A DNA stretch of 64,000 nt from Methylocystis sp. H62. GTDB lineage: Bacteria > Pseudomonadota > Alphaproteobacteria > Rhizobiales > Beijerinckiaceae. The notes under the pieces were generated by a model. It saw only the letters and a program-made list of their open reading frames with translations, ran no database searches and was not told the DNA's origin. Made by a program: the position numbers and the translations under genes. Shown here one piece after another: positions 1-64,000 of this stretch; position 1 is the stretch's first letter, and every line of letters starts with the position of its first letter. The DNA is taken from NCBI RefSeq assembly GCF_015709515.1, contig NZ_JADNQZ010000058.1:1-64000 (forward strand), written 5' to 3'.

Positions 1-182
1 CAGTAGTGGCTGCCGGCGCAGGCTTCCATGGCGACGGTGCAAGGCGGGAGGGTGGCAAAGAACGGCAGAACCTGTTGGCGTCGTAGCTTCTTACGAAAGA
101 CCACAGCGCCGCTCTTATCGGCTCCATGCGCTTGGAATACGTGCTTCGCGAGATCGAGGCCGATTGTGCTAACATTCTTCAT
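1..182 (-). CDS. IS110/IS1111-family transposase, N-terminal part (cut by window edge)
   Basis: Reading the minus strand from an ATG at 182 gives an opening with the IS110-family DEDD motif GLDLAKHVFQ and, about 50 residues on, MEACAGSHYW, which carries the second acidic residue. These recombinases move the element by a circular intermediate. Only about 60 residues are visible because the gene runs off the left edge. The short distance (about 76 bases) from the ATG to the junction with IS630 DNA near 258 suits the IS1111 subgroup, whose guide RNA lies beyond the 3' end of the gene and would be outside this window. The family call is secure. Whether the whole gene is intact cannot be seen. Confidence 0.85.
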   Translation of the reverse strand, partial: MKNVSTIGLDLAKHVFQAHGADKSGAVVFRKKLRRQQVLPFFATLPPCTVAMEACAGSHY

Positions 183-258
183 GGACGCATCCTTTGCGAG
201 TGGCTTGAAACACCACCACTCTGGCACACGATGCCGTCGAGGGGGCGTCCACCCCATC
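183..258 (-). mobile_element. Left end of the IS110/IS1111-type element
   Basis: This 76-base non-coding stretch lies between the transposase ATG (182) and the point near 258 where IS630-like coding sequence begins abruptly. It is best read as the terminal non-coding end of the IS110-type element, inserted into an older IS630 copy. The exact boundary is inferred only from where IS630 similarity starts. Confidence 0.5.
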
Positions 259-513
259 AATCTTGGCAGCCACAAGGGCGCCGGCGTGCGCAAGGCCATC
301 GAGGCGGCGGGCGCGACCCTGCTGTATCTCCCGCCTTGCAGCCCTGACGTCAATCCGATCGAAAAGGCGTTCTCAAAACTCAAGGCCCTGTTGCGCAAGG
401 CCGCAGAGCGAACCGTCGACGCGCTATGGGACAGGATCGGCCTGCTGCTGAAGGAGTTCTCGCCGACAGAATGCGCAAACTTCTTCGCCGCCGCAGGATA
501 TGAACCGGTTTAA
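259..513 (+). pseudogene. IS630-family transposase, C-terminal fragment
   Basis: In frame from about 259 the translation reads NLGSHKGAGVRKAIEAAGA, then LPPCSPDVNPIEKAFSKLK, and ends EFSPTECANFFAAAGYEPV. This is the classic C-terminal third of IS630/Tc1-mariner transposases, with the last catalytic acidic residue in the DVNPIE motif. The N-terminal helix-turn-helix and the first two catalytic Asp residues are missing: the frame upstream of 259 belongs to the IS110-type element. About 84 of the usual roughly 340 residues remain, so the gene is a dead remnant interrupted by the other insertion sequence. Confidence 0.8.
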
Positions 514-1010
514 GGCGAATCCGCTCTAGCGACAATCCGATCCCGGTTAAGGACAAGAAATTCACCTGATAACAGGCCGCGTCCCGGGTTTCTGGCTACG
601 TGCGCCCCTGTTTTTGCAGCAGCGAATCGACGCCAGGACACTGAAATCACATGTGTTTTGTCGCAGGGGGAAGCCCGAATTTTCTCTGTTTTTATTCTTG
701 AGCGGGGAGGGGAGAGGGGAGACCGGTTCGCGGAAGACTGCGTCCTCAGCCAAATCTCACTTGTCGCGAATGGCCCTCGCGCGCCTCCCGAACCGGCGGC
801 AACGGTCGGATTTCCGTCAAAGGCTGGCGGAAGGTTGCGACTGCTTCGCCGTTCCCAGCATTTCTATAGCACGAAGCTCGGGAAGCGCCGTTATTCGCGC
901 GTTCCCGCTCTCCGAACAGCCGGCCTCAAGCCCATCCCAGCGCAACCAAGGAGGTTCTGACCATCCTTGCGGTCGCCGCGATGAGTTGCGGTGTGGATGC
1001 GGTCGGGAAG
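514..1010. other. Intergenic region, no gene recognised
   Basis: About 500 bases between the IS630 remnant and the next promoter-like site. Open frames exist (for example 614-1024 on the plus strand) but the translation is Arg/Ser-rich with no domain-like pattern and no ribosome binding site, so I read it as non-coding. The right end of the IS630 element probably lies in the first tens of bases. Confidence 0.5.
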
Positions 1011-1035
1011 GGAACCCTCGCTGAGCCCAGGGGTT
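1011..1035 (+). promoter_or_regulatory. EcfG-type general-stress promoter (candidate)
   Basis: GGAAC at 1011-1015 and GGTT at 1032-1035 are separated by 16 bases, matching the alphaproteobacterial sigma-EcfG pattern GGAAC-N16-CGTT at all but the first base of the -10. The ATG of the next gene is 53 bases downstream on the same strand. Confidence 0.55.
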
Positions 1036-1087
1036 GGTTTCGGTCAGGCGCGCCGCAGTCCCCGTGGAGCGAACAGGAGCAGGCAAG

Positions 1088-1483
1088 ATGTCGTCAGGAC
1101 AAAGCAGTGGAACCGGGGCGAGAACGGAACTGAACGATGAAAAGGTGAGGAAGAACGACATTCTCAGTAATCGCGATAAGGCCCAAAGACGACCTGGACA
1201 GAGCTTGGACAGTAAAGGCGTTCAGGTCGACGAATACAAGGACAACCCGGCCAATCGCCGCCCATCGAGCGACGATAGACTTCAACCTGATCTCAAGTCA
1301 GCCGCTGAGAAGCCGAAGGAGTCGTCACTCGGGACCGACAGCCCAGAGCCGGCGGATGATTCCAAGCAAGTCGATCGGCCCGGTTTCGACTTGGGGGGAT
1401 CGACCGGCGAGACCCAGGGAGGCAAAGGTCTGGGGCTTGGCGCCGATGCGCTGAAAACCCGAAAGGGGCGCTTGCCAAGATAG
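1088..1483 (+). CDS. Small hydrophilic, probably disordered protein
   Basis: A 131-residue protein rich in Ser, Gly, Asp, Lys and Pro with no hydrophobic core, no cysteines and no recognisable domain. I start it at the ATG at 1088 (MSSGQSSGTG), which has GGAGCAGG just upstream. The longer reading from 1034 adds an Arg/Val stretch before the ribosome binding site. An EcfG-type promoter match lies 53 bases upstream, so it is probably a general-stress protein, perhaps hydrophilin-like. The function is not known to me and the stress role is inference from composition plus promoter. Confidence 0.6.
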   Translation: MSSGQSSGTGARTELNDEKVRKNDILSNRDKAQRRPGQSLDSKGVQVDEYKDNPANRRPSSDDRLQPDLKSAAEKPKESSLGTDSPEPADDSKQVDRPGFDLGGSTGETQGGKGLGLGADALKTRKGRLPR

Positions 1484-1955
1484 CGTCGCTTGAGGCCGCG
1501 AGCCGATGCTCGCGAACGCCCAAGAGAGCGCGCCGGACATCGCGGCTCGGCGCAGACAGCAAATCATTTCGAGCAATTCGGACAGAGCTGATTTCTAGTA
1601 GGTTGGCTCGGCGGTCACTGAACTCAGCGCAACATTTGCGTTGACCTGAAGGGCGCAAACTTCAAGCTAGCTCGAGACCCCAAAAGGCATTGGGGGCCGT
1701 CGCGGCCCTCTGCGTGCGCTCCCCGAGCGCCGATGAGTGTTGTTCGCGCGATGGCGCCTGGAACGAGGCTTGGCGCCCGTCCGAGGGCGCCGCCACTCGC
1801 TCTCTCTCGCAACATTATCAGTATTGCTTTGACGCGGGAACTTCCGCCGCTTGCAATTGCTGCGCAAAAATTTGCGAATCACCAATGAAATCGTTAGCAA
1901 TCGAATGTGTGTGGGTGAGCAATAATGCAGGCGCTTAACTCGTAAAGGACATCTT
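1484..1955. other. Intergenic region upstream of the HU-like gene
   Basis: About 470 bases without a convincing gene. Open frames here read as low-complexity shadow translations. A GGAAC at 1837-1841 lacks a matching -10 at 16 or 17 bases. The promoter of the HU-like gene must lie near the right end, but I see no strong consensus. Confidence 0.5.
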
Positions 1956-2342
1956 ATGGCTAGAGGAAAACCGGTGAAGGCGGCGACCAGGAAGGTGAGC
2001 AAGGCTGAGCCTGCCGCCATTCGGCCGATCAAAGAGACATTTACAAAATCGGCGCTCATCAACCGGATCGCCGAGGAGAACGACATTCCTCGCAAGACCG
2101 CGGTGGGCGTCTACGCGACGCTGGAGAATGTGTTTCTCGGGTCGGTCCACCCGCGCGGCGTCGGCGAGTTCACTTTGCCGGGCCTTCTGAAAGCGACCCT
2201 CCGCAAGGTGCCGGCGCGCAAGGCGGGGACTCTGGTTCGCAATCCTGCGACGGGCGAAATGGTTAAAGCCGCCGCCAAGCCCGCAAGCGTGCGCGTCAAA
2301 ATCCGGCCGCTCTCCAAATTGAAATCGGCGGCGACGAAGTAA
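1956..2342 (+). CDS. HU/IHF-family DNA-binding protein
   Basis: A 128-residue basic protein. Residues about 24-110 follow the HU fold: FTKSALINRIAEENDIPRK (helices 1 and 2), then a GVGEFTLPGLLKATLRK beta segment, then the DNA-binding arm RKAGTLVRNPATGEMVK, where canonical HU has GRNPQTGE. It differs from housekeeping HU (about 90 residues) by a Lys/Ala-rich N-terminal extension of about 20 residues and a basic C-terminal tail. The family compacts and bends DNA in the nucleoid. The basic extensions suggest a specialised, perhaps stress-phase, nucleoid protein (inference). The gene stands alone, followed by a convergent gene. Confidence 0.9.
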   Translation: MARGKPVKAATRKVSKAEPAAIRPIKETFTKSALINRIAEENDIPRKTAVGVYATLENVFLGSVHPRGVGEFTLPGLLKATLRKVPARKAGTLVRNPATGEMVKAAAKPASVRVKIRPLSKLKSAATK

Positions 2343-2577
2343 GCGCCATACATCGGGCCGTCGCGTTGCTTTTGAGCGCCGCGTCGGCGCGCTTGTCGCC
2401 GCCAATTTGTTGCTAGGGGGCCGCGCCAGGCCAATTGGCGCTCAACCGCTCGCGACGGCTGCGGTAGTCAGGAGCGCGCGCGTCACGGCGCCGCCCCTTA
2501 AGGCCGTCCTTTGGATCGAGCCTGACGTCGACGGCAGTCTATTGGAACCGCCGCCGCCGAAATGGCGAACCCCGCTC

Positions 2578-2916
2578 TTACCATCCGAAGCCGTCGGGAT
2601 AACCGTAAGCCGGGTAGCCATAGGCCGGATAGCCATAATCATACGGCTGTGCGTAGGCGCCGGCTGCGCCGGCTGCTGCTGCGGCGCCGAGCACGCCAAC
2701 GGCCGCGGCGGCCGCGGCTGCTGCGCCGGGATTATATCCACGGCGATAATAGCCGCCTCGGTAACGCCGGTAGTAGATCTGATCAGTCAACGATGGGGCA
2801 TCAATGCCCGCAGACCGCGCCACATTAGGTCCCGCCCAAGCGTCACCTGTTAAAGCCGTCGCGGCCAAACCGCCAAAGAGGGCGGCGGTGATGATAGATT
2901 TCGATGTCTTACGCAT
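2578..2916 (-). CDS. Secreted Ala/Gly/Tyr-rich protein
   Basis: A 112-residue protein with a clear signal peptide (MRKTSKSIITAALFGGLAA, cleavage near AWA-GP at about residues 27-29). The mature part contains IYYRRYRGGYYRRGYNPG, then an alanine tract with a short hydrophobic stretch, and near the C-terminus three repeats of the type YGYPAYGYP. Such Tyr/Gly/Arg-rich small exported proteins are common in Hyphomicrobiales and have no assigned function. The alanine tract could be a glycine-zipper-like membrane segment (inference). It is transcribed alone, convergent with the HU-like gene. Confidence 0.75.
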   Translation of the reverse strand: MRKTSKSIITAALFGGLAATALTGDAWAGPNVARSAGIDAPSLTDQIYYRRYRGGYYRRGYNPGAAAAAAAAVGVLGAAAAAGAAGAYAQPYDYGYPAYGYPAYGYPDGFGW

Positions 2917-3104
2917 GTGTGCCTCGCTCGCCTTTGAAACATCTTAATTACGACGCCCTCACGAGAAGCTGGATCGTCGCCTTATATCTGGGCGCTCACG
3001 ACGCCGTTGTCGAGGCCGGGCCTCGAAGGCCGAGTTTCATCAATGAGGTGGGGCAAGGCGTAAGTCGAAAGCTCCCAGAGTCCGTCCTCCTCCAGGCTCG
3101 GCGT

Positions 3105-3689
3105 CTACCTTGAGAATAATCTTGCAGCGTGCGGAACCAATCGGCCGTTATTGGCGCGCAAGCCACGCCAGAGCTCTTCCGTGTAGGGCAGGACCGCGAA
3201 CAGCAAGGCTGCGACCAGAGCGCTGATGATATAGGCCAGGGGCAGTGGAGGAGCTTTCAGCGCGATGTCAAAACGCGGCGCTTCATCTCCGAATCCAAAG
3301 AGCGCCAGAAACTGCGGCCAGTGGCGCGCCGCGACCAACAGCACGCCCATCAGCGGCATCATTTCAAGGTAGCTGTGAACGTGTTGCTCGATGGGGGTTA
3401 TCTCGCGCAAATTCACCGCATAACTCAAATCCCAAAGCGTCGTCGCCTCGTGAACGAAGAACATCACGATCATGAAGGCGAGCACGAGCGCGTTGATGTC
3501 CAGCAGAAGCGCCGCGAGGAACGGCCCGGCGACTTCGGCGAAGAGCAGGAGATGAAGCACGGATTCTTTCGCGCCGGAGGTGGTTTCGATGTTTGCGGCG
3601 CGATGACACAGCCAATCGGCGAACCCGGCCATCAGCCAGACCGGCACGACAAAATACATCAGCACCAATAATGTCGGATCCTGTTCCAT
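3105..3689 (-). CDS. Conserved multi-pass membrane protein
   Basis: A 194-residue protein starting at the ATG at 3689 (MEQDPTLLVLMYFVVPVWL). The longer frame to 3848 only overlaps the upstream gene. There are about five hydrophobic segments, including residues 5-25, 45-60, 65-85, 105-125 and 150-170. The motif HEATTLWDLSYA and a later EQHVHSYLE bring several His and Glu residues close to the membrane, which could bind metal. It starts 17 bases after the FAD-Rieske oxidoreductase gene ends, so the two form an operon. It could be a membrane partner of that redox protein. I do not recognise a named family. Confidence 0.75.
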   Translation of the reverse strand: MEQDPTLLVLMYFVVPVWLMAGFADWLCHRAANIETTSGAKESVLHLLLFAEVAGPFLAALLLDINALVLAFMIVMFFVHEATTLWDLSYAVNLREITPIEQHVHSYLEMMPLMGVLLVAARHWPQFLALFGFGDEAPRFDIALKAPPLPLAYIISALVAALLFAVLPYTEELWRGLRANNGRLVPHAARLFSR

Positions 3690-3706
3690 TCCATCAACAC
3701 CCGCTC

Positions 3707-5230
3707 TCAAGGCTCGTGTTCTTGCAGGGGCGCGTAAGCAGGGCCGTTGAGCGCTTCGCCGTCCGGCGCGAATTGAGATCCGTGACAGGGGCAGTCCCAA
3801 CATCGCTCGAAGGCGTTCCAGTGAACGAGACAGCCAAGGTGGGAACAAACGGCTGAACGCAGGAACAGCGTCCCGTCGTCGTCCCGAAAGGCGGCGACTT
3901 TGCTCAAGCCGCTGCGCACGATCGCACCTTCGCCCGGCTTAAGCTGATCCCATGAGCCGATTTCGCCGGGCGTGACATATTCGGCGAAGTTTTTTGGCGT
4001 GGTGAGATTTTCGCTCAGATATTCGCCCACGGCGTCGAGCGGCGAGCGCGCGGGATCATAGGCCTCCGCCCAGCGGCTGGCGCCGGTCAGGATCAGGTCC
4101 TTGATGATCAGGCCGGCGAGCGCGCCATGCGTGATCCCTTGCCCCGAATCGCCGGTCGCAACGAAAACGCGCGCGCTCCCAGGGTCGCGGCCAATGAAAG
4201 CCATGCCGTCGATGGGTTCGAGAACCTGTCCAGACCAGCGGCGAAGCTCTTTGCCGAGCGACGGCAAACGCGCGCGCATCCAATCCTCCAGAGCCGCGAA
4301 GCGATCAGGCGCATCATTTGCTTCGCCCGATCGATGATCCTCGCCGCCGACGATCAATATGTCGACGCCATCCTCGCCAGGCTGCAGCCGCACGTAGTGA
4401 TACGGATCGAGCGTATCCCAATACAACGCGTCCGGAAGCGCGCCGGACCGCAATTCGAACGCCATCGCGTAGGTGCGGTAAGGCGCTTGCTTCGTGTGAA
4501 TGGCGATGCGGTCGGTAATCGGCGCATTCGTGGCGACCACCGCGAAATTTGCGTGGACCGTACGACCGTCGGCCGTCATGACTCTTACGCCGTCATCGTC
4601 CTCCGCCACCTCAACCACCGTGGCGTCGGCATAGAAACGTCCCCCGGCGTCGACGATCGCGCGCGCAAGGCCGTGAAGATATTTGAGCGGATGCACGCGG
4701 GCCTGATCGGGATAGCGAAGCGCCGGCGTGGCGTCATGGCCGGCAAGGGGAACGCCTGTCTGCTTGAAGACCGGAAGTCCCGCCTTCTGCGCCGCTTCGA
4801 ACTCGCGTTCAAGCCATTCCACGTCTTCTGTTCTTGCCGCAAAGAGATAGCCGTCGACCCTTTGAAAGTCGCAGTTGATTTTGAGTTTTTTTTGCAGAGT
4901 TTCAATGCGATCAATCGCGGCCTGCTGGCTTTCGCGCCAGGCGCTTGCGATGTCTTCCCCGCGTATTCTGATGAGTTCGTCGAATCCGTCGTCGCTTGCC
5001 GATGCAAGATGCGCGGTCGTGCGCGCCGTCATTCCTTTGCCGATCGGTCCGCGATCGAGAATGATGACCTTCTTGCCGCTGCTCGCAAGTTCATACGCCG
5101 CTGACATCCCAGCGATGCCGGAACCTACAACGACGACATCAGCGCGTTCGTCGTTCAGAAGAGAGCTGACGCCTTCGACAACGGGCGCGTCCGTCCAAAT
5201 GGATCGACTTTTTTCAAAAGAGACATTCAT
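3707..5230 (-). CDS. FAD-dependent oxidoreductase with C-terminal Rieske [2Fe-2S] domain
   Basis: A 507-residue protein. An N-terminal Rossmann FAD site (VVVVGSGIAGMSAAYELA, residues about 32-49) starts a DAO/DadA-like oxidase domain of about 390 residues. The last about 90 residues are a Rieske domain with both ligand pairs (CSHLGC and CPCHGSQF). This architecture is a known family in which electrons pass between an FAD substrate site and the iron-sulphur cluster; the substrate is unknown. I choose the ATG at 5230 rather than the upstream in-frame ATG at 5374, because an EcfG-type promoter (5292-5316) would start transcription between them. It leads an operon with the membrane protein 17 bases downstream. 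Confidence 0.88.
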   Translation of the reverse strand: MNVSFEKSRSIWTDAPVVEGVSSLLNDERADVVVVGSGIAGMSAAYELASSGKKVIILDRGPIGKGMTARTTAHLASASDDGFDELIRIRGEDIASAWRESQQAAIDRIETLQKKLKINCDFQRVDGYLFAARTEDVEWLEREFEAAQKAGLPVFKQTGVPLAGHDATPALRYPDQARVHPLKYLHGLARAIVDAGGRFYADATVVEVAEDDDGVRVMTADGRTVHANFAVVATNAPITDRIAIHTKQAPYRTYAMAFELRSGALPDALYWDTLDPYHYVRLQPGEDGVDILIVGGEDHRSGEANDAPDRFAALEDWMRARLPSLGKELRRWSGQVLEPIDGMAFIGRDPGSARVFVATGDSGQGITHGALAGLIIKDLILTGASRWAEAYDPARSPLDAVGEYLSENLTTPKNFAEYVTPGEIGSWDQLKPGEGAIVRSGLSKVAAFRDDDGTLFLRSAVCSHLGCLVHWNAFERCWDCPCHGSQFAPDGEALNGPAYAPLQEHEP

Positions 5231-5291
5231 TGGGATTTCCGTGTCTGCGATCGGGTCGCCGGGCGGCAAACGACGGCCCAGGCGAGAGTAG

Positions 5292-5316
5292 AACGAATGC
5301 GCCAGCTCCGTGTTCC
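5292..5316 (-). promoter_or_regulatory. EcfG-type promoter of the FAD-Rieske operon (candidate)
   Basis: On the minus strand GGAAC (5316-5312) is followed after exactly 16 bases by CGTT (5295-5292), a full match to the sigma-EcfG consensus. The predicted transcript start near 5285 lies 55 bases before the ATG at 5230 and excludes the longer frame start at 5374. Confidence 0.65.
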
Positions 5317-5612
5317 ACAGCTTGATGGAAGCTTCGACACGGGGAACCGCGGCCGTTGCGCTCGAGCCCTCCATTCCTCGAAGCGGTGAGCGACTGCGAA
5401 AGCTGAAGCGTGCGGCGCGACTGATGCCTACGATCGTTTGTAGTCTTCCCTAAAGAGACCGCGCCAGAACATCATTTCGAGTTTTCGGCCGGTGCGATGG
5501 CGTCTGCGGCTCCAGCGCAAAGCGCGACGATGGCGCCACCCTGACGACCATCGCTGCGTCCGCATCAGGCGTGAAAGCACTCAGTAAAAAATGCATGCGC
5601 CTAAATGGATCA
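5317..5612. other. Intergenic region between divergent stress genes
   Basis: No convincing gene. A 66-codon minus frame at 5450-5650 lacks a ribosome binding site and overlaps the promoter of the catalase gene, so I do not call it. Confidence 0.5.
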
Positions 5613-5637
5613 GGAACGAAGTCCCTTTCCGCAAGTT
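5613..5637 (+). promoter_or_regulatory. EcfG-type promoter of the Mn-catalase gene (candidate)
   Basis: GGAAC at 5613-5617 and AGTT at 5634-5637 with a 16-base spacer. This matches the consensus except for the first -10 base. It lies 74 bases before the catalase ATG at 5711. Mn-catalases are commonly general-stress genes in this class. Confidence 0.55.
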
Positions 5638-5710
5638 CATGGATATCCAACTGCGGCCGGTGCGGCCGCTATGCTTCCCATGACCTTGAACCGTGAACCT
5701 AGGAGCAATC

Positions 5711-6610
5711 ATGTTCACGCATAATAAGAAACTCCAATATACGGTTCGGGTATCCGAGCCCAACCCGATCCTCGCGAGCCTGATGCTCGAACAGTTCGGC
5801 GGGCCGCAGGGAGAGCTTGCGGCTGCGATGCGATACTTCACGCAGGCGATCGCCGAAGACGATCCGGGCCGGCGCGACATGCTTTTCGACATCGCCACCG
5901 AAGAGCTCAGCCATCTTGAGATCATCGGCAGCATCGTGTCCATGCTGAACAAGGGCGCCAAGGGGCAGCTCGCGGAAGCGACGCAGTCCGAGGCCGAGTT
6001 GTATCGCTCCGTCACGCAGGGGGCCGACAGCCACACGCAGGCGATCTTGTACGGCGGCGGCGCGGCTCTCACCAATTCTTCGGGGGTTCCCTGGACCGCG
6101 GCTTACGTCGACACGATCGGCGAGCCGACGGCGGACCTGCGGTCCAATATCGCCGCCGAAGCGCGCGCCAAGATCGTCTACGAGCGGCTCATCAACGTCA
6201 CCGATGACGCTGGCATCAAGGAGGCGCTCGGCTTCCTCATGACGCGTGAGATCGCCCACCAGATCTCATTCGAGAAGGCGCTGTACGCGATTCAACCCAA
6301 CTTCCCGCCCGGCAAGATGCCAAGCATACCGCAGTTCTCGCATCTCTATGTGAATGCGTCGCAGGGGCCGACGGATCATAAGGGTCCTTGGAACACGGGC
6401 GAGAATTGGCAGCGCATGGACGATGTGCTCGGCGGCATCCCGCTCGACGGCGGAGACGGCGCGGCGAGCGTCCATCTCGGATCGTCGCAAAGTGAGGATC
6501 TCGCCAATTTCGCAGCGCGAACGAAATCCAACCCCGGTTCAGATCCGGTGACGGGCGCGGATCTTGGCAGCAGCGGCGGCGCCGAAGCGCGACATTCGCC
6601 CGCGGAATGA
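5711..6610 (+). CDS. Manganese catalase (ferritin-like)
   Basis: A 299-residue cytosolic protein that should break down hydrogen peroxide at a dimanganese centre. The opening FTHNKKLQYTVRV, the helix with QGELAAAMRYFTQA, and the metal-binding helices DIATEELSHLEIIGSIV and AEARAKIVYERLINVTDD are typical, with the later REIAHQISFEKAL supplying the final Glu-x-x-His pair. The C-terminal tail after about residue 240 is polar and variable, as in many family members. The ATG at 5711 has AGGAG 6 bases upstream, so it is preferred to the in-frame start at 5693. An EcfG-type promoter precedes it. A strong hairpin follows before the next gene. Confidence 0.93.
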   Translation: MFTHNKKLQYTVRVSEPNPILASLMLEQFGGPQGELAAAMRYFTQAIAEDDPGRRDMLFDIATEELSHLEIIGSIVSMLNKGAKGQLAEATQSEAELYRSVTQGADSHTQAILYGGGAALTNSSGVPWTAAYVDTIGEPTADLRSNIAAEARAKIVYERLINVTDDAGIKEALGFLMTREIAHQISFEKALYAIQPNFPPGKMPSIPQFSHLYVNASQGPTDHKGPWNTGENWQRMDDVLGGIPLDGGDGAASVHLGSSQSEDLANFAARTKSNPGSDPVTGADLGSSGGAEARHSPAE

Positions 6611-6618
6611 TCCCAGGA

Positions 6619-6649
6619 TTGGACGCCGGTGGCGGTAGCCGGCGTCCAA
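6619..6649 (+). terminator. Hairpin after the Mn-catalase gene
   Basis: An 11-base perfect inverted repeat (6619-6629 and 6639-6649) with a 9-base loop begins 8 bases after the catalase stop. No T-run follows, so it may be a weak terminator or a transcript-stabilising hairpin before the next same-strand gene. Confidence 0.5.
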
Positions 6650-6680
6650 CGCTTCGATAGCAAACGGCTGAGGCATTGCA

Positions 6681-7064
6681 ATGACTGCTCTGGTGACGAA
6701 GGAAACGCGATCTTCGAAGCTGGCCAACTTTCTCGGCTGGTTTTCGATTGCGTTAGGACTGGCCGAACTCTTCGCGCCGCGCCGCGTTGGCCGAATGGTT
6801 GGCGTCGAAGGCGATGGAAGCCTTGTGCAGGCCTATGGTCTTCGCGAATTTCTTGCCGGCGTCGGCATTCTTGCCGCACGCCAAAAAGCGCCGTGGCTTT
6901 GGGCGCGTGTTGCCGGCGATGCGCTCGACCTGGCGACCCTCGCGCCAGGCCTCTACAGCATTCGTCGGAGCCGCCAACTGGCGACCGGGCTCGCGGTCGC
7001 CGCCGTCGCTGTAATCGGGCTGCTCGATATTTATAGCGCAGCTCAGGCGCAGGGTCAGCGGTAA
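6681..7064 (+). CDS. Small membrane protein with about three to four hydrophobic segments
   Basis: A 127-residue protein. After a polar start (MTALVTKETRSSK) it has hydrophobic segments at about residues 15-30, 55-70, 75-95 and 98-117. The pattern of a first helix plus LAELFAPRRVGRMVG and a later LREFLAGVGIL resembles the N-terminal membrane part of proteins annotated as cyclase/dehydrase in Hyphomicrobiales. Here that part stands alone, without the soluble lipid-binding domain. It lies 70 bases downstream of the Mn-catalase gene on the same strand and may be co-expressed through the hairpin. Its role is unknown. Confidence 0.7.
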   Translation: MTALVTKETRSSKLANFLGWFSIALGLAELFAPRRVGRMVGVEGDGSLVQAYGLREFLAGVGILAARQKAPWLWARVAGDALDLATLAPGLYSIRRSRQLATGLAVAAVAVIGLLDIYSAAQAQGQR

Positions 7065-7388
7065 GCAAACCGTCGACGCGGCGACGCGCGTTGAGCTGGG
7101 AGAGCATCGCCTCAAGGGCGCGACCGCATGCAGAGCGCGGCCAGCAGCCGGGCGGGCTATCGCGCGGCGGATAGGCTTCGGCCCCAACGGCGATGATCGA
7201 ACGTCACGACGTCCAGAGGCGATTGCGCTCGATCTTCAGCGCCAGTGCAGTTAAGTTTGGGGCGCTGGCGCGGTTTTCGGGCTGCGACTTTTTTGACATG
7301 GAACAGGCGTCCGTCACTGAAGGCGCACCGTTTCGCTCGAACCGCCTCGAGCTCATCGGACTGGTCAGGCTCGGAGGCTTCGTGGACG
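7065..7388. other. Intergenic region, no gene recognised
   Basis: About 320 bases. Open frames starting at 7193 and 7245 extend into the next gene, but their N-terminal parts look non-coding. A GGAAC at 7300-7304 has no -10 partner at the expected distance. Confidence 0.45.
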
Positions 7389-7571
7389 ATGCATTACGAT
7401 GCGCTCTTGGCTGCCCTCGTCGCAGGAGTCGTCACTCTCCTCGCGTTTCTTTTTTGGCCAGCGGTGGCGGATCAGCTCCCGGAACTGGCTTGGTCGGCGA
7501 TCATCTATCTTTTTGTGCTGCTCCTCGGCGCTTGGATCTTCAACTCCTGGCGCCGAACACGGCGCAAATAG
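7389..7571 (+). CDS. Small two-helix membrane protein
   Basis: A 60-residue protein from the ATG at 7389 (MHYDALLAALVAGVVTLLAF). Two hydrophobic helices at about residues 5-22 and 30-48 are joined by a short loop, and it ends in a basic tail (NSWRRTRRK). This fits a small inner-membrane protein of the kind common in stress regions. I take the short start because the longer frame upstream adds a Ser/Arg-rich stretch without a domain. No family is recognised. Confidence 0.55.
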   Translation: MHYDALLAALVAGVVTLLAFLFWPAVADQLPELAWSAIIYLFVLLLGAWIFNSWRRTRRK

Positions 7572-7698
7572 CGGGTTGACAGAGTGAATTATCGGCGGGC
7601 GGGCGCCGAGCGTCGCTTTCCCACTTGACAGCGGTCAATAAACCTACTCTTAACGGCTCGCCATTTAGATCGCGATCTTTCTCAGGCGAACAGGGTTC

Positions 7699-7821
7699 AT
7701 GCGCTTTCTTAAAAAACTCCCCAGCTTTGCCGCGCCGCTTGTCGGCGTCACGGTTGCGCTTGCCCTGTGCATCGTCGTCTTCGCCTTGTCCTTGGCAGGG
7801 ATGGACCCAACCCTCGATTAA
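7699..7821 (+). CDS. Possible 40-residue single-span membrane peptide
   Basis: A short frame from the ATG at 7699 reads MRFLKKLPSFAAPLVGVTVA, continues as an uninterrupted hydrophobic helix to about residue 33, and ends GMDPTLD. The basic N-terminus followed by one helix and an acidic end is a good single-span topology. A TTGACA lies about 70 bases upstream but has no good -10, and the ribosome binding site is weak. It may be real but could be chance. Confidence 0.35.
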   Translation: MRFLKKLPSFAAPLVGVTVALALCIVVFALSLAGMDPTLD

Positions 7822-7842
7822 AACGGCCTAAAACGCCGCCGT

Positions 7843-8172
7843 TCATTCGATAGCGGTTTCGACGACGTCTGCTTCGTCGACTTCTTCCAACACCTCGTCA
7901 TTGCTATCTTCTTCCTCATCGGCCGTTGCGTCCTCTTCGTCATCAGCCGTTGCCAAGAGAACATGATCGGCGACCGGTTCGATGACCGGCGAGACTGGCG
8001 TGGGCCTCGCGAAACTGGTCGAGTACGGTCGCCTTGCCGCCGAACGCAAGACCTCCACGACTTGAAACGCCGCAGCGCACTTTGGACAGACGATCGGCAG
8101 GCGGTTGAGATCGTAAAACGCCGTTGCACACGTCAGGCATCGGCGTTTCACGCCAAGTTCAGCTTTGGCCAT
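7843..8172 (-). CDS. TIGR02300-family zinc-ribbon-like acidic protein
   Basis: A 109-residue protein that opens MAKAELGVKRRCLTCATAFY, continues DLNRLPIVCPKC, and ends in a long run of Asp and Glu. Two CxxC pairs (CLTC and CPKC) about 16 residues apart form a predicted zinc ribbon. The conserved FYDLN motif and the acidic tail are diagnostic of the TIGR02300 family, which is restricted to Alphaproteobacteria and has no proven function. The tail makes it look like a protein that mimics or binds nucleic-acid-binding partners (inference). Confidence 0.88.
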   Translation of the reverse strand: MAKAELGVKRRCLTCATAFYDLNRLPIVCPKCAAAFQVVEVLRSAARRPYSTSFARPTPVSPVIEPVADHVLLATADDEEDATADEEEDSNDEVLEEVDEADVVETAIE

Positions 8173-8579
8173 TGAGATCTCCCTTCGGAATTTGAAATGC
8201 GTGCGCTGGCGCGGCAGGGTGTTCTTATCGCCCCTGGACGATTCTGCGCCAAGCGGCTCTTTGCCGGTTCAGTGACTACGCTGTGTTAGCACGGCGGAGA
8301 CGATCGGCCCGCAATAATTCGAGAGGGCGCCGTGAAGGTCGCAGAAACCGCTTTAAATATTTGGGGATCCGATCACCAGAATACAAGGCGAAAGTCGGTG
8401 AGCGCCCAGGACCAGGGACATCAGCAGCAAAATGGTAGCTCCGTCCACAGGCCCGTGAACGGCTGCAAAAATCCGAACACAGCAGCTCGGCGGCCGAGAC
8501 CGCCCCTGAAATGAGGCGGCCAAGAGAAAACGATGCGAGTTTGCGATCCTCGCATCGTCATCGCCACTCGCGCGTCGTG
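8173..8579. other. Intergenic region, no gene recognised
   Basis: About 400 bases between two minus-strand genes. The longest frames here (for example 8332-8514 plus) have no start signal and read as random. No strong promoter or hairpin was seen. Confidence 0.5.
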
Positions 8580-9257
8580 TCAGTGCGAGCGCATGAAGCT
8601 GAGCAATGTGGCGCTCAGGCTACCGCCCGTGAACACGACCGTCGCGCCAAGCGCAAGCAACGCGACAAGGTTGAGGGTCAGATCGTTCGCCGCGCCCGCT
8701 ATGGCCAGAATGCCGAGCACGATCACGGCCAAACCGGAGAGCGCCTGAATGCCTGCCGAGCCAAAGGCCAACTCGCTTGCGAGAATTTCGCCGCCGCCAG
8801 CGCCAATCTGATCTCTGCTCCTCAGCGACTCCTGACCGAGCACATGCAGTTGCCACACGGCGTTGCTGCTCAGAACCAAGGCCGACCCGAACGCGATCGC
8901 AGCGATCGGCGTCAGCGTTGCAGGCTCGACGCCGAGCAGCGAAAGAATGCCAAGAACGATGCCGGCAGCGCCGACGAGGAAGACGACGGACAGGCTGCTG
9001 CCGCCGAATCCCTCGACGTTCGTGGTTCTCGAGCCAGCAGGAAAGATGATCTGAGCGTATTCGGACAACATCGCTCCGCCTTGGATCAACAAGGCGACGC
9101 CAAAGACGATCGTTGCGATGGACGCCATCATCGGCGCATTCACGCCCGATAATCCAACGATGGCGATAATGACGGTGGCCAGACCGCCAATGGCGTCGAT
9201 CAGGCCTCCATACGCCGCCGTTTCACGAAATGCCGACTCCCGAGAAGTAATGGACAT
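8580..9257 (-). CDS. HdeD-like integral membrane protein, copy 1
   Basis: A 225-residue membrane protein starting at the ATG at 9257 (MSITSRESAFRETAAYGGLI), with GGAGG 7 bases upstream, which rules out the longer start at 9296. About six hydrophobic helices lie in pairs (residues about 18-40, 45-62, 80-100, 105-125, 160-180 and 185-205). The repeated pattern of helix pairs with GIVLGILSLLG and TPIAAIAFGSALVL resembles the short-repeat (DUF308/HdeD) family linked to acid and envelope stress. A close paralogue follows upstream on the same strand at 9403-10080, so this is a tandem duplication. Confidence 0.75.
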   Translation of the reverse strand: MSITSRESAFRETAAYGGLIDAIGGLATVIIAIVGLSGVNAPMMASIATIVFGVALLIQGGAMLSEYAQIIFPAGSRTTNVEGFGGSSLSVVFLVGAAGIVLGILSLLGVEPATLTPIAAIAFGSALVLSSNAVWQLHVLGQESLRSRDQIGAGGGEILASELAFGSAGIQALSGLAVIVLGILAIAGAANDLTLNLVALLALGATVVFTGGSLSATLLSFMRSH

Positions 9258-9402
9258 GACAGTGCCTCCAGACTTGCGATATCGCCATACGAGCAAGAGC
9301 GCGCGCGATTCCAGATAGCGTTGGATTCACGCAGTCAAGATCGACACCGCTTTGACGAACGGCGCAGACCGCAAGCCAAACCGCAGTGCGCGCAAGGTTG
9401 GT

Positions 9403-10080
9403 TCAGTATGCCCGTCGCGAAGTTGAGTGCATAAAGCTGAGAAGAATGGCGTTCAGGCTGCCCCCCTTGAGAACGAGCGCAGAACCGAGAATGAGCAGCG
9501 CCACTAGGTTGAACGTGAGGTCGTACCTTGCGCCGGACACGGCAAGAACGCCGAGCACAACTGTGGCGAAGCCGCCAAAGATCTGAATGCCGGCGGAATC
9601 AAAAACCATTTGGTTTGCGAGAATGTCTCTCGAAGACTCCTCGCCCCCGGCGGATGCGCGGCTGACGACATGAAGATGCCACGCAGAGACGCTGCTCAAG
9701 ACCAGGGCGCTCCCGAACAAAATCGACGCGATGGGCGTCAGCACCGCCGAATCGAAGTCCAGCAGCGAAAGCACGCCTAGAGCGACGCCGCCCGCGCCTA
9801 ACAGAACAAGCGCCGAACGGCCGCTGACGTTGAAACCGTTGATCGGAGAATTCGCGCCGAGTGGAACCGAAAATCTGGCATCACCAGACATCATGCCGTT
9901 GCCCTGGATCAATAGCGTGACGCCGAACAGAATTGTCGCGATCACGGCCATTATCGGCGCGTAGAAGCCGATGAGTCCAAGAATAGCGAGGATGACGGTT
10001 GCAACGCCGCCAACATCATCGATCAAGCCGCCCTGCCTAGCGCGCGCGGGGAAAGCCGATTCACCGACCGTTATCGACAT
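9403..10080 (-). CDS. HdeD-like integral membrane protein, copy 2
   Basis: A 225-residue paralogue of the neighbouring gene (8580-9257). It has the same MSIT start, the same GGLID-x-x-GG-x-ATVI first helix, VLSLLDFDSAVLTPIASILFG in the middle and an almost identical C-terminal LLSFMHS. GGGAGA lies 6 bases before the ATG at 10080. The two genes have the same length and orientation and are 145 bases apart. Sequence divergence is large enough that the duplication is not recent. A role in envelope stress is inferred from family resemblance only. Confidence 0.75.
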   Translation of the reverse strand: MSITVGESAFPARARQGGLIDDVGGVATVILAILGLIGFYAPIMAVIATILFGVTLLIQGNGMMSGDARFSVPLGANSPINGFNVSGRSALVLLGAGGVALGVLSLLDFDSAVLTPIASILFGSALVLSSVSAWHLHVVSRASAGGEESSRDILANQMVFDSAGIQIFGGFATVVLGVLAVSGARYDLTFNLVALLILGSALVLKGGSLNAILLSFMHSTSRRAY

Positions 10081-10438
10081 GTTCGTCTCCCAACTTCAAC
10101 GCCCCCAAAGATAAGATTTAATTAGCGGCCATTTGGCGCCGGCAAGATCAATCAGCGGACGCCAAAACCTTCGCCTTGAGCGTGACCGCGCGCGTCACGT
10201 GCTGGAGTCTTGAAGCGCTAAATAAAGGATGGGAGAGGGGGAGCGCGCTGTTGGAACGGGCAAAGCTCGAGATTCCAAGTCGGAGCCGAGTTATCAGGCG
10301 ACAAACGACGCACGCTGTAAAGCATGCAGCAGCACGCTAAACCTTTAAGAGCGCGTGCGCCGCGTGGGCCTTAATCCGTCAAGAAATTTAGACTGTCCGC
10401 CAATGGGAGATCGCGCTGACCGGAAAGCGCGACCCGCG
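10081..10438. other. Intergenic region, no gene recognised
   Basis: About 360 bases separating the HdeD-like pair from the bufferin-like gene. It should hold the promoter of the HdeD-like pair near 10081-10150, but no consensus is evident, and no hairpin was found at the end of the bufferin-like gene. Confidence 0.45.
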
Positions 10439-10696
10439 TCAGTCGAGAGCCTTACCGCCTGCCTCTTCGCAAGCGGCGACAGAGTCCTTGAAGACCCAGC
10501 CCTGGCCCTTGCATGAATTCATACCCTTGCACGCGTTCTTGGGCGAGTGACAGTCGGCCTTGCCCTTACAGCTATTGGCGCCGAGACAATGCACTTTGCC
10601 CGTCGACGCCGCCTTTGCGGGCGGCGCAGCGCCAGCGAGAACGATTGAGATCGCAGCAACCGCGAGCGTCGCTCCCTTGCATCTATCCGTTTTCAT
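10439..10696 (-). CDS. Bufferin-type (BufA2-like) cysteine-rich exported peptide
   Basis: An 85-residue precursor. Residues 1-30 are a signal peptide ending PPAKAA. The mature peptide contains VHCLGANSCKGKADCHS, then NACKGMNSCKGQGWV, and a last Cys near the end (AACEEAGG). The repeated CKG blocks and spacing match my memory of the BufA2 family of bufferins, periplasmic RiPP metallophores whose cysteines are converted to thiooxazoles and bind copper. The maturation genes bufB (DUF692) and bufC are normally adjacent, but neither is nearby, so this is an orphan or is served from elsewhere. The CopC and PepSY genes downstream support a metal role. The family call is by motif only. Confidence 0.7.
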   Translation of the reverse strand: MKTDRCKGATLAVAAISIVLAGAAPPAKAASTGKVHCLGANSCKGKADCHSPKNACKGMNSCKGQGWVFKDSVAACEEAGGKALD

Positions 10697-11066
10697 ATTT
10701 TCGTCTCATCCCTGTCTGCATGCACCAAGACGTTGCCACCATGGTTTACCAGTCGCGAGTGGTAAAGCAAAAAATGCCCCAACGACTTGGCGATAGTATT
10801 GGAGCTATGAGAAGGGCGCCCACACAGCCGCTCTCCGTATAGGCGTCAGGAATTCGCGAGAATGCTCGACAACCTGAAATCATGCGTAAACGCAGTAGCG
10901 CGTGGCTGACGGCGCTACGGAAGACTGTGCTTTTCGATGCAGGTGGTTTGCACCTGTAGTATATTCGTCCGCCCGGCGCGCATTGACCCATGGGTAGCGG
11001 AATCTGGTCGTTCACCTTTAGAGGGGCGTTCGAGGGCGGATCGCCCGCCGGGGAGTCGATCACGCC
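10697..11066. other. Divergent intergenic region between bufferin-like and PepSY genes
   Basis: About 370 bases that must hold promoters for both divergent genes. The main structured element is the inverted repeat at 10940-10956. No gene is visible. Confidence 0.5.
10940..10956. promoter_or_regulatory. Inverted repeat, possible operator
   Basis: CAGGTG (10940-10945) and CACCTG (10951-10956) form a perfect 6-base dyad with a 5-base spacer. It sits between the divergent bufferin-like and PepSY genes, 111 bases before the PepSY start. It could be a regulator site or a short hairpin. No regulator is assigned. Confidence 0.35.
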
Positions 11067-12386
11067 TTGTCGCAGCTAGGCCGGGAGCCGATTTTGTTGA
11101 CAAGATTGCCCGAAATCGGTCCGATCAAACGCGATCTGAGTGCGAATGAGCCTTGGTCCGAGTCTTTCACGGTGTCCGATGGGACGGTCGAAACCGACGT
11201 TGGAAAGGAAGTCGCGTCGCCGTCGCGCGCCCTGCGTCGCCGCGAATTCACTCGCCAGGTCTTTCTTCAGATTCATCGAACCATCGGCCTTTTCGCCGGG
11301 GCGGTGTTCGTTCTGGTCGGGCTCAGCGGCAGCATTCTCGCCTATCGCGAGGACATCGACGAATGGCTGAACGCTTCCATCATGCGCGTTGAAATCCCCG
11401 CGCCGCCCGCGCGCCGCCCGCTCAATGAAATTCTCGCAGCCGCGATCACGGCGATGCCTGCCGATGGCAAGGCGGAGAGAGTCACAATGCCGCGCCATTC
11501 CGCATCTGCGGTGGCGATCACATACATGGTCGAGACCGACGATCTCGACACCGATGTCTACGAGATGTTCGTCGATCCTTACACCGCGAAAGTCAAAGGC
11601 CAGCGCCTTTATCTGCACGGAGACAAGACGCTGTCACAGCCTCTTGTCCCAATCATCATGGCCTTTCATTGGACCCTGCTGCTTGGATTCAACAACGCCT
11701 ATATACTCGGTTCGATAGCTTCACTTATTCTTATCTCCATCCTTGTCGGTCTTTATCTGTGGTGGCCGCGCAATGGCGATTGGCGGCTGGGTTTTAAAAT
11801 CAAATGGGGCGCAAGCCCAGAGAGAGTTGTTTACGACGCGCATAGAAGCGTCGGCGCTTACTTCAGCGTTTTCTTGTTGGTTACGCTGTTCACCGGAGTC
11901 GCCATGATTTTCAAGCCGGCGACGCGTTCCGTGGCTGGGCTTTTTTCTCAGGTGCGCGCAGATCCGGATTATGGAAAATCGACGCCGATTCCAGGCCAAC
12001 CGCCGATCGGCGTCGACGAAGCCGTCGCAATCGCCGATAAAATCTTCTCCGATGGCAGACTTCACTGGATTCTCCTGCCGAGCACGCCAAGCGGCGTCTA
12101 TGTCGTCGGCAAGCAGTCGAGAGACGAGCCCAACAGAACCACAACGTTTCGGAATGTCGGCGTCGATCAGTACAGCGGGCAAGTTCTGTATGTGCAAGAT
12201 CGCAGCGCGTTCACCGCAGGGGAGAGGCTCCTCGAATGGCTCTTCCCGCTGCATACCGGCGAGGCTTTCGGCGTGTTCGGCCGATCGATCGTTCTGGTGG
12301 TCGGGCTGACGCCCTTTGTCCTTTACGTCACGGGCTTTCTGCGATGGCGACAAAAGCGCCGCGCAAGAAGGCGCGTGGCAGACTGA
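11067..12386 (+). CDS. PepSY-associated transmembrane protein (PiuB-like)
   Basis: A 439-residue inner-membrane protein. After a polar N-terminal tail of about 60 residues, it has a first helix (TIGLFAGAVFVLVGLSGSIL, about residues 72-91) followed by the typical YREDIDEW. A large periplasmic PepSY-like domain follows (about 95-190), then IMAFHWTLLLG, further helices, DAHRSVGAYFSVFLLVTLFTG, a second soluble domain, and a final helix ending FLRWRQKRRARRR. This PepSY_TM family is often found with siderophore or metal uptake genes and may act in ferric or metal-chelate reduction. The start is a TTG at 11067 with a weak ribosome binding site. A GTG inside the tail is an alternative. Confidence 0.85.
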   Translation: MSQLGREPILLTRLPEIGPIKRDLSANEPWSESFTVSDGTVETDVGKEVASPSRALRRREFTRQVFLQIHRTIGLFAGAVFVLVGLSGSILAYREDIDEWLNASIMRVEIPAPPARRPLNEILAAAITAMPADGKAERVTMPRHSASAVAITYMVETDDLDTDVYEMFVDPYTAKVKGQRLYLHGDKTLSQPLVPIIMAFHWTLLLGFNNAYILGSIASLILISILVGLYLWWPRNGDWRLGFKIKWGASPERVVYDAHRSVGAYFSVFLLVTLFTGVAMIFKPATRSVAGLFSQVRADPDYGKSTPIPGQPPIGVDEAVAIADKIFSDGRLHWILLPSTPSGVYVVGKQSRDEPNRTTTFRNVGVDQYSGQVLYVQDRSAFTAGERLLEWLFPLHTGEAFGVFGRSIVLVVGLTPFVLYVTGFLRWRQKRRARRRVAD

Positions 12387-12419
12387 CAAATCCGTTCTGA
12401 CCGCTCTGCAAATCGCCGG

Positions 12420-12989
12420 TTATCGCCCAACGAAGATCGGCATTTCGATCGTGTCCTCGGCGTTCTTCGCCTCGCCGAACGCGAGCTTGAGGAGATATTT
12501 TCCCTTGTGAGCGACCGATGCGTCCAAAGTTACAAAGCCGCTTGTATGCGTATGAGATGGCAATGCGTTGATCTGTTTCAGGCCCCCTTCAGCATCATAT
12601 TGATAGAAGGAAAGCGCGACGGATTCGCTTCTCGCTTCCTTTTCCATGAGCGTGACGGAAAAAATGACCTTGCCCGTTCCGGGCACGCGATCGCAGAACT
12701 CGTCATACTTGCTCAAATCGTCCGTTGGCCCTCCGGCGCTCTCTTCGGAATCCGGCAGGAAGTAGGTCGTGAGATGCACGGAGTAGAAGTCGCTCACTCC
12801 TAGACATTCCGCTATGGTGCGATCGCCCGCCTTCACCGCAGGCTGAAGGACATGCGCCTTCCAAAAATCATTCAAACGCTGGTTGAAAGCCGGACCCCAG
12901 AATGAATAGGAAAACATCGCGATATTGACGCCGGCGATCAGAATGATGCCCGCGAATAGCAACAAGTTCAGGCGAACAGTCGGACGCAT
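12420..12989 (-). CDS. Membrane-anchored envelope protein of unknown family
   Basis: A 189-residue protein with one N-terminal helix (LNLLLFAGIILIAGVNIAMF, residues about 6-25) and a soluble domain rich in beta strands. Two cysteines (AECLG and EFCDR) could form a disulphide in the periplasm. An HTHTSG motif and a regular beta pattern near the end suggest an Ig-like or YtkA/FixH-like domain. I choose the ATG at 12989; a GTG at 13013 is also possible. Its stop is 33 bases from the convergent PepSY gene, and the CopC-like gene lies 51 bases upstream on the same strand, so it is probably co-transcribed with that gene. Confidence 0.7.
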   Translation of the reverse strand: MRPTVRLNLLLFAGIILIAGVNIAMFSYSFWGPAFNQRLNDFWKAHVLQPAVKAGDRTIAECLGVSDFYSVHLTTYFLPDSEESAGGPTDDLSKYDEFCDRVPGTGKVIFSVTLMEKEARSESVALSFYQYDAEGGLKQINALPSHTHTSGFVTLDASVAHKGKYLLKLAFGEAKNAEDTIEMPIFVGR

Positions 12990-13040
12990 CGTTTGTTGTT
13001 CCTTGTCCTGCACAAAACGACCACGCTTTGAGAAACATCT

Positions 13041-13541
13041 CTATGGGCGCACTTCGAACTCCCACGCGCCGCTGACGAGATGGCCATCAGCCGAAAGCGC
13101 CCGGTAGCGCACGGTGTATTTTCCGGGATTCAACCGATTCACGGTCACCGACACATGGCTTGGATCGGCGCTGTCAATCGCCGCGTCGCGCTTGTCGACC
13201 CTTTCGCCCGATGCGCTCACAACCGCTAATGCGGCAAAAGCGTCGCGAATGCCGGCGTCGTACCACACTTCCACTTTTCCGATGTCTTCTGCGCCGACGC
13301 CGCCTTGCGCGGGGGAGGTGCGGACAACGATCGCATGCGCCAGAATGATCGCCGGGCTTTGCGGCTCTCTCGCGGGATGCGAGGGGCCGGTGAGTTCCAT
13401 CCCGGGAGCAGCGCTCGGTTGTTGATCGCGACTAGGGGAATCTGAGACAGTTCGGTACGCCGCGGCGGGTTGAGGCGTCGCGCCGACTGACAGGATCGCC
13501 CCAGCCAACGATAGCAGGCGCGCATGCCGGTTGACCGACAT
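13041..13541 (-). CDS. copC: CopC-like periplasmic copper-binding domain protein
   Basis: A 166-residue protein with a signal peptide (MSVNRHARLLSLAGAILSVG, predicted cleavage near PAAA) and, after a polar spacer of about 45 residues, a CopC domain: LAHAIVVRTSPAQGG, KVEVWYDAGI, and at the end SADGHLVSGAWEFEV. CopC proteins bind Cu(II) using the N-terminal His of the mature protein plus an Asp and the His of the DGH motif. Here the equivalent His (in LAHAIV) is not at the predicted mature N-terminus, because the spacer precedes it. An in-frame ATG at 13592 is an alternative start but would give an unusually long basic leader. No copD lies beside it. Confidence 0.8.
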   Translation of the reverse strand: MSVNRHARLLSLAGAILSVGATPQPAAAYRTVSDSPSRDQQPSAAPGMELTGPSHPAREPQSPAIILAHAIVVRTSPAQGGVGAEDIGKVEVWYDAGIRDAFAALAVVSASGERVDKRDAAIDSADPSHVSVTVNRLNPGKYTVRYRALSADGHLVSGAWEFEVRP

Positions 13542-13862
13542 CCAGGAAGGGCTTTTTCGACGGGAGAACCTTGCCTGTCTGCTCTTCGTCATGGGGCGAA
13601 GTCCGATTCAATAATCATTTCCGAGCCGCTCGCGCGCAAAAAGTGCGTCGGGCCGCGAGACGCCGAATGCTCATCTTCTCACAGACTCGCCGCGCGACGC
13701 CATTCCGCCGCGTCGCCAAAAAACCGTATCGCATCACGTTCAGCGCCGCTCGCGTAAGGCCGCCGCGCTCATGGACTTGAGCTTGCCCTTCTCCCTCGAT
13801 ATGCATCTTTTTAGAAAAGTGCATACGCCGCAGGCGCGCGGCGCGTCAAGGGAGTCCGCCCG
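13542..13862. other. Divergent intergenic region before the HupE/UreJ-like gene
   Basis: About 320 bases between the divergent CopC-like and HupE/UreJ-like genes. It contains the near-palindrome at 13800-13825. Frames here are short and read as non-coding. Confidence 0.5.
13800..13825. promoter_or_regulatory. 26-base near-palindrome, possible operator
   Basis: The half-sites TATGCA (13800-13805) and TGCATA (13820-13825) flank an AT-rich centre. Ten of 13 base pairs are symmetric. It lies 38 bases before the HupE/UreJ-like start and between divergent metal-related genes, a likely place for a metal-responsive repressor site (inference). Confidence 0.45.
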
Positions 13863-15002
13863 ATGATGTGGTTGCTGAACAGCGCGGTCGCTGTCGTTGT
13901 GGCGTTTTTCGCGAGTGCGCCGGCGGCGCACGCCCATACGGCGAATATTTCCAGCAGCCGAATCGTGCCGGAAGGGCACGGTCTTTATCGCGTCGAGGTC
14001 GGCTTTCTGGGAACTGACATCGAGCGCATGTTCGCCGAGAACAAACCGAAAAGCGACGAGGTCGATCTCACCGAGCCCGGCGTGATCGAGGGCATGATCG
14101 GCAAGTTCATTCAGAAGCGCGTCGATCTGCAGAATGCGGAAGGTCAGACCTGCACGAGCGCGGTGGTTTCGGTTGGCGAAGATCCAACCAATCCCTATGA
14201 CTCAAAAGCCGTGCTGCGGATGGATTGCAGCGCCGTCGAGGGTCAGATTTTCTATAATCCGTTCAGACTCCTCGATGCGCAAGGATCTCGGGCGAAACAT
14301 CTCGTCAGCCTCGGGGAAAAAGGCGATGAATCCAGTCTAACCGACGCGCAGCGCATGGGCCGGGAGCCGGCTCCCGGGCAGGTCATGATCTATCCGGGCG
14401 ATGCGATGGTTGATCTCTCCAAACCGTTGCTGACGCCTTGGGAGCTCGCGCCGAAATTTTTCTCCGCCGGGGTCGAGCACATTGTGTCGGGCTATGATCA
14501 TCTGTGCTTCCTGATCGCCGTGATGCTGTGGGCGACGCGCATCTGGCCCGTCGTCAAGATCGTAACGGCTTTCACCGTCTCACATTCGATCACCCTGTCG
14601 CTTGCGGCGCTTGAACTCGTCAATTTGCCGAGCAGTTGGGTCGAGATCGCAATCGCGCTGTCGATCATCTATGTGGCCGTCGAGAACTTCTTTACGCGCA
14701 AGGTCGACAAGCGCTGGCGCGACACCTTCGCGTTCGGCTTTATCCATGGCTTTGGTTTCGCGAGCGGCTTGATTGAGCTCGGGGTTCCTCAGCGCGCGAT
14801 CGTGCCGGCGCTGGCGAGTTTCAATATTGGCGTCGAAGTCGGGCAGATCGGCGTCGTGCTCGTCGTTCTCCCTTTACTTCTCCTGATCGATAAGAACTTC
14901 ACTCAGGGTCGGCGCAGTCCGCTCCTCGTTCAGGTGTGCTCGGCGATCATCGCCTGTTTTGGCGCTTATTGGTTTTTTGTGCGCGTTTCCGAGCTGGGCT
15001 AG
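13863..15002 (+). CDS. HupE/UreJ-family (PF13795-like) membrane protein with periplasmic N-terminal domain
   Basis: A 379-residue protein. The signal peptide ends AHAHTAN (residues about 23-29) and is followed by an exported domain of about 165 residues. Six or so helices then carry the HupE/UreJ_2 pattern: FFSAGVEHIVSGYDHLCFL, TAFTVSHSITLSLAAL, IYVAVENFF, FGFIHGFGFASGL and FNIGVEVGQ. The conserved His and Glu residues in these helices are thought to bind a metal, and the family is linked to nickel or cobalt transport and to copper-associated loci. The actual metal here is unknown. A near-palindrome lies just upstream. Confidence 0.85.
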   Translation: MMWLLNSAVAVVVAFFASAPAAHAHTANISSSRIVPEGHGLYRVEVGFLGTDIERMFAENKPKSDEVDLTEPGVIEGMIGKFIQKRVDLQNAEGQTCTSAVVSVGEDPTNPYDSKAVLRMDCSAVEGQIFYNPFRLLDAQGSRAKHLVSLGEKGDESSLTDAQRMGREPAPGQVMIYPGDAMVDLSKPLLTPWELAPKFFSAGVEHIVSGYDHLCFLIAVMLWATRIWPVVKIVTAFTVSHSITLSLAALELVNLPSSWVEIAIALSIIYVAVENFFTRKVDKRWRDTFAFGFIHGFGFASGLIELGVPQRAIVPALASFNIGVEVGQIGVVLVVLPLLLLIDKNFTQGRRSPLLVQVCSAIIACFGAYWFFVRVSELG

Positions 15003-15343
15003 CGAAATTATCCAGGCGCTGTGTTCGGCTGAAGGGACGGACCGCTTCGCCTAAACGCTGTATTTAAAGCGAAACTGGCGACAAGGGTGTGCTGGCTGAT
15101 GATGCCCGGAGAAGCTTAAACGCCTGGGCCTGTATAACGGAAAGGCTCCGGGAGCGGCTAAGGATCGTCAATTCACGCCGATGGACTTTCATTTTTTTAA
15201 TGTTTAGTTCAAGCGCCGGGCTGGGGCGTTAGGCGGAGCGATAGGCGAGTCCAGCGGACCGCCGGCGTTGGCGAGCCCTTTCCCGGCGAAAGCCGCAGGG
15301 TGAGGCGGCTCTTCGGACATCTGGTTTTATCGGAGGAAATCTT
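15003..15343. other. Intergenic region, no gene recognised
   Basis: About 340 bases between two plus-strand units. It holds the promoter of the HdeA-like pair; no clear -35/-10 pair or EcfG match was seen. No gene is visible. Confidence 0.45.
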
Positions 15344-15640
15344 ATGAGGAAGCTGATATTTGCGCTTGCCGCGGCGGGAGCGCTCGCGCCTTCGCTGTCC
15401 AACGCGCAGGTCAAGATCGACATGACCCGCATCACCTGCGGTGAATTGTTGGCGATGCCGGCCGACGATCAAGCAGACTTCGGGGCGTTTATGGGTGGGT
15501 GGTTCGCGCAGAAAAGCGGCCGAACCTTCATCGACGTGAACTTATTCCGGAAAAATTCCGCCAGCGTCAAGAGCTGGTGCGCTTCCAATCCGAATGAGTC
15601 GGTCATGGCGGGTCTGCAGCGCGCTTTTGAGCAGAAGTAA
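15344..15640 (+). CDS. HdeA-like small periplasmic protein, copy 1
   Basis: A 98-residue protein. Signal peptide MRKLIFALAAAGALAPSLSN with cleavage at NAQ (residues about 20-22). The mature part has the HdeA/HdeB pattern: a first Cys in TRITCGEL, a conserved helix DFGAFMGGWF, and a second Cys in KSWCASNPNES, giving one disulphide. HdeA-type proteins act as acid-activated chaperones in the periplasm. In Alphaproteobacteria most family members have no tested role. TCGGAGGAAATC lies directly before the ATG. The next gene, 17 bases on, is a paralogue. Confidence 0.85.
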   Translation: MRKLIFALAAAGALAPSLSNAQVKIDMTRITCGELLAMPADDQADFGAFMGGWFAQKSGRTFIDVNLFRKNSASVKSWCASNPNESVMAGLQRAFEQK

Positions 15641-15657
15641 CAGGAACGGGGAAGCAC

Positions 15658-15951
15658 ATGAATCGCAAACTTATTTTTGCTGGCGCTCTCGCCGCGGCCG
15701 CCTTCGCCGTTCCGGCCAACGCGCAGGTCACGATCGAAATGTCGGAAATCACCTGCAAGCAGTTCGCCGGATACGACGCCGACACTCAGGACTTCGTCGC
15801 CAACTGGATGAGGGGCTATTTCAGCTCCAAGAACAACATCACCGTCATCGAGTCGCGCTACGTGAAGCGCAATACGGATAAAATCACGCGTTACTGCAAG
15901 AAGAAGCCGAGTTCTTCCCTCATGGATGCGATCCAGAAGAACGCCCGCTGA
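15658..15951 (+). CDS. HdeA-like small periplasmic protein, copy 2
   Basis: A 97-residue paralogue of the preceding gene. Its signal peptide ends PANAQ, with Cys in SEITCKQFAGYD and in ITRYCKKKPSSS, and a C-terminal MDAIQKNAR. The mature part is more basic than that of copy 1 (RYVKRNTDK, CKKK). The 17-base gap and the ribosome binding site GGAACGGGGAA suggest one transcript. A strong terminator follows. The pair resembles the hdeA-hdeB arrangement, in which two related chaperones differ in working pH (analogy only). Confidence 0.85.
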   Translation: MNRKLIFAGALAAAAFAVPANAQVTIEMSEITCKQFAGYDADTQDFVANWMRGYFSSKNNITVIESRYVKRNTDKITRYCKKKPSSSLMDAIQKNAR

Positions 15952-15958
15952 CCCGATG

Positions 15959-16003
15959 AAGCGCACGGCCAGGAGTCGGCCGTGCGCTTTGCCATTTCTT
16001 TTT
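15959..16003 (+). terminator. Rho-independent terminator of the HdeA-like pair
   Basis: A perfect 12-base inverted repeat (15959-15970 and 15978-15989) with a 7-base loop is followed by a T-rich stretch with a run of five T near 15999-16003. It begins 7 bases after the stop codon. Confidence 0.85.
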
Positions 16004-16087
16004 GAATTTCATTTCTTACAGCTCCAACGCGGCAGTCTGCCGTCGTCCGACTTTCTCAGCTGCGGGAACGTGATGCGCCGGCGCGGC

Positions 16088-16112
16088 GGAACCGACGCCG
16101 ATCTCTAGGGTT
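16088..16112 (+). promoter_or_regulatory. EcfG-type promoter of the GH1 operon (candidate)
   Basis: GGAAC at 16088-16092 and GGTT at 16109-16112 with a 16-base spacer. The expected transcript start near 16120 precedes the small leader ORF (ATG 16209) and the first GH1 gene (ATG 16331). Confidence 0.55.
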
Positions 16113-16208
16113 AAGGTAGGGGCCTGCGCGCCGCTGCAGCCTCAGGCGTGAGCGCGCATTCCCCACGGATCACGCGCGACGCGCGGCGAGAGACGGAGGA
16201 CGCCTTCG

Positions 16209-16331
16209 ATGAACGACGCTCCTGCGCCATCGGACCCGCGCCAGCGCTGTCATTTGTTCCACCACGGCGACCCTCGGGCCGGCAAGCCATACGCCGCCGC
16301 CGCGTCCCGCGTTCTCACGATCTGCGCCTGA
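16209..16331 (+). CDS. Small leader ORF coupled to the GH1 gene (40 residues)
   Basis: A 40-codon frame from the ATG at 16209, with GGAGG 9 bases upstream, opens MNDAPAPSDPRQRCHLFHHG and continues DPRAGKPYAAAA to a TGA at 16329-16331. The stop overlaps the ATG of the GH1 gene as TGATG, a classic translational-coupling arrangement. The peptide has two Cys and several His but no signal peptide or known domain. It may be a small protein or a leader whose translation controls GH1 synthesis. A sequencing frameshift joining it to the GH1 gene is an alternative. Confidence 0.45.
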   Translation: MNDAPAPSDPRQRCHLFHHGDPRAGKPYAAAASRVLTICA

Positions 16332-17623
16332 TGCTTCCGAGCGCGACGGAACTCGATCGGCTCACTGCGCCCGGCGCCTTTCTATGGGCCACCGGCGTTG
16401 AAGACACGTTCATCACGGCTCCGCATCCCAGAACCGGGCGCATGCTCGACGAATATGAGCTGACGGATCATTATCGGCGATGGGAAGAGGATATCGCGTT
16501 GATGGCGCAATTGGGGGTTCCCTGCGCACGCTATGGCGTGCCCTGGCATCGGGTGCAACCGGCGCCGGAGACTTGGGATTTCAGCTTCGTCGACGCCGCG
16601 CTCGAGCGCATGCTCGAACTTAACATCGATCCTATCGTTGACCTCGTGCATTACGGTTTGCCGCACTGGATGGAGCGCGCCTTCCTCAACGCGGATTATC
16701 CAAGGCGCGTGGCGGAGTACGCCGCCCGCCTTGCTGAACGCTTCCGTGGGAGGATCAGGTGGTACACGCCGCTGAACGAGCCTCGGATCACCGCCTGGTA
16801 TTGCGGACGTTTGGGCTGGTGGCCGCCGTACGGGCGCAGCTGGTCGAGTTTCGTTGCGGTGATGCTGTCGATCTGTCGCGGAATCGTGGAAACGACCCGT
16901 GCGCTACATGATGTCGACCCCGAAATCGTCGCGTTTCACGTCGACGCCACCGATGTTTTCGAGTCGAGCGACCCGGCGTTGGCCGAGGAGGCAGAGCGGC
17001 GTCAAGGAATTGTGTTTCTTGCGCTCGATCTCATCAGCGGGCGCGTCGATCCGCGTCATCCGCTGTGGAGCTGGCTTCTCAGCCAGGGCGCGGCGGAACC
17101 TGCGCTGAGCGCCTTTCGTGAACGCCCGCTTGAGCTCTCTGTCATTGGCGTGAACCTTTACCCGATTTTCACGCTCAAGCGGATGTCGCGGGACCGTTTC
17201 GGGCGACTGCGCGTTCGAATGCCTTACGCTTCGGGCGCGCTGGTGACGAAGATCGGCGAGATGTATTTCGAACGTTACGGCGCGCCGATCATGATCTCGG
17301 AAACCGCGACCAAGGGTTCGGTGAGACAGCGACAGGCGTGGCTCACTGACTCGGTCGAGGCGGTGAAGACGCTGCGCGCGAAGGGCGTTCCGATGGTGGG
17401 CTATACGTGGTGGCCGATGTTCGCGCTCGTGACGTGGGCCTATCGCCAAGGGCTGCGGCCCCTCCACGATCATCTTTTGCAAATGGGGCTATGGGATCTC
17501 GATCCTGCTCCATCGGGGCGGCTGGACCGTGTTGAGACGCCCCTTGTCGACGCCTATCGTCGACTGACGTCCGGTGGCGCGGCCGCGGTGGGTCCGCTCG
17601 CGCCAACGCCACGGCTGCCGTAG
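16331..17623 (+). CDS. Glycoside hydrolase family 1-like protein (beta-glucosidase type)
   Basis: A 430-residue TIM-barrel glycosidase without a signal peptide, so probably cytosolic. The acid/base Glu is in TPLNEPRITAWY (about residue 150) and the nucleophile Glu in MISETATKG (about residue 324). The usual GH1 spacing and the early WATGVEDT and late GYTWWPMF motifs are present. It should cleave a beta-glycosidic bond with retention; the sugar is unknown. I start at the ATG at 16331, which overlaps the stop of a small ORF with a good ribosome binding site. A GTG at 16148 would add an Arg-rich tail that looks non-coding. A second GH1-like gene follows 33 bases downstream. Confidence 0.85.
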   Translation: MLPSATELDRLTAPGAFLWATGVEDTFITAPHPRTGRMLDEYELTDHYRRWEEDIALMAQLGVPCARYGVPWHRVQPAPETWDFSFVDAALERMLELNIDPIVDLVHYGLPHWMERAFLNADYPRRVAEYAARLAERFRGRIRWYTPLNEPRITAWYCGRLGWWPPYGRSWSSFVAVMLSICRGIVETTRALHDVDPEIVAFHVDATDVFESSDPALAEEAERRQGIVFLALDLISGRVDPRHPLWSWLLSQGAAEPALSAFRERPLELSVIGVNLYPIFTLKRMSRDRFGRLRVRMPYASGALVTKIGEMYFERYGAPIMISETATKGSVRQRQAWLTDSVEAVKTLRAKGVPMVGYTWWPMFALVTWAYRQGLRPLHDHLLQMGLWDLDPAPSGRLDRVETPLVDAYRRLTSGGAAAVGPLAPTPRLP

Positions 17624-17656
17624 CGCAGCCTCCACGAGCGATCGGGGAGTACAGGC

Positions 17657-18874
17657 ATGTTTCGGAGTTTCTTTCTTGCGGGTTTCGAGGGGTCGACAGG
17701 CTTCAACCGGCACGGCGAGTGGTTCGATCAGGTCGTCGCGACAGGTCACGACGCCAATGTCGACGCGGACTATGCCGACATCGCGCGACTGGGCTTGCAT
17801 GCCGCGCGTGAGACCGTCCGTTGGCCGCTCGTCGATTGCCGCGGTCGATACGATTTCTCCTCGCTCGAACCCTTCATAGAGGCCGCAAACCGCTACGGCG
17901 TAGGGGTGATATGGGATCTCTTTCACTATGGTTTCCCTCAGGACGTCGACCTTTGGTCCGAGGCGTTCCCCCGGCGATTCGCCGACTACTGCTATGCGGT
18001 GGCGCGCTTCGTGGCCGCGCGCATGGAGGGTCCCTGTGTCTTCACGCCGATCAATGAGCCTTCGTTCATGGCCTATGCCGGCGGCGAGAAGGCGCTGTTC
18101 GCGCCATACGGGTCGGGACGCGGCTGGGAGCTGAAGGTCGCGCTCGCGCGCGGCGCAATCGCGGGAATCAATGCGATACGCGCCGCCTGTCCGGATGCGC
18201 GTTTCGTCAGTGTCGATCCCTTGTGCCGCGTGGTCTGTCCCAAGGACAGGCCGGATCTTGCTCCTCAGGCGCATGATTTCAATAACAGGCTTGTGTTTCA
18301 AAGCTGGGACATGTTGTGCGGCAGGCTTCTGCCCGAACTCGGCGGCAGTCCTGAACATTTGGACGTGGTGGGAATCAATTATTACTGGACCAATCAGTGG
18401 GAATTGAACGACGCGCCCAACGCCGACGGCAACGTGCCGCCGCTTCACCACGATGATCCGCGCCGAGCGCCGCTGTCGGATCTCGTTCTCTCTGTCTGGC
18501 AGCGTTACGGCCGCGAGGTCATGATCACGGAGACCAGTCACGTCGGGGACAATCGTGGACCATGGCTGTGCGAAGTGGTCAGCGCCTGCCATGCGCTCTT
18601 GCTTCAGAACGTGCCGTTGCGCGGCGCGTGCCTTTATCCGATCCTGGGAATGCCCGAGTGGCATGACCGCGATCTTTGGACGCCCATGGGCCTGTGGGAT
18701 CCGCTCTGTCACCGCGATCCCGGCGCAGGCCGGCTTTTATGCGAACCGATGGCCGAGGCGCTGCAAGGCGCGGCGCCGCTCGAGGCGCTTCATCAGGCGC
18801 AGCAGCAGGAGGCTGAATCTCGCCGCGGCTCGCAGTTCGATCTTGCGAGGCGCAAGCGCTACGCCGCGCGTTGA
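17657..18874 (+). CDS. Second GH1/clan-A glycosidase-like protein
   Basis: A 405-residue TIM-barrel protein. It starts MFRSFFLAGFEGSTGFNRHG and has catalytic Glu residues in TPINEPSFMAY (about residue 134) and MITETSHVGD (about residue 292), so it should be active. It is shorter than classical GH1 enzymes and only distantly like its neighbour, so the substrate probably differs. The C-terminal 35 residues are Gln/Arg-rich and likely disordered. GGGGAG lies 9 bases before the ATG. It ends 22 bases before the convergent ABC exporter gene. Many alphaproteobacterial homologues are annotated simply as beta-glucosidase. Confidence 0.8.
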   Translation: MFRSFFLAGFEGSTGFNRHGEWFDQVVATGHDANVDADYADIARLGLHAARETVRWPLVDCRGRYDFSSLEPFIEAANRYGVGVIWDLFHYGFPQDVDLWSEAFPRRFADYCYAVARFVAARMEGPCVFTPINEPSFMAYAGGEKALFAPYGSGRGWELKVALARGAIAGINAIRAACPDARFVSVDPLCRVVCPKDRPDLAPQAHDFNNRLVFQSWDMLCGRLLPELGGSPEHLDVVGINYYWTNQWELNDAPNADGNVPPLHHDDPRRAPLSDLVLSVWQRYGREVMITETSHVGDNRGPWLCEVVSACHALLLQNVPLRGACLYPILGMPEWHDRDLWTPMGLWDPLCHRDPGAGRLLCEPMAEALQGAAPLEALHQAQQQEAESRRGSQFDLARRKRYAAR

Positions 18875-18896
18875 GGAGTCCTATCCCCGCAAGTCG

Positions 18897-20720
18897 TCAC
18901 TCCGCCGCTTCAGCACGTCTCCGCGCTTTTGAAAAGGCGCCGCCTGAAGAGATGAGCGCGTCGTGCCCGCCGCGCTCGACGATTTGTCCTTCGCGCATGA
19001 CGAAGATGCAATCACAATCGACAACCGACTCCAGACGATGAGTCACGAGAATAATCGTGCGTGATCCTTTTAGTCGGTGCAGCGTTTCGATCAGCCGCCG
19101 CTCCTGCTCGGGATCGAGCGCGCTCGTTGGTTCGTCGAGGATGAGGAACGGCGCGTCGGACAGCAGCGCGCGCGCAATGGCGATTCGCTGCCGCTGACCG
19201 CCGGAGAGATTCGCGCCGCCCTCGGCTAACATGGTCTCATAGCCATTGGGCAGAGAGTGAATGAATTCGGCGGCGCCCGCGTCTTCGGCCGCTCGTTCGA
19301 TTTCCGCTCGCGTGGCGTTGTGCCGCCCATAGGAGAGATTTTCTGCGATGGTCGCCGGCAGCACGAGGCTGTCTTGCGCGACGAGCGCGAAATGCGCTCT
19401 TAGCGCCTCGAGCCGTACGTTCCTGAAGTCCACGCCATCCAAGCATAGCGCCCCGCTCGTCGGATCGTAGAACCGAAGCATGAGACTTAAGAGCGTGCTC
19501 TTGCCGGCCCCGCTCGCTCCGACGAAGGCCACCATCTGGCGCGGCCGTATCGTTGCCGAAACGTCGGTGAGAATTTGCTTGCCGCTCCCGTAGTCAAAAC
19601 TCACGCGCTCAAGCGTCAGAGTTCGCGGCTTACTGGAAATCCAACGCGCCGCCGGCGAATCGACAACGGCTTCCGGTTCGTCGAGCACATGAAAAACCCG
19701 ACGCGAAGCGGCCTCGAAGATGCGCACTTTGGCGAAGAACTCGCTGAGCCATTTCAGCGGGTCCCAAAGCTTGCGCAAGTAGTCGATGAAAATGAGCAGG
19801 GTCCCGACCGTCATTCCATCGGCGACGGGCACGAGAAACTGGTCGCGGTAAACGAGCCAGCCTCCATAGCCGAGGATAATCGCGCCACCCACGGATAGAA
19901 CGCCGTCGCGCGCGAGAGGATAGAGCTGTTCCTGCCAGTTCAAGCTCAGCAGCGCCTCGACGCTTCTGCCGACCGCGCCGGAGAAGCGTCTGAATTCGAA
20001 AGCCTCGCGACGGAACGCCTGCGCCAAAGGTATACGCGCCATCGCCTGCTGAATATGCGCGGTCAGATCGGCGTCGATCTGCTTCGAGTCAAGCGCGCGT
20101 TTGTGGATCCTGACGCCAAATCGCCAGTTGCTCCAAATCATGAAGGGGGCGACGGTAAAGGCCGCCAGCGTTAAACTGACGTTTCGAGAAAAAAGAATAA
20201 TGGTCATCACGGTGAGCGTTACGGCCGCAACCGAAGTTCCAATCACGACGTCGACGATGCCCCACGGGCCGAAGGCGTCTGTCGTCAGACGATAGATCGA
20301 ATCGCCCTGCGGTCGGCTGCGGTGATACGTGAGGCCAAGATTTTGAAGCTTGGTGAAGAGATCGAACCGCACCCGCGTCGTGCCGCGATAATTGAGATAA
20401 TAATTGATCATCATGCGGCCCATCCAGGCCGTATATCCGACGAGTTGCAGGCCAAGTCCGATCGCGACCAGACCCGCGATCTGCCCGGGTTTGTCCTTGG
20501 GCAATACGGCGAGGAAGTAGCTGTGTATCCAGTTGCCTTTCGGCTCGCTGGAAAGCACGGAGTCGACAAGCACCGCCAGCGGCCACGCCTCCAGGAGGCC
20601 GACGCTCACGGAGATCGCGATCATCGCGACAAGCGCTGCGATCCGCACCCGGTCTTGTAGGAAGTATGTCAGCGCCCGGCGATAAACCGCGACGTCTGTC
20701 ATGTCTTGCGCAGAATGCAT
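18897..20720 (-). CDS. ABC exporter, fused permease and ATPase (MsbA-like half-transporter)
   Basis: A 607-residue half-transporter. Six membrane helices (about residues 25-300) include the segment with VGLLEAWPLAVLVDSVL. The nucleotide-binding domain (about 350-590) has Walker A (FVGASGAGKSTLLSL), signature LSGGQRQRIAIARAL, Walker B with LILDEPTSALDP, and a switch His in VTHRLE. All motifs are intact, so it should work as a homodimer exporting a lipid-linked or glycan substrate. I start at the ATG at 20720; the longer frame runs into the GH2 gene. It follows the GH2 gene by 23 bases, indicating an operon and export of a carbohydrate-related product (inference). Confidence 0.9.
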   Translation of the reverse strand: MHSAQDMTDVAVYRRALTYFLQDRVRIAALVAMIAISVSVGLLEAWPLAVLVDSVLSSEPKGNWIHSYFLAVLPKDKPGQIAGLVAIGLGLQLVGYTAWMGRMMINYYLNYRGTTRVRFDLFTKLQNLGLTYHRSRPQGDSIYRLTTDAFGPWGIVDVVIGTSVAAVTLTVMTIILFSRNVSLTLAAFTVAPFMIWSNWRFGVRIHKRALDSKQIDADLTAHIQQAMARIPLAQAFRREAFEFRRFSGAVGRSVEALLSLNWQEQLYPLARDGVLSVGGAIILGYGGWLVYRDQFLVPVADGMTVGTLLIFIDYLRKLWDPLKWLSEFFAKVRIFEAASRRVFHVLDEPEAVVDSPAARWISSKPRTLTLERVSFDYGSGKQILTDVSATIRPRQMVAFVGASGAGKSTLLSLMLRFYDPTSGALCLDGVDFRNVRLEALRAHFALVAQDSLVLPATIAENLSYGRHNATRAEIERAAEDAGAAEFIHSLPNGYETMLAEGGANLSGGQRQRIAIARALLSDAPFLILDEPTSALDPEQERRLIETLHRLKGSRTIILVTHRLESVVDCDCIFVMREGQIVERGGHDALISSGGAFSKARRRAEAAE

Positions 20721-20743
20721 GGCGCTATAACGCGCCAGCTCGC

Positions 20744-23482
20744 CTAAAGGTCTTCCCAGCCCACGGGTTCGAGCTTCGAGATCGCAGGCGCCGGACCGGC
20801 GCTTCGCGCGGCAGCCTCGATCAGGCCGCCAAGCAAAGCCGCGGCGGTTGGATCTTCTCCCGGAGGATCTCGGAAAAGTTTGAACGTTGAGATCACGACG
20901 CGGCCGGTGCCGTAGTTGCGTCCGACCGCAATCGCGGCCGGACGATGGATCCACCCGACAACCAGCGCGGCGTGAACGCGCGCCTGAAAGTCAAGGAGAT
21001 TGCAGCCGGAGATGATATGCGTCGGGATCACACGATCAAACGCTTGGTCAAGCAGAGGCCCGCCGGGAATCGCGGCGAACGGACCCTGCCGCCGAAGCCA
21101 GGCGAAAGAGGACGCCCAGTCGCCTCGCCACAGCGTGCCGTCGCGCGCCATCACCTTGACGTTCTGCCAGTGGGGAAAAAATGGCGTGAGCGAGCCCGGC
21201 GTTTCGGTCAAGAGAACCGCTCGGCCGCCGGCGCGCACATAGGCCGCAAGCGCGGTCGAAGCGTGCGTCTCGATGACGACGTCCGCCGTCTCGGCCCCTT
21301 CCGCCAGTCCATAGCCAAGCGCCTGCACCCGGTCTCGAATGTCGCCGTGCGACGACCACAGCGAAAGCACCGGCGGTCGAGGCTTCGCATGCACGGCGAC
21401 GTCGATTTCGTTGCTCGCGAGAAGCCGTCCGTCAAGAGAACGCAAGCGCAGGGTGAGACGGCGCAGGCAAGAGTGCTCGACCACCGGCAGTTTCACCGAC
21501 ATCATGCCGAGATCAACCACAGCGCCTGGCTCGATGGAGGGGATTTCCAACGTCATCGGCTCGGTGAGCGATATGTCGAGAGCCGCCGCCTCCAACGGAT
21601 TTGGCCCGCCATGCGCCACGCAGAGCGAGAGGCGAACGGCGTCGCCCGACCAGTAGGCGGGGCGATCGAGTGTGGGCAGAATAACCGTGTCGGCATTGAT
21701 CGAGTGGAAGAGATTGTGAAAAGCCCGTGGATTCGACCGCATGTCGAGAAGGCCGTTGGCCTCCCAGTGACAATCGGTCAGCTCGGTGATGACGTAGCCG
21801 GCGATCTGCGGCTTCCGGCGCATGGCTTCGATCTGGTATTTCAGCGCACGAAACTGTTGCCACTGCGTCGCTTCGATGAAGCTTTCGAACGTCCCGAACA
21901 CGCGGTCGAGACTCCAGTCTTGAAATCGGTTGCGAACGCCATGCGCATACATGACGCCTTCGCTCCAGTCGTGGCCGGTCTCGAACCACCAGGCCTCGGC
22001 GCCGGCCGCGTCTCTCAACTTCTCAGGGTCAGGCAGCCCCCAATTGCCAAATTCCGAACATAGCAGCGGCTCCTGTCCCGTGATGACCGCGTCGCCCTCG
22101 GGGCTGAAGAGCCATTCGGCCCGTCCGGCGAGTTCCTCGACGAACTGATCCCAGTCCTCCCGACTATCGGGAATGGCGGCATAGAAATGGAAATCCGCGA
22201 GATCGGTCTGGACGTGAAAGCTCGGCGCCAAGGGCGAATTGTCGACGACAAGCCGCGACGGATCGTAGGACTTGAGCCACAGGTACAACTTCTTCAGCCA
22301 TGCGCGGTGAGAGGAGTCATGGACAAGGTCGACGCCCCAGTTCTCGTTGATCAGTGTCCAGCAAAAGATCGAAGGATGGTTTCCGTCGCGATCGATAAGG
22401 CCCTTCAGCGTGAGCTCCTTGCGCTCTCGCGAGAGTTCGGTCGAATCCCCGGCGTTCGGCAGTTCCGCCCAAATCAGCAGGCCAAGGCGATCGGCGACCT
22501 CATAGTAACGCGGATCCGGCACTTTAATGTGACAGCGCAGTGCGTTCAGCCCGAGTTGCTTCGCCTTGTAAAATCTGTCCTCGAGAAATTCGACCGAGGG
22601 CAGAGTGCAGATTGTGTCGGGATAATAGTCCTGATCGAGAGCGGCGCGCAGATAGAACGGCTTGCCGTTGAGATATAATTTCCCGTCTCGGGTTTCGACG
22701 CTGCGAAAGCCGAAAGTCGTTTCGATTTGGTCGACGACGACGTCTTTGCGCGTCATCGAGACTTGCAGACGATAGAGATAGGGGCTGTCGGGCGACCAGC
22801 AGCGCGGCGCAGGCACAAACGAATACAGCAGCGCGTTTTCAACCCCGGTCGCCAGTTTGGCGCAGGAATGCGCCACGGCATTTTCCTCCGCGTCGACGAC
22901 CGTAATGGTCACGTCGGCGGCGTCGGTGAGCGGGCTCTCGAAGCGCACTTGCGCCGAAATCTCGCCGCTCGCCTGCGATGAACGCACGCGCACCGTGGTT
23001 ACGTGGTCCGCGATCCGCCTTTCGAGATACACGGACTGCCATATCCCCGAGAGAGGGCCATACCAGCTTTGCTTGCCGAAGGGCATTTCGGCGAATGGCG
23101 TCGTGGGGAATTCGAACGGGTCGTCGGTGGGGCTTTCCACCTTCACCTTAATCTCGGCCTTTCCGTTGACGATCCGGTCAGTGATGTCGAAATGAAACGG
23201 CAGGAAGCCGCCGACATGGCTGCCGACGAATGCGCCGTTCACAAACACATGGGCTACGTGAAAAACGGCGCCGAAGTGCAGGTACACCCTTTGCTCCAGC
23301 CATTCTTCAGGTATCTCGACGTCTCGTCGATAGACCGCGACGCCGCCACGCATTCGCAGATCGGCGAACTGGGCTTGCCAAGGGTTCGGGACAAGAATCG
23401 TCCTGCTCTCGGCCGGCTTCGCGCCATAGCCGAGATATTTGAAGTCCCAAGAGCCGTCTAGGGATATGCGCGCTGCGCTCAC
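20744..23482 (-). CDS. Glycoside hydrolase family 2 protein (beta-galactosidase/glucuronidase type)
   Basis: A 912-residue enzyme without a signal peptide. The N-terminal sugar-binding domain opens LDGSWDFKYLGYG and contains the family pattern YRRDVEIPEEW. A beta-sandwich follows, and the TIM barrel carries the acid/base Glu in TLINENWG (E380) and the nucleophile Glu in LLCSEFGNWG (E477). After about residue 650 there are further beta domains and a C-terminal Rossmann-like segment. It should remove a terminal beta-sugar from an oligosaccharide. The start is a GTG at 23482 with GAGG 6 bases upstream. The ABC exporter gene follows directly. A cytosolic GH2 beside an exporter and Glf is unusual. 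Confidence 0.88.
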   Translation of the reverse strand: MSAARISLDGSWDFKYLGYGAKPAESRTILVPNPWQAQFADLRMRGGVAVYRRDVEIPEEWLEQRVYLHFGAVFHVAHVFVNGAFVGSHVGGFLPFHFDITDRIVNGKAEIKVKVESPTDDPFEFPTTPFAEMPFGKQSWYGPLSGIWQSVYLERRIADHVTTVRVRSSQASGEISAQVRFESPLTDAADVTITVVDAEENAVAHSCAKLATGVENALLYSFVPAPRCWSPDSPYLYRLQVSMTRKDVVVDQIETTFGFRSVETRDGKLYLNGKPFYLRAALDQDYYPDTICTLPSVEFLEDRFYKAKQLGLNALRCHIKVPDPRYYEVADRLGLLIWAELPNAGDSTELSRERKELTLKGLIDRDGNHPSIFCWTLINENWGVDLVHDSSHRAWLKKLYLWLKSYDPSRLVVDNSPLAPSFHVQTDLADFHFYAAIPDSREDWDQFVEELAGRAEWLFSPEGDAVITGQEPLLCSEFGNWGLPDPEKLRDAAGAEAWWFETGHDWSEGVMYAHGVRNRFQDWSLDRVFGTFESFIEATQWQQFRALKYQIEAMRRKPQIAGYVITELTDCHWEANGLLDMRSNPRAFHNLFHSINADTVILPTLDRPAYWSGDAVRLSLCVAHGGPNPLEAAALDISLTEPMTLEIPSIEPGAVVDLGMMSVKLPVVEHSCLRRLTLRLRSLDGRLLASNEIDVAVHAKPRPPVLSLWSSHGDIRDRVQALGYGLAEGAETADVVIETHASTALAAYVRAGGRAVLLTETPGSLTPFFPHWQNVKVMARDGTLWRGDWASSFAWLRRQGPFAAIPGGPLLDQAFDRVIPTHIISGCNLLDFQARVHAALVVGWIHRPAAIAVGRNYGTGRVVISTFKLFRDPPGEDPTAAALLGGLIEAAARSAGPAPAISKLEPVGWEDL

Positions 23483-23664
23483 CTAACCTCACTTCGACCA
23501 GGAGTGCCGGCGCCGGAGCATCGTTGCCTGGTCGAATATAACAATGAGCGATCCACGTTCGATTTTCTACATAGCGACCGTCAAAACACTCAGTATTTTT
23601 ATCCACGACTCAAGCTTAGCCGGATGGCGCAGCGCAGAGTTGGCTCATCGCAATCGCGACTCGA
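23483..23664. other. Intergenic gap between glf and the GH2-ABC pair
   Basis: About 180 bases without a gene. No EcfG match or strong promoter consensus was found on the minus strand, so the GH2-ABC pair may be read through from the glf transcript. Confidence 0.4.
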
Positions 23665-24807
23665 CTACTCAGCGGCCACTGAGGCGGTAGCGAAGGCCGC
23701 GCTGTTCCGAGCCGGGATCTCCTTATTGATCCGTCGGAACGTCGCGAGCGCCTGACCGACCACCTGATCCATATTGTAGTAGCGATAGGTTGCCAGCCGC
23801 CCGACAAACCAAACATTTTGCTGCGCGATCGCAAGCTTCTCATAGCGCTTGTAGACTTCCGCATTTTCCGGGCGCGGCACTGGATAATAGGGATCGCCTT
23901 CATCGCTCGGGAATTCATAGGTCAGGCTTGTTTTGGGATGTTCCTGACCCGTGAGATGCTTATATTCGGTCACCCGCGTATAGGCTTCAGTTTGCGGATA
24001 ATTGACGACCGCCACTGGCTGATGCTGCCGCTCATCGAGCGTGACATGTTCGAAGCGCAGCGATCGATAGGGCAGCTTTCCGAAGCGGAAATCGAAATAT
24101 TCGTCGATCGGCCCGGTGAAGATCAGTCGTTTATAGAAGACTTCGTTGCGCACCTCCTCGAAGTCGGTCTGCAGCATGACGTTGATGTTGGGGTGGTCCA
24201 CCATCCGTTCGAACATGCGCGTATAGCCGTGAAGCGGCATGAATTGGTATTCATCGCCAAAATAGCGGTCGTCGTGATTGAGGCGAGTCGGCACCCGCGC
24301 CGTTACGGACTTGTCCAGCTGCGACGGCTCTACGCCCCACTGCTTTTTGGTGTAGCCGCGAAAGAATTTCTCGTAGAGTTCTCGCCCCACGGTGCTGACG
24401 ACGACGTCCTCAGACGTCTTGATCTCTTCACAATGTTCGGCGCGGCTGGCGAACCACTGCGCAAGTTGCTCCGAATCTAAGGAGAGACCGTAGAGGCGAT
24501 TCACGGTGTCCAAGTTGATCGGAATGGGCACGAGCATGCCGTCCACATTCGCGAGGACGCGGTGCTCGTACGGGCGCCATTGCGTAAACTGTGAAAGATG
24601 CGCGAAGACGGCTTCAGAGTTTGTATGAAAAATATGCGGGCCGTATTGATGCATAAGCACGCCGGCGTCGTCGTAGCGATCATAGGCGTTTCCGCCAATG
24701 TGCGGCCGACGATCGATAAGAAGGACGCGCTCGTCGCGCTGCGACGCGAACCGTTCGGCCAGCACGCTTCCCGCGAAGCCTGCCCCGACGATAAGCCAGT
24801 CAAACAA
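23665..24807 (-). CDS. glf: UDP-galactopyranose mutase
   Basis: A 380-residue flavoenzyme that converts UDP-galactopyranose to UDP-galactofuranose, the donor for Galf-containing glycans. The N-terminal FAD motif is WLIVGAGFAGSVLAERFA, followed by the diagnostic RRPHIGGNAYD and QYGPHIFHT. The FAD-contacting Arg in RFGKLPYRSL and the C-terminal RYYNMDQVVGQAL are also typical. The length is normal. The start overlaps the end of the glycosyltransferase gene by 8 bases, so the two are translationally coupled. Confidence 0.95.
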   Translation of the reverse strand: MFDWLIVGAGFAGSVLAERFASQRDERVLLIDRRPHIGGNAYDRYDDAGVLMHQYGPHIFHTNSEAVFAHLSQFTQWRPYEHRVLANVDGMLVPIPINLDTVNRLYGLSLDSEQLAQWFASRAEHCEEIKTSEDVVVSTVGRELYEKFFRGYTKKQWGVEPSQLDKSVTARVPTRLNHDDRYFGDEYQFMPLHGYTRMFERMVDHPNINVMLQTDFEEVRNEVFYKRLIFTGPIDEYFDFRFGKLPYRSLRFEHVTLDERQHQPVAVVNYPQTEAYTRVTEYKHLTGQEHPKTSLTYEFPSDEGDPYYPVPRPENAEVYKRYEKLAIAQQNVWFVGRLATYRYYNMDQVVGQALATFRRINKEIPARNSAAFATASVAAE

Positions 24808-25939
24808 GTTGTCCCTCCCGCGTTGATTTGGACTCGGCGCCGACGTTCGCGATATGCAGCATCATTCTCGCCCAGGTCTTGTCCCACGACATTTCCGCAA
24901 GATGCGCATCGACCGAACTGAGCCAGTGCGCCTTCGGCCGCGAAAGCAACAGATCGATCTTGGCGACGAATTCTTCCGCGCTCGACGCGATTTCCACATG
25001 CCCGGCCGCGCCATATGGGTTAACGACATCGGTGATCGGCGTTGAAACCACCGGCACGCCTGCAGCAAGAAACTCGGGCGTTTTCGTCGGGCTGATAAAG
25101 CGCGTCGCTTCATTCAACGCGAATGGCATGATTCCGACATCCCATCCGGAGAGGTAATTCGGAAGCTCCTGGTAACTCTTGCAGCCCAGCCAATGGATGT
25201 TTTCGGCGCGCGGGAGAGATTCGGGGTTGATCTTCGCGGTGGGGCCGATCATCACCAATTGCCATTGCGGTCGCAGCGCCGAGATGCCGGCGACGATATC
25301 CATATTCATGCGTTCGTCGATGACGCCAAAGAACCCGATGCGGGGATGCGAAATCTCTCGTTGATCATCGGGATCACCGCTGCGGTCTCGCGCGCTCTTG
25401 AAGTGAGCGGTGTCGACGCTGCTCGGAAAAACGTGAATGTTGTCGTGTCGTTTACGTTTGGATTCGTACAGGCTCTGTCCGCCGACGAACATGAGTTCGC
25501 ATTTGGCCATCAACTCTCGTTCGAGATCGAGAATGCCTTGGGGCGCTCCAGCAAACGCGGAAAGCTCATCCATATTGTCATAGACGCGCAGGTTGGGAGA
25601 GAGATGGCGCGTAAACTGAAGCGCCATGGGCGTGTAATACCAGCTAACCCATCGCGAAGGCCGCACCTTTGCGAGCAACTCGTTTACGACGCGATGTTGC
25701 GCGTTAGAGATTTCGTCTGGTGAGAGGCCTTCTGGAAGAATAGGCGTCACGACAACGACGCCGCAGGCTTCGTCCCGCTGGATTTTAACGCCTGCGTCAT
25801 CTTGGGAAAAGATGGGCTCTTCGATGTAGAAGACGCCGAGATTTCTAGCTGCTCGACTCAAAAGATGCTGGGGTCGCTGATAAACGAAGTTCCAACGAAG
25901 ATGTGAGAAACAAAAGAGATGACTTGGAACTGACATCAT
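24800..25939 (-). CDS. Glycosyltransferase (GT4-like)
   Basis: A 379-residue cytosolic GT-B enzyme. The N-terminal domain opens MSVPSHLFCFSHLRWNFVYQ with a conserved QRPQH. The C-terminal domain has the strand IGFFGVIDERM, LVMIGPTAK and the donor-binding pattern PTKTPEFLAAGVPVVSTP. It probably adds a sugar, perhaps Galf because glf is coupled downstream (8-base overlap), to a surface glycan. I start at the first of two adjacent ATG codons (25939), with GAGG 6 bases upstream. An EcfG-type promoter lies 51 bases before it, so the glycan genes look stress-induced. Confidence 0.85.
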   Translation of the reverse strand: MMSVPSHLFCFSHLRWNFVYQRPQHLLSRAARNLGVFYIEEPIFSQDDAGVKIQRDEACGVVVVTPILPEGLSPDEISNAQHRVVNELLAKVRPSRWVSWYYTPMALQFTRHLSPNLRVYDNMDELSAFAGAPQGILDLERELMAKCELMFVGGQSLYESKRKRHDNIHVFPSSVDTAHFKSARDRSGDPDDQREISHPRIGFFGVIDERMNMDIVAGISALRPQWQLVMIGPTAKINPESLPRAENIHWLGCKSYQELPNYLSGWDVGIMPFALNEATRFISPTKTPEFLAAGVPVVSTPITDVVNPYGAAGHVEIASSAEEFVAKIDLLLSRPKAHWLSSVDAHLAEMSWDKTWARMMLHIANVGAESKSTREGQLV

Positions 25940-25989
25940 GCCCCACCTCAAGCCTTGCCGTTTTCTTTGCTTTTCGGTTTCCCTGAACA

Positions 25990-26014
25990 AACTCGGGTTC
26001 AGCAACTTTGTTCC
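25990..26014 (-). promoter_or_regulatory. EcfG-type promoter of the glycosyltransferase-glf operon (candidate)
   Basis: On the minus strand GGAAC (26014-26010), 16 bases, then AGTT (25993-25990). It is divergent from a second EcfG-type match at 26102-26126. Confidence 0.5.
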
Positions 26015-26101
26015 GGCATTATGAACAGTTGGACAGCTTCGGGCGGCGGAACGCGATCGCGCTCCGCGCCGGCCGATCTCCGGCGTGGCCACTGATCTGT
26101 C

Positions 26102-26126
26102 GGAACAGCGTCTCTAACGGCGCGTT
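26102..26126 (+). promoter_or_regulatory. EcfG-type promoter of the PRC-barrel gene (candidate)
   Basis: GGAAC at 26102-26106 and CGTT at 26123-26126 with a 16-base spacer, a full consensus match 42 bases before the ATG at 26168. Confidence 0.65.
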
Positions 26127-26167
26127 TCTGCCAAACGGCGCGGGCGTGGGCCTAATGGCGGTCACTT

Positions 26168-26761
26168 ATGTGGGAATGGGCGTTAGGCTGGATCGCACCG
26201 GCAGCAACAATGATCGCAGCCATGATGACCGCCGCCAACGCGGGCGCGCGCGTTACGGGCTGGGGTTTCGTCGTGTTTGCAATCGGCTCGATCGCCTGGA
26301 GCTTGACCGCGACGTACTCCCATCAGCGCAATCTGCTGCTCACCAATCTTTTTCTTACGGTGGTCAACCTGATTGGGGTCTGGCGGTGGTTGGGCAGGCA
26401 GGCAAGGCATGAGGACGGAAGCATCAAGGCCGTTCGCAAGAGCAGCCACGCGGGCGCTGCGCCGACGCTCTTTTCTGCTTCGGCGGCGGTTGGCGCCAAT
26501 GTCATAGACGCGAGCGGCGAAAAGCTCGGCGTCATCGTTGATCTGATGCTGAAACGCGATCAGCGCGGCCTCGCCTATGTGGTCGTCGCGCAATATGGAA
26601 TGGGCGGCGTTGGCGAGACGCTACGCGCCGTCGATCCGGCGAACATAGAGTTCGCAGCCGATTTTGCGCACAGTAAAATATCCAGGAAGGAATTCGACGC
26701 GCTACCGGCGCTTCAAGCCGACGATTGGCCCAGCGCCTTACCCTATGAGCGCGCCCGATAG
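26168..26761 (+). CDS. Membrane protein with C-terminal PRC-barrel domain
   Basis: A 197-residue protein. Residues about 1-80 form three hydrophobic helices (WALGWIAPAATMIAAMM, the segment with FVVFAIGSIAWSL, and LLLTNLFLTVVNLIGV). Residues about 100-190 form a PRC-barrel: GANVIDASGEKLGVIVDLML, then RGLAYVVVAQYG. PRC-barrel proteins with EcfG promoters are common in the alphaproteobacterial stress regulon; their molecular role is mostly unknown. This one links the barrel to the membrane. The full-match EcfG promoter at 26102-26126 supports the start. Confidence 0.85.
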   Translation: MWEWALGWIAPAATMIAAMMTAANAGARVTGWGFVVFAIGSIAWSLTATYSHQRNLLLTNLFLTVVNLIGVWRWLGRQARHEDGSIKAVRKSSHAGAAPTLFSASAAVGANVIDASGEKLGVIVDLMLKRDQRGLAYVVVAQYGMGGVGETLRAVDPANIEFAADFAHSKISRKEFDALPALQADDWPSALPYERAR

Positions 26762-26830
26762 CCCGGAGCATTGGACCGAAACTGAATATGGCCGACGCGT
26801 ATGCGCCGGCCATCATTCATCCGCCAAACC

Positions 26831-27160
26831 TTAGTCGCGCGGATAGCTGCCGCCCGAATTCCACATCGCGCCCAGCATAAATCCCGCGGCCACGGCCATG
26901 AGCACGGTCGTCGTTGGCTGACTGCGCGCCGACTTCTCAATGGCCTGCCGGAAATTGCCGATCACATCGCCAGCGCGTCCGGCGACTTCGCTGCCCTTCT
27001 CCTGCACCGTCGACATCGCCGATCCGGCCTGCTCCATTGTCTGATTGATGCGTTGCCCGACTCTGTCGGCCGCCGCCATTGCTTTGTCGCCCATGACCGC
27101 AGCAGTCTCGCTGATCGGGCGATCCGATTGTCGGATGCGCTCCAGTTCTGGCGTCGCCAT
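26831..27160 (-). CDS. Small amphipathic protein with C-terminal membrane anchor
   Basis: A 109-residue protein. The first about 75 residues are a long amphipathic helix region rich in Ala, Glu, Arg and Gln (IRQSDRPISETAAVMGDKAM and following, with GSEVAGRAGDVIGNFRQAI). The end is one helix (TTVLMAVAAGFMLGAMW) with a short tail. This resembles ElaB/YqjD-type and CsbD-like stress proteins that anchor to the inner membrane. The ATG at 27160 has GGAGG 5 bases upstream. An EcfG-type promoter lies 39 bases further upstream. Confidence 0.75.
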   Translation of the reverse strand: MATPELERIRQSDRPISETAAVMGDKAMAAADRVGQRINQTMEQAGSAMSTVQEKGSEVAGRAGDVIGNFRQAIEKSARSQPTTTVLMAVAAGFMLGAMWNSGGSYPRD

Positions 27161-27198
27161 TCTTGCCTCCATCCTCGAAATAGTTCGAGCCTCGCCTT

Positions 27199-27223
27199 AA
27201 CCCGCTCGCGAGGTCGTTGTTCC
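27199..27223 (-). promoter_or_regulatory. EcfG-type promoter of the small anchored protein gene (candidate)
   Basis: On the minus strand GGAAC (27223-27219), 16 bases, then GGTT (27202-27199). It lies 39 bases before the ATG at 27160. Confidence 0.55.
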
Positions 27224-27486
27224 AATTAAGGAAGCGGGAACGTCGCGGAGTCGGGCTCAGTCGGTCGGCCTTCACCCAGCCATTTTGGGCGTCGCGCATT
27301 GCTGCGGCCTTGGGCGCTACTGCGATTGGTCGTTCGTGCGGATGTAAGTTCTTGTTAGCCAATGACGCAAGCCGCGCGCCTTGATTTGACTAATCTATGC
27401 TTTATTTCAAAAAAAGTGCTTGCGCTTAGCTGGCGCGTCAAACGCAGTTCGCGTCGCGTTAGCGAGCCGGTGAGGAAGATCTCGGG
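27224..27486. other. Intergenic region upstream of pckA
   Basis: About 260 bases without a gene. The AT-rich part at 27380-27420 (TTGATT and TTGACT near 27381-27391) probably holds the pckA promoter, but no -35/-10 pair with normal spacing stands out. Confidence 0.4.
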
Positions 27487-29088
27487 ATGGCGAACACGGC
27501 GATGTGGCGGGCGGATGACGTCCGGGGCTGGGCGGTCGAAGACACAGACCTCTTCACACAGGCGCGTCGGAATTGCGAGACGAGCGAACTCTACGCTGAA
27601 GCGATCCGACGCGGCGAGGGAGTCGTATCCGCGACGGGCGGCCTCGTCGTGGAAACCGGCGCCCACACAGGGCGATCGCCGAACGACAAATTTATCGTCT
27701 GCAACGCGCTGACCGAGCCGACGATCTGGTGGGACAACAATCTTTCGATGACGCCGGAGCAATTTGGCCGACTGCATCAAGACATGCTGACGCATGCGCG
27801 TCGTATGACTCTCTTCTCTCAGGATCTCTATGCCTGCGCCGCGCCAGCGCATCGGTTGAATATTCGGGTTTTGACCGAATACGCCTGGCATTCGCTCTTT
27901 GCGCGGCATCTTTTCACCCCGGTTGAGAGCGCGAGGGGTTTCGAGCCGCAGTTGACGGTTCTGGATCTGCCCTCCTTTCGGGCCGACCCATTGCGGCACG
28001 GGTGTCGCTCCACCACCGTGATCGCCATCGATTTCTCACGAGGCGTCGTGCTGATCGGCGGCACACAATATGCGGGAGAGATCAAGAAATCGATCTTCAC
28101 CTTTCTCAACTTCATTTTGCCCGCGAAGGGCGTGCTGCCGATGCACTGCGCCGTCAATGACGGCGAGGGTGGATCGGCGGTGTTCTTCGGACTTTCCGGG
28201 ACAGGTAAGACGACGCTTTCCGCCGATCCGGCGCGCAGCCTGATCGGCGACGACGAGCACGGGTGGGACGCGAACGGTCTCTTCAACTTTGAAGGCGGCT
28301 GCTACGCCAAGGCGATCCGGCTCGCGCAACATTCTGAGCCCGACATCTACGCCGCGTCTCACCGTCGGGGCGCAATTCTTGAGAATGTGTCGTACGATCC
28401 CCGCGCGGGGCGGTTCGACTTCGACGACGATTCAAAAACCGAAAACACGCGGATCGCTTATCCGCTCGACTTCATCTCCAATGCTTCGACGACGCGTCGC
28501 GCGAGTCATCCCAGGAACGTCGTGATGCTGACGTGTGACGCCTTTGGCGTGCTGCCGCCGATCGCGCGTCTCACGCCCGCGCAGGCGATGTATCATTTTC
28601 TGTCCGGCTACACCGCCAAAGTCGCGGGAACCGAGCGGGGCGTCAAAGAGCCCCAGGCGACGTTCTCCGCCTGCTTTGGCGCGCCCTTCATGCCGCGCCG
28701 GCCAACGGAATACGCCGATCTGCTGCGCGCGTTCATCTGTTCCAGCGAAGCGAACTGCTGGCTGGTGAACACCGGTTGGTCGGGCGGACCCTACGGGATC
28801 GGACGTCGAATGCCGATCGCGGCGACGCGCGCATTGCTCCAGGGCGTTCTCGACGGGCCCCTCGCGCACGCCGACTTTCGGACGGATCCATTCTTTGGTC
28901 TTCGCGTGCCGACGTCCGCACTCGGCGTCGACTCCAAGATGCTGGATCCCGTCCAGACGTGGCCCTCGCGCGAAGATTATAGTCAGATGGCGAAACGGCT
29001 GATCGGAATGTTCGAGGCGAACTTCAGCCGGTTCGCCCCCGTCGTCGACCAGCAGGTGCTCGACGCCCAGCCGGGCGTCGTCCGATAG
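27487..29088 (+). CDS. pckA: Phosphoenolpyruvate carboxykinase (ATP)
   Basis: A 533-residue cytosolic enzyme that makes PEP and CO2 from oxaloacetate and ATP at the start of gluconeogenesis. The kinase-1a P-loop [16 protein letters not shown], the metal site [20 protein letters not shown] and the early substrate motif [14 protein letters not shown] are all intact. The length is normal. The ATG at 27487 follows a GAGGAAG sequence. It is transcribed alone, at the head of the amino-acid catabolic island, and fits its role in turning C4 acids from amino acids into sugar. Confidence 0.96.
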
Positions 29089-29136
29089 CCAGCGCAGCGC
29101 CTTGCGCCAAACAGGGCCGCGCAAGCATCCGCCAAC

Positions 29137-29166
29137 TTGAAACTTCGCCGATTCGAGAAATATAGG
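29137..29166 (+). promoter_or_regulatory. Housekeeping-type promoter before ivd (candidate)
   Basis: TTGAAA at 29137-29142 and TATAGG at 29161-29166 are 18 bases apart. A start near 29173 would give a leader of about 25 bases before the ivd ATG at 29198. Confidence 0.5.
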
Positions 29167-29197
29167 CTCTATCTTGGTGCGCGGTCGGAGGATGCGC

Positions 29198-30367
29198 ATG
29201 CGCCATTGGACGCCTACTTTTGACTTCGATCTCGGCGACGTCGCCGATCGCGTGCGCAGCGCAACCGAAGCCTTTGCGACGGCGGAGATCGCCCCGCAGG
29301 CGCAGCAGATCGATGCCCAAAACGCTTTTCCTCCTGACCTTTGGCCAAAGCTCGGCGCGCTCGGCGCGCTCGGTCTGACCGTGCATGAGCAATATGGCGG
29401 CGCCGGCATGGGCTATCTGGAACATGTGCTGGCGATGGAGGAAATCAGCCGCGCCTCAGCGTCGGTCGGACTGTCCTATGGCGCGCACTCCAATCTCTGC
29501 GTCAATCAGATCCATCGTAACGGTTCGGACGAACAGAAGCGACGATACCTGCCGAATCTCGTCTCGGGACGCCACGTCGGGGCGCTGGCGATGTCGGAGC
29601 CTGGCGCCGGATCAGACGTCACGGACATGAAGCTTAGCGCGGTGAAGCGCGGCGATCGCTATGTTTTGAACGGCAGCAAGATGTGGGTGACCAACGGTCC
29701 CGACGCCGATGTCGTGATCGTCTACGCCAAAACTGATCCGGGCGCCGGACCGCATGGCATTACCGCCTTTATCGTCGAGCGCGTCTTTGCCGGATTTTCG
29801 TCAAGCGCGAAGCTCGACAAGCTCGGCATGCGCGGCTCCAACACATGCGAACTCGTATTCCAGGACTGCGAGGTTCCCGAAGAAAACGTGCTCGGCCTCC
29901 CCGAGCGCGGAGTCAATGTGCTGATGAGCGGCCTGGATTACGAGCGCGCCGTGCTCGCCGGCGGTCCGCTTGGAATCATGCAGGCCTGCATGGATGTCGT
30001 GCTTCCCTATGTGCACGAGCGCAAGCAATTTGGGCAGCCGATCGGCGAGTTCGAGCTCATGCAGGGCAAGCTCGCCGACATGTACACGGCGGTTATGGCC
30101 ACGCGCGCCTATGTCTATGCGGTCGCGAAAGCCTGCGATCGCGGCCGCGTGACCAGGAAGGACGCCGCGAGCGCAATTCTCTTCGCCGCAGAGCGCGCGA
30201 CATGGATGGCGCTCGAATCCATTCAGTGCCTCGGCGGCAACGGCTATATGAACGAATATCCTACGGGAAGACTATTGCGCGACGCCAAGCTTTACGAGAT
30301 CGGTGCGGGAACAAGCGAAATTCGCCGCATGTTGATCGGGCGCGAACTCTTTCAGGAGACAGCCTGA
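29198..30367 (+). CDS. ivd: Isovaleryl-CoA dehydrogenase
   Basis: A 389-residue acyl-CoA dehydrogenase (leucine degradation, isovaleryl-CoA to 3-methylcrotonyl-CoA, electrons to ETF). FAD and substrate motifs include [18 protein letters not shown] and [15 protein letters not shown]. As in IVD, the catalytic Glu is in [15 protein letters not shown], while the usual C-terminal position is Gly ([11 protein letters not shown]), which separates it from short-chain enzymes. The start is the ATG at 29198, because GGAGG lies exactly 7 bases upstream. ATG 29192 and TTG 29174 are too close to, or upstream of, that site. First gene of the leucine operon, 15 bases before mccB. Confidence 0.93.
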
Positions 30368-30382
30368 CTTTGGATTAAAGAT

Positions 30383-31990
30383 ATGCCCCGCCTCGATAGC
30401 CTTGTTCATCCGAAAGACGCCGATTACAGGAATAATCATCAAGGGATGGCCGATCGCGTCGCCGTGTTGAAGCGGATCGCGGCGGATATTCGTGCGGGTG
30501 GCGGCGAGCAGGCGTGTCGGCGGCATCTCGCCCGCGGTAAAATGCTCGCGCGTCAGCGCATTGACGCGCTTGTCGATCCTTTCTCGCCCTTTCTCGAAAT
30601 CGCGCCATTTGCCGCTTACGGCATGTACGACGGGCGTGTCGCAGCGGCCGGAGTGGTCGCCGGCATAGGGCGGGTGCGCGGCCGTGAATGCATGATCGTG
30701 GCCAATGATGCGACGGTCAAAGGCGGCGTCTATTTTCCCCTGACAGTGAAGAAGCATCTTCGCGCGCAAGAGATCGCCGCTCAGAACAACTTGCCCTGTC
30801 TCTATCTCGTCGACTCAGGCGGCGCCAATCTGACGAGCCAGGAGGATGTTTTTCCCGACCGGGATCATTTCGGCCGGATTTTTTACAATCAGGCCACGAT
30901 GTCGTCGCGCGGCATCGCGCAGATCGCTGTCGTCATGGGTTCGTGTACCGCCGGCGGCGCCTATGTTCCCGCGATGAGCGATGAAACGATTATCGTGCGC
31001 AACGAAGGCGCGATATTCCTGGCGGGTCCGCCTCTCGTCAAAGCCGCGACGGGCGAAGTTGTGACCGCCGAGGAACTCGGCGGCGCCGACGTTCACTGCC
31101 GCCGGTCTGGCGTTGCCGATCATTGCGCCGAGAATGACGCGCATGCGTTGCAAATCGCGCGGGAGATCGTCGGCAATCTCGGACCATGCGGCGTCATAAC
31201 AGTTCCGGTGAGAAAGCCTGCGGAGCCCTTCTACGATCCTACCGAGATCTACGGTCTGCTGCCGCAGGACCCCCGAAAGCAGTTCGACATACGCGAGGTG
31301 ATCGCGCGCCTCGTCGACGCGAGCGAATTCGAGGAATTCCGCAAGCTGTATGGCCCGACGCTGGTGACAGGATTCGCGCACATCCATGGCTATCCCGTCG
31401 GGATCGTGGCCAATAACGGCGTCTTGTTTCCCGAGAGCGCGCAGAAAGGCGCGCATTTCATCGAGCTTTGCGCGCGACGAAAAATACCGCTGCTGTTTTT
31501 GCACAATACGACGGGCTTCATGGTCGGGGCGAAGTATGAAGGCGCCGGGGTCGCCAAGGAGGGAGCCAAAATGGTGACGGCCGTCGCGACGGCCGCGGTG
31601 CCGAAGCTCTCGATCATCGTTGGCGGTAGTTTTGGCGCCGGCAATTACGCCATGTGCGGGCGCGCCTACTCACCGCGATTTCTATGGATATGGCCGGGCG
31701 CGCGCATCGGCGTCATGGGCGGGGAACAGGCGGCGAGCGTGCTGACCCGCGTCAAGCGCGAGGCCATGGAGAAACAGCACAAGGCTTTCTCGCAAGAAGA
31801 GGAAGAGGACTTCGCGCGCCCGATTCGCGAGCAATATGAGCGCCAGAGCCTGCCGCTCTATTCCAGCGCCCGACTCTGGGACGACGGCGTCATCGACCCG
31901 CTCGACACGAGACGAATTGTCGCTTTGGCGCTATCCTTCGCTCTGAAGGCGCCGATTGAAGAAACGCGCTTTGGCTTATTTCGCATGTGA
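30383..31990 (+). CDS. mccB: Methylcrotonyl-CoA carboxylase, carboxyltransferase (beta) subunit
   Basis: A 535-residue carboxyltransferase that moves CO2 from carboxybiotin to 3-methylcrotonyl-CoA, giving 3-methylglutaconyl-CoA. Family patterns include [56 protein letters not shown] and [14 protein letters not shown]. The length matches MCC beta (about 535) rather than propionyl-CoA carboxylase beta (about 510). It lies between ivd and the methylglutaconyl-CoA hydratase gene, with the biotin subunit one gene further on. Confidence 0.95.
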
Positions 31991-32000
31991 GTCACGTTCT

Positions 32001-32789
32001 ATGACGACGTTGCTGCAATCGGTTGACGCGAACGGCGTCGCGACTTTGACGCTGAACCGTCCAGACAGGCGCAATGCGCTTGACTATGAGCTTATTGGTC
32101 TTCTGAAGGATGCGCTCGAAGACTTGGATGCACGCGCCGACGTCCGCATCATTACGCTTGAAGGCGCGGGAGACTACTTTTGCGCCGGAGGCGACATCGG
32201 CTCGATGATCCGCGTCGCGCAGCGTTCATCGAGCGCCAATGAACAGGACGCTTTGGCGCTGGCCCGAATGCTGCACGCGTTGGACACGGCGTCAAAGCCG
32301 ACGATCGCCTTGGCCAAGGGCGTTGTTGTTGGCGGAGGCGTCGGACTGCTTGCGTGTTGTGATATCGTCGTCGCCGCCGACGACGCGTCCTTCTCGCTGA
32401 ATGAGGTGCGGCTGGGATTGCTTCCAGCGATCGTCGCGCCTTTTCTCATTCGGGCCATAGGTCTGCGCCAGCTACGCCGTTACGCTTTGACCGCGGAGCG
32501 ATTTTCCGCCGCCGAGGCGCAGAAATTGGGTCTCGTCCATCGCGTGGCGCCGAGGTTGGAGGTCAATTTGGCGCATGCGGCGATTGTTGCTGACCTGCTG
32601 CGTGGCGCGCCCGGCGCGCAGGCTGACGTCAAGAACTTCTTCGCGGAATGCGACGGCCACGGCGTCGATGCAGAACTCTTGCGCGAAGCCGCACATCGTC
32701 TCGCCGCAAGACGATCGAGCGCGGAGGCGCAGGAAGGTCTCTCGGCCTTTCTTGAAAAGCGAGCGCCACGCTGGATCGCGGCCGATTGA
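32001..32789 (+). CDS. liuC: Methylglutaconyl-CoA hydratase (enoyl-CoA hydratase family)
   Basis: A 262-residue crotonase-fold enzyme. CoA and oxyanion motifs are FCAGGDIGSM and KGVVVGGGVGLLACCDIVVA, and the AUH/LiuC-type motif is SLNEVRLGLLPAIVAPF, containing the catalytic Glu. Family and position, between the two MCC subunits, indicate hydration of 3-methylglutaconyl-CoA to HMG-CoA. I start at the ATG at 32001, 10 bases after mccB ends. An earlier in-frame ATG at 31956 lies inside mccB. It ends 1 base before the mccA ATG. Confidence 0.9.
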   Translation: MTTLLQSVDANGVATLTLNRPDRRNALDYELIGLLKDALEDLDARADVRIITLEGAGDYFCAGGDIGSMIRVAQRSSSANEQDALALARMLHALDTASKPTIALAKGVVVGGGVGLLACCDIVVAADDASFSLNEVRLGLLPAIVAPFLIRAIGLRQLRRYALTAERFSAAEAQKLGLVHRVAPRLEVNLAHAAIVADLLRGAPGAQADVKNFFAECDGHGVDAELLREAAHRLAARRSSAEAQEGLSAFLEKRAPRWIAAD

Positions 32790-32790
32790 G

Positions 32791-34797
32791 ATGATGCGCA
32801 AGCTCCTCATCGCGAACCGCGGCGAGATCGCCTGCCGAATTATGCGAACGGCGAAAAGGTTGGGCGTCGCGTCGGTCGCCGTCTATTCCGAAGTCGACGC
32901 GCACGCGCTGCATGTCGAACTTGCCGATGAAGCCTATCTTCTCGGACCCGCGCCGGCGCGCGACAGCTATCTGTCGATCGGGAAGATCATCGAAATTGCG
33001 CATCGTTCCGGGTCGGACGCCGTACATCCGGGCTATGGTTTCCTGGCCGAGAATGCGGACTTTGCCGAAGCCTGTGCGGCGAACGGACTGATTTTTGTCG
33101 GGCCTCCGCCCCACGCGATGCGGCTGCTTGGCTCCAAGAGCGAGGCCAAGGCCGCGATGGTGCGGGCAGGGGTGCCTGTGGCGCCGGGGTCATCCGGGGG
33201 CGACGACGTTGAATTGTGCGAAGCGGCGCGCGCCATCGGCCTTCCAGTGCTCGTGAAGGCGTCCGCCGGCGGCGGCGGCAGGGGCATGCGCATTGTGCGC
33301 GCGCCGGAAGAATTGTCATCGGCGATCGAAAGCGCGCGGCGTGAAGCGGGCGCCGCCTTCGGCGATGACACGCTGTTCATCGAGAAATATTTCTCCGGCT
33401 ATAAGCACGTCGAGATCCAGATTTTCGCGGACTCCCATGGCAACGTCGTATCTTTTCTTGAGCGCGACTGTTCAATGCAGCGCCGCCACCAAAAGATCAT
33501 TGAAGAAACGCCCGCGCCCGGTCTGACTCCCTCGTTACGCGCGCAGATGAGCGACGCGGCGATCCGCGCCGCCCGAGCCGCTGGCTACACCGGCGCAGGC
33601 ACGGTCGAATTTCTTGTCGGAGAAGACCACTTCTATTTTCTCGAGATGAACACGCGGCTGCAGGTCGAACATCCCGTCACCGAGATGGTCTCGAAGCAGG
33701 ATCTCGTCGAATGGCAGCTGCGCGTCGCCTGTGGCGCGCCGCTTCCCTTGACCCAGAGCGAGTTGAGGATGAGCGGCTACGCAATTGAAGCGCGGATCTG
33801 CGCGGAAGATCCCGCGCGCGGGTTCATGCCTTCGGTGGGCGAGATCGCCCATTTTCGCGCGCCGCGGCAAGCGCCTTTCTTGCGCGTCGACGCAGGCGTT
33901 CGCGCCGGCGATCGCGTCACGCCTTATTATGATTCGCTGTTGGCGAAACTCATCGTCTTCGGCGAAAGCCGCGAGCAGGCGTTACGTCGCCTGCAAGGGG
34001 GACTAGACGAGGTCGAGATCGTTGGCGTCGCCACGAATCTCGATCTGCTGCGGGCGATCTCCAAGAGCGACGGGATGGTGGCCGGCGATTACGACACGGA
34101 ATATGTCGGGAGCAATATCGCGATGCTGACGTGCCCCGCGGCTCCGAGCACGGATTCGGACCGCGTCCTTCTTGCAGTGGCGGCAGCGGTTTTTCTGGCC
34201 GACTCTCGGCGCTCCGCGCTTGAAGCGAGCAAAGCGGTCGGCGACGAGTGGTCGCCCTGGGCCGGAACGGACGCGTGGCGGCTCTACGAGCGCGCGGATC
34301 ATGAACTCAGGGTTACGCAGGGGGGCCGGACGCTTGTTGCACACATCATGCGTCCGCAGGACGGCGGCTTCCTGCTGAACTTTGACGACGCGGTCACGGA
34401 AGTTGGCGTTCAAACTGTCGAAGGTCGCCTTTCGTTGCTTGTGGACGGCGTTAAGCACGAAGTCTCAACAGTCGCTTTGGATAATGTCCTTGTCGTCATT
34501 CTGCGCGGGAAGAACTATGTGATCCACTGGGCGAAAGCGGCGAGCTCCTCGCAAAGCGAAGGACCATCCGACGAACGCGTGCTGGCCCCGATGCCGGCGA
34601 CGGTCACGCGAGTTGCGGTGAAGTTGGGCGACGCCGTCAGCAAAGGCGAGACGCTCGTCGTCCTGGAGGCGATGAAAATGGAGATCGCCATGGCCGCGCC
34701 GCACGATGGCGTCGTCAAAAGCGTCGCCTGCGCAGTGGGCGACATGGCGATCGAAGGCGCCGAACTCGTCACGATACTGCGAAAGGACGAGGCGTGA
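32791..34797 (+). CDS. mccA: Methylcrotonyl-CoA carboxylase, biotin-carrying (alpha) subunit
   Basis: A 668-residue biotin protein: biotin carboxylase domain (residues 1 to about 450) with LLIANRGEIACRIMRTAKRL, ATP-grasp KASAGGGGRGMRIV and EMNTRLQVEHPVTEM, a linker domain, and a C-terminal biotinyl domain with EAMKMEIAM, whose Lys is biotinylated. It carboxylates biotin for MccB in leucine breakdown. Two adjacent ATG codons (32791 and 32794) begin 1 base after the hydratase stop. The last bases overlap the hmgL start by 4 bases (GTGA). Confidence 0.95.
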   Translation: MMRKLLIANRGEIACRIMRTAKRLGVASVAVYSEVDAHALHVELADEAYLLGPAPARDSYLSIGKIIEIAHRSGSDAVHPGYGFLAENADFAEACAANGLIFVGPPPHAMRLLGSKSEAKAAMVRAGVPVAPGSSGGDDVELCEAARAIGLPVLVKASAGGGGRGMRIVRAPEELSSAIESARREAGAAFGDDTLFIEKYFSGYKHVEIQIFADSHGNVVSFLERDCSMQRRHQKIIEETPAPGLTPSLRAQMSDAAIRAARAAGYTGAGTVEFLVGEDHFYFLEMNTRLQVEHPVTEMVSKQDLVEWQLRVACGAPLPLTQSELRMSGYAIEARICAEDPARGFMPSVGEIAHFRAPRQAPFLRVDAGVRAGDRVTPYYDSLLAKLIVFGESREQALRRLQGGLDEVEIVGVATNLDLLRAISKSDGMVAGDYDTEYVGSNIAMLTCPAAPSTDSDRVLLAVAAAVFLADSRRSALEASKAVGDEWSPWAGTDAWRLYERADHELRVTQGGRTLVAHIMRPQDGGFLLNFDDAVTEVGVQTVEGRLSLLVDGVKHEVSTVALDNVLVVILRGKNYVIHWAKAASSSQSEGPSDERVLAPMPATVTRVAVKLGDAVSKGETLVVLEAMKMEIAMAAPHDGVVKSVACAVGDMAIEGAELVTILRKDEA

Positions 34798-35768
34798 GCG
34801 TTCCTGCGCGCGTCAGCATCGTGGAAGTCGGCCCTCGCGACGGCCTGCAGAATGAGAAGGTGACGCTGTCGCCGCAGATTCGGGCCGAACTCATCAGCCG
34901 TCTTGCGGCCGCGGGCCTCTCGCGTATCGAAGCCGGAAGTTTCGTCTCCCTTACGGCCGTGCCGCAGATGGCGCACACGGATGAAACACTTGCGCTTGCG
35001 CCAAGGCAAAATGTGCGGCTAAGCGTGCTGGTTCCAAACCTGCGCGGACTCGCGGCGGCGCTTGCGGCCGGGGCGGACGAGATCGCCGTGTTCGCTGCGG
35101 CGTCCGAGACGTTTTCAAAGCGCAATATCAATTGCTCGATCGAGGAAAGTCTCACGCGATACGCCAAAGTCGTCGCGGAAGCCCGGCGATACGGCGTCAT
35201 GGCCCGCGGCTATATTTCCTGCGTCTTGGGCTGTCCTTACGAAGGAGAGGTCGATAGCGGCCGAGTGGCGTCGGTCGCGTCCGCTCTTCTGGAGATGGGA
35301 TGCTTCGAAGTCTCGCTAGGCGATACGATCGGCGTCGGCGCGCCGCTGCCCGCCCGCCGAATGGTCGAAAGAGTTGCGCGCGTCGCGGCGCTCGACAAAA
35401 TCGCGGTGCATTTTCACGACACCTATGGACAGGCGCTCGCCAATATTTTCGCGTGCCTCGAAGTCGGCGTCAGCGTTGTCGACAGTTCGGTCGCCGGCCT
35501 TGGCGGATGTCCTTTCGCGCCCGGCGCCGCCGGAAATGTCGCGACCGAGGACGTCGTTTATATGCTTGCGCGAATGGACGTCGAAACCGGCGTGTCGCTC
35601 GATCGCCTTTTGGAGGCGGGGGCCTTCGCCTGCCGAGAGTTGAAACGTGCGCCGGCGAGCCGCGTGGCGCAGGCCTATGCCGTCAGATGCGTGCCGTCAG
35701 GTGCGGCAATTCGGCCGGAGCCGCTTCGCGACGCTGACTTGCCAAAAAGCTTTGGCGCGACAGATTAA
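34794..35768 (+). CDS. hmgL: Hydroxymethylglutaryl-CoA lyase
   Basis: A 324-residue TIM-barrel enzyme that splits HMG-CoA to acetoacetate and acetyl-CoA, the last step of the leucine pathway. It has the opening VEVGPRDGLQNE with the divalent-metal Asp, FHDTYGQALAN with a metal His, and the catalytic Cys in GLGGCPFAPGAAGN. The start is a GTG that overlaps the mccA stop (GTGA), so the two are translationally coupled. The next gene begins 25 bases downstream and moves to valine degradation. Confidence 0.95.
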   Translation: MSVPARVSIVEVGPRDGLQNEKVTLSPQIRAELISRLAAAGLSRIEAGSFVSLTAVPQMAHTDETLALAPRQNVRLSVLVPNLRGLAAALAAGADEIAVFAAASETFSKRNINCSIEESLTRYAKVVAEARRYGVMARGYISCVLGCPYEGEVDSGRVASVASALLEMGCFEVSLGDTIGVGAPLPARRMVERVARVAALDKIAVHFHDTYGQALANIFACLEVGVSVVDSSVAGLGGCPFAPGAAGNVATEDVVYMLARMDVETGVSLDRLLEAGAFACRELKRAPASRVAQAYAVRCVPSGAAIRPEPLRDADLPKSFGATD

Positions 35769-35793
35769 CGACAACGATCGTGGTGATTGACGA

Positions 35794-36945
35794 ATGTCGT
35801 CCTATTTTGAATTGAGCGCCGAGCAGGACGCCATTCGTGAATTGGCGCGAGACTTCGGACGCGATCGCCTTGCGCCCTTTGCTCTCGACTGGGATCGCGA
35901 GCATGTCTTTCCGACAGACACGCTGCGTGAGGCGGCGGCGCTCGGCATGGCGGCGATCTTTGTGCGAGAGGCTTCCGGCGGCGCCGGGCTGACGCGCTTT
36001 GACGGCGTGCTGATCTTCGAGGCGCTCGCAATGGGTTGCCCCACCATCGCCGCCTATCTCTCGATTCACAATATGTGCGCGGGCCTGATCGACGCTTTTG
36101 GAACCGAGCGCCAGATCGACGCATGGCTGCCAAGGCTCGCGACGATGGAGGTTCTCTCGAGCTACTGCCTGACGGAATCGGGCAGCGGTTCCGACGCCGC
36201 GGCGCTACGCACGCATGCAAAGCGCAGCGGCGATCACTACGTCTTGAATGGCGCGAAACAGTTCATCTCAGGCGCCGGCGCGGGCGGCGCCGACCATCTC
36301 TATGTGGTCATGGCGCGTACCGGCGAGTTGGGGTCGCAAGGCATTTCGGCCTTCGTCGTTGAGGGCGGCGCGCCAGGCCTCAGTTTCGGCGCGCTCGAGC
36401 GAAAAATGGGATGGAACGCCCAGCCGACGCGGGCCGTCATCTTCGATGACTGCCGCGTGCCGGCCGAAAATCTCATCGGACGCGAGGGCGACGGATTCAA
36501 GATCGCCATGGCGGCGCTCGACGGCGGACGCCTGAACATCGCCGCCTGTTCGCTTGGCGGCGCGCAATCGGCCTTCGACCATAGTCTACGCTACATGGCG
36601 AGCCGCAAGGCGTTCGGACGGGCGCTCGACGCATTCCAGGCGCTGCAGTTCCGGCTCGCGGATATGGCCACGCAGCTTGAAGTTTCGCGCACATTCCTTT
36701 GGCGCGCGGCGGCGGCGCTTGACGTCAAGGCGCCAGACGCCACGACGCTATGCGCCATGGCCAAGCGCGTCGTGACCGATGCCGGCTTCGCGGTCGCCAA
36801 TGAGGCGCTGCAATTGCACGGCGGCTATGGATATCTCAGCGAATATGGAGTCGAAAAGATTGTTCGCGACCTTCGCGTCCATCAGATTCTGGAGGGAACG
36901 AATGAAATCATGCGCGTCATCATTGCGCGCTCGCTACTGAAGTAA
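35794..36945 (+). CDS. Isobutyryl-CoA dehydrogenase (acyl-CoA dehydrogenase, ACAD8-like)
   Basis: A 383-residue acyl-CoA dehydrogenase. FAD/substrate motifs: SYCLTESGSGSDAAAL and NGAKQFISGAGAGGADHLYV. The catalytic Glu is at the C-terminal position (HQILEGTNEIMR), as in short-chain and isobutyryl-CoA dehydrogenases. QFISGAGAGGADHLYVVMAR and KMGWNAQPTRAV resemble ACAD8. It lies directly before the HIBYL-CoA hydrolase gene (4-base gap), which supports the valine step isobutyryl-CoA to methacrylyl-CoA. 2-Methylbutyryl-CoA may also be accepted, serving isoleucine. The enoyl-CoA hydratase for methacrylyl-CoA is not obvious unless liuC also serves. Confidence 0.87.
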   Translation: MSSYFELSAEQDAIRELARDFGRDRLAPFALDWDREHVFPTDTLREAAALGMAAIFVREASGGAGLTRFDGVLIFEALAMGCPTIAAYLSIHNMCAGLIDAFGTERQIDAWLPRLATMEVLSSYCLTESGSGSDAAALRTHAKRSGDHYVLNGAKQFISGAGAGGADHLYVVMARTGELGSQGISAFVVEGGAPGLSFGALERKMGWNAQPTRAVIFDDCRVPAENLIGREGDGFKIAMAALDGGRLNIAACSLGGAQSAFDHSLRYMASRKAFGRALDAFQALQFRLADMATQLEVSRTFLWRAAAALDVKAPDATTLCAMAKRVVTDAGFAVANEALQLHGGYGYLSEYGVEKIVRDLRVHQILEGTNEIMRVIIARSLLK

Positions 36946-36949
36946 GCAT

Positions 36950-38023
36950 ATGGATCTCGTCGCTTCGCGAGAGGGCCGTCTCGGACGCATCCTCCTCAAC
37001 AGACCACAGGCGCTCAACACGTTGACGCTGCCGATGGTGCGAGAGTTTCGGCGCGCGCTTGACGACTTCGGGAGCGACGCGGGCGTTTGCGCCGTGCTCG
37101 TCTCGGGCGCCGGCGAACGCGGTCTGTGCGCCGGCGGCGACGTGAGGATTCTTTACGAACTGGAGCCCTCGCAAAAGCGGCTTTTCGCCGACTTTTGGCG
37201 CGAGGAATATGAGCTGAACGCCCGCATCGCCTCCTTCCCCAAGCCTTATGTCGCGATCATGGATGGCGTCGTGATGGGCGGCGGCGTCGGCATATCTGCG
37301 CATGGCAATCGGCGAGTGGTCACGGAGCGAAGCCGCGTCGCGATGCCGGAGGTTGGCATCGGATTTTTTCCTGATGTGGGCGCGAGCTGGCTTCTCTCAA
37401 AGGCGCACGAAATCGGCGTCTATCTGGCGCTTTCGGCGACGTCGGTGGCGGCGGCGGACGCGATAGAGGCCGGTCTTGCGGATGTTCTAATTCATGCAGA
37501 GGACATTTCGCCGCTGATCGACAGTCTGGCGACGATAGGCGCCGCCGAAGACGTCGATATTGCCTTGCGGCGCCTCGCCCGCTGCCCAGGAAACGGCCGA
37601 CTTTCGCTGCACAGGCCGCTGCTCGCTGCAGCGACAGCCCATGAGGACGTCGCAGACGTGGTCGCCGCCTTCGAGCGCGAAGGGTCTGAATTCTCCTTGC
37701 GTGCGGCGGAGGACATCAGCGCGAAGTCGCCGACGGCGCTCAAAGTCACGCGCGCATTGCTGCTGCGCGCCGCGGGAGCGCCTGACGTCGAAACGTGTCT
37801 GACGAATGAATTCAAGGCGGCGTGCCGCATGCTGGCGACGCACGATCTTTATGAAGGCGTCCGCGCTGCGATCATCGACAAGGACCGGCGCCCGAAATGG
37901 TCCCCGGACCGGCTCGACGCGGTGAGCGACCAAACCGTCGAAGCCGTGCTTGTGGGCGATGAAACGCCGCGCCCGACGTTTAAAAGCTGGGATTCCTCGC
38001 CATATTCTCGTTGGGAAGGCTGA
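36950..38023 (+). CDS. 3-Hydroxyisobutyryl-CoA hydrolase
   Basis: A 357-residue crotonase-superfamily thioesterase. Motifs: RGLCAGGDVRILYE, DGVVMGGGVGISAHG, and AMPEVGIGFFPDVGASW with the Glu and Asp used in hydrolysis. The longer C-terminal half (to 357 residues, against about 260 in hydratases) is typical of HIBYL-CoA hydrolases. It releases free 3-hydroxyisobutyrate, which MmsB and MmsA (48-51 kb) convert further. Its end overlaps the long frame of the thiolase gene, but the thiolase ribosome binding site follows the stop. Confidence 0.92.
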   Translation: MDLVASREGRLGRILLNRPQALNTLTLPMVREFRRALDDFGSDAGVCAVLVSGAGERGLCAGGDVRILYELEPSQKRLFADFWREEYELNARIASFPKPYVAIMDGVVMGGGVGISAHGNRRVVTERSRVAMPEVGIGFFPDVGASWLLSKAHEIGVYLALSATSVAAADAIEAGLADVLIHAEDISPLIDSLATIGAAEDVDIALRRLARCPGNGRLSLHRPLLAAATAHEDVADVVAAFEREGSEFSLRAAEDISAKSPTALKVTRALLLRAAGAPDVETCLTNEFKAACRMLATHDLYEGVRAAIIDKDRRPKWSPDRLDAVSDQTVEAVLVGDETPRPTFKSWDSSPYSRWEG

Positions 38024-38049
38024 CGGACGAAGCTGATGAGGAGTCTGCC

Positions 38050-39240
38050 ATGAGCGCTGCCGCACCGATCGCCATCGTCGGCGCTGCGCGCACCCCGATC
38101 GGCGCGTTTCTGGGAGAGTTGAAGGACGTCTCCGCGCCGCAGCTCGGCGCGCACGCCATCGAGGCGGCCGTGACCCGCGCCGGCCTGGCGCCGAACGACA
38201 TCGATGAAGTCGTCATGGGCTGCGTGCTTTCTGCGGGCCTTGGCCAGGCCCCGGCGCGGCAGGCGGCGCTCGGCGCCGGGTTGCCGGAGACGACGGGCGC
38301 CGTCACCATCAACAAGATGTGCGGCTCTGGAATGAAGGCGGTGATGCTCGCGAGCGACCAGCTCGCTGTTGGAGGCGCGCGGATCGCCGTCGCCGGCGGC
38401 ATGGAGAGCATGAGCAACGCGCCTTATCTGCTCGATCGCGCGCGCACCGGTTACCGGATGGGACACCGCAAGGTCCTCGATCACATGTTTCTGGACGGTC
38501 TCGAGGACGCCTACGAAAAGGGTCGGCTGATGGGCTCCTTCGCGGAGGATTGCGCGACGGAGTATCAATTTACCCGCGAGAAGCAGGACCACTATGCGGC
38601 AACGTCGCTGGCCCGCGCGCAACGCGCAACGACCGACGACTCTTTCGCGCAGGAGATCGCGCCAATAACGCTGGGAAAAGGAGCCAACGCGCGCGCCATC
38701 GCCAGCGATGAGCTGCCCGGCAAAGCCAAGGCGCAGGATATCGCGCGCCTCAAACCGGCCTTCAGGGAAGACGGCACGATCACCGCCGCCAACGCCAGCG
38801 CCATCTCCGACGGCGCGGCGGCGCTCGCCCTGATGCGCGTCGACGAGGCCGAGCGCGCCGGCGCGACGCCGCTCGCCGTCATTCGCGGCTATGTCACGGT
38901 CGCGGGCGCGCCGAGCCGCTTTTCCGTCATGCCGATCGAAGCGATCCGCAAACTCCTGGACCGGGTGGGCTGGGCGGCGAACGACGTCGACCTCTTTGAG
39001 ATCAATGAGGCGTTCGCCGTCGTCGCCATGGCGGCGATGCGCGAACTGGACTTGCCGCATGAGAAGGTCAATGTCCGTGGCGGCGCCTGCGCGCTTGGCC
39101 ATCCGATCGGCGCGTCGGGCGCACGTATCATCGTCACGCTTCTCGCCGCTCTGGAGGCTAAAGGCCTAAAAAGGGGCGTGGCGGCGCTCTGCATCGGCGG
39201 CGGAGAAGCGACCGCGATGGCGATCGAGCGGCCGGGCTAG
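38050..39240 (+). CDS. atoB: Acetyl-CoA acetyltransferase (thiolase II)
   Basis: A 396-residue biosynthetic-type thiolase. The nucleophile Cys is in INKMCGSGMKAVM (about residue 92), and the general-base motifs NEAFAVV and GGACALGHPIGASGAR are intact. It joins or splits acetoacetyl-CoA and acetyl-CoA, and could handle acetoacetate from leucine once activated, 2-methylacetoacetyl-CoA from isoleucine, or polyhydroxybutyrate synthesis. The start at 38050 has GAGGAG 7 bases upstream. Last gene of the plus-strand run; its stop overlaps the stop of the convergent dehydrogenase gene by 4 bases. No CoA-transferase for acetoacetate is in the window. Confidence 0.92.
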   Translation: MSAAAPIAIVGAARTPIGAFLGELKDVSAPQLGAHAIEAAVTRAGLAPNDIDEVVMGCVLSAGLGQAPARQAALGAGLPETTGAVTINKMCGSGMKAVMLASDQLAVGGARIAVAGGMESMSNAPYLLDRARTGYRMGHRKVLDHMFLDGLEDAYEKGRLMGSFAEDCATEYQFTREKQDHYAATSLARAQRATTDDSFAQEIAPITLGKGANARAIASDELPGKAKAQDIARLKPAFREDGTITAANASAISDGAAALALMRVDEAERAGATPLAVIRGYVTVAGAPSRFSVMPIEAIRKLLDRVGWAANDVDLFEINEAFAVVAMAAMRELDLPHEKVNVRGGACALGHPIGASGARIIVTLLAALEAKGLKRGVAALCIGGGEATAMAIERPG

Positions 39241-40358
39241 CCCCAGCGCCTCAGTTGCATGATCTTGCGCAGCCGGTCGGTCGAAAGTTCCATCGCGGCG
39301 TCGATAGGAGAAACGCTCTCGGCGCGCGACCGCTCCAGCGAGAGCCGCGTGTTGCGCCCGATTTTTTCCTCTATCGCCGCGAAGGCCGCCGCTTCGCCGC
39401 CGCCGCTGTATTCAATGCTCGCGCAGATCACGCCGCCGGCGTTGGCGATGAAATCCGGGACGCTGACGATTCCTCGCGCGAACATCATGCGTTCCGCCTC
39501 GGCGGTGGCGGGAATATTCGCGCCCTGCACCACCAATTTGCAGTCGAGCATGTCAACATTGTCCGCGCGCAGCACGTCGGGGCGCGCAGCCGGAATGAAG
39601 ATCTCGCAAGGCAAGGCGATGAGCGACTCAGGGTCGACGGCGCGCGCTCGCTCCAGATCGCCGACGCTCTTGCCCTGGCGCTTCAACGCGGCGAGCGCCT
39701 CGATATCGAGCCCATCCTCATCAGCCACCGCGCCGCGGCTGTCGGATACGCCGACCATTCGCGCGCCTTTGCTCGTCAGAAACCGCGCAGCGTGTATGCC
39801 CACGGCGCCAAACCCCTGCACGACGATGCGCGCTCCGCCTAGCGAAACATCGGCGAAGGGCGCGGCTGCGCACGCGGCGATCATGACGCCAAAACCCGTG
39901 GCTCCAATTTCATCGAGAGGAATGCCGCCAATCTCAGCCGGGAGACCGACCGAGCGGCCGATTTCATCATGCACCCAGGCCATCGCCGTCTCGTCCGTGC
40001 CCATGTCGGGCCCGGGAATATAGTCGACGAGCTGCTCAATGGATTTGGCGAAGACGCGAATGAGTCGTTCTTTGTCGGCCTGCGCCATATCGGGATCGCC
40101 GAAAATCACCGATTTTGCGCCGCCATGCGGCAATCCGCACGCCGCGTTCTTCAAGGTCATCGCCCGGGCGAGTCGGAAGCACTCCGTGACGCTGACGTCC
40201 GGCGCCATGCGCGTGCCGCCGATGGCGGGACCTGCGGCGACATTGTCGATGACGACGACGGCGCGTAGTTCGACCGAGGGCGACCAGATATGGACGATCT
40301 TCGCGGGGCCAAATTCGTCTCGAAACGAGAAGGGATCAATTTCCGATTTGCCGGGCAT
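39237..40358 (-). CDS. Leu/Val/Phe/Glu-family amino-acid dehydrogenase (leucine dehydrogenase-like)
   Basis: A 373-residue NAD(P)-dependent dehydrogenase. The N-terminal catalytic domain has GGTRMAPDVS and GLPHGGAKSVIFGDP with the catalytic Lys, and PGPDMGTDETAMAW with the catalytic Asp. The C-terminal Rossmann site is IVVQGFGAVGIHAARFL. The short length fits leucine/valine dehydrogenases rather than about 450-residue glutamate dehydrogenases. In this setting it likely deaminates Leu, Val and Ile to the 2-oxoacids used by the neighbouring bkd complex, replacing an aminotransferase (inference). I use the ATG at 40358; an in-frame TTG at 40376 is possible. It is divergent from bkdA1. Confidence 0.85.
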   Translation of the reverse strand: MPGKSEIDPFSFRDEFGPAKIVHIWSPSVELRAVVVIDNVAAGPAIGGTRMAPDVSVTECFRLARAMTLKNAACGLPHGGAKSVIFGDPDMAQADKERLIRVFAKSIEQLVDYIPGPDMGTDETAMAWVHDEIGRSVGLPAEIGGIPLDEIGATGFGVMIAACAAAPFADVSLGGARIVVQGFGAVGIHAARFLTSKGARMVGVSDSRGAVADEDGLDIEALAALKRQGKSVGDLERARAVDPESLIALPCEIFIPAARPDVLRADNVDMLDCKLVVQGANIPATAEAERMMFARGIVSVPDFIANAGGVICASIEYSGGGEAAAFAAIEEKIGRNTRLSLERSRAESVSPIDAAMELSTDRLRKIMQLRRWG

Positions 40359-40506
40359 GATCGGTAAATTGGACAACGGGCCATACAGTCAAGCCCGCAG
40401 CCGAACCTCTATCCCGCGCTGCGGCGCCGGGAAATCACCAAAAAAAATGTCGCGGAGCCGTGACCTCGCGTATCGCCGCGCTACTTCGCTCATCAGGAGC
40501 GGGGCG

Positions 40507-41616
40507 ATGGGAAACATTGAGATGGGCTTCGATCTCCATATGGATCTAGTTCAGCTGTTGTCGCCCGGCGGCGAGATCAGCAAGGCGGCCAGCAAGTCGG
40601 CAAAGGACATCGAGCGACTGGTCCGATTCTATCGCGCGATGACGCGAACCAGAATCTTCGACAACAAGGCGATCAGTCTTCAACGCACCGGTCAGCTGGG
40701 CACATTCGCGTCAGCGCTCGGCCAGGAAGCGATCGGCGTTGGGGCGGCCGCGGCGATGGACGAGCGCGACGTGCTCGTGCCGTCCTATCGAGATCATGCG
40801 GCGCAATTCTATCGCGGCATGGCGATGTCCGAATGTCTGCTCTATTGGGGCGGCGACGAGCGCGGCAGCGACTTCAAAAACGCTCGCGGCGACTTTCCAA
40901 ACTGCGTCCCCGTCGCCACGCAGGCCCCTCAGGCGGTCGGCGCGGCTTACGCGCTGATGGCGCGAAAGGAGAACCGGGTCGTCGTAACCTTCATTGGCGA
41001 CGGCGGCACCTCCAATGGCGCCTTTTACGAAGCGCTGAACATGGCGGGAGTTTGGAAAACGCCTGTCGTGTTCATCATCAACAATAATGGCTGGGCGATC
41101 TCGACGCCGCGCGAACTCGAGAGCGCGGCGGAGACTCTCGCGCAAAAGGGCGTCGCCGCCGGCGTCGAGGGGCGCCAGGTCGACGGCAATGACGTCATTG
41201 CGGTGCATGAAGTGGTGCGCCGGGCGATCGACAAGGCGCGATCGGGCGGCGGACCGACGCTGATCGAAGCGATTACCTATCGCCTCGGCGATCACACCAC
41301 CGCCGACGACGCATCGCGCTATCGCGACCCCGAAGTCGTGCGCGCGCAGTGGACGCGCGAGCCGATCGCTCGGCTGCGCGCCTATCTCGTCAGCGAAGGC
41401 GCCTGGTCGAAAGAGCAGGAGGCGGAGCTTCACAAGGAATGCGCGGAAGAAGTCGATCGCGAGGTCGCCGCCTATCTGCACGCCTCGCCGCTGAACTCCG
41501 ACGCGATGTTCGAGCATCTCTACGCAAAGCTCCCGGACACCCTGCAGTGGCAACGCGAAGAAGCGCGGCGATTTGCCCAACGCAGCGCAAATGGCGATGG
41601 AAACGGTCATGGCTGA
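40507..41616 (+). CDS. bkdA1: Branched-chain 2-oxoacid dehydrogenase E1 alpha subunit
   Basis: A 369-residue thiamine-diphosphate subunit. The ThDP motif is GDGGTSNGAFYEALNMAGVW ending in the NNNGWAIS loop, and LGDHTTADDASRYR near the end is typical of branched-chain (not pyruvate) E1 alpha, where the Ser of the phosphorylation loop resides. It decarboxylates the 2-oxoacids of Leu, Ile and Val. AGGAG lies 8 bases before the ATG at 40507. The long frame upstream is the shadow of the divergent dehydrogenase gene. It overlaps the E1 beta start by 8 bases. Confidence 0.92.
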   Translation: MGNIEMGFDLHMDLVQLLSPGGEISKAASKSAKDIERLVRFYRAMTRTRIFDNKAISLQRTGQLGTFASALGQEAIGVGAAAAMDERDVLVPSYRDHAAQFYRGMAMSECLLYWGGDERGSDFKNARGDFPNCVPVATQAPQAVGAAYALMARKENRVVVTFIGDGGTSNGAFYEALNMAGVWKTPVVFIINNNGWAISTPRELESAAETLAQKGVAAGVEGRQVDGNDVIAVHEVVRRAIDKARSGGGPTLIEAITYRLGDHTTADDASRYRDPEVVRAQWTREPIARLRAYLVSEGAWSKEQEAELHKECAEEVDREVAAYLHASPLNSDAMFEHLYAKLPDTLQWQREEARRFAQRSANGDGNGHG

Positions 41617-42589
41617 AATCACTCTTGTCGAAGCGGTCAATCTCGCGCTCGCGCGCGCAATGAGCGAAGACAAGGACGTCCTCATGCTTGGCGAGGACAT
41701 CGGCGTCAATGGCGGCGTGTTTCGCGCCACGAACGGCCTGCAGGCGCGCTTTGGGCGCGAACGCGTCATCGACACGCCCTTGGCCGAAGGCGGCATCGCC
41801 GGCGTTGCGGTCGGCATGGCGGCGATGGGGCTGAAGCCGGTCGCCGAAATCCAGTTTTCCGGTTTCATCTATCCGGCGATCGACCAGATCATCAATCACG
41901 CGTCGCGCATGCGCAATCGCACGCGCGGGCGGCTGACCTGTCCAATGGTGCTGCGCTCGCCTTGCGGCGCCGGCATCCACGCGCCCGAGCATCATTCGGA
42001 AAGTCCGGAGGCGATGTTCGCCCACATGCCGGGGCTTCGCGTCGTCGCGCCCTCATCCCCCGCCCGAGCCTATGGGCTGCTTCTGGCGTCGGTGCGCGAT
42101 CCCGATCCGGTGATCTTTCTCGAGCCCACGCGCCTCTATCGTCTCTTCCGTCAGGAGGTCGAGGAAGACGGCGTGGAGCTGCCGCTCGACGCCTGCTTCG
42201 TGTTGCGGGAAGGCGCCGACGCGACGGTCGTCACCTGGGGCGCGATGGTGCCCGAAACGCTCGCCGCCGCCGAAAAGCTTGAAGAAGAGGGCGTGATGAT
42301 CGAAGTGATCGACGTCGCGACCTTGAAGCCTCTCGACGTGGACACGATCCTCCGCTCTGTCGAAAAGACCGGACGCTGCGTCATCGTTCACGAGGCGCCG
42401 CGCACGGCCGGCTTTGGCGCCGAGGTCGCCGCCGAAATCGCTGAGCGTGCGCTTTATTCGCTGCTCGCTCCGATCAAGCGGGTCACCGGCTATGACGTGA
42501 TCGTGCCGCTGGCGAAGTTGGAGAAGCAATATATTCCAAGCGTGGACCGCATCGTCGACGGCGTTCGGCAAGTGATGGAGGCGTCATGA
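41609..42589 (+). CDS. bkdA2: Branched-chain 2-oxoacid dehydrogenase E1 beta subunit
   Basis: A 326-residue partner of E1 alpha, completing the ThDP site. Motifs: EAVNLALARAMSEDKDVLML, GEDIGVNGGVFRAT, FSGFIYPAIDQIINHASRMR, and HSESPEAMFAHMPGLRVVAPSS split over a short region. The closing transketolase C-domain carries APRTAGFGAEVAAEIAE. The ATG at 41609 overlaps the E1 alpha stop. ATG codons at 41591 and 41597 in frame are possible alternatives, all without a strong ribosome binding site, which fits coupled translation. It overlaps the E2 start by 4 bases. Confidence 0.92.
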   Translation: MAEITLVEAVNLALARAMSEDKDVLMLGEDIGVNGGVFRATNGLQARFGRERVIDTPLAEGGIAGVAVGMAAMGLKPVAEIQFSGFIYPAIDQIINHASRMRNRTRGRLTCPMVLRSPCGAGIHAPEHHSESPEAMFAHMPGLRVVAPSSPARAYGLLLASVRDPDPVIFLEPTRLYRLFRQEVEEDGVELPLDACFVLREGADATVVTWGAMVPETLAAAEKLEEEGVMIEVIDVATLKPLDVDTILRSVEKTGRCVIVHEAPRTAGFGAEVAAEIAERALYSLLAPIKRVTGYDVIVPLAKLEKQYIPSVDRIVDGVRQVMEAS

Positions 42590-43686
42590 ACATCTTTCGT
42601 CTTCCCGATCTCGGAGAGGGGTTGCAGGAGGCCGAACTCGTCGAATGGCGCGTCGCCGCCGGCGAGGACGTTGCAGTCGATCAGCCGCTCGTGGCGGTTG
42701 AAACCGCCAAGGCGGTCGTCGAAATCCCATCGCCTCGGGGCGGCCGCATCGAGCGGCTGTTCGCCTCCGCGGGCGACGTGATTCGCATCGGCGCGCCGCT
42801 GGTGGGTTTCGAGGGCGCGGGAGAGGACACGGGGTCAGTGGTCGGCGCCGTTCAGCAGGGCGCCGGGGTCGTCCGCGACCAGCCGATCTCAGTCGGCCAC
42901 GTCGGCGGCGCGGTGCGGGCGACGCCTGCCGTAAGGGCCCTGGCGCGAAAGCTGAACGTCGATCTCGCCATGGTCACGCCCTCCGGCGCGGATGGTCTGA
43001 TCACCACGCAGGACATCGAGCGCGTCGCGCGCATTCTCAGCGAGACGGAAGCCGCCGAGCCGCTGCGGGGCGTGCGCCGCGCCATGGCCCACAATATGGC
43101 GCAGGCGCAGGCGGAGGTGGCGGCGGCCACGATCGTCGACGACGCGGACATCCACGCATGGGGGGCCGGGACCGACACGACCATCCGCCTGATTCGCGCG
43201 CTTGCCCAGGCCTGCAAGGCGGAGCCTGCGCTCAACGCCTGGTTCGAGCCTCACGCCTTTGCGCGCCGCGTGATGAAGAAGATCGACCTTGGCGTCGCCG
43301 TGGACCTCTCGGAAGAGGGCCTGTTCGTGCCTGTCTTGCGGGATGTCGGCAATCGTGACGCGCAGGACCTGCGCAAGGGCCTCGACCGCATGCGGCAGGA
43401 CGCGGCGGCGCGGCGAATCCCGCCCGAGGAGCTGCGCGGCGCGACCATCACGCTGTCGAATTTCGGCATGATCGCCGGGCGCTACGCCGCGCCGATCGTG
43501 CTGCCGCCGACGGTCGCGATTCTTGGGGCCGGACGGATTCGCGACGAGGTGGTCGCTGTCGATGGCGCGCCCGCCGTGCATCGTATACTGCCGCTAAGCC
43601 TGACCTTCGATCACCGCGTCGTCACCGGCGGCGAAGCGGGCCGCTTCCTGGGGGCTGTGATCGCCGATCTGACGCTCGCGTCCTAA
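42586..43686 (+). CDS. bkdB: Branched-chain 2-oxoacid dehydrogenase E2 (dihydrolipoyl acyltransferase)
   Basis: A 366-residue E2. It has an N-terminal lipoyl domain with VAVETAKAVVEIPSP (lipoyl-Lys in ETAKA), a peripheral subunit-binding domain (ATPAVRALARKLNVDL and onward), and a short catalytic domain with the His motif FDHRVVTGGEAGRFL. The motif has TGG in place of the usual DG after HRVV, a variant known in bacterial branched-chain E2. It is shorter than typical E2 (about 420) by about 50 residues of linker and core. The E3 subunit gene does not follow, so lipoamide dehydrogenase must come from elsewhere. Confidence 0.9.
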   Translation: MNIFRLPDLGEGLQEAELVEWRVAAGEDVAVDQPLVAVETAKAVVEIPSPRGGRIERLFASAGDVIRIGAPLVGFEGAGEDTGSVVGAVQQGAGVVRDQPISVGHVGGAVRATPAVRALARKLNVDLAMVTPSGADGLITTQDIERVARILSETEAAEPLRGVRRAMAHNMAQAQAEVAAATIVDDADIHAWGAGTDTTIRLIRALAQACKAEPALNAWFEPHAFARRVMKKIDLGVAVDLSEEGLFVPVLRDVGNRDAQDLRKGLDRMRQDAAARRIPPEELRGATITLSNFGMIAGRYAAPIVLPPTVAILGAGRIRDEVVAVDGAPAVHRILPLSLTFDHRVVTGGEAGRFLGAVIADLTLAS

Positions 43687-43689
43687 AAT

Positions 43690-44319
43690 CTATTCGGCGT
43701 CCGGCTGCGCCTCTGGACGCGCTTCCATGAAAGCAGGGTGCGCGGCGCAAGCCGCGTCGACCGCAACGATGCGCGGGCAGTCGTCGAGTGAAACGTCGAA
43801 ACGTCGCGCGTTGTAGACCTGCGGAATGAGGCAAATGTCAGCGAGCGAAGGCGCTGCGCCAAAGGCGAAAGGGGCGGGCGCGATCAGCGCCTCGACCGCT
43901 GTCAGACCCTCTGCGATCCAGCGCCTGCGCCAAGCGGCGATCTGATCGTCCCTCGCGCCGAATTCCCCTTGCAGCGCCTCGATCACCCGCAAATTGGCGA
44001 GCGGATGAATCTCGCAGGCGATCGTCAACGCCGCCGCCCGCGCCTGCGCCGCCAGAACGGCGTCTCTTGGCAAGAGCGGCGGCTCAGGCTTCAGCGCGTC
44101 AAGATAGTCAATGATCGCCAGCGATTGGGTAATGAGCGTTCCGTCGTCGAGTTCCAGCGTCGGCACGATGGCCAGCGGGCTTTTGGCGCGGTAGCCGGGA
44201 TCACGCTGTTCGCCGCGCAAGAGATGAACGGGCCGCCGTTCGACAAACAGATTTTTAAGAGCAATGGCGATCCGCACGCGATAGGCGGCCGACGAGCGAT
44301 AATAGTCGTAAAGGATCAT
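43690..44319 (-). CDS. maiA: Maleylacetoacetate isomerase (zeta-class GST)
   Basis: A 209-residue zeta-class glutathione-S-transferase fold. The N-terminal active-site motif YYRSSAAYRVRIAIALK corresponds to the SSC-x-x-RVRIAL motif, with Ala at the Cys position as in many bacterial MaiA. The thioredoxin-fold part contains VPTLELDDGTLITQSLAI and the helical domain ends with SLADICLIPQVYNARRF. It isomerises maleylacetoacetate to fumarylacetoacetate in Tyr breakdown. Its position opposite the bkd genes and beside hpd-hmgA-fahA supports this. Confidence 0.9.
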   Translation of the reverse strand: MILYDYYRSSAAYRVRIAIALKNLFVERRPVHLLRGEQRDPGYRAKSPLAIVPTLELDDGTLITQSLAIIDYLDALKPEPPLLPRDAVLAAQARAAALTIACEIHPLANLRVIEALQGEFGARDDQIAAWRRRWIAEGLTAVEALIAPAPFAFGAAPSLADICLIPQVYNARRFDVSLDDCPRIVAVDAACAAHPAFMEARPEAQPDAE

Positions 44320-44390
44320 GGGCCTTTAACCTGATCGGGAACGCAATATCTAAATAGCAGGTCAGCCAAAGCTGTATATAGGCCCTGCTC

Positions 44391-45485
44391 ATGGACTCGA
44401 CGCTTGGCGCGGCAACGCCCGCCGAAAACCCGATGGGAACCGACGGATTCGAATTCGTCGAATTCGCGCATCCCGATCCTGCGCAATTGGCCTCGCTGTT
44501 CGAGAAGATGGGCTTCGTCGCCGTCGCGCGTCATCGCTCCAAGGACGTGACGCTCTATCGGCAGGGGGAAGTGAATTATGTGCTGAACGCCGAGCCTCAC
44601 AGCTTCGCCGCCGAATTCCAGAAAGCCCACGGCCCTTCGGTGTGCTGCATCGGCTTCCGCGTCGTCGACGCCGCAAAAGCGATGCGCCGCGCCGTCTCGC
44701 TGGGCGCCAAGCCTGTCGCCTTCGGGGTTGGCCCGATGGAGCTGAACATTCCCGCCATCGAAGGCGTCGGAGGTTCGCTCATCTATCTTGTCGACCGATA
44801 TGGCGATCAGGGCTCGATCTGGGACATCGACTTCCGGTGGATCGGAGAGCGCGATCCCAATCCCACAGGCGTGGGGCTGACCAATATCGACCATCTGACT
44901 CACAATGTTCGGCGCGGCCGCATGGACGCGCTCGCGGTATGGTATGAGCGCATCTTCAATTTCCGCGAAATTCGTTACTTCGACATTGAAGGCAAGATGA
45001 CGGGCTTGCGCTCTCGCGCCATGACGAGTCCCTGCGGCAAGATTCGCATCCCGATCAATGAAAGCGCCGACGAAAAAAGCCAGATCGAGGAATTTCTGGA
45101 CGCATATAGGGGTGAAGGCATTCAGCACATCGCCTGCGCGTGCGGGGATATTTATGAGACCGTCGTCGCGATGCGGAGCAACGGGCTCGATTTCATGCCG
45201 GCGCCGCCGGACGCCTATTATGACGCGCTGGAGCATCGGCTTCCTGGCCACGGAGAGCCGACGCAGCGTCTAAAGGATCTCGGCATTCTCGTCGACGGCC
45301 TCACGACGGGGGCCCACCGTCTGCTGCTGCAGATTTTTTCCAAGACGGTCATTGGACCCATCTTCTTCGAATTCATCCAGCGCAAGGGCGATGAAGGCTT
45401 CGGCGAAGGAAATTTCCGGGCGCTATTTGAATCGATCGAAGAGGATCAGATCCGCCGCGGCGTTTTGAATCGGGCCGCAGGTTAG
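44391..45485 (+). CDS. hpd: 4-Hydroxyphenylpyruvate dioxygenase
   Basis: A 364-residue non-haem iron enzyme converting 4-hydroxyphenylpyruvate to homogentisate. The first iron His is in [13 protein letters not shown], a second in [11 protein letters not shown], and the Glu ligand is in the C-terminal segment with [29 protein letters not shown] is strongly conserved in the family. The ATG at 44391 follows a divergent promoter region shared with maiA. The hmgA gene begins 2 bases after its stop. Confidence 0.96.
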
Positions 45486-45487
45486 GC

Positions 45488-46789
45488 ATGTCGCCCACGC
45501 GCTATTTGCATGGCTTCGGCAACGCGTTCGAGAGCGAAGCTCTGCCCGGCGCGTTGCCGATGGGGCAGAACTCGCCGCAGCGGTGCGCTTACGGGCTTTA
45601 CGCCGAACAATTGTCCGGCTCCGCCTTCACCGCGCCGAACCATCTTAACAAACGCTCCTGGCTCTACCGGATACGACCTTCCGTCCTTCACGTCCGCAAC
45701 CCCAAGGACATCGAGCGGCGCCACTGGAAAACCGCGCCCTGCCGCGATGTTGACGCGCCGCTCGGGCAGCTGCGCTGGGGCGCGAGCGACGTTCCAGAAG
45801 ACGCAGGCTCCTTCATCGAAGGCATGCGCACGATCGTGACGGGGGGAGATTGCAGCCTGAGAGTCGGCATGGCGGCGCATCTCTATCTCGCGGGACGGTC
45901 GATGTCCGACGACTATTTCTACAACGCCGACGGCGAGTTGCTGATTGTCCCGCAGTTCGGCGACCTGCGCATCTTCACGGAGTTCGGCCTCATCGAATGC
46001 TCTCCCAGTGAGATATGCGTCATTCCGCGCGGCGTGAAATTTCGGGTTGAGCTGTCGGCGGGCCCGTCTCGCGGCTATGTCTGTGAAAACTACGGCGCGC
46101 CGTTTACATTGCCTTATCGCGGCGTGATCGGCGCGAATGGACTCGCCAATGCGCGCGACTTCTTTTGGCCGACCGCCGCGTTCGAAGACAAGGAAAAGCC
46201 CTGCCGTCTGAGCGTCAAATGGGGCGGAAGTTTCTATAGCTGCGACATAGACCACTCGCCGCTCGACGTGGTCGCCTGGCATGGGAATTACGCGCCCTAT
46301 AAATATGATCTGCGAAAGTTCTGTCCGGTCGGCGCCGTGCTGTTCGATCATCCCGATCCATCGATATTTACGGTCTTGACCTCTCCTTCAGATGAAAGCG
46401 GCGTGGGCAACGTCGATTTCGCGATTTTTCCGCCGCGTTGGCAAGTTGCGGAACATACGTTCCGGCCTCCCTGGTATCATCTGAACATTATGAGCGAGTT
46501 CATGGGCTTGATTTACGGACGCTACGACGCAAAGCCGTCCGGCTTTGAGCCCGGCGGCATGTCGCTGCACAATGCGATGCTGCCGCATGGACCGGACGCC
46601 GAGGCTTTTGAGCAGGCCTCTCAGGCCGATCTTGGCCCGGTGAAGATCGACGACGCTCTCGCCTTTATGTTCGAGTCTCGACTGCCGCTCTATCCGACCT
46701 CTTTCGCCATGTCGCTTGAAACCCTGCAGCAAGATTACGCTGAGTGCTGGTCGGACTTGCGCCGCTATTTCACCGGCAATGGACCGTGA
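45488..46789 (+). CDS. hmgA: Homogentisate 1,2-dioxygenase
   Basis: A 433-residue ring-cleaving iron dioxygenase that opens homogentisate to maleylacetoacetate. It opens [19 protein letters not shown] and continues to [16 protein letters not shown]. Later motifs are [14 protein letters not shown] and [18 protein letters not shown] with the iron His and Glu ligands. The length is that of bacterial HmgA (about 435). It is 2 bases from hpd and overlaps the fahA start by 4 bases, forming one tight operon. Confidence 0.96.
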
Positions 46790-47799
46790 AGCTCGCCTCC
46801 CTGAAGAGCCGACGGGACGGCGCCCTCATCCTCGTCTCGCGCGATCTCACGCGGGCTGTCGCGGCGGGCTTCGTCGCGCCCACTCTGCAATCGGCGATCG
46901 AAGATTGGGACGCCGTGGCGCCGGAGCTGCGGGCGCTGGCGGCGCGGCTCGAATGCGGACTTCGAGAAAGCTTTCCCTTTCGTGAGCAGGATTGCGCCTC
47001 GCCGCTGCCGCGCGCCTATCAGTGGGCGGACGGCTCGGCATACGTCAATCATGTCGCGCTCGTTCGCAAGTCGCGCGGCGCCGAGATGCCGGAGAGTTTT
47101 TGGAGCGATCCTCTGATGTATCAGGGAGGCTCCGACGTCTTCCTTGGCCCGCGTGAGGCCATTCCCCTGCTCGACGAAAAGCACGATCTCGATCTTGAAG
47201 CCGAAGTCGCCATCGTCACCGATGATGTGCCGATGGGCGTGACGCCACAGGAGGCGCGCGATCACATCAGGCTCGTCATGCTGGTCAACGACATAACTCT
47301 GCGCGGGCTGGTCCCTCCAGAGCTTGCGAAAGGCTTCGGTTTCTTCCAGTCAAAGCCGGCGTCCGCCTTTTCTCCGGTCGCCGTGACGCCTGACGAGCTT
47401 GGCGACGCTTGGGACGGCGAGCGGCTGTCGCTGCGGCTGCTGTCCTTCGTCAATGGCGCGCCGCTCGGCCGGCCGGACGCCGGAAAGGATATGACCTTCG
47501 ACTTTCCACGTCTCATCGCGCATGCGGCGCGCACGCGCGCGCTTAGCGCCGGAACGATCATCGGCTCCGGCACCATCTCCAACCGGGACGCCGACGGCGG
47601 TCCTGGCAGACCGATTGCGCAGGGCGGAGACGGCTACTCCTGCATCGCCGAGCAGCGCGTCGTGGAGAAGCTTCTCGAAGGCGCGCCGCGCACGCGATTT
47701 CTGACGGTTGGCGATGTGGTGCGCATCGAGATGCGCGCCGCCGATGGCCGCTCGATTTTCGGCGCCATCGAGCAACAGGTGGCCAACTCGGAGCCGTAG
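46786..47799 (+). CDS. fahA: Fumarylacetoacetase
   Basis: A 337-residue hydrolase that splits fumarylacetoacetate to fumarate and acetoacetate. The start is a GTG (46786) overlapping the hmgA stop as GTGA, giving [20 protein letters not shown] at the N-terminus as expected for this two-domain family. The metal-binding region has [15 protein letters not shown] and [12 protein letters not shown], and the C-terminal part has [18 protein letters not shown] palindromic repeat follows the stop. Confidence 0.95.
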
Positions 47800-47822
47800 G
47801 GTCAACAGGGCGATCGGGTGAA

Positions 47823-47879
47823 GGGCTTCCTCATCCTGAGGAGCGTGCGAAGCACGCGTCTCGAAGGACGAGGAAGCCC
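47823..47879. repeat. REP-like palindromic intergenic repeat
   Basis: A 57-base palindromic unit with 10-base arms GGGCTTCCTC (47823-47832) and GAGGAAGCCC (47870-47879) and an inner dyad around GCGTGCGAAGCACGC. A degenerate second copy of its core (CGTGCTTCGAGACGGCTCCT region) begins near 47903. Such elements, with the core CATCCTGAGGAGC and TCTCGAAGGACGA, are dispersed between genes in many Hyphomicrobiales genomes. It lies between the convergent fahA and phhA genes, a typical place. Confidence 0.75.
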
Positions 47880-47958
47880 CCTTTCGCGTATTTTTCCTTA
47901 CCCTCGTGCTTCGAGACGGCTCCTTCGATCCCGGGCCTTCCCGAGATCGACATTAAAT

Positions 47959-47985
47959 CCGCAAGTCGGGTAAACGGACTTGCGG
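47959..47985 (-). terminator. Terminator-like hairpin after phhA
   Basis: A 9-base perfect dyad (47959-47967 and 47977-47985) with a 9-base loop lies 7 bases beyond the phhA stop. On the minus strand it is followed by an AT-rich ATTTAATG. Confidence 0.6.
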
Positions 47986-47992
47986 GCGGCTC

Positions 47993-48871
47993 CTAAGCGC
48001 TGCGCTTGGCGCGAAAATAATGGAAATCGCCGCGCGAAATGATGCGGTCTGCTGGCGCGAGCTCATGCGCCGCAAAGTCAGAAGCGTTGCGCAGGCGATC
48101 ATAAATCGGTTCAAAATCCTGATAACCGTCGGCGAGAAGCTTCTCGAAGCTTTCGATGACGAAATATGTCTGCTGGAAGTCGCTGATGATGTAATTCGTT
48201 CGCATGACGCGTTCGAGGTCGAAGGCGACGCGGTTCGGCGAGGAATCTTCCAGCGAAAAAATCGTCTCCGAAGGCGAGGACATGATTCCGGCCCCGAAAA
48301 TGCGCAGCCCTTTCGGCGTCTCGACCAGGCCGAACTCGATCGTGTACCAGTAAAGCCGCGCGAGATTATGCAGCTGCCCGCGCGCGAGCGCCCGTCGCCC
48401 GCCCTTGCCGTAGGCTTCCAGAAATCGCGCATAGGTCGGATTGGCGAGGAGCGGCACATGCCCGAAGACGTCATGGAAGACGTCGGGCTCCTGCAGATAT
48501 TCAAGTTCCGACTCGGGCCGGATGAACGCGCCGGCGGGAAAGCGCCGATTGGCGAGATGATCGAAGAAGGCGTCATCGGGAATCAGCCCGGCCACCGGAA
48601 CGACGCTCCAGCCGGTCATGGCCCCCAATCGTCGGCTCAGATCGGCGAACTCCGGGATGCCGGAGCGCGACAGTTCGAGCTGTTGCTTCGCCTCCAGGAA
48701 CTCGTCGCAGGCCCGGCCGGGCAAGAGCTTCGCCTGCCGGGCGAACAGCCTGTTCCAGCGATCGTGCTCTTCCTCGCTGTAGGAGGCCCAATTCTGATCG
48801 ATCGTCCAGTCAGCCTGTCGCGGCGCCTGCGCGTATCGATTCTTGCTTTCGCTCGTGAGCTGCAGTCCCAT
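47993..48871 (-). CDS. phhA: Phenylalanine-4-hydroxylase
   Basis: A 292-residue pterin-dependent iron hydroxylase that makes tyrosine from phenylalanine. The two iron His residues are in HDVFGHVPLL and the Glu ligand is in YWYTIEFGLVE. The pterin-site region includes RFPAGAFIRPESELEYLQEP. The length suits the bacterial monomeric form. I start at the ATG at 48871 (MGLQLTSESKNRY); the longer frame upstream is a shadow of mmsA. No phhB (pterin carbinolamine dehydratase) is nearby. It is divergent from mmsA and feeds the hpd-hmgA-fahA-maiA genes. Confidence 0.95.
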   Translation of the reverse strand: MGLQLTSESKNRYAQAPRQADWTIDQNWASYSEEEHDRWNRLFARQAKLLPGRACDEFLEAKQQLELSRSGIPEFADLSRRLGAMTGWSVVPVAGLIPDDAFFDHLANRRFPAGAFIRPESELEYLQEPDVFHDVFGHVPLLANPTYARFLEAYGKGGRRALARGQLHNLARLYWYTIEFGLVETPKGLRIFGAGIMSSPSETIFSLEDSSPNRVAFDLERVMRTNYIISDFQQTYFVIESFEKLLADGYQDFEPIYDRLRNASDFAAHELAPADRIISRGDFHYFRAKRSA

Positions 48872-48970
48872 CGCGGGTGTCCGTCGTGGAAGCCGTCTCT
48901 CTCCAACATATAGGCGCGCAGTTTCGTCTTGCGAGATGACAACGGCCGGACGCGCCTTAGATGAGCGAAC

Positions 48971-50467
48971 ATGGAAGAGCTTTCTCATTTTATCGGCGGG
49001 CGCCGGGTCAAGGGAAGGTCCGGCCGTTTCAGTAAGGCCTATGAGCCGATGACGGGCGCGGCGATCTCGCGCGTGCCGCTCGCCAGCCGCGATGAGGTGC
49101 GTGAGGCGATCGCCGACGCCGCCGCGGCGCAGCGAGAATGGGCGGCGGTCAATCCGCAGCGTAGAGCCCGCGTGCTGATGAAATTCGTCGATCTCGTCGG
49201 GCGCGAGAAGGAGAGGCTTGCGGCGATTCTCGCGCGCGAGCACGGCAAGACCCTTGCCGACGCGCAGGGCGAGATCCAGCGCGGCGTCGAGGTCGCCGAA
49301 TTTTGCATCGGCGTTCCGCATCTGCTGAAGGGCGAATTTACAGATTCCGCGGCGGCCGGCCTCGACGTCTATTCGATGCGCCAGCCGCTCGGCGTCGTCG
49401 CCGGCATTACGCCCTTCAATTTTCCGGTGATGATTCCGATGTGGAAATTCGCCCCGGCGATCGCCTGCGGCAATTCCTTCATTCTGAAGCCCTCCGAACG
49501 CGATCCTGGCGCGCCCTTGTTTCTCGCCGAACTGATGCTCGAAGCCGGCCTGCCGCCGGGCGTGCTCAATGTCGTCAACGGCGACAAGGAAGCGGTCGAC
49601 GCGCTGCTCGAAGACCCTGACGTTAAGGCCATCGGCTTCGTCGGTTCGACGCCGGTCGCCGAATATGTCTATGCGCATGGCGCCGCCCACGGCAAACGCG
49701 TGCAGTGCTTCGGCGGCGCGAAAAACCACATGGTGATCATGCCCGACGCCGACATGGATCAGGCGGTCGACGCGCTGATCGGCGCCGCCTATGGCTCGGG
49801 CGGCGAGCGGTGCATGGCGATCTCGGTCGCCGTGCCGGTCGGGGAAGCAACCGCCGACGCGCTGATCGCTCGGCTCGAACCTCGCGTCGAAAATCTACGC
49901 GTCGGCCCTTCGACCGATCCTTCCGCCGACTTTGGTCCGCTGATCACGCGCGCGCATCTGGAGCGGGTCAAGGATTACGTCGCGCTTGGCGTCGGGGAGG
50001 GCGCCAAACTCCGCGTCGACGGACGCGGCTTCAAAATGCAAGGCTATGAGAACGGCTTCTATATGGGCGGATGTCTGTTCGACGAGGTGCGCCCGGAGAT
50101 GCGGATCTACAAGGAGGAAATCTTCGGCCCGGTGCTCTGCGTGGTGCGCGCGCGCAGCTTCGATGAGGCGCTGTCGCTGGCCAATGATCACGAATATGGC
50201 AATGGCGTCGCGATCTATACAAGCGACGGCGACGCCGCGCGCGAATTCGCCTCGCGCGTCGAAGTGGGCATGGTCGGCGTCAATGTGCCGATCCCGACGC
50301 CGCTGGCCTATTACACCTTCGGCGGCTGGAAGCGCTCGATGTTCGGCGATCTCAATCAGCATGGGCCGGACGCCATCCGCTTCTACACGAAGACCAAGAC
50401 GGTCGCATCGCGCTGGCCGGGCGGAATAAGAGCCGGCGCGAGTTTCGTCATGCCGACCTTATCGTAG
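48971..50467 (+). CDS. mmsA: Methylmalonate-semialdehyde dehydrogenase (CoA-acylating)
   Basis: A 498-residue aldehyde dehydrogenase that turns (methyl)malonate semialdehyde into propionyl-CoA or acetyl-CoA in valine breakdown. It has ITPFNFPVMIPMWKFAPAI, GFVGSTPVAEYVY and the catalytic Cys in GSGGERCMAISVAVP, which is the MmsA signature, with the GERCMA environment used for CoA acylation. The ATG at 48971 is about 100 bases from divergent phhA. mmsB follows after 2 bases. Confidence 0.94.
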   Translation: MEELSHFIGGRRVKGRSGRFSKAYEPMTGAAISRVPLASRDEVREAIADAAAAQREWAAVNPQRRARVLMKFVDLVGREKERLAAILAREHGKTLADAQGEIQRGVEVAEFCIGVPHLLKGEFTDSAAAGLDVYSMRQPLGVVAGITPFNFPVMIPMWKFAPAIACGNSFILKPSERDPGAPLFLAELMLEAGLPPGVLNVVNGDKEAVDALLEDPDVKAIGFVGSTPVAEYVYAHGAAHGKRVQCFGGAKNHMVIMPDADMDQAVDALIGAAYGSGGERCMAISVAVPVGEATADALIARLEPRVENLRVGPSTDPSADFGPLITRAHLERVKDYVALGVGEGAKLRVDGRGFKMQGYENGFYMGGCLFDEVRPEMRIYKEEIFGPVLCVVRARSFDEALSLANDHEYGNGVAIYTSDGDAAREFASRVEVGMVGVNVPIPTPLAYYTFGGWKRSMFGDLNQHGPDAIRFYTKTKTVASRWPGGIRAGASFVMPTLS

Positions 50468-50469
50468 CC

Positions 50470-51345
50470 ATGATGCGCGCGGCTTTCATCGGTCTGGGCA
50501 ACATGGGTCGTCCGATGGCGGCGGCGCTGGCGCGCGCCGGCGTCGAGACGCGAGGCTTCGACCTTAACGCATCGCTCGTCGAAGCCGCCGCCCAGGAGGG
50601 CGTCGCCGCGACGAATTCCCTGCGCGATGCGATCGACGGCGCTGACGTTGCGATCACCATGCTGCAGAGCGGCGATCAGACGCTTGCCGTCTGGCGCGAT
50701 ATCGCGCCGCAAGCGCGCGGCAAACTCCTCATCGATTGCTCCACGATCGACGTCGAAAGCTCGCGCGCCGCGCATCGGCTGGCGCAGGAGGCCGGTGCGC
50801 GCTCGGTCGACGCGCCGGTGTCGGGCGGCGTCGCCGGCGCGAAAGCGGCGACGCTGACCTTCATGTGCGGCGGTGAGGCGGAGGCGTTCGCGGCGGCGAG
50901 GCCGATCCTCGAACATATGGGCGCGCATGTGCTTCATTGCGGCGGCGCCGGCATGGGGCAGGCGGCGAAAATCTGCAACAATCTCATGCTCGGCGTCACG
51001 ATGATCGCGACGGCCGAGGCTTTCGTGCTCGCGGAAAAGCTGGGCCTCTCACACAGGGCGCTGTTCGACGCGGCGTCGATCTCATCGGGCCAATCATGGT
51101 CGCTCACCACCTATTGCCCCGTGCCGGAGATGACGCCTGCTTCGCCTGCGAACAATGACTATAGGCCGGGCTTCATGACCGCCCTGATGCTGAAAGATTT
51201 GCGACTCGCGCAGCAAGCCGCCGCGCAGGCCGGCGCGGCCTCGCCGCTCGGGGCCGCCGCGACGCAGCTCTATGCGCGGCATCAGTCTGCTGGCCAAGGC
51301 GGCGCCGATTTTTCGAGCATCATCAGACTCATTCGCGGCGAATAA
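50470..51345 (+). CDS. mmsB: 3-Hydroxyisobutyrate dehydrogenase
   Basis: A 291-residue NAD-dependent beta-hydroxyacid dehydrogenase. It has the Rossmann opening FIGLGNMGRPMAAALARAG, the substrate motif DAPVSGGVAGAKAATLTFMC and the catalytic Lys in GMGQAAKICNNLMLG. It oxidises 3-hydroxyisobutyrate to methylmalonate semialdehyde for MmsA just upstream. The second ATG, one codon later, is an equal start. It completes the valine pathway begun at 35.8-38.0 kb. Confidence 0.93.
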   Translation: MMRAAFIGLGNMGRPMAAALARAGVETRGFDLNASLVEAAAQEGVAATNSLRDAIDGADVAITMLQSGDQTLAVWRDIAPQARGKLLIDCSTIDVESSRAAHRLAQEAGARSVDAPVSGGVAGAKAATLTFMCGGEAEAFAAARPILEHMGAHVLHCGGAGMGQAAKICNNLMLGVTMIATAEAFVLAEKLGLSHRALFDAASISSGQSWSLTTYCPVPEMTPASPANNDYRPGFMTALMLKDLRLAQQAAAQAGAASPLGAAATQLYARHQSAGQGGADFSSIIRLIRGE

Positions 51346-51455
51346 AGCGATTTCGAACAATCTTGATGTTGAAACAAACACGACATAGCGTGCGCCGGCA
51401 GGCGCTTGCATCGATCAGCCGCACATTCTCTCCACGTCTTTATAGGAGGCGACAC

Positions 51456-52463
51456 GTGTCGAATCATTTTACTGGCCTTAGTCTCGGTCCGCCGCTTGGC
51501 GATCAAAGGTTGGATCTCTGCGATCTCTACGCCTTTCAGTCTCCAAGCGATCCGACTCGGTCGGCGATCATCCTCAACGCCAATCCCGCTTGCGATGAAT
51601 TTCATCCCGACGCCATCTACCGGCTCAACATCGATAATGACGGAGATTGCCTGACGGACATTGCGATCAGCTATGTGTTCTCGCCCAAAGAAAACGGCAG
51701 ACAGACCTTTGACGTTTTCCTGGCGCGCGGCGCAGAGTCGCATTCTCCCGAACCTGTGGGCGAGAAGATCGTCTCCGGCGCGGAAGTCTCCTTCGGGCCC
51801 AAGCCGAACATCGTGCGGGCAGGCGATTTCACCTTCTTCACAGGCGTTCGCAGCGACGCGTTCTTTTTCGACTACGACGGCATTCTGGCCTTGTACGACA
51901 CGTCCGGCGGCAGAAATTTCACTGCGCCGCATCTGGGCGGCAAGTCTCCCTGGACGGGAAAGGATTCAAACACCGAAGCCAATGTGCTTTCGACGGTCGT
52001 CGAAATGCCGACAAGCGCTCTTGGCGGCAATCCGGCGGTCAGAATCTGGGGGCGGTGCAGCGTGCGCGAGGACGGCAAGCTGATTCATGCCGATCGCGCC
52101 GGACATCCGTCGGTCAGCAGCTTCTTCAATACCGATGAAACGAAGGAAGAATATAACGCCAGCGAACCTGTGAACGACCGCGCGCGCTGGCTCGAGCTGT
52201 TCATTCATCTGATGGGCCATACCGGCGACTACACGAGGGACGACGCGATTACGGCGATCGACGAGCACGGCATTCTACCCGATATGCTGAGCTTCGATCC
52301 CACCAAGCCCGCGGGCTATCCCAATGGCCGCACCTTCGCCGACGATGTCATCAATTTCCGGTTGTCCTTTCTCTCGAAGGGCGACATCCCGCCGGACGGG
52401 CTGGAGCCGCATACCGACACTCTGAAAGAATTCCCCTATCTCGGAACGCCGCACGCGAAGTAA
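51456..52463 (+). CDS. DUF4331-family protein
   Basis: A 335-residue protein without a signal peptide. I start it at a GTG at 51456 because AGGAGG lies 7 bases upstream; an ATG at 51363 precedes the ribosome binding site. The pattern DLYAFQSPSDPTRSAIILNA, then HPDAIYRLNIDNDGD and the end ADDVINFRLSFLSKGDIPPD match DUF4331, a family of beta-rich proteins of unknown function, often near oxidative or halogen-related genes. The LDLCDLYAF and IDNDGDCLTD segments could bind a metal (speculative). It stands alone after the valine genes. Confidence 0.85.
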   Translation: MSNHFTGLSLGPPLGDQRLDLCDLYAFQSPSDPTRSAIILNANPACDEFHPDAIYRLNIDNDGDCLTDIAISYVFSPKENGRQTFDVFLARGAESHSPEPVGEKIVSGAEVSFGPKPNIVRAGDFTFFTGVRSDAFFFDYDGILALYDTSGGRNFTAPHLGGKSPWTGKDSNTEANVLSTVVEMPTSALGGNPAVRIWGRCSVREDGKLIHADRAGHPSVSSFFNTDETKEEYNASEPVNDRARWLELFIHLMGHTGDYTRDDAITAIDEHGILPDMLSFDPTKPAGYPNGRTFADDVINFRLSFLSKGDIPPDGLEPHTDTLKEFPYLGTPHAK

Positions 52464-52474
52464 ATCGCAGGCGC

Positions 52475-52505
52475 AAAAAAACGGGCGCGCCGGCGGCGCG
52501 CCCGT
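52475..52505 (-). terminator. Terminator after the DUF992 gene
   Basis: An 11-base perfect dyad (52481-52491 and 52495-52505) with a 3-base loop. On the minus strand it is followed by a run of seven T. It lies 24 bases beyond the DUF992 stop and also sits just after the convergent DUF4331 gene. Confidence 0.85.
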
Positions 52506-52529
52506 TGTCGTCCGTTGCGTCGTCAAAGA

Positions 52530-53063
52530 TTACCGGTGCGCGCGGGTCTTCTTCGGGGCGGGCGGCGGCGGGGGCGGCGGCGTCACCGGCATATATTGCA
52601 GGCTGACGTTGCCGATGCCGGCGGAAACATTGAGGCCGGTGCCAAGGGAGACGGACACGGGCTGCAGCGAGATGGTCTTGTTCGAGCCGCCCACAAGGAC
52701 CGCGCCGCCGGCGCCGGCGCCGACGGCGACCGACCCTTCCGCGCCGACATAGTCTCCTGCCAGCGCGCCAGGCGCCACGCTGTTCGTGGCCGCGAGAACC
52801 GTCCAAATCATCTGACCCGGACCGCTGATGCCGATATTAGCGCCGACATTGGTCAGCCTGCCGATGTAATGCTGGGGCGGGCTGCCTTTGGCGTCCGTGT
52901 AGACGCAGTCGAGCGCCTGATTCTCCATGATGATCATGCCGACGCCGCCGGAAACATGGCAGAGAAGGGTGCCGACTTGCACCGACTGGGCCATGGCGGC
53001 GCTGGACGACAGCGCGATGAAAGACATCGCGCACATCGCGCGGCCGAGCGAGGAATGAGACAT
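52530..53063 (-). CDS. DUF992-family secreted protein
   Basis: A 177-residue exported protein. The signal peptide ends SSSAAMAQ (residues about 19-26) and the mature part begins VQVGTLLCHVSGGVGMIIM, the hallmark of DUF992, with a second Cys in ALDCVYTD. The central region (YIGRLTNVGANIGISGPG, then GDYVGAEGSVAVGAGAGGAV) is Gly-rich and beta-like, and the tail is a proline run (PVTPPPPPPPAPKK). DUF992 proteins are common in Hyphomicrobiales, have no known function and may be outer-membrane or periplasmic. A strong terminator follows. Confidence 0.85.
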   Translation of the reverse strand: MSHSSLGRAMCAMSFIALSSSAAMAQSVQVGTLLCHVSGGVGMIIMENQALDCVYTDAKGSPPQHYIGRLTNVGANIGISGPGQMIWTVLAATNSVAPGALAGDYVGAEGSVAVGAGAGGAVLVGGSNKTISLQPVSVSLGTGLNVSAGIGNVSLQYMPVTPPPPPPPAPKKTRAHR

Positions 53064-53369
53064 TATTGAACTCCAATTGATGGGTGCGGAACTTAGCCGC
53101 GCGCCGGGACTTTAATGGCGAAAAATACAAAAAGTAACCCCGCAGGGAAACCCTTGGGCAGTCGCAAGTTATATTGCGCCCAGCTGAGCCGACCGGACGC
53201 GGCGTCGCGCCGGAGCGATCAGAGGGCGCGCAATGGCCCTGCTTGCTTTCAGGCGCCCTGGGCCTACGTTTTTACCGAGAGGCGGCCGCCATCGGCGGTA
53301 GCCCTAAATGGAACGGCTCGCGACCTCGGATGTAAAGGCGCGAGCCGTTTCTTTGACGCGTGTTTCCGC
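53064..53369. other. Intergenic region with a hairpin
   Basis: About 300 bases between two minus-strand genes. A plus-strand frame at 53115-53474 runs across it but has no start signal and reads antisense into the cupin gene. It contains the hairpin at 53312-53349. Confidence 0.5.
53312..53349 (-). terminator. Hairpin after the cupin gene
   Basis: An 11-base perfect dyad (53312-53322 and 53339-53349) with a 16-base loop, 20 bases beyond the cupin stop. Only a weak T-rich tract follows on the minus strand, so it is a probable rather than certain terminator. Confidence 0.55.
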
Positions 53370-53864
53370 TTAGCGCCCAGGCGTTCCCGCAGGCGCGATA
53401 TTCAGTCGCGGGTCGTCTTTCGGATCGTAATAGTCGATCTGCCAAGGACCGGTTGCGTTGATCTGGAGCACTGAGTCCTCGTCGACGAAAACATAATGCA
53501 GCACGCCGGCAGGCATTGAAATGAAGCTTCCCGCCGGCAGCTTTTCGACCGTGGCGCGGTCGGCCGCCTGCCCTCGACCGAAACTGAATGCGCCGGAGAT
53601 GATCGTGACGAGTTCGGGCTTGGAATGCGTGTGTGGCGGGACGCGGTAGCCTTTGGGCGCTTTGATCCTGACGACGAAGTCGCCTTCTCGGCTTGGATCT
53701 CCGTACAGCACCGCCATTTCGGCGCCGCCCGGCAGCGAGCTCGGCGCTGCCTCCCATTGCATGTTCTGCGGAAGAAATGCGCGATGCGCTTCGACTGCGC
53801 CGCCCTGGGCCGCTCCGCCGCAGGCGAGCGCGCCAGCGACGACGATCGCTATTGTTGTTTTCAT
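53370..53864 (-). CDS. Exported cupin-domain protein
   Basis: A 164-residue protein starting at the ATG at 53864, with GGGAGG 6 bases upstream. The signal peptide is MKTTIAIVVAGALACGGAAQ. The cupin barrel has the first metal motif PPHTHSKPELVTIISG and the second motif region PAGSFISMPAGVLHYVF, which give three His and a Glu as likely metal ligands. The single cupin fold suggests a small metalloenzyme or a sugar- or metal-binding protein of the periplasm. I cannot assign a substrate. Confidence 0.85.
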   Translation of the reverse strand: MKTTIAIVVAGALACGGAAQGGAVEAHRAFLPQNMQWEAAPSSLPGGAEMAVLYGDPSREGDFVVRIKAPKGYRVPPHTHSKPELVTIISGAFSFGRGQAADRATVEKLPAGSFISMPAGVLHYVFVDEDSVLQINATGPWQIDYYDPKDDPRLNIAPAGTPGR

Positions 53865-54031
53865 GAGTCCCTCCCACCGCCGCGATCTGTCTTCCCGCAC
53901 GGCGCTAGGCCATATGGGCTCCGCGGCGCCTTCAGGGCGAGAGATATAGGGCGAGAGCGACTGCGCTCATCCCTTCGAGGTCGGAAAAGGCGTAGAATTG
54001 AGAAAGATGTCACGTTGTCGCCAGGGACGGG

Positions 54032-55102
54032 CTAACCCCACCAGAAGATCGCGGCGATGATGACGTAAAGACCGACAAGCGCGGCCCCGTCGACCATGTC
54101 CGCCCGGCCGTCGACGGTGACCACTGTGACCACCAACACCGAAAGAAACAGCGCCGCCGCAAGAATTGGCGGAATGGCGAGCGTGAACGGCGCCGCGCCG
54201 CCCATCGCAAAGCTGACGAGGACCAGAATCGGAATCAGCGCCACGGCGACCTGAAGCGCCGAGTTCAGAATGACGCTGACCGCGAGGTCGGCCTTGCCCT
54301 GAGCCGCGAGCCGAACGCCCACGACATTTTCGACGGCGTTGCCGGCGATGGCGACGATGACGAGCCCGGAAAAAGCCTCGCTGATGCCCAAGATTTCAAT
54401 CGCTGGACCGAGCGCGTCGACGAACCAGTCCGAGACGAAGGCGGCGGCGGCGCCACAGGCGGCGAGAACGGCGATCGCGGCGCCGAGCGACCATGCATGC
54501 TGGCGCGCATGCGCTTCAGCCGGCAGCGCGCGCTGCCCCTGACTGAGCATCGCCTGGGTGAGCACAACGAAAACGAAAAGAAGCACAATCGCGCAGACGA
54601 CGGCGAGCTCCTGCTCATGGGCGCCGCTCGGCAGGTGCAACTCCTGCGCGAGCGTCGGCAGCACCAACGCCGACACCGCCAGCAGAAGCAGCGTCGCGAT
54701 CATTCGCGGCGTCTGACTTTCGAAGTGAAGAACGCCGCGCCTCCAGCCGCCGGCGATAAAAGCGAGGCCCAGGACGAGAAGCGCGTTCGACAGAATGGAG
54801 CCGATCAGCGAAGCCTGCACGACAGTCAGCAACCCGGCCCGCAGCGCGAAGATGCAGACGAACAATTCGGGAAGATTGCCGACCGCCGACTGAACAATGC
54901 CGGTCGCGGCCGGCGAGAGGTGATTGCCAAGCTGATCGGTGGCTTCGCCAATCACATGCGCGACGCTCGCCAGGGCCAAAGCCGCGGCGATGAAATTGAC
55001 GATGGGTCCGGCTTGCGCAAAATGCAGCGCCGCGGCGACTCCCACAAGTCCGGCCGCTGGAGCCATCGTCGCGAGGATTTTCCGGTTGGCGGCTGCGCTC
55101 AT
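54032..55102 (-). CDS. Ca2+/H+ (or Na+/H+) antiporter, CaCA superfamily
   Basis: A 356-residue inner-membrane protein with about 11 helices in two inverted halves. The alpha-repeats carry the ion-site Glu residues: SAVGNLPELFVCIFAL in the first half and IAGNAVENVVGVRLAAQGKA in the second, as in the CAX/ChaA family. It should exchange calcium (or sodium) for protons. AAGGA lies 7 bases before the ATG at 55102. It follows ppsA on the same strand with a gap of about 105 bases. Confidence 0.9.
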   Translation of the reverse strand: MSAAANRKILATMAPAAGLVGVAAALHFAQAGPIVNFIAAALALASVAHVIGEATDQLGNHLSPAATGIVQSAVGNLPELFVCIFALRAGLLTVVQASLIGSILSNALLVLGLAFIAGGWRRGVLHFESQTPRMIATLLLLAVSALVLPTLAQELHLPSGAHEQELAVVCAIVLLFVFVVLTQAMLSQGQRALPAEAHARQHAWSLGAAIAVLAACGAAAAFVSDWFVDALGPAIEILGISEAFSGLVIVAIAGNAVENVVGVRLAAQGKADLAVSVILNSALQVAVALIPILVLVSFAMGGAAPFTLAIPPILAAALFLSVLVVTVVTVDGRADMVDGAALVGLYVIIAAIFWWG

Positions 55103-55207
55103 CTCGTTTTCCTTTATTCGGCGACGCGCGCCACAGTCGGTCCACGCCTCACGCGGGCGGCCGAGGGTGAATGCAATCTCAATGATTCTGAAGACGCGCT
55201 GGGCAGG

Positions 55208-57679
55208 TCAATCCGTCTGTCTCGGCTCTCGACCGAGACGCTTTTCCATGTCGACGATGCGTCTTGTGGTCTGCAGAACCGTGTCGGGATTGAGGCTGAT
55301 CGAATCGATTCCCAAGCGCACGAGGAACTCGGCGATTTCAGGATAATCCGAGGGCGCCTGGCCGCAAATGCCGCAGTGCCGACCGTTGCGCTTCGCCCCT
55401 TCGACCGCCAAACGAATGATCTCCTTGACGCCCTCGTCCCGCTCGTCGAAGTCGAAGGCGACGATTTCGGAGTCGCGGTCGACGCCAAGCGTCAGTTGCG
55501 TCAGATCGTTCGAGCCGATCGAAAAGCCGTCGAAGTGCTTGGCGAATTGATCGACCAACATGACGTTGTTTGGAATTTCGCACATCACGTAGATCTCGAG
55601 ACCGTCCTTGCCGCGTTCGAGACCGAGTTCGCGCATCAGCGAAATGACCTTTTCCGCTTCTTCGATCCGGCGGCAGAAGGGAATCATCAGCTTGACGTTC
55701 GGCAAGCCCATCTCGTCGCGCACGCGGGTCATTGCGGCGCATTCGAGCGCGAAACCTTCCCGGTAAGCAGGGTGGGCATAGCGCGATGCGCCGCGAAACC
55801 CGATCATCGGATTGGCTTCCTGCATTTCGAAAACCTCTCCGCCGAGCAATGAGGCATATTCATTGCTCTTGAAGTCGGACATGCGCACGACGACCGGCTT
55901 TGGATAAAACGCCGCGGCGATCGTGCCGACGCCTTCCGACAGGCGCTTCACGAAGTATTCGCTGGGGCTGGCATAATTTGCGGTCAGTCTTGCAATCTCG
56001 GCGCGTTCGCGCGCGCCGAGCCGCTCCGGGTGAACGAGCGCCATCGGATGCGCCTTGATCGAGTCCGCAATGATGAACTCCATGCGCGCGAGGCCGACGC
56101 CGTCATTCGGCAACGCCGCAAGGCCGAAGGCGATATCGGGATTGCCGACATTCATCATCACATGCGTGGCGGGTTTCGTCAGAGTCGACAGATCGACGCG
56201 CTCCACCTCGAAGGCGATGGGCCCTTCGTAGACCTTTCCGACGTCGCCCTCGGCGCAGCTCACCGAGATCATGTCGCCGGTGCGAATGAGTCGCGTCGCC
56301 GCGTCCGTGCCGACGATTGCCGGAATGCCAAGTTCGCGCGCGACGATCGCCGCATGGCACGTGCGACCGCCGCGGTTCGTCACGATCGCCGCGGCCGATT
56401 TCATCACCGTGCCCCAGTCGGGCGACGTCGTATCGGCGACTAGGATCTCGCCGGGAACGAATGTTGAAAGCTCACTGGCGCTCTCGATCACGCGCGCCTT
56501 GCCGCTGGCGATCTTTGCGCCGACCGCGCGTCCTTCGACTTTCACCGGGCCGTGCTTCGTCACCTTGTAGATTTCAGCGATGTTTCGGTCGCGGCGGGAC
56601 GCGACGGTTTCGGGACGGGCCTGAACGATGTAAAGCTGCCCGTCGAGGCCATCCTTGGCCCATTCGATGTCCATCGGGCGGCGCGCGCCGGCTTTGGCGC
56701 TATAGTGCTCTTCGATCTCGATCGCCTGGCCGGCCAGCGTCAGCGCCTCTTCGTCGGAGATGCAGAATTTCTCGCGTTCCTTGGCGTCGGTGGGGATGTT
56801 GCGCGTCGTCGCCCGGCCCCGATCCGAAAACACCATCCTGATTTTTTTGGCGCCGAGCGCGCGCTTCAAAATCGCGCGCTTGCCCTGCCGATAGGTGGGC
56901 TTGAAGACGTAAAATTCGTCGGGATCGACCGCGCCCTGGACGACGTTTTCGCCAAGGCCGTAGGCGCCGGTGAGGAAGACAACGTCCTCGAACCCGCTTT
57001 CGGTGTCGATCGTGAAGATGACGCCGGACGCCGCCAAATCCGAGCGCACCATTTTCATCACGCCGACGGAATTGAACACTTTGAAGTGATCGAATCCGTT
57101 GTCGATGCGATAGCGGATGGCGCGGTCGGTGAAGAGGCTCGCAAAGCAATGACGGATCGCGTCGAGAACGGCGGCGGGGCCGCGCACATTGAGATAGGTG
57201 TCATGTTGTCCGGCGAAACTCGCGCTCGGCAAATCTTCCGCCGTCGCCGATGAACGCACCGCGACCGTCAAATCGGCTCCATATTCGTCGGCGAGGCGGG
57301 CTAGGGCGGTGCGGATTTCGGCCTCGACATCCGGGGGCGTCGGCGCGCCATAAACGATGTCGCGGGCGCGCGCGGCGCGCTTGGCGAGATCATCGACGTC
57401 AGACGGGTCCAATCCCTCGAGCGCCTCTTTTAGCGCGGTCCAGACGCCCGCTGCATCGAGCGTATAGCGATAGGCTTCGGCGGTGACGGCGAAGCCATTG
57501 GGCACCAGGATGCCCTTCGCCGTCAGCTCCTGGTACATTTCGCCAAGCGAGGCGTTCTTGCCGCCTACCAGCGGCACGTCGGCGATGTTCACCTCATTGA
57601 AAAAACGAATAAATCGCCCGGATGCCGAATGCGCCGGCTTTGTCTCTTTGGAAATAGGGGAGTCGACCAAACTATTCAT
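55208..57679 (-). CDS. ppsA: Phosphoenolpyruvate synthase (pyruvate, water dikinase)
   Basis: An 823-residue enzyme that makes PEP from pyruvate and ATP. The ATP-grasp domain opens VPLVGGKNASLGEMYQEL, the phosphohistidine domain has GGRTCHAAIVARELGIPAIV with the catalytic His, and the C-terminal PEP domain ends in GICGQAPSDYPEIAEFL with the catalytic Cys. The length is normal (about 800). It complements pckA for growth on substrates that enter as pyruvate or C4 acids. A 20-base palindrome lies 87 bases before the ATG and may be its operator. Confidence 0.96.
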   Translation of the reverse strand: MNSLVDSPISKETKPAHSASGRFIRFFNEVNIADVPLVGGKNASLGEMYQELTAKGILVPNGFAVTAEAYRYTLDAAGVWTALKEALEGLDPSDVDDLAKRAARARDIVYGAPTPPDVEAEIRTALARLADEYGADLTVAVRSSATAEDLPSASFAGQHDTYLNVRGPAAVLDAIRHCFASLFTDRAIRYRIDNGFDHFKVFNSVGVMKMVRSDLAASGVIFTIDTESGFEDVVFLTGAYGLGENVVQGAVDPDEFYVFKPTYRQGKRAILKRALGAKKIRMVFSDRGRATTRNIPTDAKEREKFCISDEEALTLAGQAIEIEEHYSAKAGARRPMDIEWAKDGLDGQLYIVQARPETVASRRDRNIAEIYKVTKHGPVKVEGRAVGAKIASGKARVIESASELSTFVPGEILVADTTSPDWGTVMKSAAAIVTNRGGRTCHAAIVARELGIPAIVGTDAATRLIRTGDMISVSCAEGDVGKVYEGPIAFEVERVDLSTLTKPATHVMMNVGNPDIAFGLAALPNDGVGLARMEFIIADSIKAHPMALVHPERLGARERAEIARLTANYASPSEYFVKRLSEGVGTIAAAFYPKPVVVRMSDFKSNEYASLLGGEVFEMQEANPMIGFRGASRYAHPAYREGFALECAAMTRVRDEMGLPNVKLMIPFCRRIEEAEKVISLMRELGLERGKDGLEIYVMCEIPNNVMLVDQFAKHFDGFSIGSNDLTQLTLGVDRDSEIVAFDFDERDEGVKEIIRLAVEGAKRNGRHCGICGQAPSDYPEIAEFLVRLGIDSISLNPDTVLQTTRRIVDMEKRLGREPRQTD

Positions 57680-57765
57680 GACGAGCTCTTTTGGTAGGGG
57701 AGCGTGCGTGAGGTGCCTGGGCTATTGCGCCATAATTATTACAGCTGCGCGGTGATATTGAGCGC

Positions 57766-57785
57766 TTACACAGAATTTGTGTGAA
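57766..57785. promoter_or_regulatory. 20-base palindrome, possible operator for ppsA
   Basis: The half-sites TTACACA and TGTGTGAA (ends 57766 and 57785) surround an AATT core. Eight of ten base pairs are symmetric. The element is 87 bases before ppsA and could bind a GntR/FadR- or LacI-like regulator (class inferred from shape only). Confidence 0.45.
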
Positions 57786-57909
57786 CAAGGCACGTTTTCA
57801 GTCGCATCGGCGCTCTTAGTGGCTTAAGCATTGGCCCCTGGAGGCCGATCTGTCCTAGAAAACGCTTACCCCGCTGGTTATGGTTAAAACTTGACTTAAT
57901 GGTCGAGAT

Positions 57910-57926
57910 TTGGCCGGATTCTTGCC
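57910..57926 (+). promoter_or_regulatory. Sigma-54-like -24/-12 site (candidate)
   Basis: TTGGCCGG, four bases, then TTGCC. The invariant GG (57912-57913) and GC (57924-57925) are 12 bases apart, as in sigma-54 promoters. A TATAAT at 57927-57932 overlaps the end, so a housekeeping promoter remains possible. The gene ATG is at 57988. Confidence 0.35.
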
Positions 57927-57987
57927 TATAATAGGAATCTGATAGACGGCTGGCCCAACCCAGCTCGTGCGATGGCGGGAGGCGCAA

Positions 57988-58500
57988 ATGGATTCGCTGG
58001 ATCTGGATCAGGTGATGGACGAAATCATCCCGAGAGGGGACAACAGGCCGCCGGCCCCGAACTTTCCTGTCCGTCAGCGGCCGCGCGCTACTGACGACGC
58101 TACTGCGGCGCTAGACCTCGTGTCGCAGGCCGCCGCGGCGATCAAGGAGCTTGAAAAGCAGTCCGCTCAGGCGGTGGCGCGCGCGCATAGCGCCGCCAAT
58201 GCCGTGAGAGAAAAGCTGGAGCGCGCTGAAGATCGCGGCGATCGCGCCGAGGCCGCGCTGCGCAAATCGGAGTCGGAAGCCGCCGAACTCTCCGCGGCCC
58301 TCATCCAGACGCGAAAAGATCTCGAGGGGGTGCAGTCGCAGCTCGCGGCGCGGCAGGCCGAACTTGCGGCGATGGAGCAGCGGGCGGTCGCGGCCGAAAA
58401 GCGCGCCAGTGAGGCCGACGCCTCGGTTCAAAGGATCGTCGACGCGATTCGGACGCAGCTGCCGGTCAAAGTCGCCGAACAAGCGAAACCTGCGGCCTAG
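57988..58500 (+). CDS. Coiled-coil protein of unknown function
   Basis: A 170-residue soluble protein from the ATG at 57988, with GGGAGG 6 bases upstream. The N-terminal 40 residues are Pro/Arg/Asp-rich (MDSLDLDQVMDEIIPRGDNR). Residues about 45-155 form one long Ala/Glu/Arg heptad region typical of a dimeric coiled coil. It has no cysteines and no membrane segment. Such proteins often act as scaffolds or polarity factors; nothing here assigns a role. Confidence 0.7.
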   Translation: MDSLDLDQVMDEIIPRGDNRPPAPNFPVRQRPRATDDATAALDLVSQAAAAIKELEKQSAQAVARAHSAANAVREKLERAEDRGDRAEAALRKSESEAAELSAALIQTRKDLEGVQSQLAARQAELAAMEQRAVAAEKRASEADASVQRIVDAIRTQLPVKVAEQAKPAA

Positions 58501-58692
58501 AGTCCAGAACTTGGACGCCGCAGGGTCGCGAGCGGCATAGGCTGTCCGGCTCGGCCTGAGAATTTGGTGCGCGCGCAAACCGCGCGTGATGCTCCGCGCC
58601 TTTGGCGCAACCGCCAGCGCGTCAGCGCGGGCATGCTCAGGCGCAGCGCCCGCGGCGCCGTCCTCCCGTAATTTTTATGATCTCGCGCGACG

Positions 58693-59082
58693 TCATCGCA
58701 GCGTCAGGCAGGGGGCGATAAAGACAGCGGAAAGGCTCGACCACAACACGCCGGCGCTCGACAGCAAGATCAGCAGCAACGTCGCATACATTTGAAATTC
58801 CGCTGACGCGGCCGAGTCGCCGCCGCTCTCGACCACATAGCGACGCCAACGGCGCGCCGCGCGCCCGAGGAAAACCAGAAGCGCCAGGGCTGCGCCGCCC
58901 GCCAAAATCACACTTACCCGTATGATCTGCGGCTCGCTGGACCAGCCGAGCACGCACATCAGCGTGTGCCCGCCATAGACAAAAAGGAAATGCAGGCCCC
59001 AGACGATGGGACCGGCGAGTAGAAAGGCGATAATCGTCGTCAGAGACCAGCGAGGATGCTCAGCCTTGCTTGCGCGCGACAT
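58693..59082 (-). CDS. Small membrane protein of the oxidase cluster
   Basis: A 129-residue protein with four hydrophobic helices (about residues 15-32, 52-72, 95-112 and 113-126). The pattern HFLFVYGGHTLMCVLGW with a His and a Cys beside the membrane is notable. It starts 3 bases after the oxidase subunit I/III gene ends and is surely co-transcribed, so it is likely an oxidase-associated subunit or assembly factor. It is not a recognisable subunit IV. Confidence 0.75.
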   Translation of the reverse strand: MSRASKAEHPRWSLTTIIAFLLAGPIVWGLHFLFVYGGHTLMCVLGWSSEPQIIRVSVILAGGAALALLVFLGRAARRWRRYVVESGGDSAASAEFQMYATLLLILLSSAGVLWSSLSAVFIAPCLTLR

Positions 59083-59085
59083 CGT

Positions 59086-61638
59086 CTACTCCAGCATTCG
59101 TGGAAAGCCATAAATCAGCAGAAATCCGAGGAGCCCTTGCGCGGCTGTGTAGTAAGCCAGCAGCGCCGCGCTTTCGAATGATACGCGTCTCAGCGCATCG
59201 AGTTTCCCCGTGAAGAGACGCGCCAAGGCGAATCCGGTCATCACCGCGACAGTCGCCACGAGCTGACCTGTCAAGACGATCTCCAAATAGACCATGGCGC
59301 CGTAGGAGTTTTCCCCGGGCCGCAGGCCGGATCGCCATTGCGCATAGCCCTCTATCCCGACGCCGGCGATGAGGCACAAGGCGCCGGCGATCATCAGAAG
59401 CGCTGCTGCAAGGCCGATCGAACCGGGCTTTGGAAGCGCATGGTCCGCCATCCAGAACGCAAGAATGCTGAGAAGCATCAGCGATGCGCCGCTCGCCGCC
59501 CAGCGCAGGTCCGGAAGCGGCGAAGAGCCCGCGATGGGCCAAACCCCCGGGCTAACGGTCCAAAGATAGAGGTAGGAGAAGACGAAGGCGATGTAGAGCG
59601 AGCCGGCGACGAGGATCAGCACGATCATCGCCCACCAGGCATGCGACGAAGGTCCGGACATATAGGTGGGCAGACTGATCCCGCCGCCGATTTCGACGCG
59701 TCCGCGCGGCGGCGGGTCGAGCTGCCAGCACCAGACGAGCGTGGCGAAGATGGCCACTGCGCCGCAGACAAGCGCGATCACAATGGCCTTCACCGTCAGC
59801 AACAGAAAGAAAGCGGCTGTAAAGACCGCGGAGAACATATGCGCCCAGCCGGGCCCCGGCATTTCAAGGAGATATTCCGGTCGGCCCTCAATGGGCGAGG
59901 TGACGATCGTCTCGCGACGTCCGGTTGCGGCGTTCGGCAGGTAATAGGCCCCCGCCGCGACGTCCTTCGCGAGATTGGGCTGATCCCATAGAGGGTAGCG
60001 ACTCGTCACGATCGGAACGCTGCGCATCGAATAGAGATCGCTCGGCAGCCACTCCAGCGTTCCGGCGTTCCATGGATTGGTCTGCGTTCTCTGCGTCTCC
60101 CAATCGCGTCGGAAACGCACAAAAAGATCGACGACGAACACCAGCACGCCGAGCGCGAGAATGAAGGCGCCGATCGTCGATATCATATTGAGCGTGTCCC
60201 AGCCCATGGCGCTTGGATAGGTCCAAACCCGTCGCGGCATGCCGAGGAGACCAGAGATGTGCATGGGGAAAAAGGCGACGTTGAAGCCCACGAACATCAG
60301 CCAGAACACGTAGCGCCCAAGGCGTTCCGAAAGCCGGTTCCGGCTGATCATCGGATCCCAGTAGTAGAAGGTCGCAAAGAGCGGAAACACCATGCCGCCG
60401 ACGAGGACGTAATGGAAATGCGCGACGACGAAATAGCTGTCATGCGCCTGGAGATCGAACGGAACGACCGCCACCATGACGCCCGTCAGACCTCCGACCG
60501 CGAAGATGAAAAGAAATCCGAGGATGAACAGCGACGGCGTGGTGAGTCTGAATCGATCGCGCGCCGAGGCGATGGTCGCGATCCATGAGAAGACCTGAAT
60601 GCCGGAAGGCACGGCGACCGCCATGCTCGCGGCCGAGAAGAAGCCGAGGCTCAGCGCCGGAATGCCGGTGCTGAACATGTGATGCACCCACAGGCCGAAG
60701 CTGAAGAAGCCCGTGGCGATCAGCGCGACGACAATGAGCCGGTAACCGACGAGCGGCCGTTGCGCCATTGTCGGCACGATCATCGAGACGAGACCGGCCG
60801 CCGGGAGAAAGATGATGTAGACCTCCGGGTGCCCGAAGAACCAGAAGAGGTGCTGCCACAGCAGCGGATCGCCGCCCTGCGCCGCCGTGAAGAACGGCCA
60901 GCCGAAGGACCGCTCGATCTCGAGCATCATGGTCGCGAGGATCACGGCGGGGAAGGCGAAGACGATCATCGCCGCAAAGACCAGCATCGACCAGCCAAAG
61001 AGCGGCATCTTGTCGAGCGTCATCCCCGGCGGCCGCGTGCGCAGCATCCCGACGATGATTTCGATGGCGCCCGCGATCGCGGATATTTCGATGAAGCCGA
61101 TGCCGAGCAGCCAGAAATCGGCGTTATCTCCAGGCGAAAATTTCGTCAGCGTCAGCGGCGGATACATGAACCAGCCGCCGCTCGGCGAAAGGCCGTAGAA
61201 GATCGTCGAGAAGAACACGAGGCCGCCGATGACATAGGCCCAGACGGCGAAGGCGCTGAGCCTTGGAAAGGGCAGGTCGCGCGCGGCCAGCATCTGCGGC
61301 AGCAGGATGACGCTCAGCGCCTCCATCGCTGGCACGGCGAAAAGGAACATCATCGTCGTGCCATGCACGGTAAAGATCTGGTTGTAGAGATCCTGTCCGA
61401 TGAAACGATTGTCGCCGTGCGAAAGTTGGACGCGCATGATCAGCGCCAGCACGCCGGCGAGCAGAAAGAACAGAAAGGCCGCGCCGATATAGATGACGCC
61501 AACGAGACTGTTGTTGATCTCGCTGATTTTTCGCCACCCTGGCGGATAGGCCCAGACGCGCTCAAGCTCTTCAAGTTCGCCTGGCGGCCGCGGCGTTTCG
61601 TTTGGTAGGCGCTTCGGGTCGCTTTGGCGTTCAGGCAT
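59086..61638 (-). CDS. Haem-copper oxidase subunit I fused to subunit III
   Basis: An 850-residue fusion. Residues 1 to about 560 are subunit I: low-spin haem His in VHGTTMMF (H92), the CuB His plus cross-link Tyr in FFGHPEVYIIFLP (H270, Y274), the HH pair in GLWVHHMF (H319, H320), and the haem pair in VVAHFHYV (H407, H409). Residues about 640-850 are subunit III. Two features are odd: the K-channel Lys of VPTGIK is Gln (Q348 in VPSGIQVFSW), and the usual D-channel Asn residues are replaced, although D121 is kept. No subunit II gene adjoins. It should still be a terminal oxidase (quinol or cytochrome c unresolved). Confidence 0.9.
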   Translation of the reverse strand: MPERQSDPKRLPNETPRPPGELEELERVWAYPPGWRKISEINNSLVGVIYIGAAFLFFLLAGVLALIMRVQLSHGDNRFIGQDLYNQIFTVHGTTMMFLFAVPAMEALSVILLPQMLAARDLPFPRLSAFAVWAYVIGGLVFFSTIFYGLSPSGGWFMYPPLTLTKFSPGDNADFWLLGIGFIEISAIAGAIEIIVGMLRTRPPGMTLDKMPLFGWSMLVFAAMIVFAFPAVILATMMLEIERSFGWPFFTAAQGGDPLLWQHLFWFFGHPEVYIIFLPAAGLVSMIVPTMAQRPLVGYRLIVVALIATGFFSFGLWVHHMFSTGIPALSLGFFSAASMAVAVPSGIQVFSWIATIASARDRFRLTTPSLFILGFLFIFAVGGLTGVMVAVVPFDLQAHDSYFVVAHFHYVLVGGMVFPLFATFYYWDPMISRNRLSERLGRYVFWLMFVGFNVAFFPMHISGLLGMPRRVWTYPSAMGWDTLNMISTIGAFILALGVLVFVVDLFVRFRRDWETQRTQTNPWNAGTLEWLPSDLYSMRSVPIVTSRYPLWDQPNLAKDVAAGAYYLPNAATGRRETIVTSPIEGRPEYLLEMPGPGWAHMFSAVFTAAFFLLLTVKAIVIALVCGAVAIFATLVWCWQLDPPPRGRVEIGGGISLPTYMSGPSSHAWWAMIVLILVAGSLYIAFVFSYLYLWTVSPGVWPIAGSSPLPDLRWAASGASLMLLSILAFWMADHALPKPGSIGLAAALLMIAGALCLIAGVGIEGYAQWRSGLRPGENSYGAMVYLEIVLTGQLVATVAVMTGFALARLFTGKLDALRRVSFESAALLAYYTAAQGLLGFLLIYGFPRMLE

Positions 61639-61650
61639 CGAGGCGGCGCT

Positions 61651-62358
61651 CTAGGCGCCGTGCGGACGATCGGACCGCGCGCGCAAGCGATCGTCCTCCA
61701 AAGCAAGCAGCCACTGGGAAGCGATCCAAACGCCGGAGAGGACATAGCTTGCAGGGCAGGCCGCCAGCATCAGCAAACCGGCAAGGCGCTGATCCGCCAA
61801 CATTGTCTCTGTGGTCGCTCCCCAACTCGCAGCGCTTGTGTCGAGAACCCGCGGCGCGAACACGAGAAGCACGCCGAGAAGGCAGGCAAGCTTGCCGGTG
61901 ATCGCCAGAGCGGCGACGCCGCGCCAGCGCGCGACGCCCGTATCGCCGAGAATCGCCAGCCAGAACAGCAGAGCGGCCGCCAGCAGAGACGCGTGCATCA
62001 GGAGATGCGCGGTTGGATGTCGCTCGACATAGGCCGACGCCCCCGGCGCATGCCACGCATAGAGCAGGGCAAGCTGCGCTGCGGTGACGACCGCCAAGGC
62101 GCGACCGGTCGCGAGGACCGGCGCCGATGTGAAACCCATCCCCAGCACAGCCAGAAAAGGCGCGAGCGCGCTCATCAGCAAAATATGCGTCGCCATGTGC
62201 GACGCCCGAGGCCCGAGGCCCGGACCCGCGTAAGCGACAAGCGCAACCGCGCAGACGACAACCCCCGCGACGACGATCTTCGACCGCGGCTCCCATGCGG
62301 ATTGGGCGGGGAGCGCGCCGTCCGCCGTCGATGCAATCGCCAATTTCGCTCTGCTCAT
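61651..62358 (-). CDS. ctaG: CtaG-type (caa3) oxidase assembly protein
   Basis: A 235-residue membrane protein with about seven helices. I start at the ATG at 62358 (MSRAKLAIASTADGALPAQS); the long upstream frame is antisense to the divergent gene. SHMATHILLMSALAPFLAVLG, LLYAWHAPG, HPTAHLLMHASLL and a closing ASQWLLALEDDRLRAR fit the CtaG_Cox family, which helps copper-centre assembly in caa3-type oxidases. It lies 12 bases upstream of the fused subunit I/III gene in the same operon. Confidence 0.85.
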   Translation of the reverse strand: MSRAKLAIASTADGALPAQSAWEPRSKIVVAGVVVCAVALVAYAGPGLGPRASHMATHILLMSALAPFLAVLGMGFTSAPVLATGRALAVVTAAQLALLYAWHAPGASAYVERHPTAHLLMHASLLAAALLFWLAILGDTGVARWRGVAALAITGKLACLLGVLLVFAPRVLDTSAASWGATTETMLADQRLAGLLMLAACPASYVLSGVWIASQWLLALEDDRLRARSDRPHGA

Positions 62359-62492
62359 CGCTTCATTGGTGCGAGTTGCGAATAGGGGACCATATTGGCC
62401 AGCGCGCCGGTCAATCCAGAGCTTGCTGCGGCTATTGAAACGTCTGCCTCGTCGCCTACTGTGTGTAACTTGGGGCAGCCAGCGGCGTAGAC

Positions 62493-62969
62493 GTGGACAA
62501 ATTTCAGATACTTCCCCATCTCGCGGCGCTTGCCGCCGCCTATGCGCTCGCATTGCCGATCGGCTGGGATCGGGAGCGACAGGAGCGCAGCGCAGGGCTC
62601 CGCACATTTCCGCTCGTCGCTCTCGCCTCCTGCGGATTTGTCCAGGCGGCTGAGCAGTACATGGCGAATTCGCCTGACGCCATGGCGAGAATCATCCAAG
62701 GCATCATCACCGGAATTGGTTTCATCGGCGGCGGCGCCATTCTCAAGCAGGGCTCCATGGTCAAGGGAACGGCGACAGCGGCGAGCCTGTGGGCCACAGG
62801 CGCTGTGGGCTCCGCGGTCGGTCTCGGCAGCTACGACGTTGCGGTTGTGATCGCGGCTTTCACTTTTGTGACGCTCAGAGTGGTCACGCCGCTCGAGAAC
62901 AGCGTGCTGCTCGACGATGATTCGCGCGCGAACAAAGATTCCCGCGTGAACAAAGATCCGAGCTCATAG
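62493..62969 (+). CDS. MgtC/SapB-family membrane protein
   Basis: A 158-residue protein with a GTG start at 62493. About four helices with the MgtC pattern: LALPIGWDRERQERSAGLRT, FPLVALASCGF, GIGFIGGGAILKQG and VKGTATAASLWATGAVGSAV. The hydrophilic C-terminal 20 residues (SRANKDSRVNKDPSS) replace the soluble ACT-like domain of long MgtC forms. MgtC-like proteins are linked to low-magnesium and envelope stress. It is divergent from the oxidase genes, and MscS follows 133 bases downstream. Confidence 0.85.
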   Translation: MDKFQILPHLAALAAAYALALPIGWDRERQERSAGLRTFPLVALASCGFVQAAEQYMANSPDAMARIIQGIITGIGFIGGGAILKQGSMVKGTATAASLWATGAVGSAVGLGSYDVAVVIAAFTFVTLRVVTPLENSVLLDDDSRANKDSRVNKDPSS

Positions 62970-63049
62970 AATTTACAGCCGCGTCGCGGTTTCGCTCACG
63001 CAGAAGCGCAGGCGCGATGGCGGCTGGGGAACCGCGTCGGCGGCGCCGA

Positions 63050-63074
63050 GGAACATCGAGGACGTCTCGGGGTT
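63050..63074 (+). promoter_or_regulatory. EcfG-type promoter before the MscS gene (candidate)
   Basis: GGAAC at 63050-63054 and GGTT at 63071-63074 with a 16-base spacer, 28 bases before the ATG at 63103. Confidence 0.55.
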
Positions 63075-63102
63075 CTATCGCCTGACGAAACGGGACTGAA
63101 CA

Positions 63103-64000
63103 ATGGAGTTTCAGTTGGACGCAGCCTGGGAGCGGCTTCAGAACATTTGGCAGGGGTTCGTCGCAATTCTGCCGAACCTTGCGTTCGGACTCTTGGTCTA
63201 TTTCATCGTTTACCTGTTCGCCCTGGGCGTCGGACGCGGCGTCGCAAGGGTCGCGACCCGTTCGGGACAGCCTCGCCACATCGTCAAGATTTTCTCCAGG
63301 CTGGGGCGCGGCGCCGTTAACCTGATCGGCGCCATCATCGCCCTGTCCGTCGTGCTTCCTTCGCTCGACGCCGCTTCCGTGTTTGGCGCCCTCGGCATTG
63401 GCAGCGTGGCCGTCGGCTTCGCGGCGAAGGACATATTCCAGAATATGCTCGCCGGCATACTCTTGCTGGTGACGCGGCCATTCCATATCGGCGATCAGAT
63501 CGTCAGCGGCCCGCATGAGGGAACCGTCGAGGACATTCAAATCCGCGCGACTCTGCTGCGCACCTATGACAGTCGCCGCGTCGTGATTCCGAACAGCGAG
63601 CTTTATACCAATCGAGTCGTGGTCAATACCGCCTATGAGGCGCGGCGCATTCATCTCATGATCACGATCGGCGTGAGCGACGAAGTCGACAAGGCGGGCG
63701 CAGTCATCCTTTCCAGTATCGCGAAAGTCGACCGCGTGCTGCACGAGCCGAAACCTGTCGTGCTGTTCCAAGGCCTTGGCGATTTCGGCGTCAATCTGGA
63801 GGTCCGCTACTGGATCCAGCCGACGATCATGCGCGAGGTCGTCGAATCGACCGACGAAGTCTATCGCGCCATTGCGCCGGCGTTGACGGCGGCCGGCGTC
63901 GACATGCCGTTCCCGACCTATCAAATCCTCTTCCACGATCAGACTGAGGAAACAGACGGGGAACGCGGGCGTCAGCGCGAAGGCTGGCCGCCTCCCAACG
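63103..64000 (+). CDS. MscS-family mechanosensitive channel (cut by window edge)
   Basis: An open frame from the ATG at 63103 runs to the window end without a stop (299 codons seen). It opens MEFQLDAAWERLQNIWQGFV; membrane helices follow at about residues 20-40 and 67-85. The pore-helix region ALGIGSVAVGFAAKDIFQNM and the beta-domain motif RPFHIGDQIVSGPHEGTVED, then TYDSRRVVIPNSELYTN, are diagnostic of MscS. Small MscS channels release solutes during osmotic shock. The ending looks nearly complete (a polar tail follows FPTYQILFHDQ), so little is missing. An EcfG-type promoter precedes it. Confidence 0.92.
   Translation, partial: MEFQLDAAWERLQNIWQGFVAILPNLAFGLLVYFIVYLFALGVGRGVARVATRSGQPRHIVKIFSRLGRGAVNLIGAIIALSVVLPSLDAASVFGALGIGSVAVGFAAKDIFQNMLAGILLLVTRPFHIGDQIVSGPHEGTVEDIQIRATLLRTYDSRRVVIPNSELYTNRVVVNTAYEARRIHLMITIGVSDEVDKAGAVILSSIAKVDRVLHEPKPVVLFQGLGDFGVNLEVRYWIQPTIMREVVESTDEVYRAIAPALTAAGVDMPFPTYQILFHDQTEETDGERGRQREGWPPPN

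Follow-up and report, generated by a model that had tools for sequence, protein, structure and literature searches.

The window analyzed here, a 64-kb stretch of a Methylocystis genome, carries eight matches to GGAAC-N17-GTT (Table 1), and we regard these as very probably promoters read by EcfG, the general-stress sigma factor of the Alphaproteobacteria. An earlier note on this DNA had placed the eight sites in a single EcfG regulon. That reading is supported by enrichment of the motif in a sample of genome tiles, by two phyR-nepR-ecfG loci in the genome, and by the recurrence of each site before orthologous genes, with the sites at 1011 and 5292 in place in two close relatives only. The general stress response is well known in this bacterial group, so that the signal, although genuine, belongs to a type already familiar.

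Table 1. Candidate EcfG promoters and associated genes in the window (distance, bases from site to start codon).
Feature	Coordinates	Strand	Distance	Basis
EcfG-type promoter of 131-aa small protein	1011..1035	+	52	exact motif
Hydrophilic small protein, 131 aa	1088..1483	+		no Pfam match
FAD-dependent oxidoreductase, C-terminal Rieske domain	3707..5230	-		Pfam DAO 1.9e-55, Rieske 8.5e-10
EcfG-type promoter of FAD-Rieske gene	5292..5316	-	61	exact motif
EcfG-type promoter of Mn-catalase	5613..5637	+	73	exact motif
Manganese catalase	5711..6610	+		Pfam Mn_catalase 3.5e-86
EcfG-type promoter of GH1-like gene	16088..16112	+	35/96	exact motif
GH1-like glycosidase	16331..17623	+		Pfam Glyco_hydro_1 1.3e-21
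Weaker GH1-like paralog, next after GH1-like gene	17657-18874			31% identical
Probable operon	18897..25939	-		Pfam; same strand, gaps <200 b; co-transcription predicted
ABC transporter, in probable operon	18897-20702	-		Pfam
GH2, in probable operon	20744-23482	-		Pfam
UDP-galactopyranose mutase-like, in probable operon	23665-24807	-		Pfam
Glycosyltransferase, in probable operon	24800-25939	-		Pfam
EcfG-type promoter of glycosyltransferase and genes behind it	25990..26014	-	50-53	exact motif
EcfG-type promoter of PRC-barrel gene	26102..26126	+	41	exact motif
PRC-barrel protein, N-terminal part hydrophobic	26168..26761	+		Pfam PRC 2.3e-5
109-aa small protein, hydrophobic C-terminal stretch	26831..27160	-		no Pfam or NCBIfam match
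EcfG-type promoter of 109-aa small protein	27199..27223	-	38	exact motif
EcfG-type promoter of MscS	63050..63074	+	28	exact motif
MscS-type mechanosensitive channel, continues beyond window end	63103..64000	+		Pfam MS_channel_2nd 5.2e-21

A pattern search of the window returned the same eight coordinates that had been listed before, and no others. Dinucleotide shuffles of the window gave 1.08 expected sites (sd 1.06), with eight or more in none of 100 shuffles, and the density in the remainder of the genome corresponds to 1.56 sites in 64 kb. For this one window that density gives a Poisson P of 2.2e-4, a post hoc value uncorrected for the genome's approximately 70 windows. The earlier note had put the chance number at about two. 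Spacings other than N17 produced 0–3 matches each in the window. The −10 words are GGTT at four sites, CGTT at two and AGTT at two. All eight sites stand as GGAAC-N16/17-[C]GTT in the correct orientation before their targets; a called start lies within 200 bases for five of them, and the start was picked by hand for the remaining three. The measured distances agree with the 28–74 bases, or about 97 for the GH1 leader ORF, proposed previously.

Variant patterns added little. Within 200 bases before called window genes, nothing new was found with GGAAC-N16-GTT, GGAA[AGT]-N17-CGTT, G[ACT]AAC-N17-CGTT or GGA[CGT]C-N17-CGTT, and GGAAC-N17-G[AT]T returned solely the known sites. A GGAAC-N18-GTT match at 30308, before a carboxyl-transferase gene, falls within the end of the preceding gene and is probably due to chance. 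Little was gained from an NCBIfam scan of ten window genes.

Enrichment of the motif before start codons, the check proposed with the original observation, was positive in a sample of 32 tiles (640 kb, 579 called genes): five GGAAC-N17-GTT matches lie within 200 bases before starts, compared with a mean of 0.7 for 15 other spacings. These tiles were not selected for motif matches, yet their choice came after a first genome-wide match list (12 tiles) or after a first and a second list (20 tiles), the second complete in counts and partial in positions, and one of them (C56:100001-120000) was included to cover a weak PF22029 match. In all 60 stretches the corresponding values are 23 and 1.5, with 28 of the 60 picked when NepR or motif positions were known; the density claims leave out these set B (20) and NepR (eight) stretches, chosen with match positions known. 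Elsewhere in the genome the motif precedes genes for Ku, two CsbD proteins, a catalase, a photolyase, and DUF892, DUF2383 and DUF308 proteins, as well as phyR, and it is found within the phyR/nepR gap. In locus L044, a listed site stands before only one of two Ku genes.

Before the GH1-like gene, the site is present in 20/20 genus orthologs including our own (19 with N17, one with N18) and the spacer has diverged in those that are 75–77% identical. The conserved protein start (MLPSA..., 16331) lies 218 bases from the site; conservation does not extend to the longer GTG frame, because in-frame stops fall between the site and 16331 in several of the 20 orthologs. The exact site also precedes Mn-catalase in 13/50 alphaproteobacterial loci and in 0/30 beta/gammaproteobacterial loci, one of which has a GGAAT-N18 variant. 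In 35/50 of the alphaproteobacterial loci no site of spacing 16–18 occurs within 300 bases. EcfG is described, in the part of PMC3892343 available, as exclusive to Alphaproteobacteria, and within the scope of the Mn-catalase loci the exact site is absent where EcfG is absent. Locus L339, which is without upstream sequence, was excluded from the comparisons.

Around 26–27 kb, the sites are kept before the glycosyltransferase gene in 10/10 loci (nine N17, one N18), before the PRC-barrel gene in 10/10 (eight N17, two N18), and before the gene for the 109-aa protein in all nine loci whose contig reaches it, own locus included in each case; the tenth (L185) stops short. Conservation at these ten loci is weak evidence by itself, because they come from close relatives and because, on the glycosyltransferase strand, an N21 spacer is also kept in nine of ten. 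The MscS site is present in 7/7 close orthologs including our own; it is missing at a full-length 79% ortholog (L265), and none is found near the partial ortholog L266.

At the left of the window, the site at 1011 is present, with altered spacer letters, in both loci that reach that far (L065 and L066). These loci encode 90–92% identical copies of the 131-aa protein, which is absent from the seven other named loci compared, and they also keep the site at 5292. The longest possible FAD-Rieske ORF extends to 5374 and thus spans the latter site, which is probably upstream of the true start because the relatives' alignment begins at the ATG at 5230. In loci that carry the FAD-Rieske gene on the opposite side of Mn-catalase, it has an upstream site at 52 bases in L068 (N18) and at 179 bases in L069 (N17), whereas in L067 the nearest is 850 bases off. 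A DDE_3 transposase fragment lies at the window's left end.

The control circuit is located outside the window. NepR, PhyR and EcfG models match nothing within it, as the earlier note had stated, and a profile search of the window likewise returned no HWE-kinase matches. The genome contains two adjacent phyR-nepR-ecfG sets, on contigs C50 and C57; both PhyR proteins exceed the NCBIfam PhyR cut-off and both neighboring sigma factors exceed the PF22029 cut-off. There are 14 HWE_HK matches over cut-off in the genome, one of them within the C50 core locus. Alongside two EcfG and two PhyR proteins, the genome encodes nine NepR-like anti-sigma factors, all outside the window, seven of which are orphans additional to the two core nepR genes. 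Nine is the highest number in the genomes sampled, among the matches listed (59 genes analyzed of 60 taken, from 21 other genomes and away from phyR/ecfG matches, plus the nine of this genome). Eight of the nine exceed the curated cut-off for the PF18557 helix, with C29:18326 scoring 24.4 against 25.7. When five of the seven orphans were scanned with the NCBIfam NepR equivalog (cut-off 100 bits; core NepR outside the scan), two matched weakly, at 25.8 and 19.9 bits, and three had no match. Three orphans lie behind EcfG-type promoters, and two of the nine NepR-like genes are on sequence that shares 99.97% identity with a plasmid classed as mobilizable, of the pGW6_2 type. It is possible, if doubtful, that in Methylocystis an enlarged and partly mobile set of anti-sigma proteins governs the regulon to which the eight promoters belong, that the seven orphans compete for the two PhyR/EcfG pairs, that the three behind EcfG-type promoters therefore form negative feedback loops, and that the plasmid, through its two genes, could damp the general stress response of any host that it enters.

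Could the window simply be a lucky one, in which a short pattern happens to be matched eight times? Across the genome the raw pattern shows no excess, with 117 matches compared with 168 for a reversed-pattern control (45 and 62 when restricted to CGTT), and 16 of the 21 matches in the 32 tiles precede no called gene. Because only five do, many genome-wide matches are probably chance, and the raw genome-wide count is uninformative and not by itself a defining feature of the regulon. Single sites with few relatives, such as those at 1011 and 5292, could still be chance. As an account of the eight sites, however, chance is extremely unlikely: their number is well above the shuffle expectation and specific to one spacing, the sites are kept before orthologs even where spacers have diverged in the GH1 and Mn-catalase families, and the footprints of these two families contradict it. 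Other ECF groups also use GGAAC at −35, and the sites might be promoters of such a sigma factor rather than of EcfG; CGTT, the −10 most typical of EcfG, occurs at only two of the eight. We consider this very unlikely, given that the motif lies between phyR and nepR and also precedes genes for Ku, CsbD and catalase, and that GGTT and AGTT are among the −10 elements in the EcfG table for Sphingomonas melonis, as far as that table is available (PMC6599016).

It could also be asked whether the dense block is a recently gained stress island instead of a regular chromosomal segment of this regulon, since its site density exceeds that of the rest of the genome and a transposase fragment lies at its left end. 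This is improbable. The order and spacing of the GH1, PRC-barrel and MscS genes (about 9.8 kb and 37–40 kb) are unchanged in four relatives (G251, G226, G203 and G190), and identity to the loci of four relatives is roughly 90–97% for GH1 and MscS, as with ordinary chromosomal genes. Synteny contradicts a mobile island for the 16–63 kb part; the first 6 kb were compared only in the Mn-catalase loci.

Under the EcfG reading, the sigma factor would recognize −35 GGAAC and −10 [CGA]GTT elements separated by 16 bases, after stress had acted through HWE kinases to bring about PhyR phosphorylation. Mn-catalase would guard against peroxide and MscS against osmotic shock, and the PRC-barrel protein, the small proteins, the sugar-polymer gene set and the FAD-Rieske oxidoreductase may also be among the protective products. 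The window would then be one densely packed, syntenic portion of a wider regulon with its controllers elsewhere in the genome. The sites, their spacing, sampled enrichment and conservation, and the switch genes are observed; for this organism we infer from them the use of the sites by EcfG, the stress induction and the product roles. For a methanotroph genus that matters in methane removal, this defines a stress regulon specific enough to be tested. With NepR genes outnumbering their partners, the genome is well suited to studying what need a sigma-factor switch would have of many brakes, and whether a host's stress response can be tuned by plasmids.

The −35 and −10 elements, their spacing and the phyR-nepR-ecfG switch are the same as in the EcfG (ECF15) regulons of S. 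melonis Fr1 (PMC6599016) and Methylobacterium extorquens AM1 (PMC4814048), as described in the available parts of those papers. PRC-barrel proteins, Ku and glycosyltransferases are target classes common to these regulons and to this genome. In Table 1 of the S. melonis study, GGAAC sites precede a PRC-barrel gene, Ku and glycosyltransferases, and the −10 elements include GGTT, CGTT and AGTT, with those of Ku and one glycosyltransferase deviating. This genome differs from the known systems in its methanotroph host, a Methylocystis, its two full core loci, its seven extra NepR-like genes and its dense syntenic target block. Precedents for additional anti-sigma factors exist in the portions available of the same two sources: NepR2 of S. 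melonis and META2_0735 of M. extorquens are proposed to act in negative feedback via PhyR, and RsiA2 of Sinorhizobium meliloti is a second anti-sigma factor. Here too NepR-like genes exist beyond the core copy, and some have their own EcfG promoter. However, the genome holds seven orphans, whereas the M. extorquens work tested three homologues other than NepR (PMC4814048, in the part available), and, unlike the named NepR paralogs, two of the Methylocystis orphans reside on mobilizable-plasmid-type sequence.

The eight GGAAC-N17-GTT sites that the earlier note listed in the window and read as EcfG-type promoters (N17 being 16 bases plus the first base of the -10 word) are all exact matches at the positions claimed, where dinucleotide shuffles give 1.08. 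Each is oriented toward an ORF start 28–96 bases downstream (8/8), and the -10 words are GGTT (four), CGTT (two) and AGTT (two). GGAAC and GTT at other spacings give 0–3 matches in the window. From the remainder of the genome, 1.56 raw matches per 64 kb would be expected (P = 2.2e-4, post hoc and for this window alone), and the first ~27 kb holds seven sites versus 0.66 expected on that basis, again post hoc. A GGAAC-N18-GTT lies ~50 b before a carboxyl-transferase gene, yet within the end of the preceding gene, and is probably a chance match.

Locations of features discussed (plain numbers, positions in the window, which is the first 64 kb of contig C58; C plus number, contigs of the Methylocystis sp. 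H62 genome, G000)
Feature	Location	Strand
Site, 131-aa protein	1011	+
Site, FAD-Rieske	5292	-
Site, Mn-catalase	5613	+
Site, GH1	16088	+
Site, glycosyltransferase	25990	-
Site, PRC-barrel	26102	+
Site, 109-aa protein	27199	-
Site, MscS	63050	+
GGAAC-N18-GTT	30308	+
DDE_3 transposase fragment, very end of contig	28-513	+
225-aa paralog	8580-9257	-
225-aa paralog	9403-10080	-
Glycosyltransferase, UDP-galactopyranose mutase-like, GH2, ABC transporter genes	18897-25939	-
GGAAC-N17-GTTCC, phyR-nepR gap	G000:C50:152133-152159	both
phyR, nepR, ecfG	C50:151-153 kb	
phyR, nepR, ecfG	C57:180-182 kb	
Second site cluster (L044): two Ku genes (a site precedes one of them), long ligase-like gene between, CsbD, orphan nepR	G000:C55:87349-93715	
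NepR-like	C29:8935	
NepR-like	C29:18326	
NepR-like	C24:12658	
NepR-like	C42:52541	
NepR-like	C49:134540	
NepR-like	C50:151802	
NepR-like	C55:92834	
NepR-like	C57:181036	
NepR-like	C58:223550	

The genome-wide scan proposed in the earlier note gave a divided answer. Across 4.54 Mb in 59 contigs the raw count of GGAAC-N17-GTT is without excess (117 versus 168 for the reversed pattern), as is that of the CGTT form (45 versus 62). Spacing and place relative to genes are more informative. Spacings 10 to 25 were compared over 32 tiles totalling 640 kb and 579 called genes: spacing 17 gave 21 matches, five of them ≤200 b before a gene, versus means of 9.1 in total and 0.7 before genes for the 15 other spacings, an enrichment before genes in this sample. 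Adding 28 further stretches, picked with their matches known, gives 23 before genes versus 1.5. Nine of the genes found behind the motif elsewhere were scanned with Pfam, yielding Ku, two CsbD, a long catalase, photolyase, DUF892, DUF2383, DUF308 and one without a match. The motif also precedes phyR and a nepR. Besides the window, a second dense cluster of sites occurs on C55.

The sites recur before orthologs. Of 50 alphaproteobacterial Mn-catalase loci, 13 have the site with N17 (0.18 expected), two more have it with N18 and 35 have no site; of 30 beta/gamma loci, none has it with N17 (0.11 expected), and a GGAAT-N18 variant occurs in a single beta locus. The Mn-catalase protein itself is 97–98% identical to Methylocystis and Methylocystaceae records. 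The GH1 site is found in all 20 orthologs, own included (19 N17, one N18), and its spacer letters have diverged in orthologs 75–77% identical. Both the PRC-barrel and the glycosyltransferase sites are kept in 10/10 loci including our own, with N17 or N18; these counts are weaker than those for GH1 and Mn-catalase, because the ten loci resemble one another so closely that nine of them also retain a spacing of 21 on the glycosyltransferase strand. The site of the 109-aa gene is present in the 9/9 loci reaching that gene, own included, and those of the FAD-Rieske and 131-aa genes in the 2/2 loci extending that far, which are from close relatives. In three loci the FAD-Rieske gene is found on the opposite flank of Mn-catalase; a site precedes it by 52 b in locus L068 (N18) and by 179 b in L069, and L067 has its nearest site 850 b off. 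The MscS site occurs in 7/7 close orthologs, own included, and is absent from a full-length 79% ortholog; the sole remaining match is partial. The window block looks like an old neighbourhood rather than a new island, because the order and spacing of GH1, PRC-barrel and MscS are conserved in four relatives' genomes (G251, G226, G203 and G190).

The genes downstream of the glycosyltransferase site may form a stress-controlled surface-polymer operon. The adjacent 225-aa paralogs have no Pfam or NCBIfam match, and in locus L052 a further copy occurs on the same contig, ~165 kb away.

As the earlier note had observed, the window lacks ecfG, phyR and nepR; the switch is encoded elsewhere, with the three genes adjacent at two loci. 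Both PhyR proteins (360 and 293 bits) exceed the NCBIfam cut-off of 240 bits. PF22029, the Pfam model matching PhyR/EcfG, finds two PhyR, two EcfG and one match below cut-off, and gives 3–6 matches in 35 of 39 genus genomes (0–7 overall). One of 14 HWE-kinase matches adjoins ecfG in the C50 locus, where the GGAAC-N17-GTTCC site between phyR and nepR can be read as an EcfG promoter in either direction. In the established alphaproteobacterial model, as set out in PMC6599016 and PMC12148442, stress kinases lead to phosphorylation of PhyR, which draws NepR from EcfG, and the freed EcfG transcribes its regulon. We infer that EcfG uses the eight sites, and the window would then supply targets of the switch that serve peroxide defence and osmotic release, together with surface or small proteins and a set of sugar-polymer genes. 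Among the matches listed, no description of an EcfG regulon or NepR expansion in Methylocystis was recognised in open-access literature.

NepR-like genes are in surplus: nine, eight over the Pfam cut-off, versus two PhyR and two EcfG. This is the top count among 248 family genomes sampled (next, eight) and 39 genus genomes (range 0–9, the zero from an incomplete genome), and far above the highest other count, three, in a class sample of 240. Seven of the nine are orphans, with no ecfG or phyR adjoining; an EcfG-type site lies ≤500 b upstream of three of these and of none of the other four, with shuffles of the seven upstream regions yielding such a site at a rate of 0.8–1.6% each. Among 68 genes compared (nine from this genome plus 59 of the matches listed in 21 others of the genus), groups common to several species include the C58:223550, C42:52541 and C55:92834 types. 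Within 500 b upstream, a site was found in 10/10 clustered C55-type members (eight N17, two N18) and in 0/12 C58-type, 0/12 C42-type and 0/5 C29:8935-type members, the C58 and C29:8935 types forming one cluster in sequence clustering and having been separated by eye.

Two orphans reside on C29, a contig that over 20 kb (L039, G000:C29:1-20000) shows 99.97% identity to the Methylocystis rosea plasmid pGW6_2 (L348), typed mobilizable. In the plasmid's annotation, one is a NepR family anti-sigma factor that has Hsp20, J-domain and universal stress genes nearby, and the other is hypothetical. Formate dehydrogenase, a copper ATPase and a gene annotated as amoC also lie on the plasmid stretch. Four other genomes share the 1.9 kb surrounding the NepR-annotated orphan at 99.9–100% identity; at their chromosomal nepR, GH1 and MscS loci they differ from our own by ~2–10%. 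For NepR paralogs known elsewhere, negative feedback through PhyR binding has been proposed (PMC4814048 and PMC6599016).
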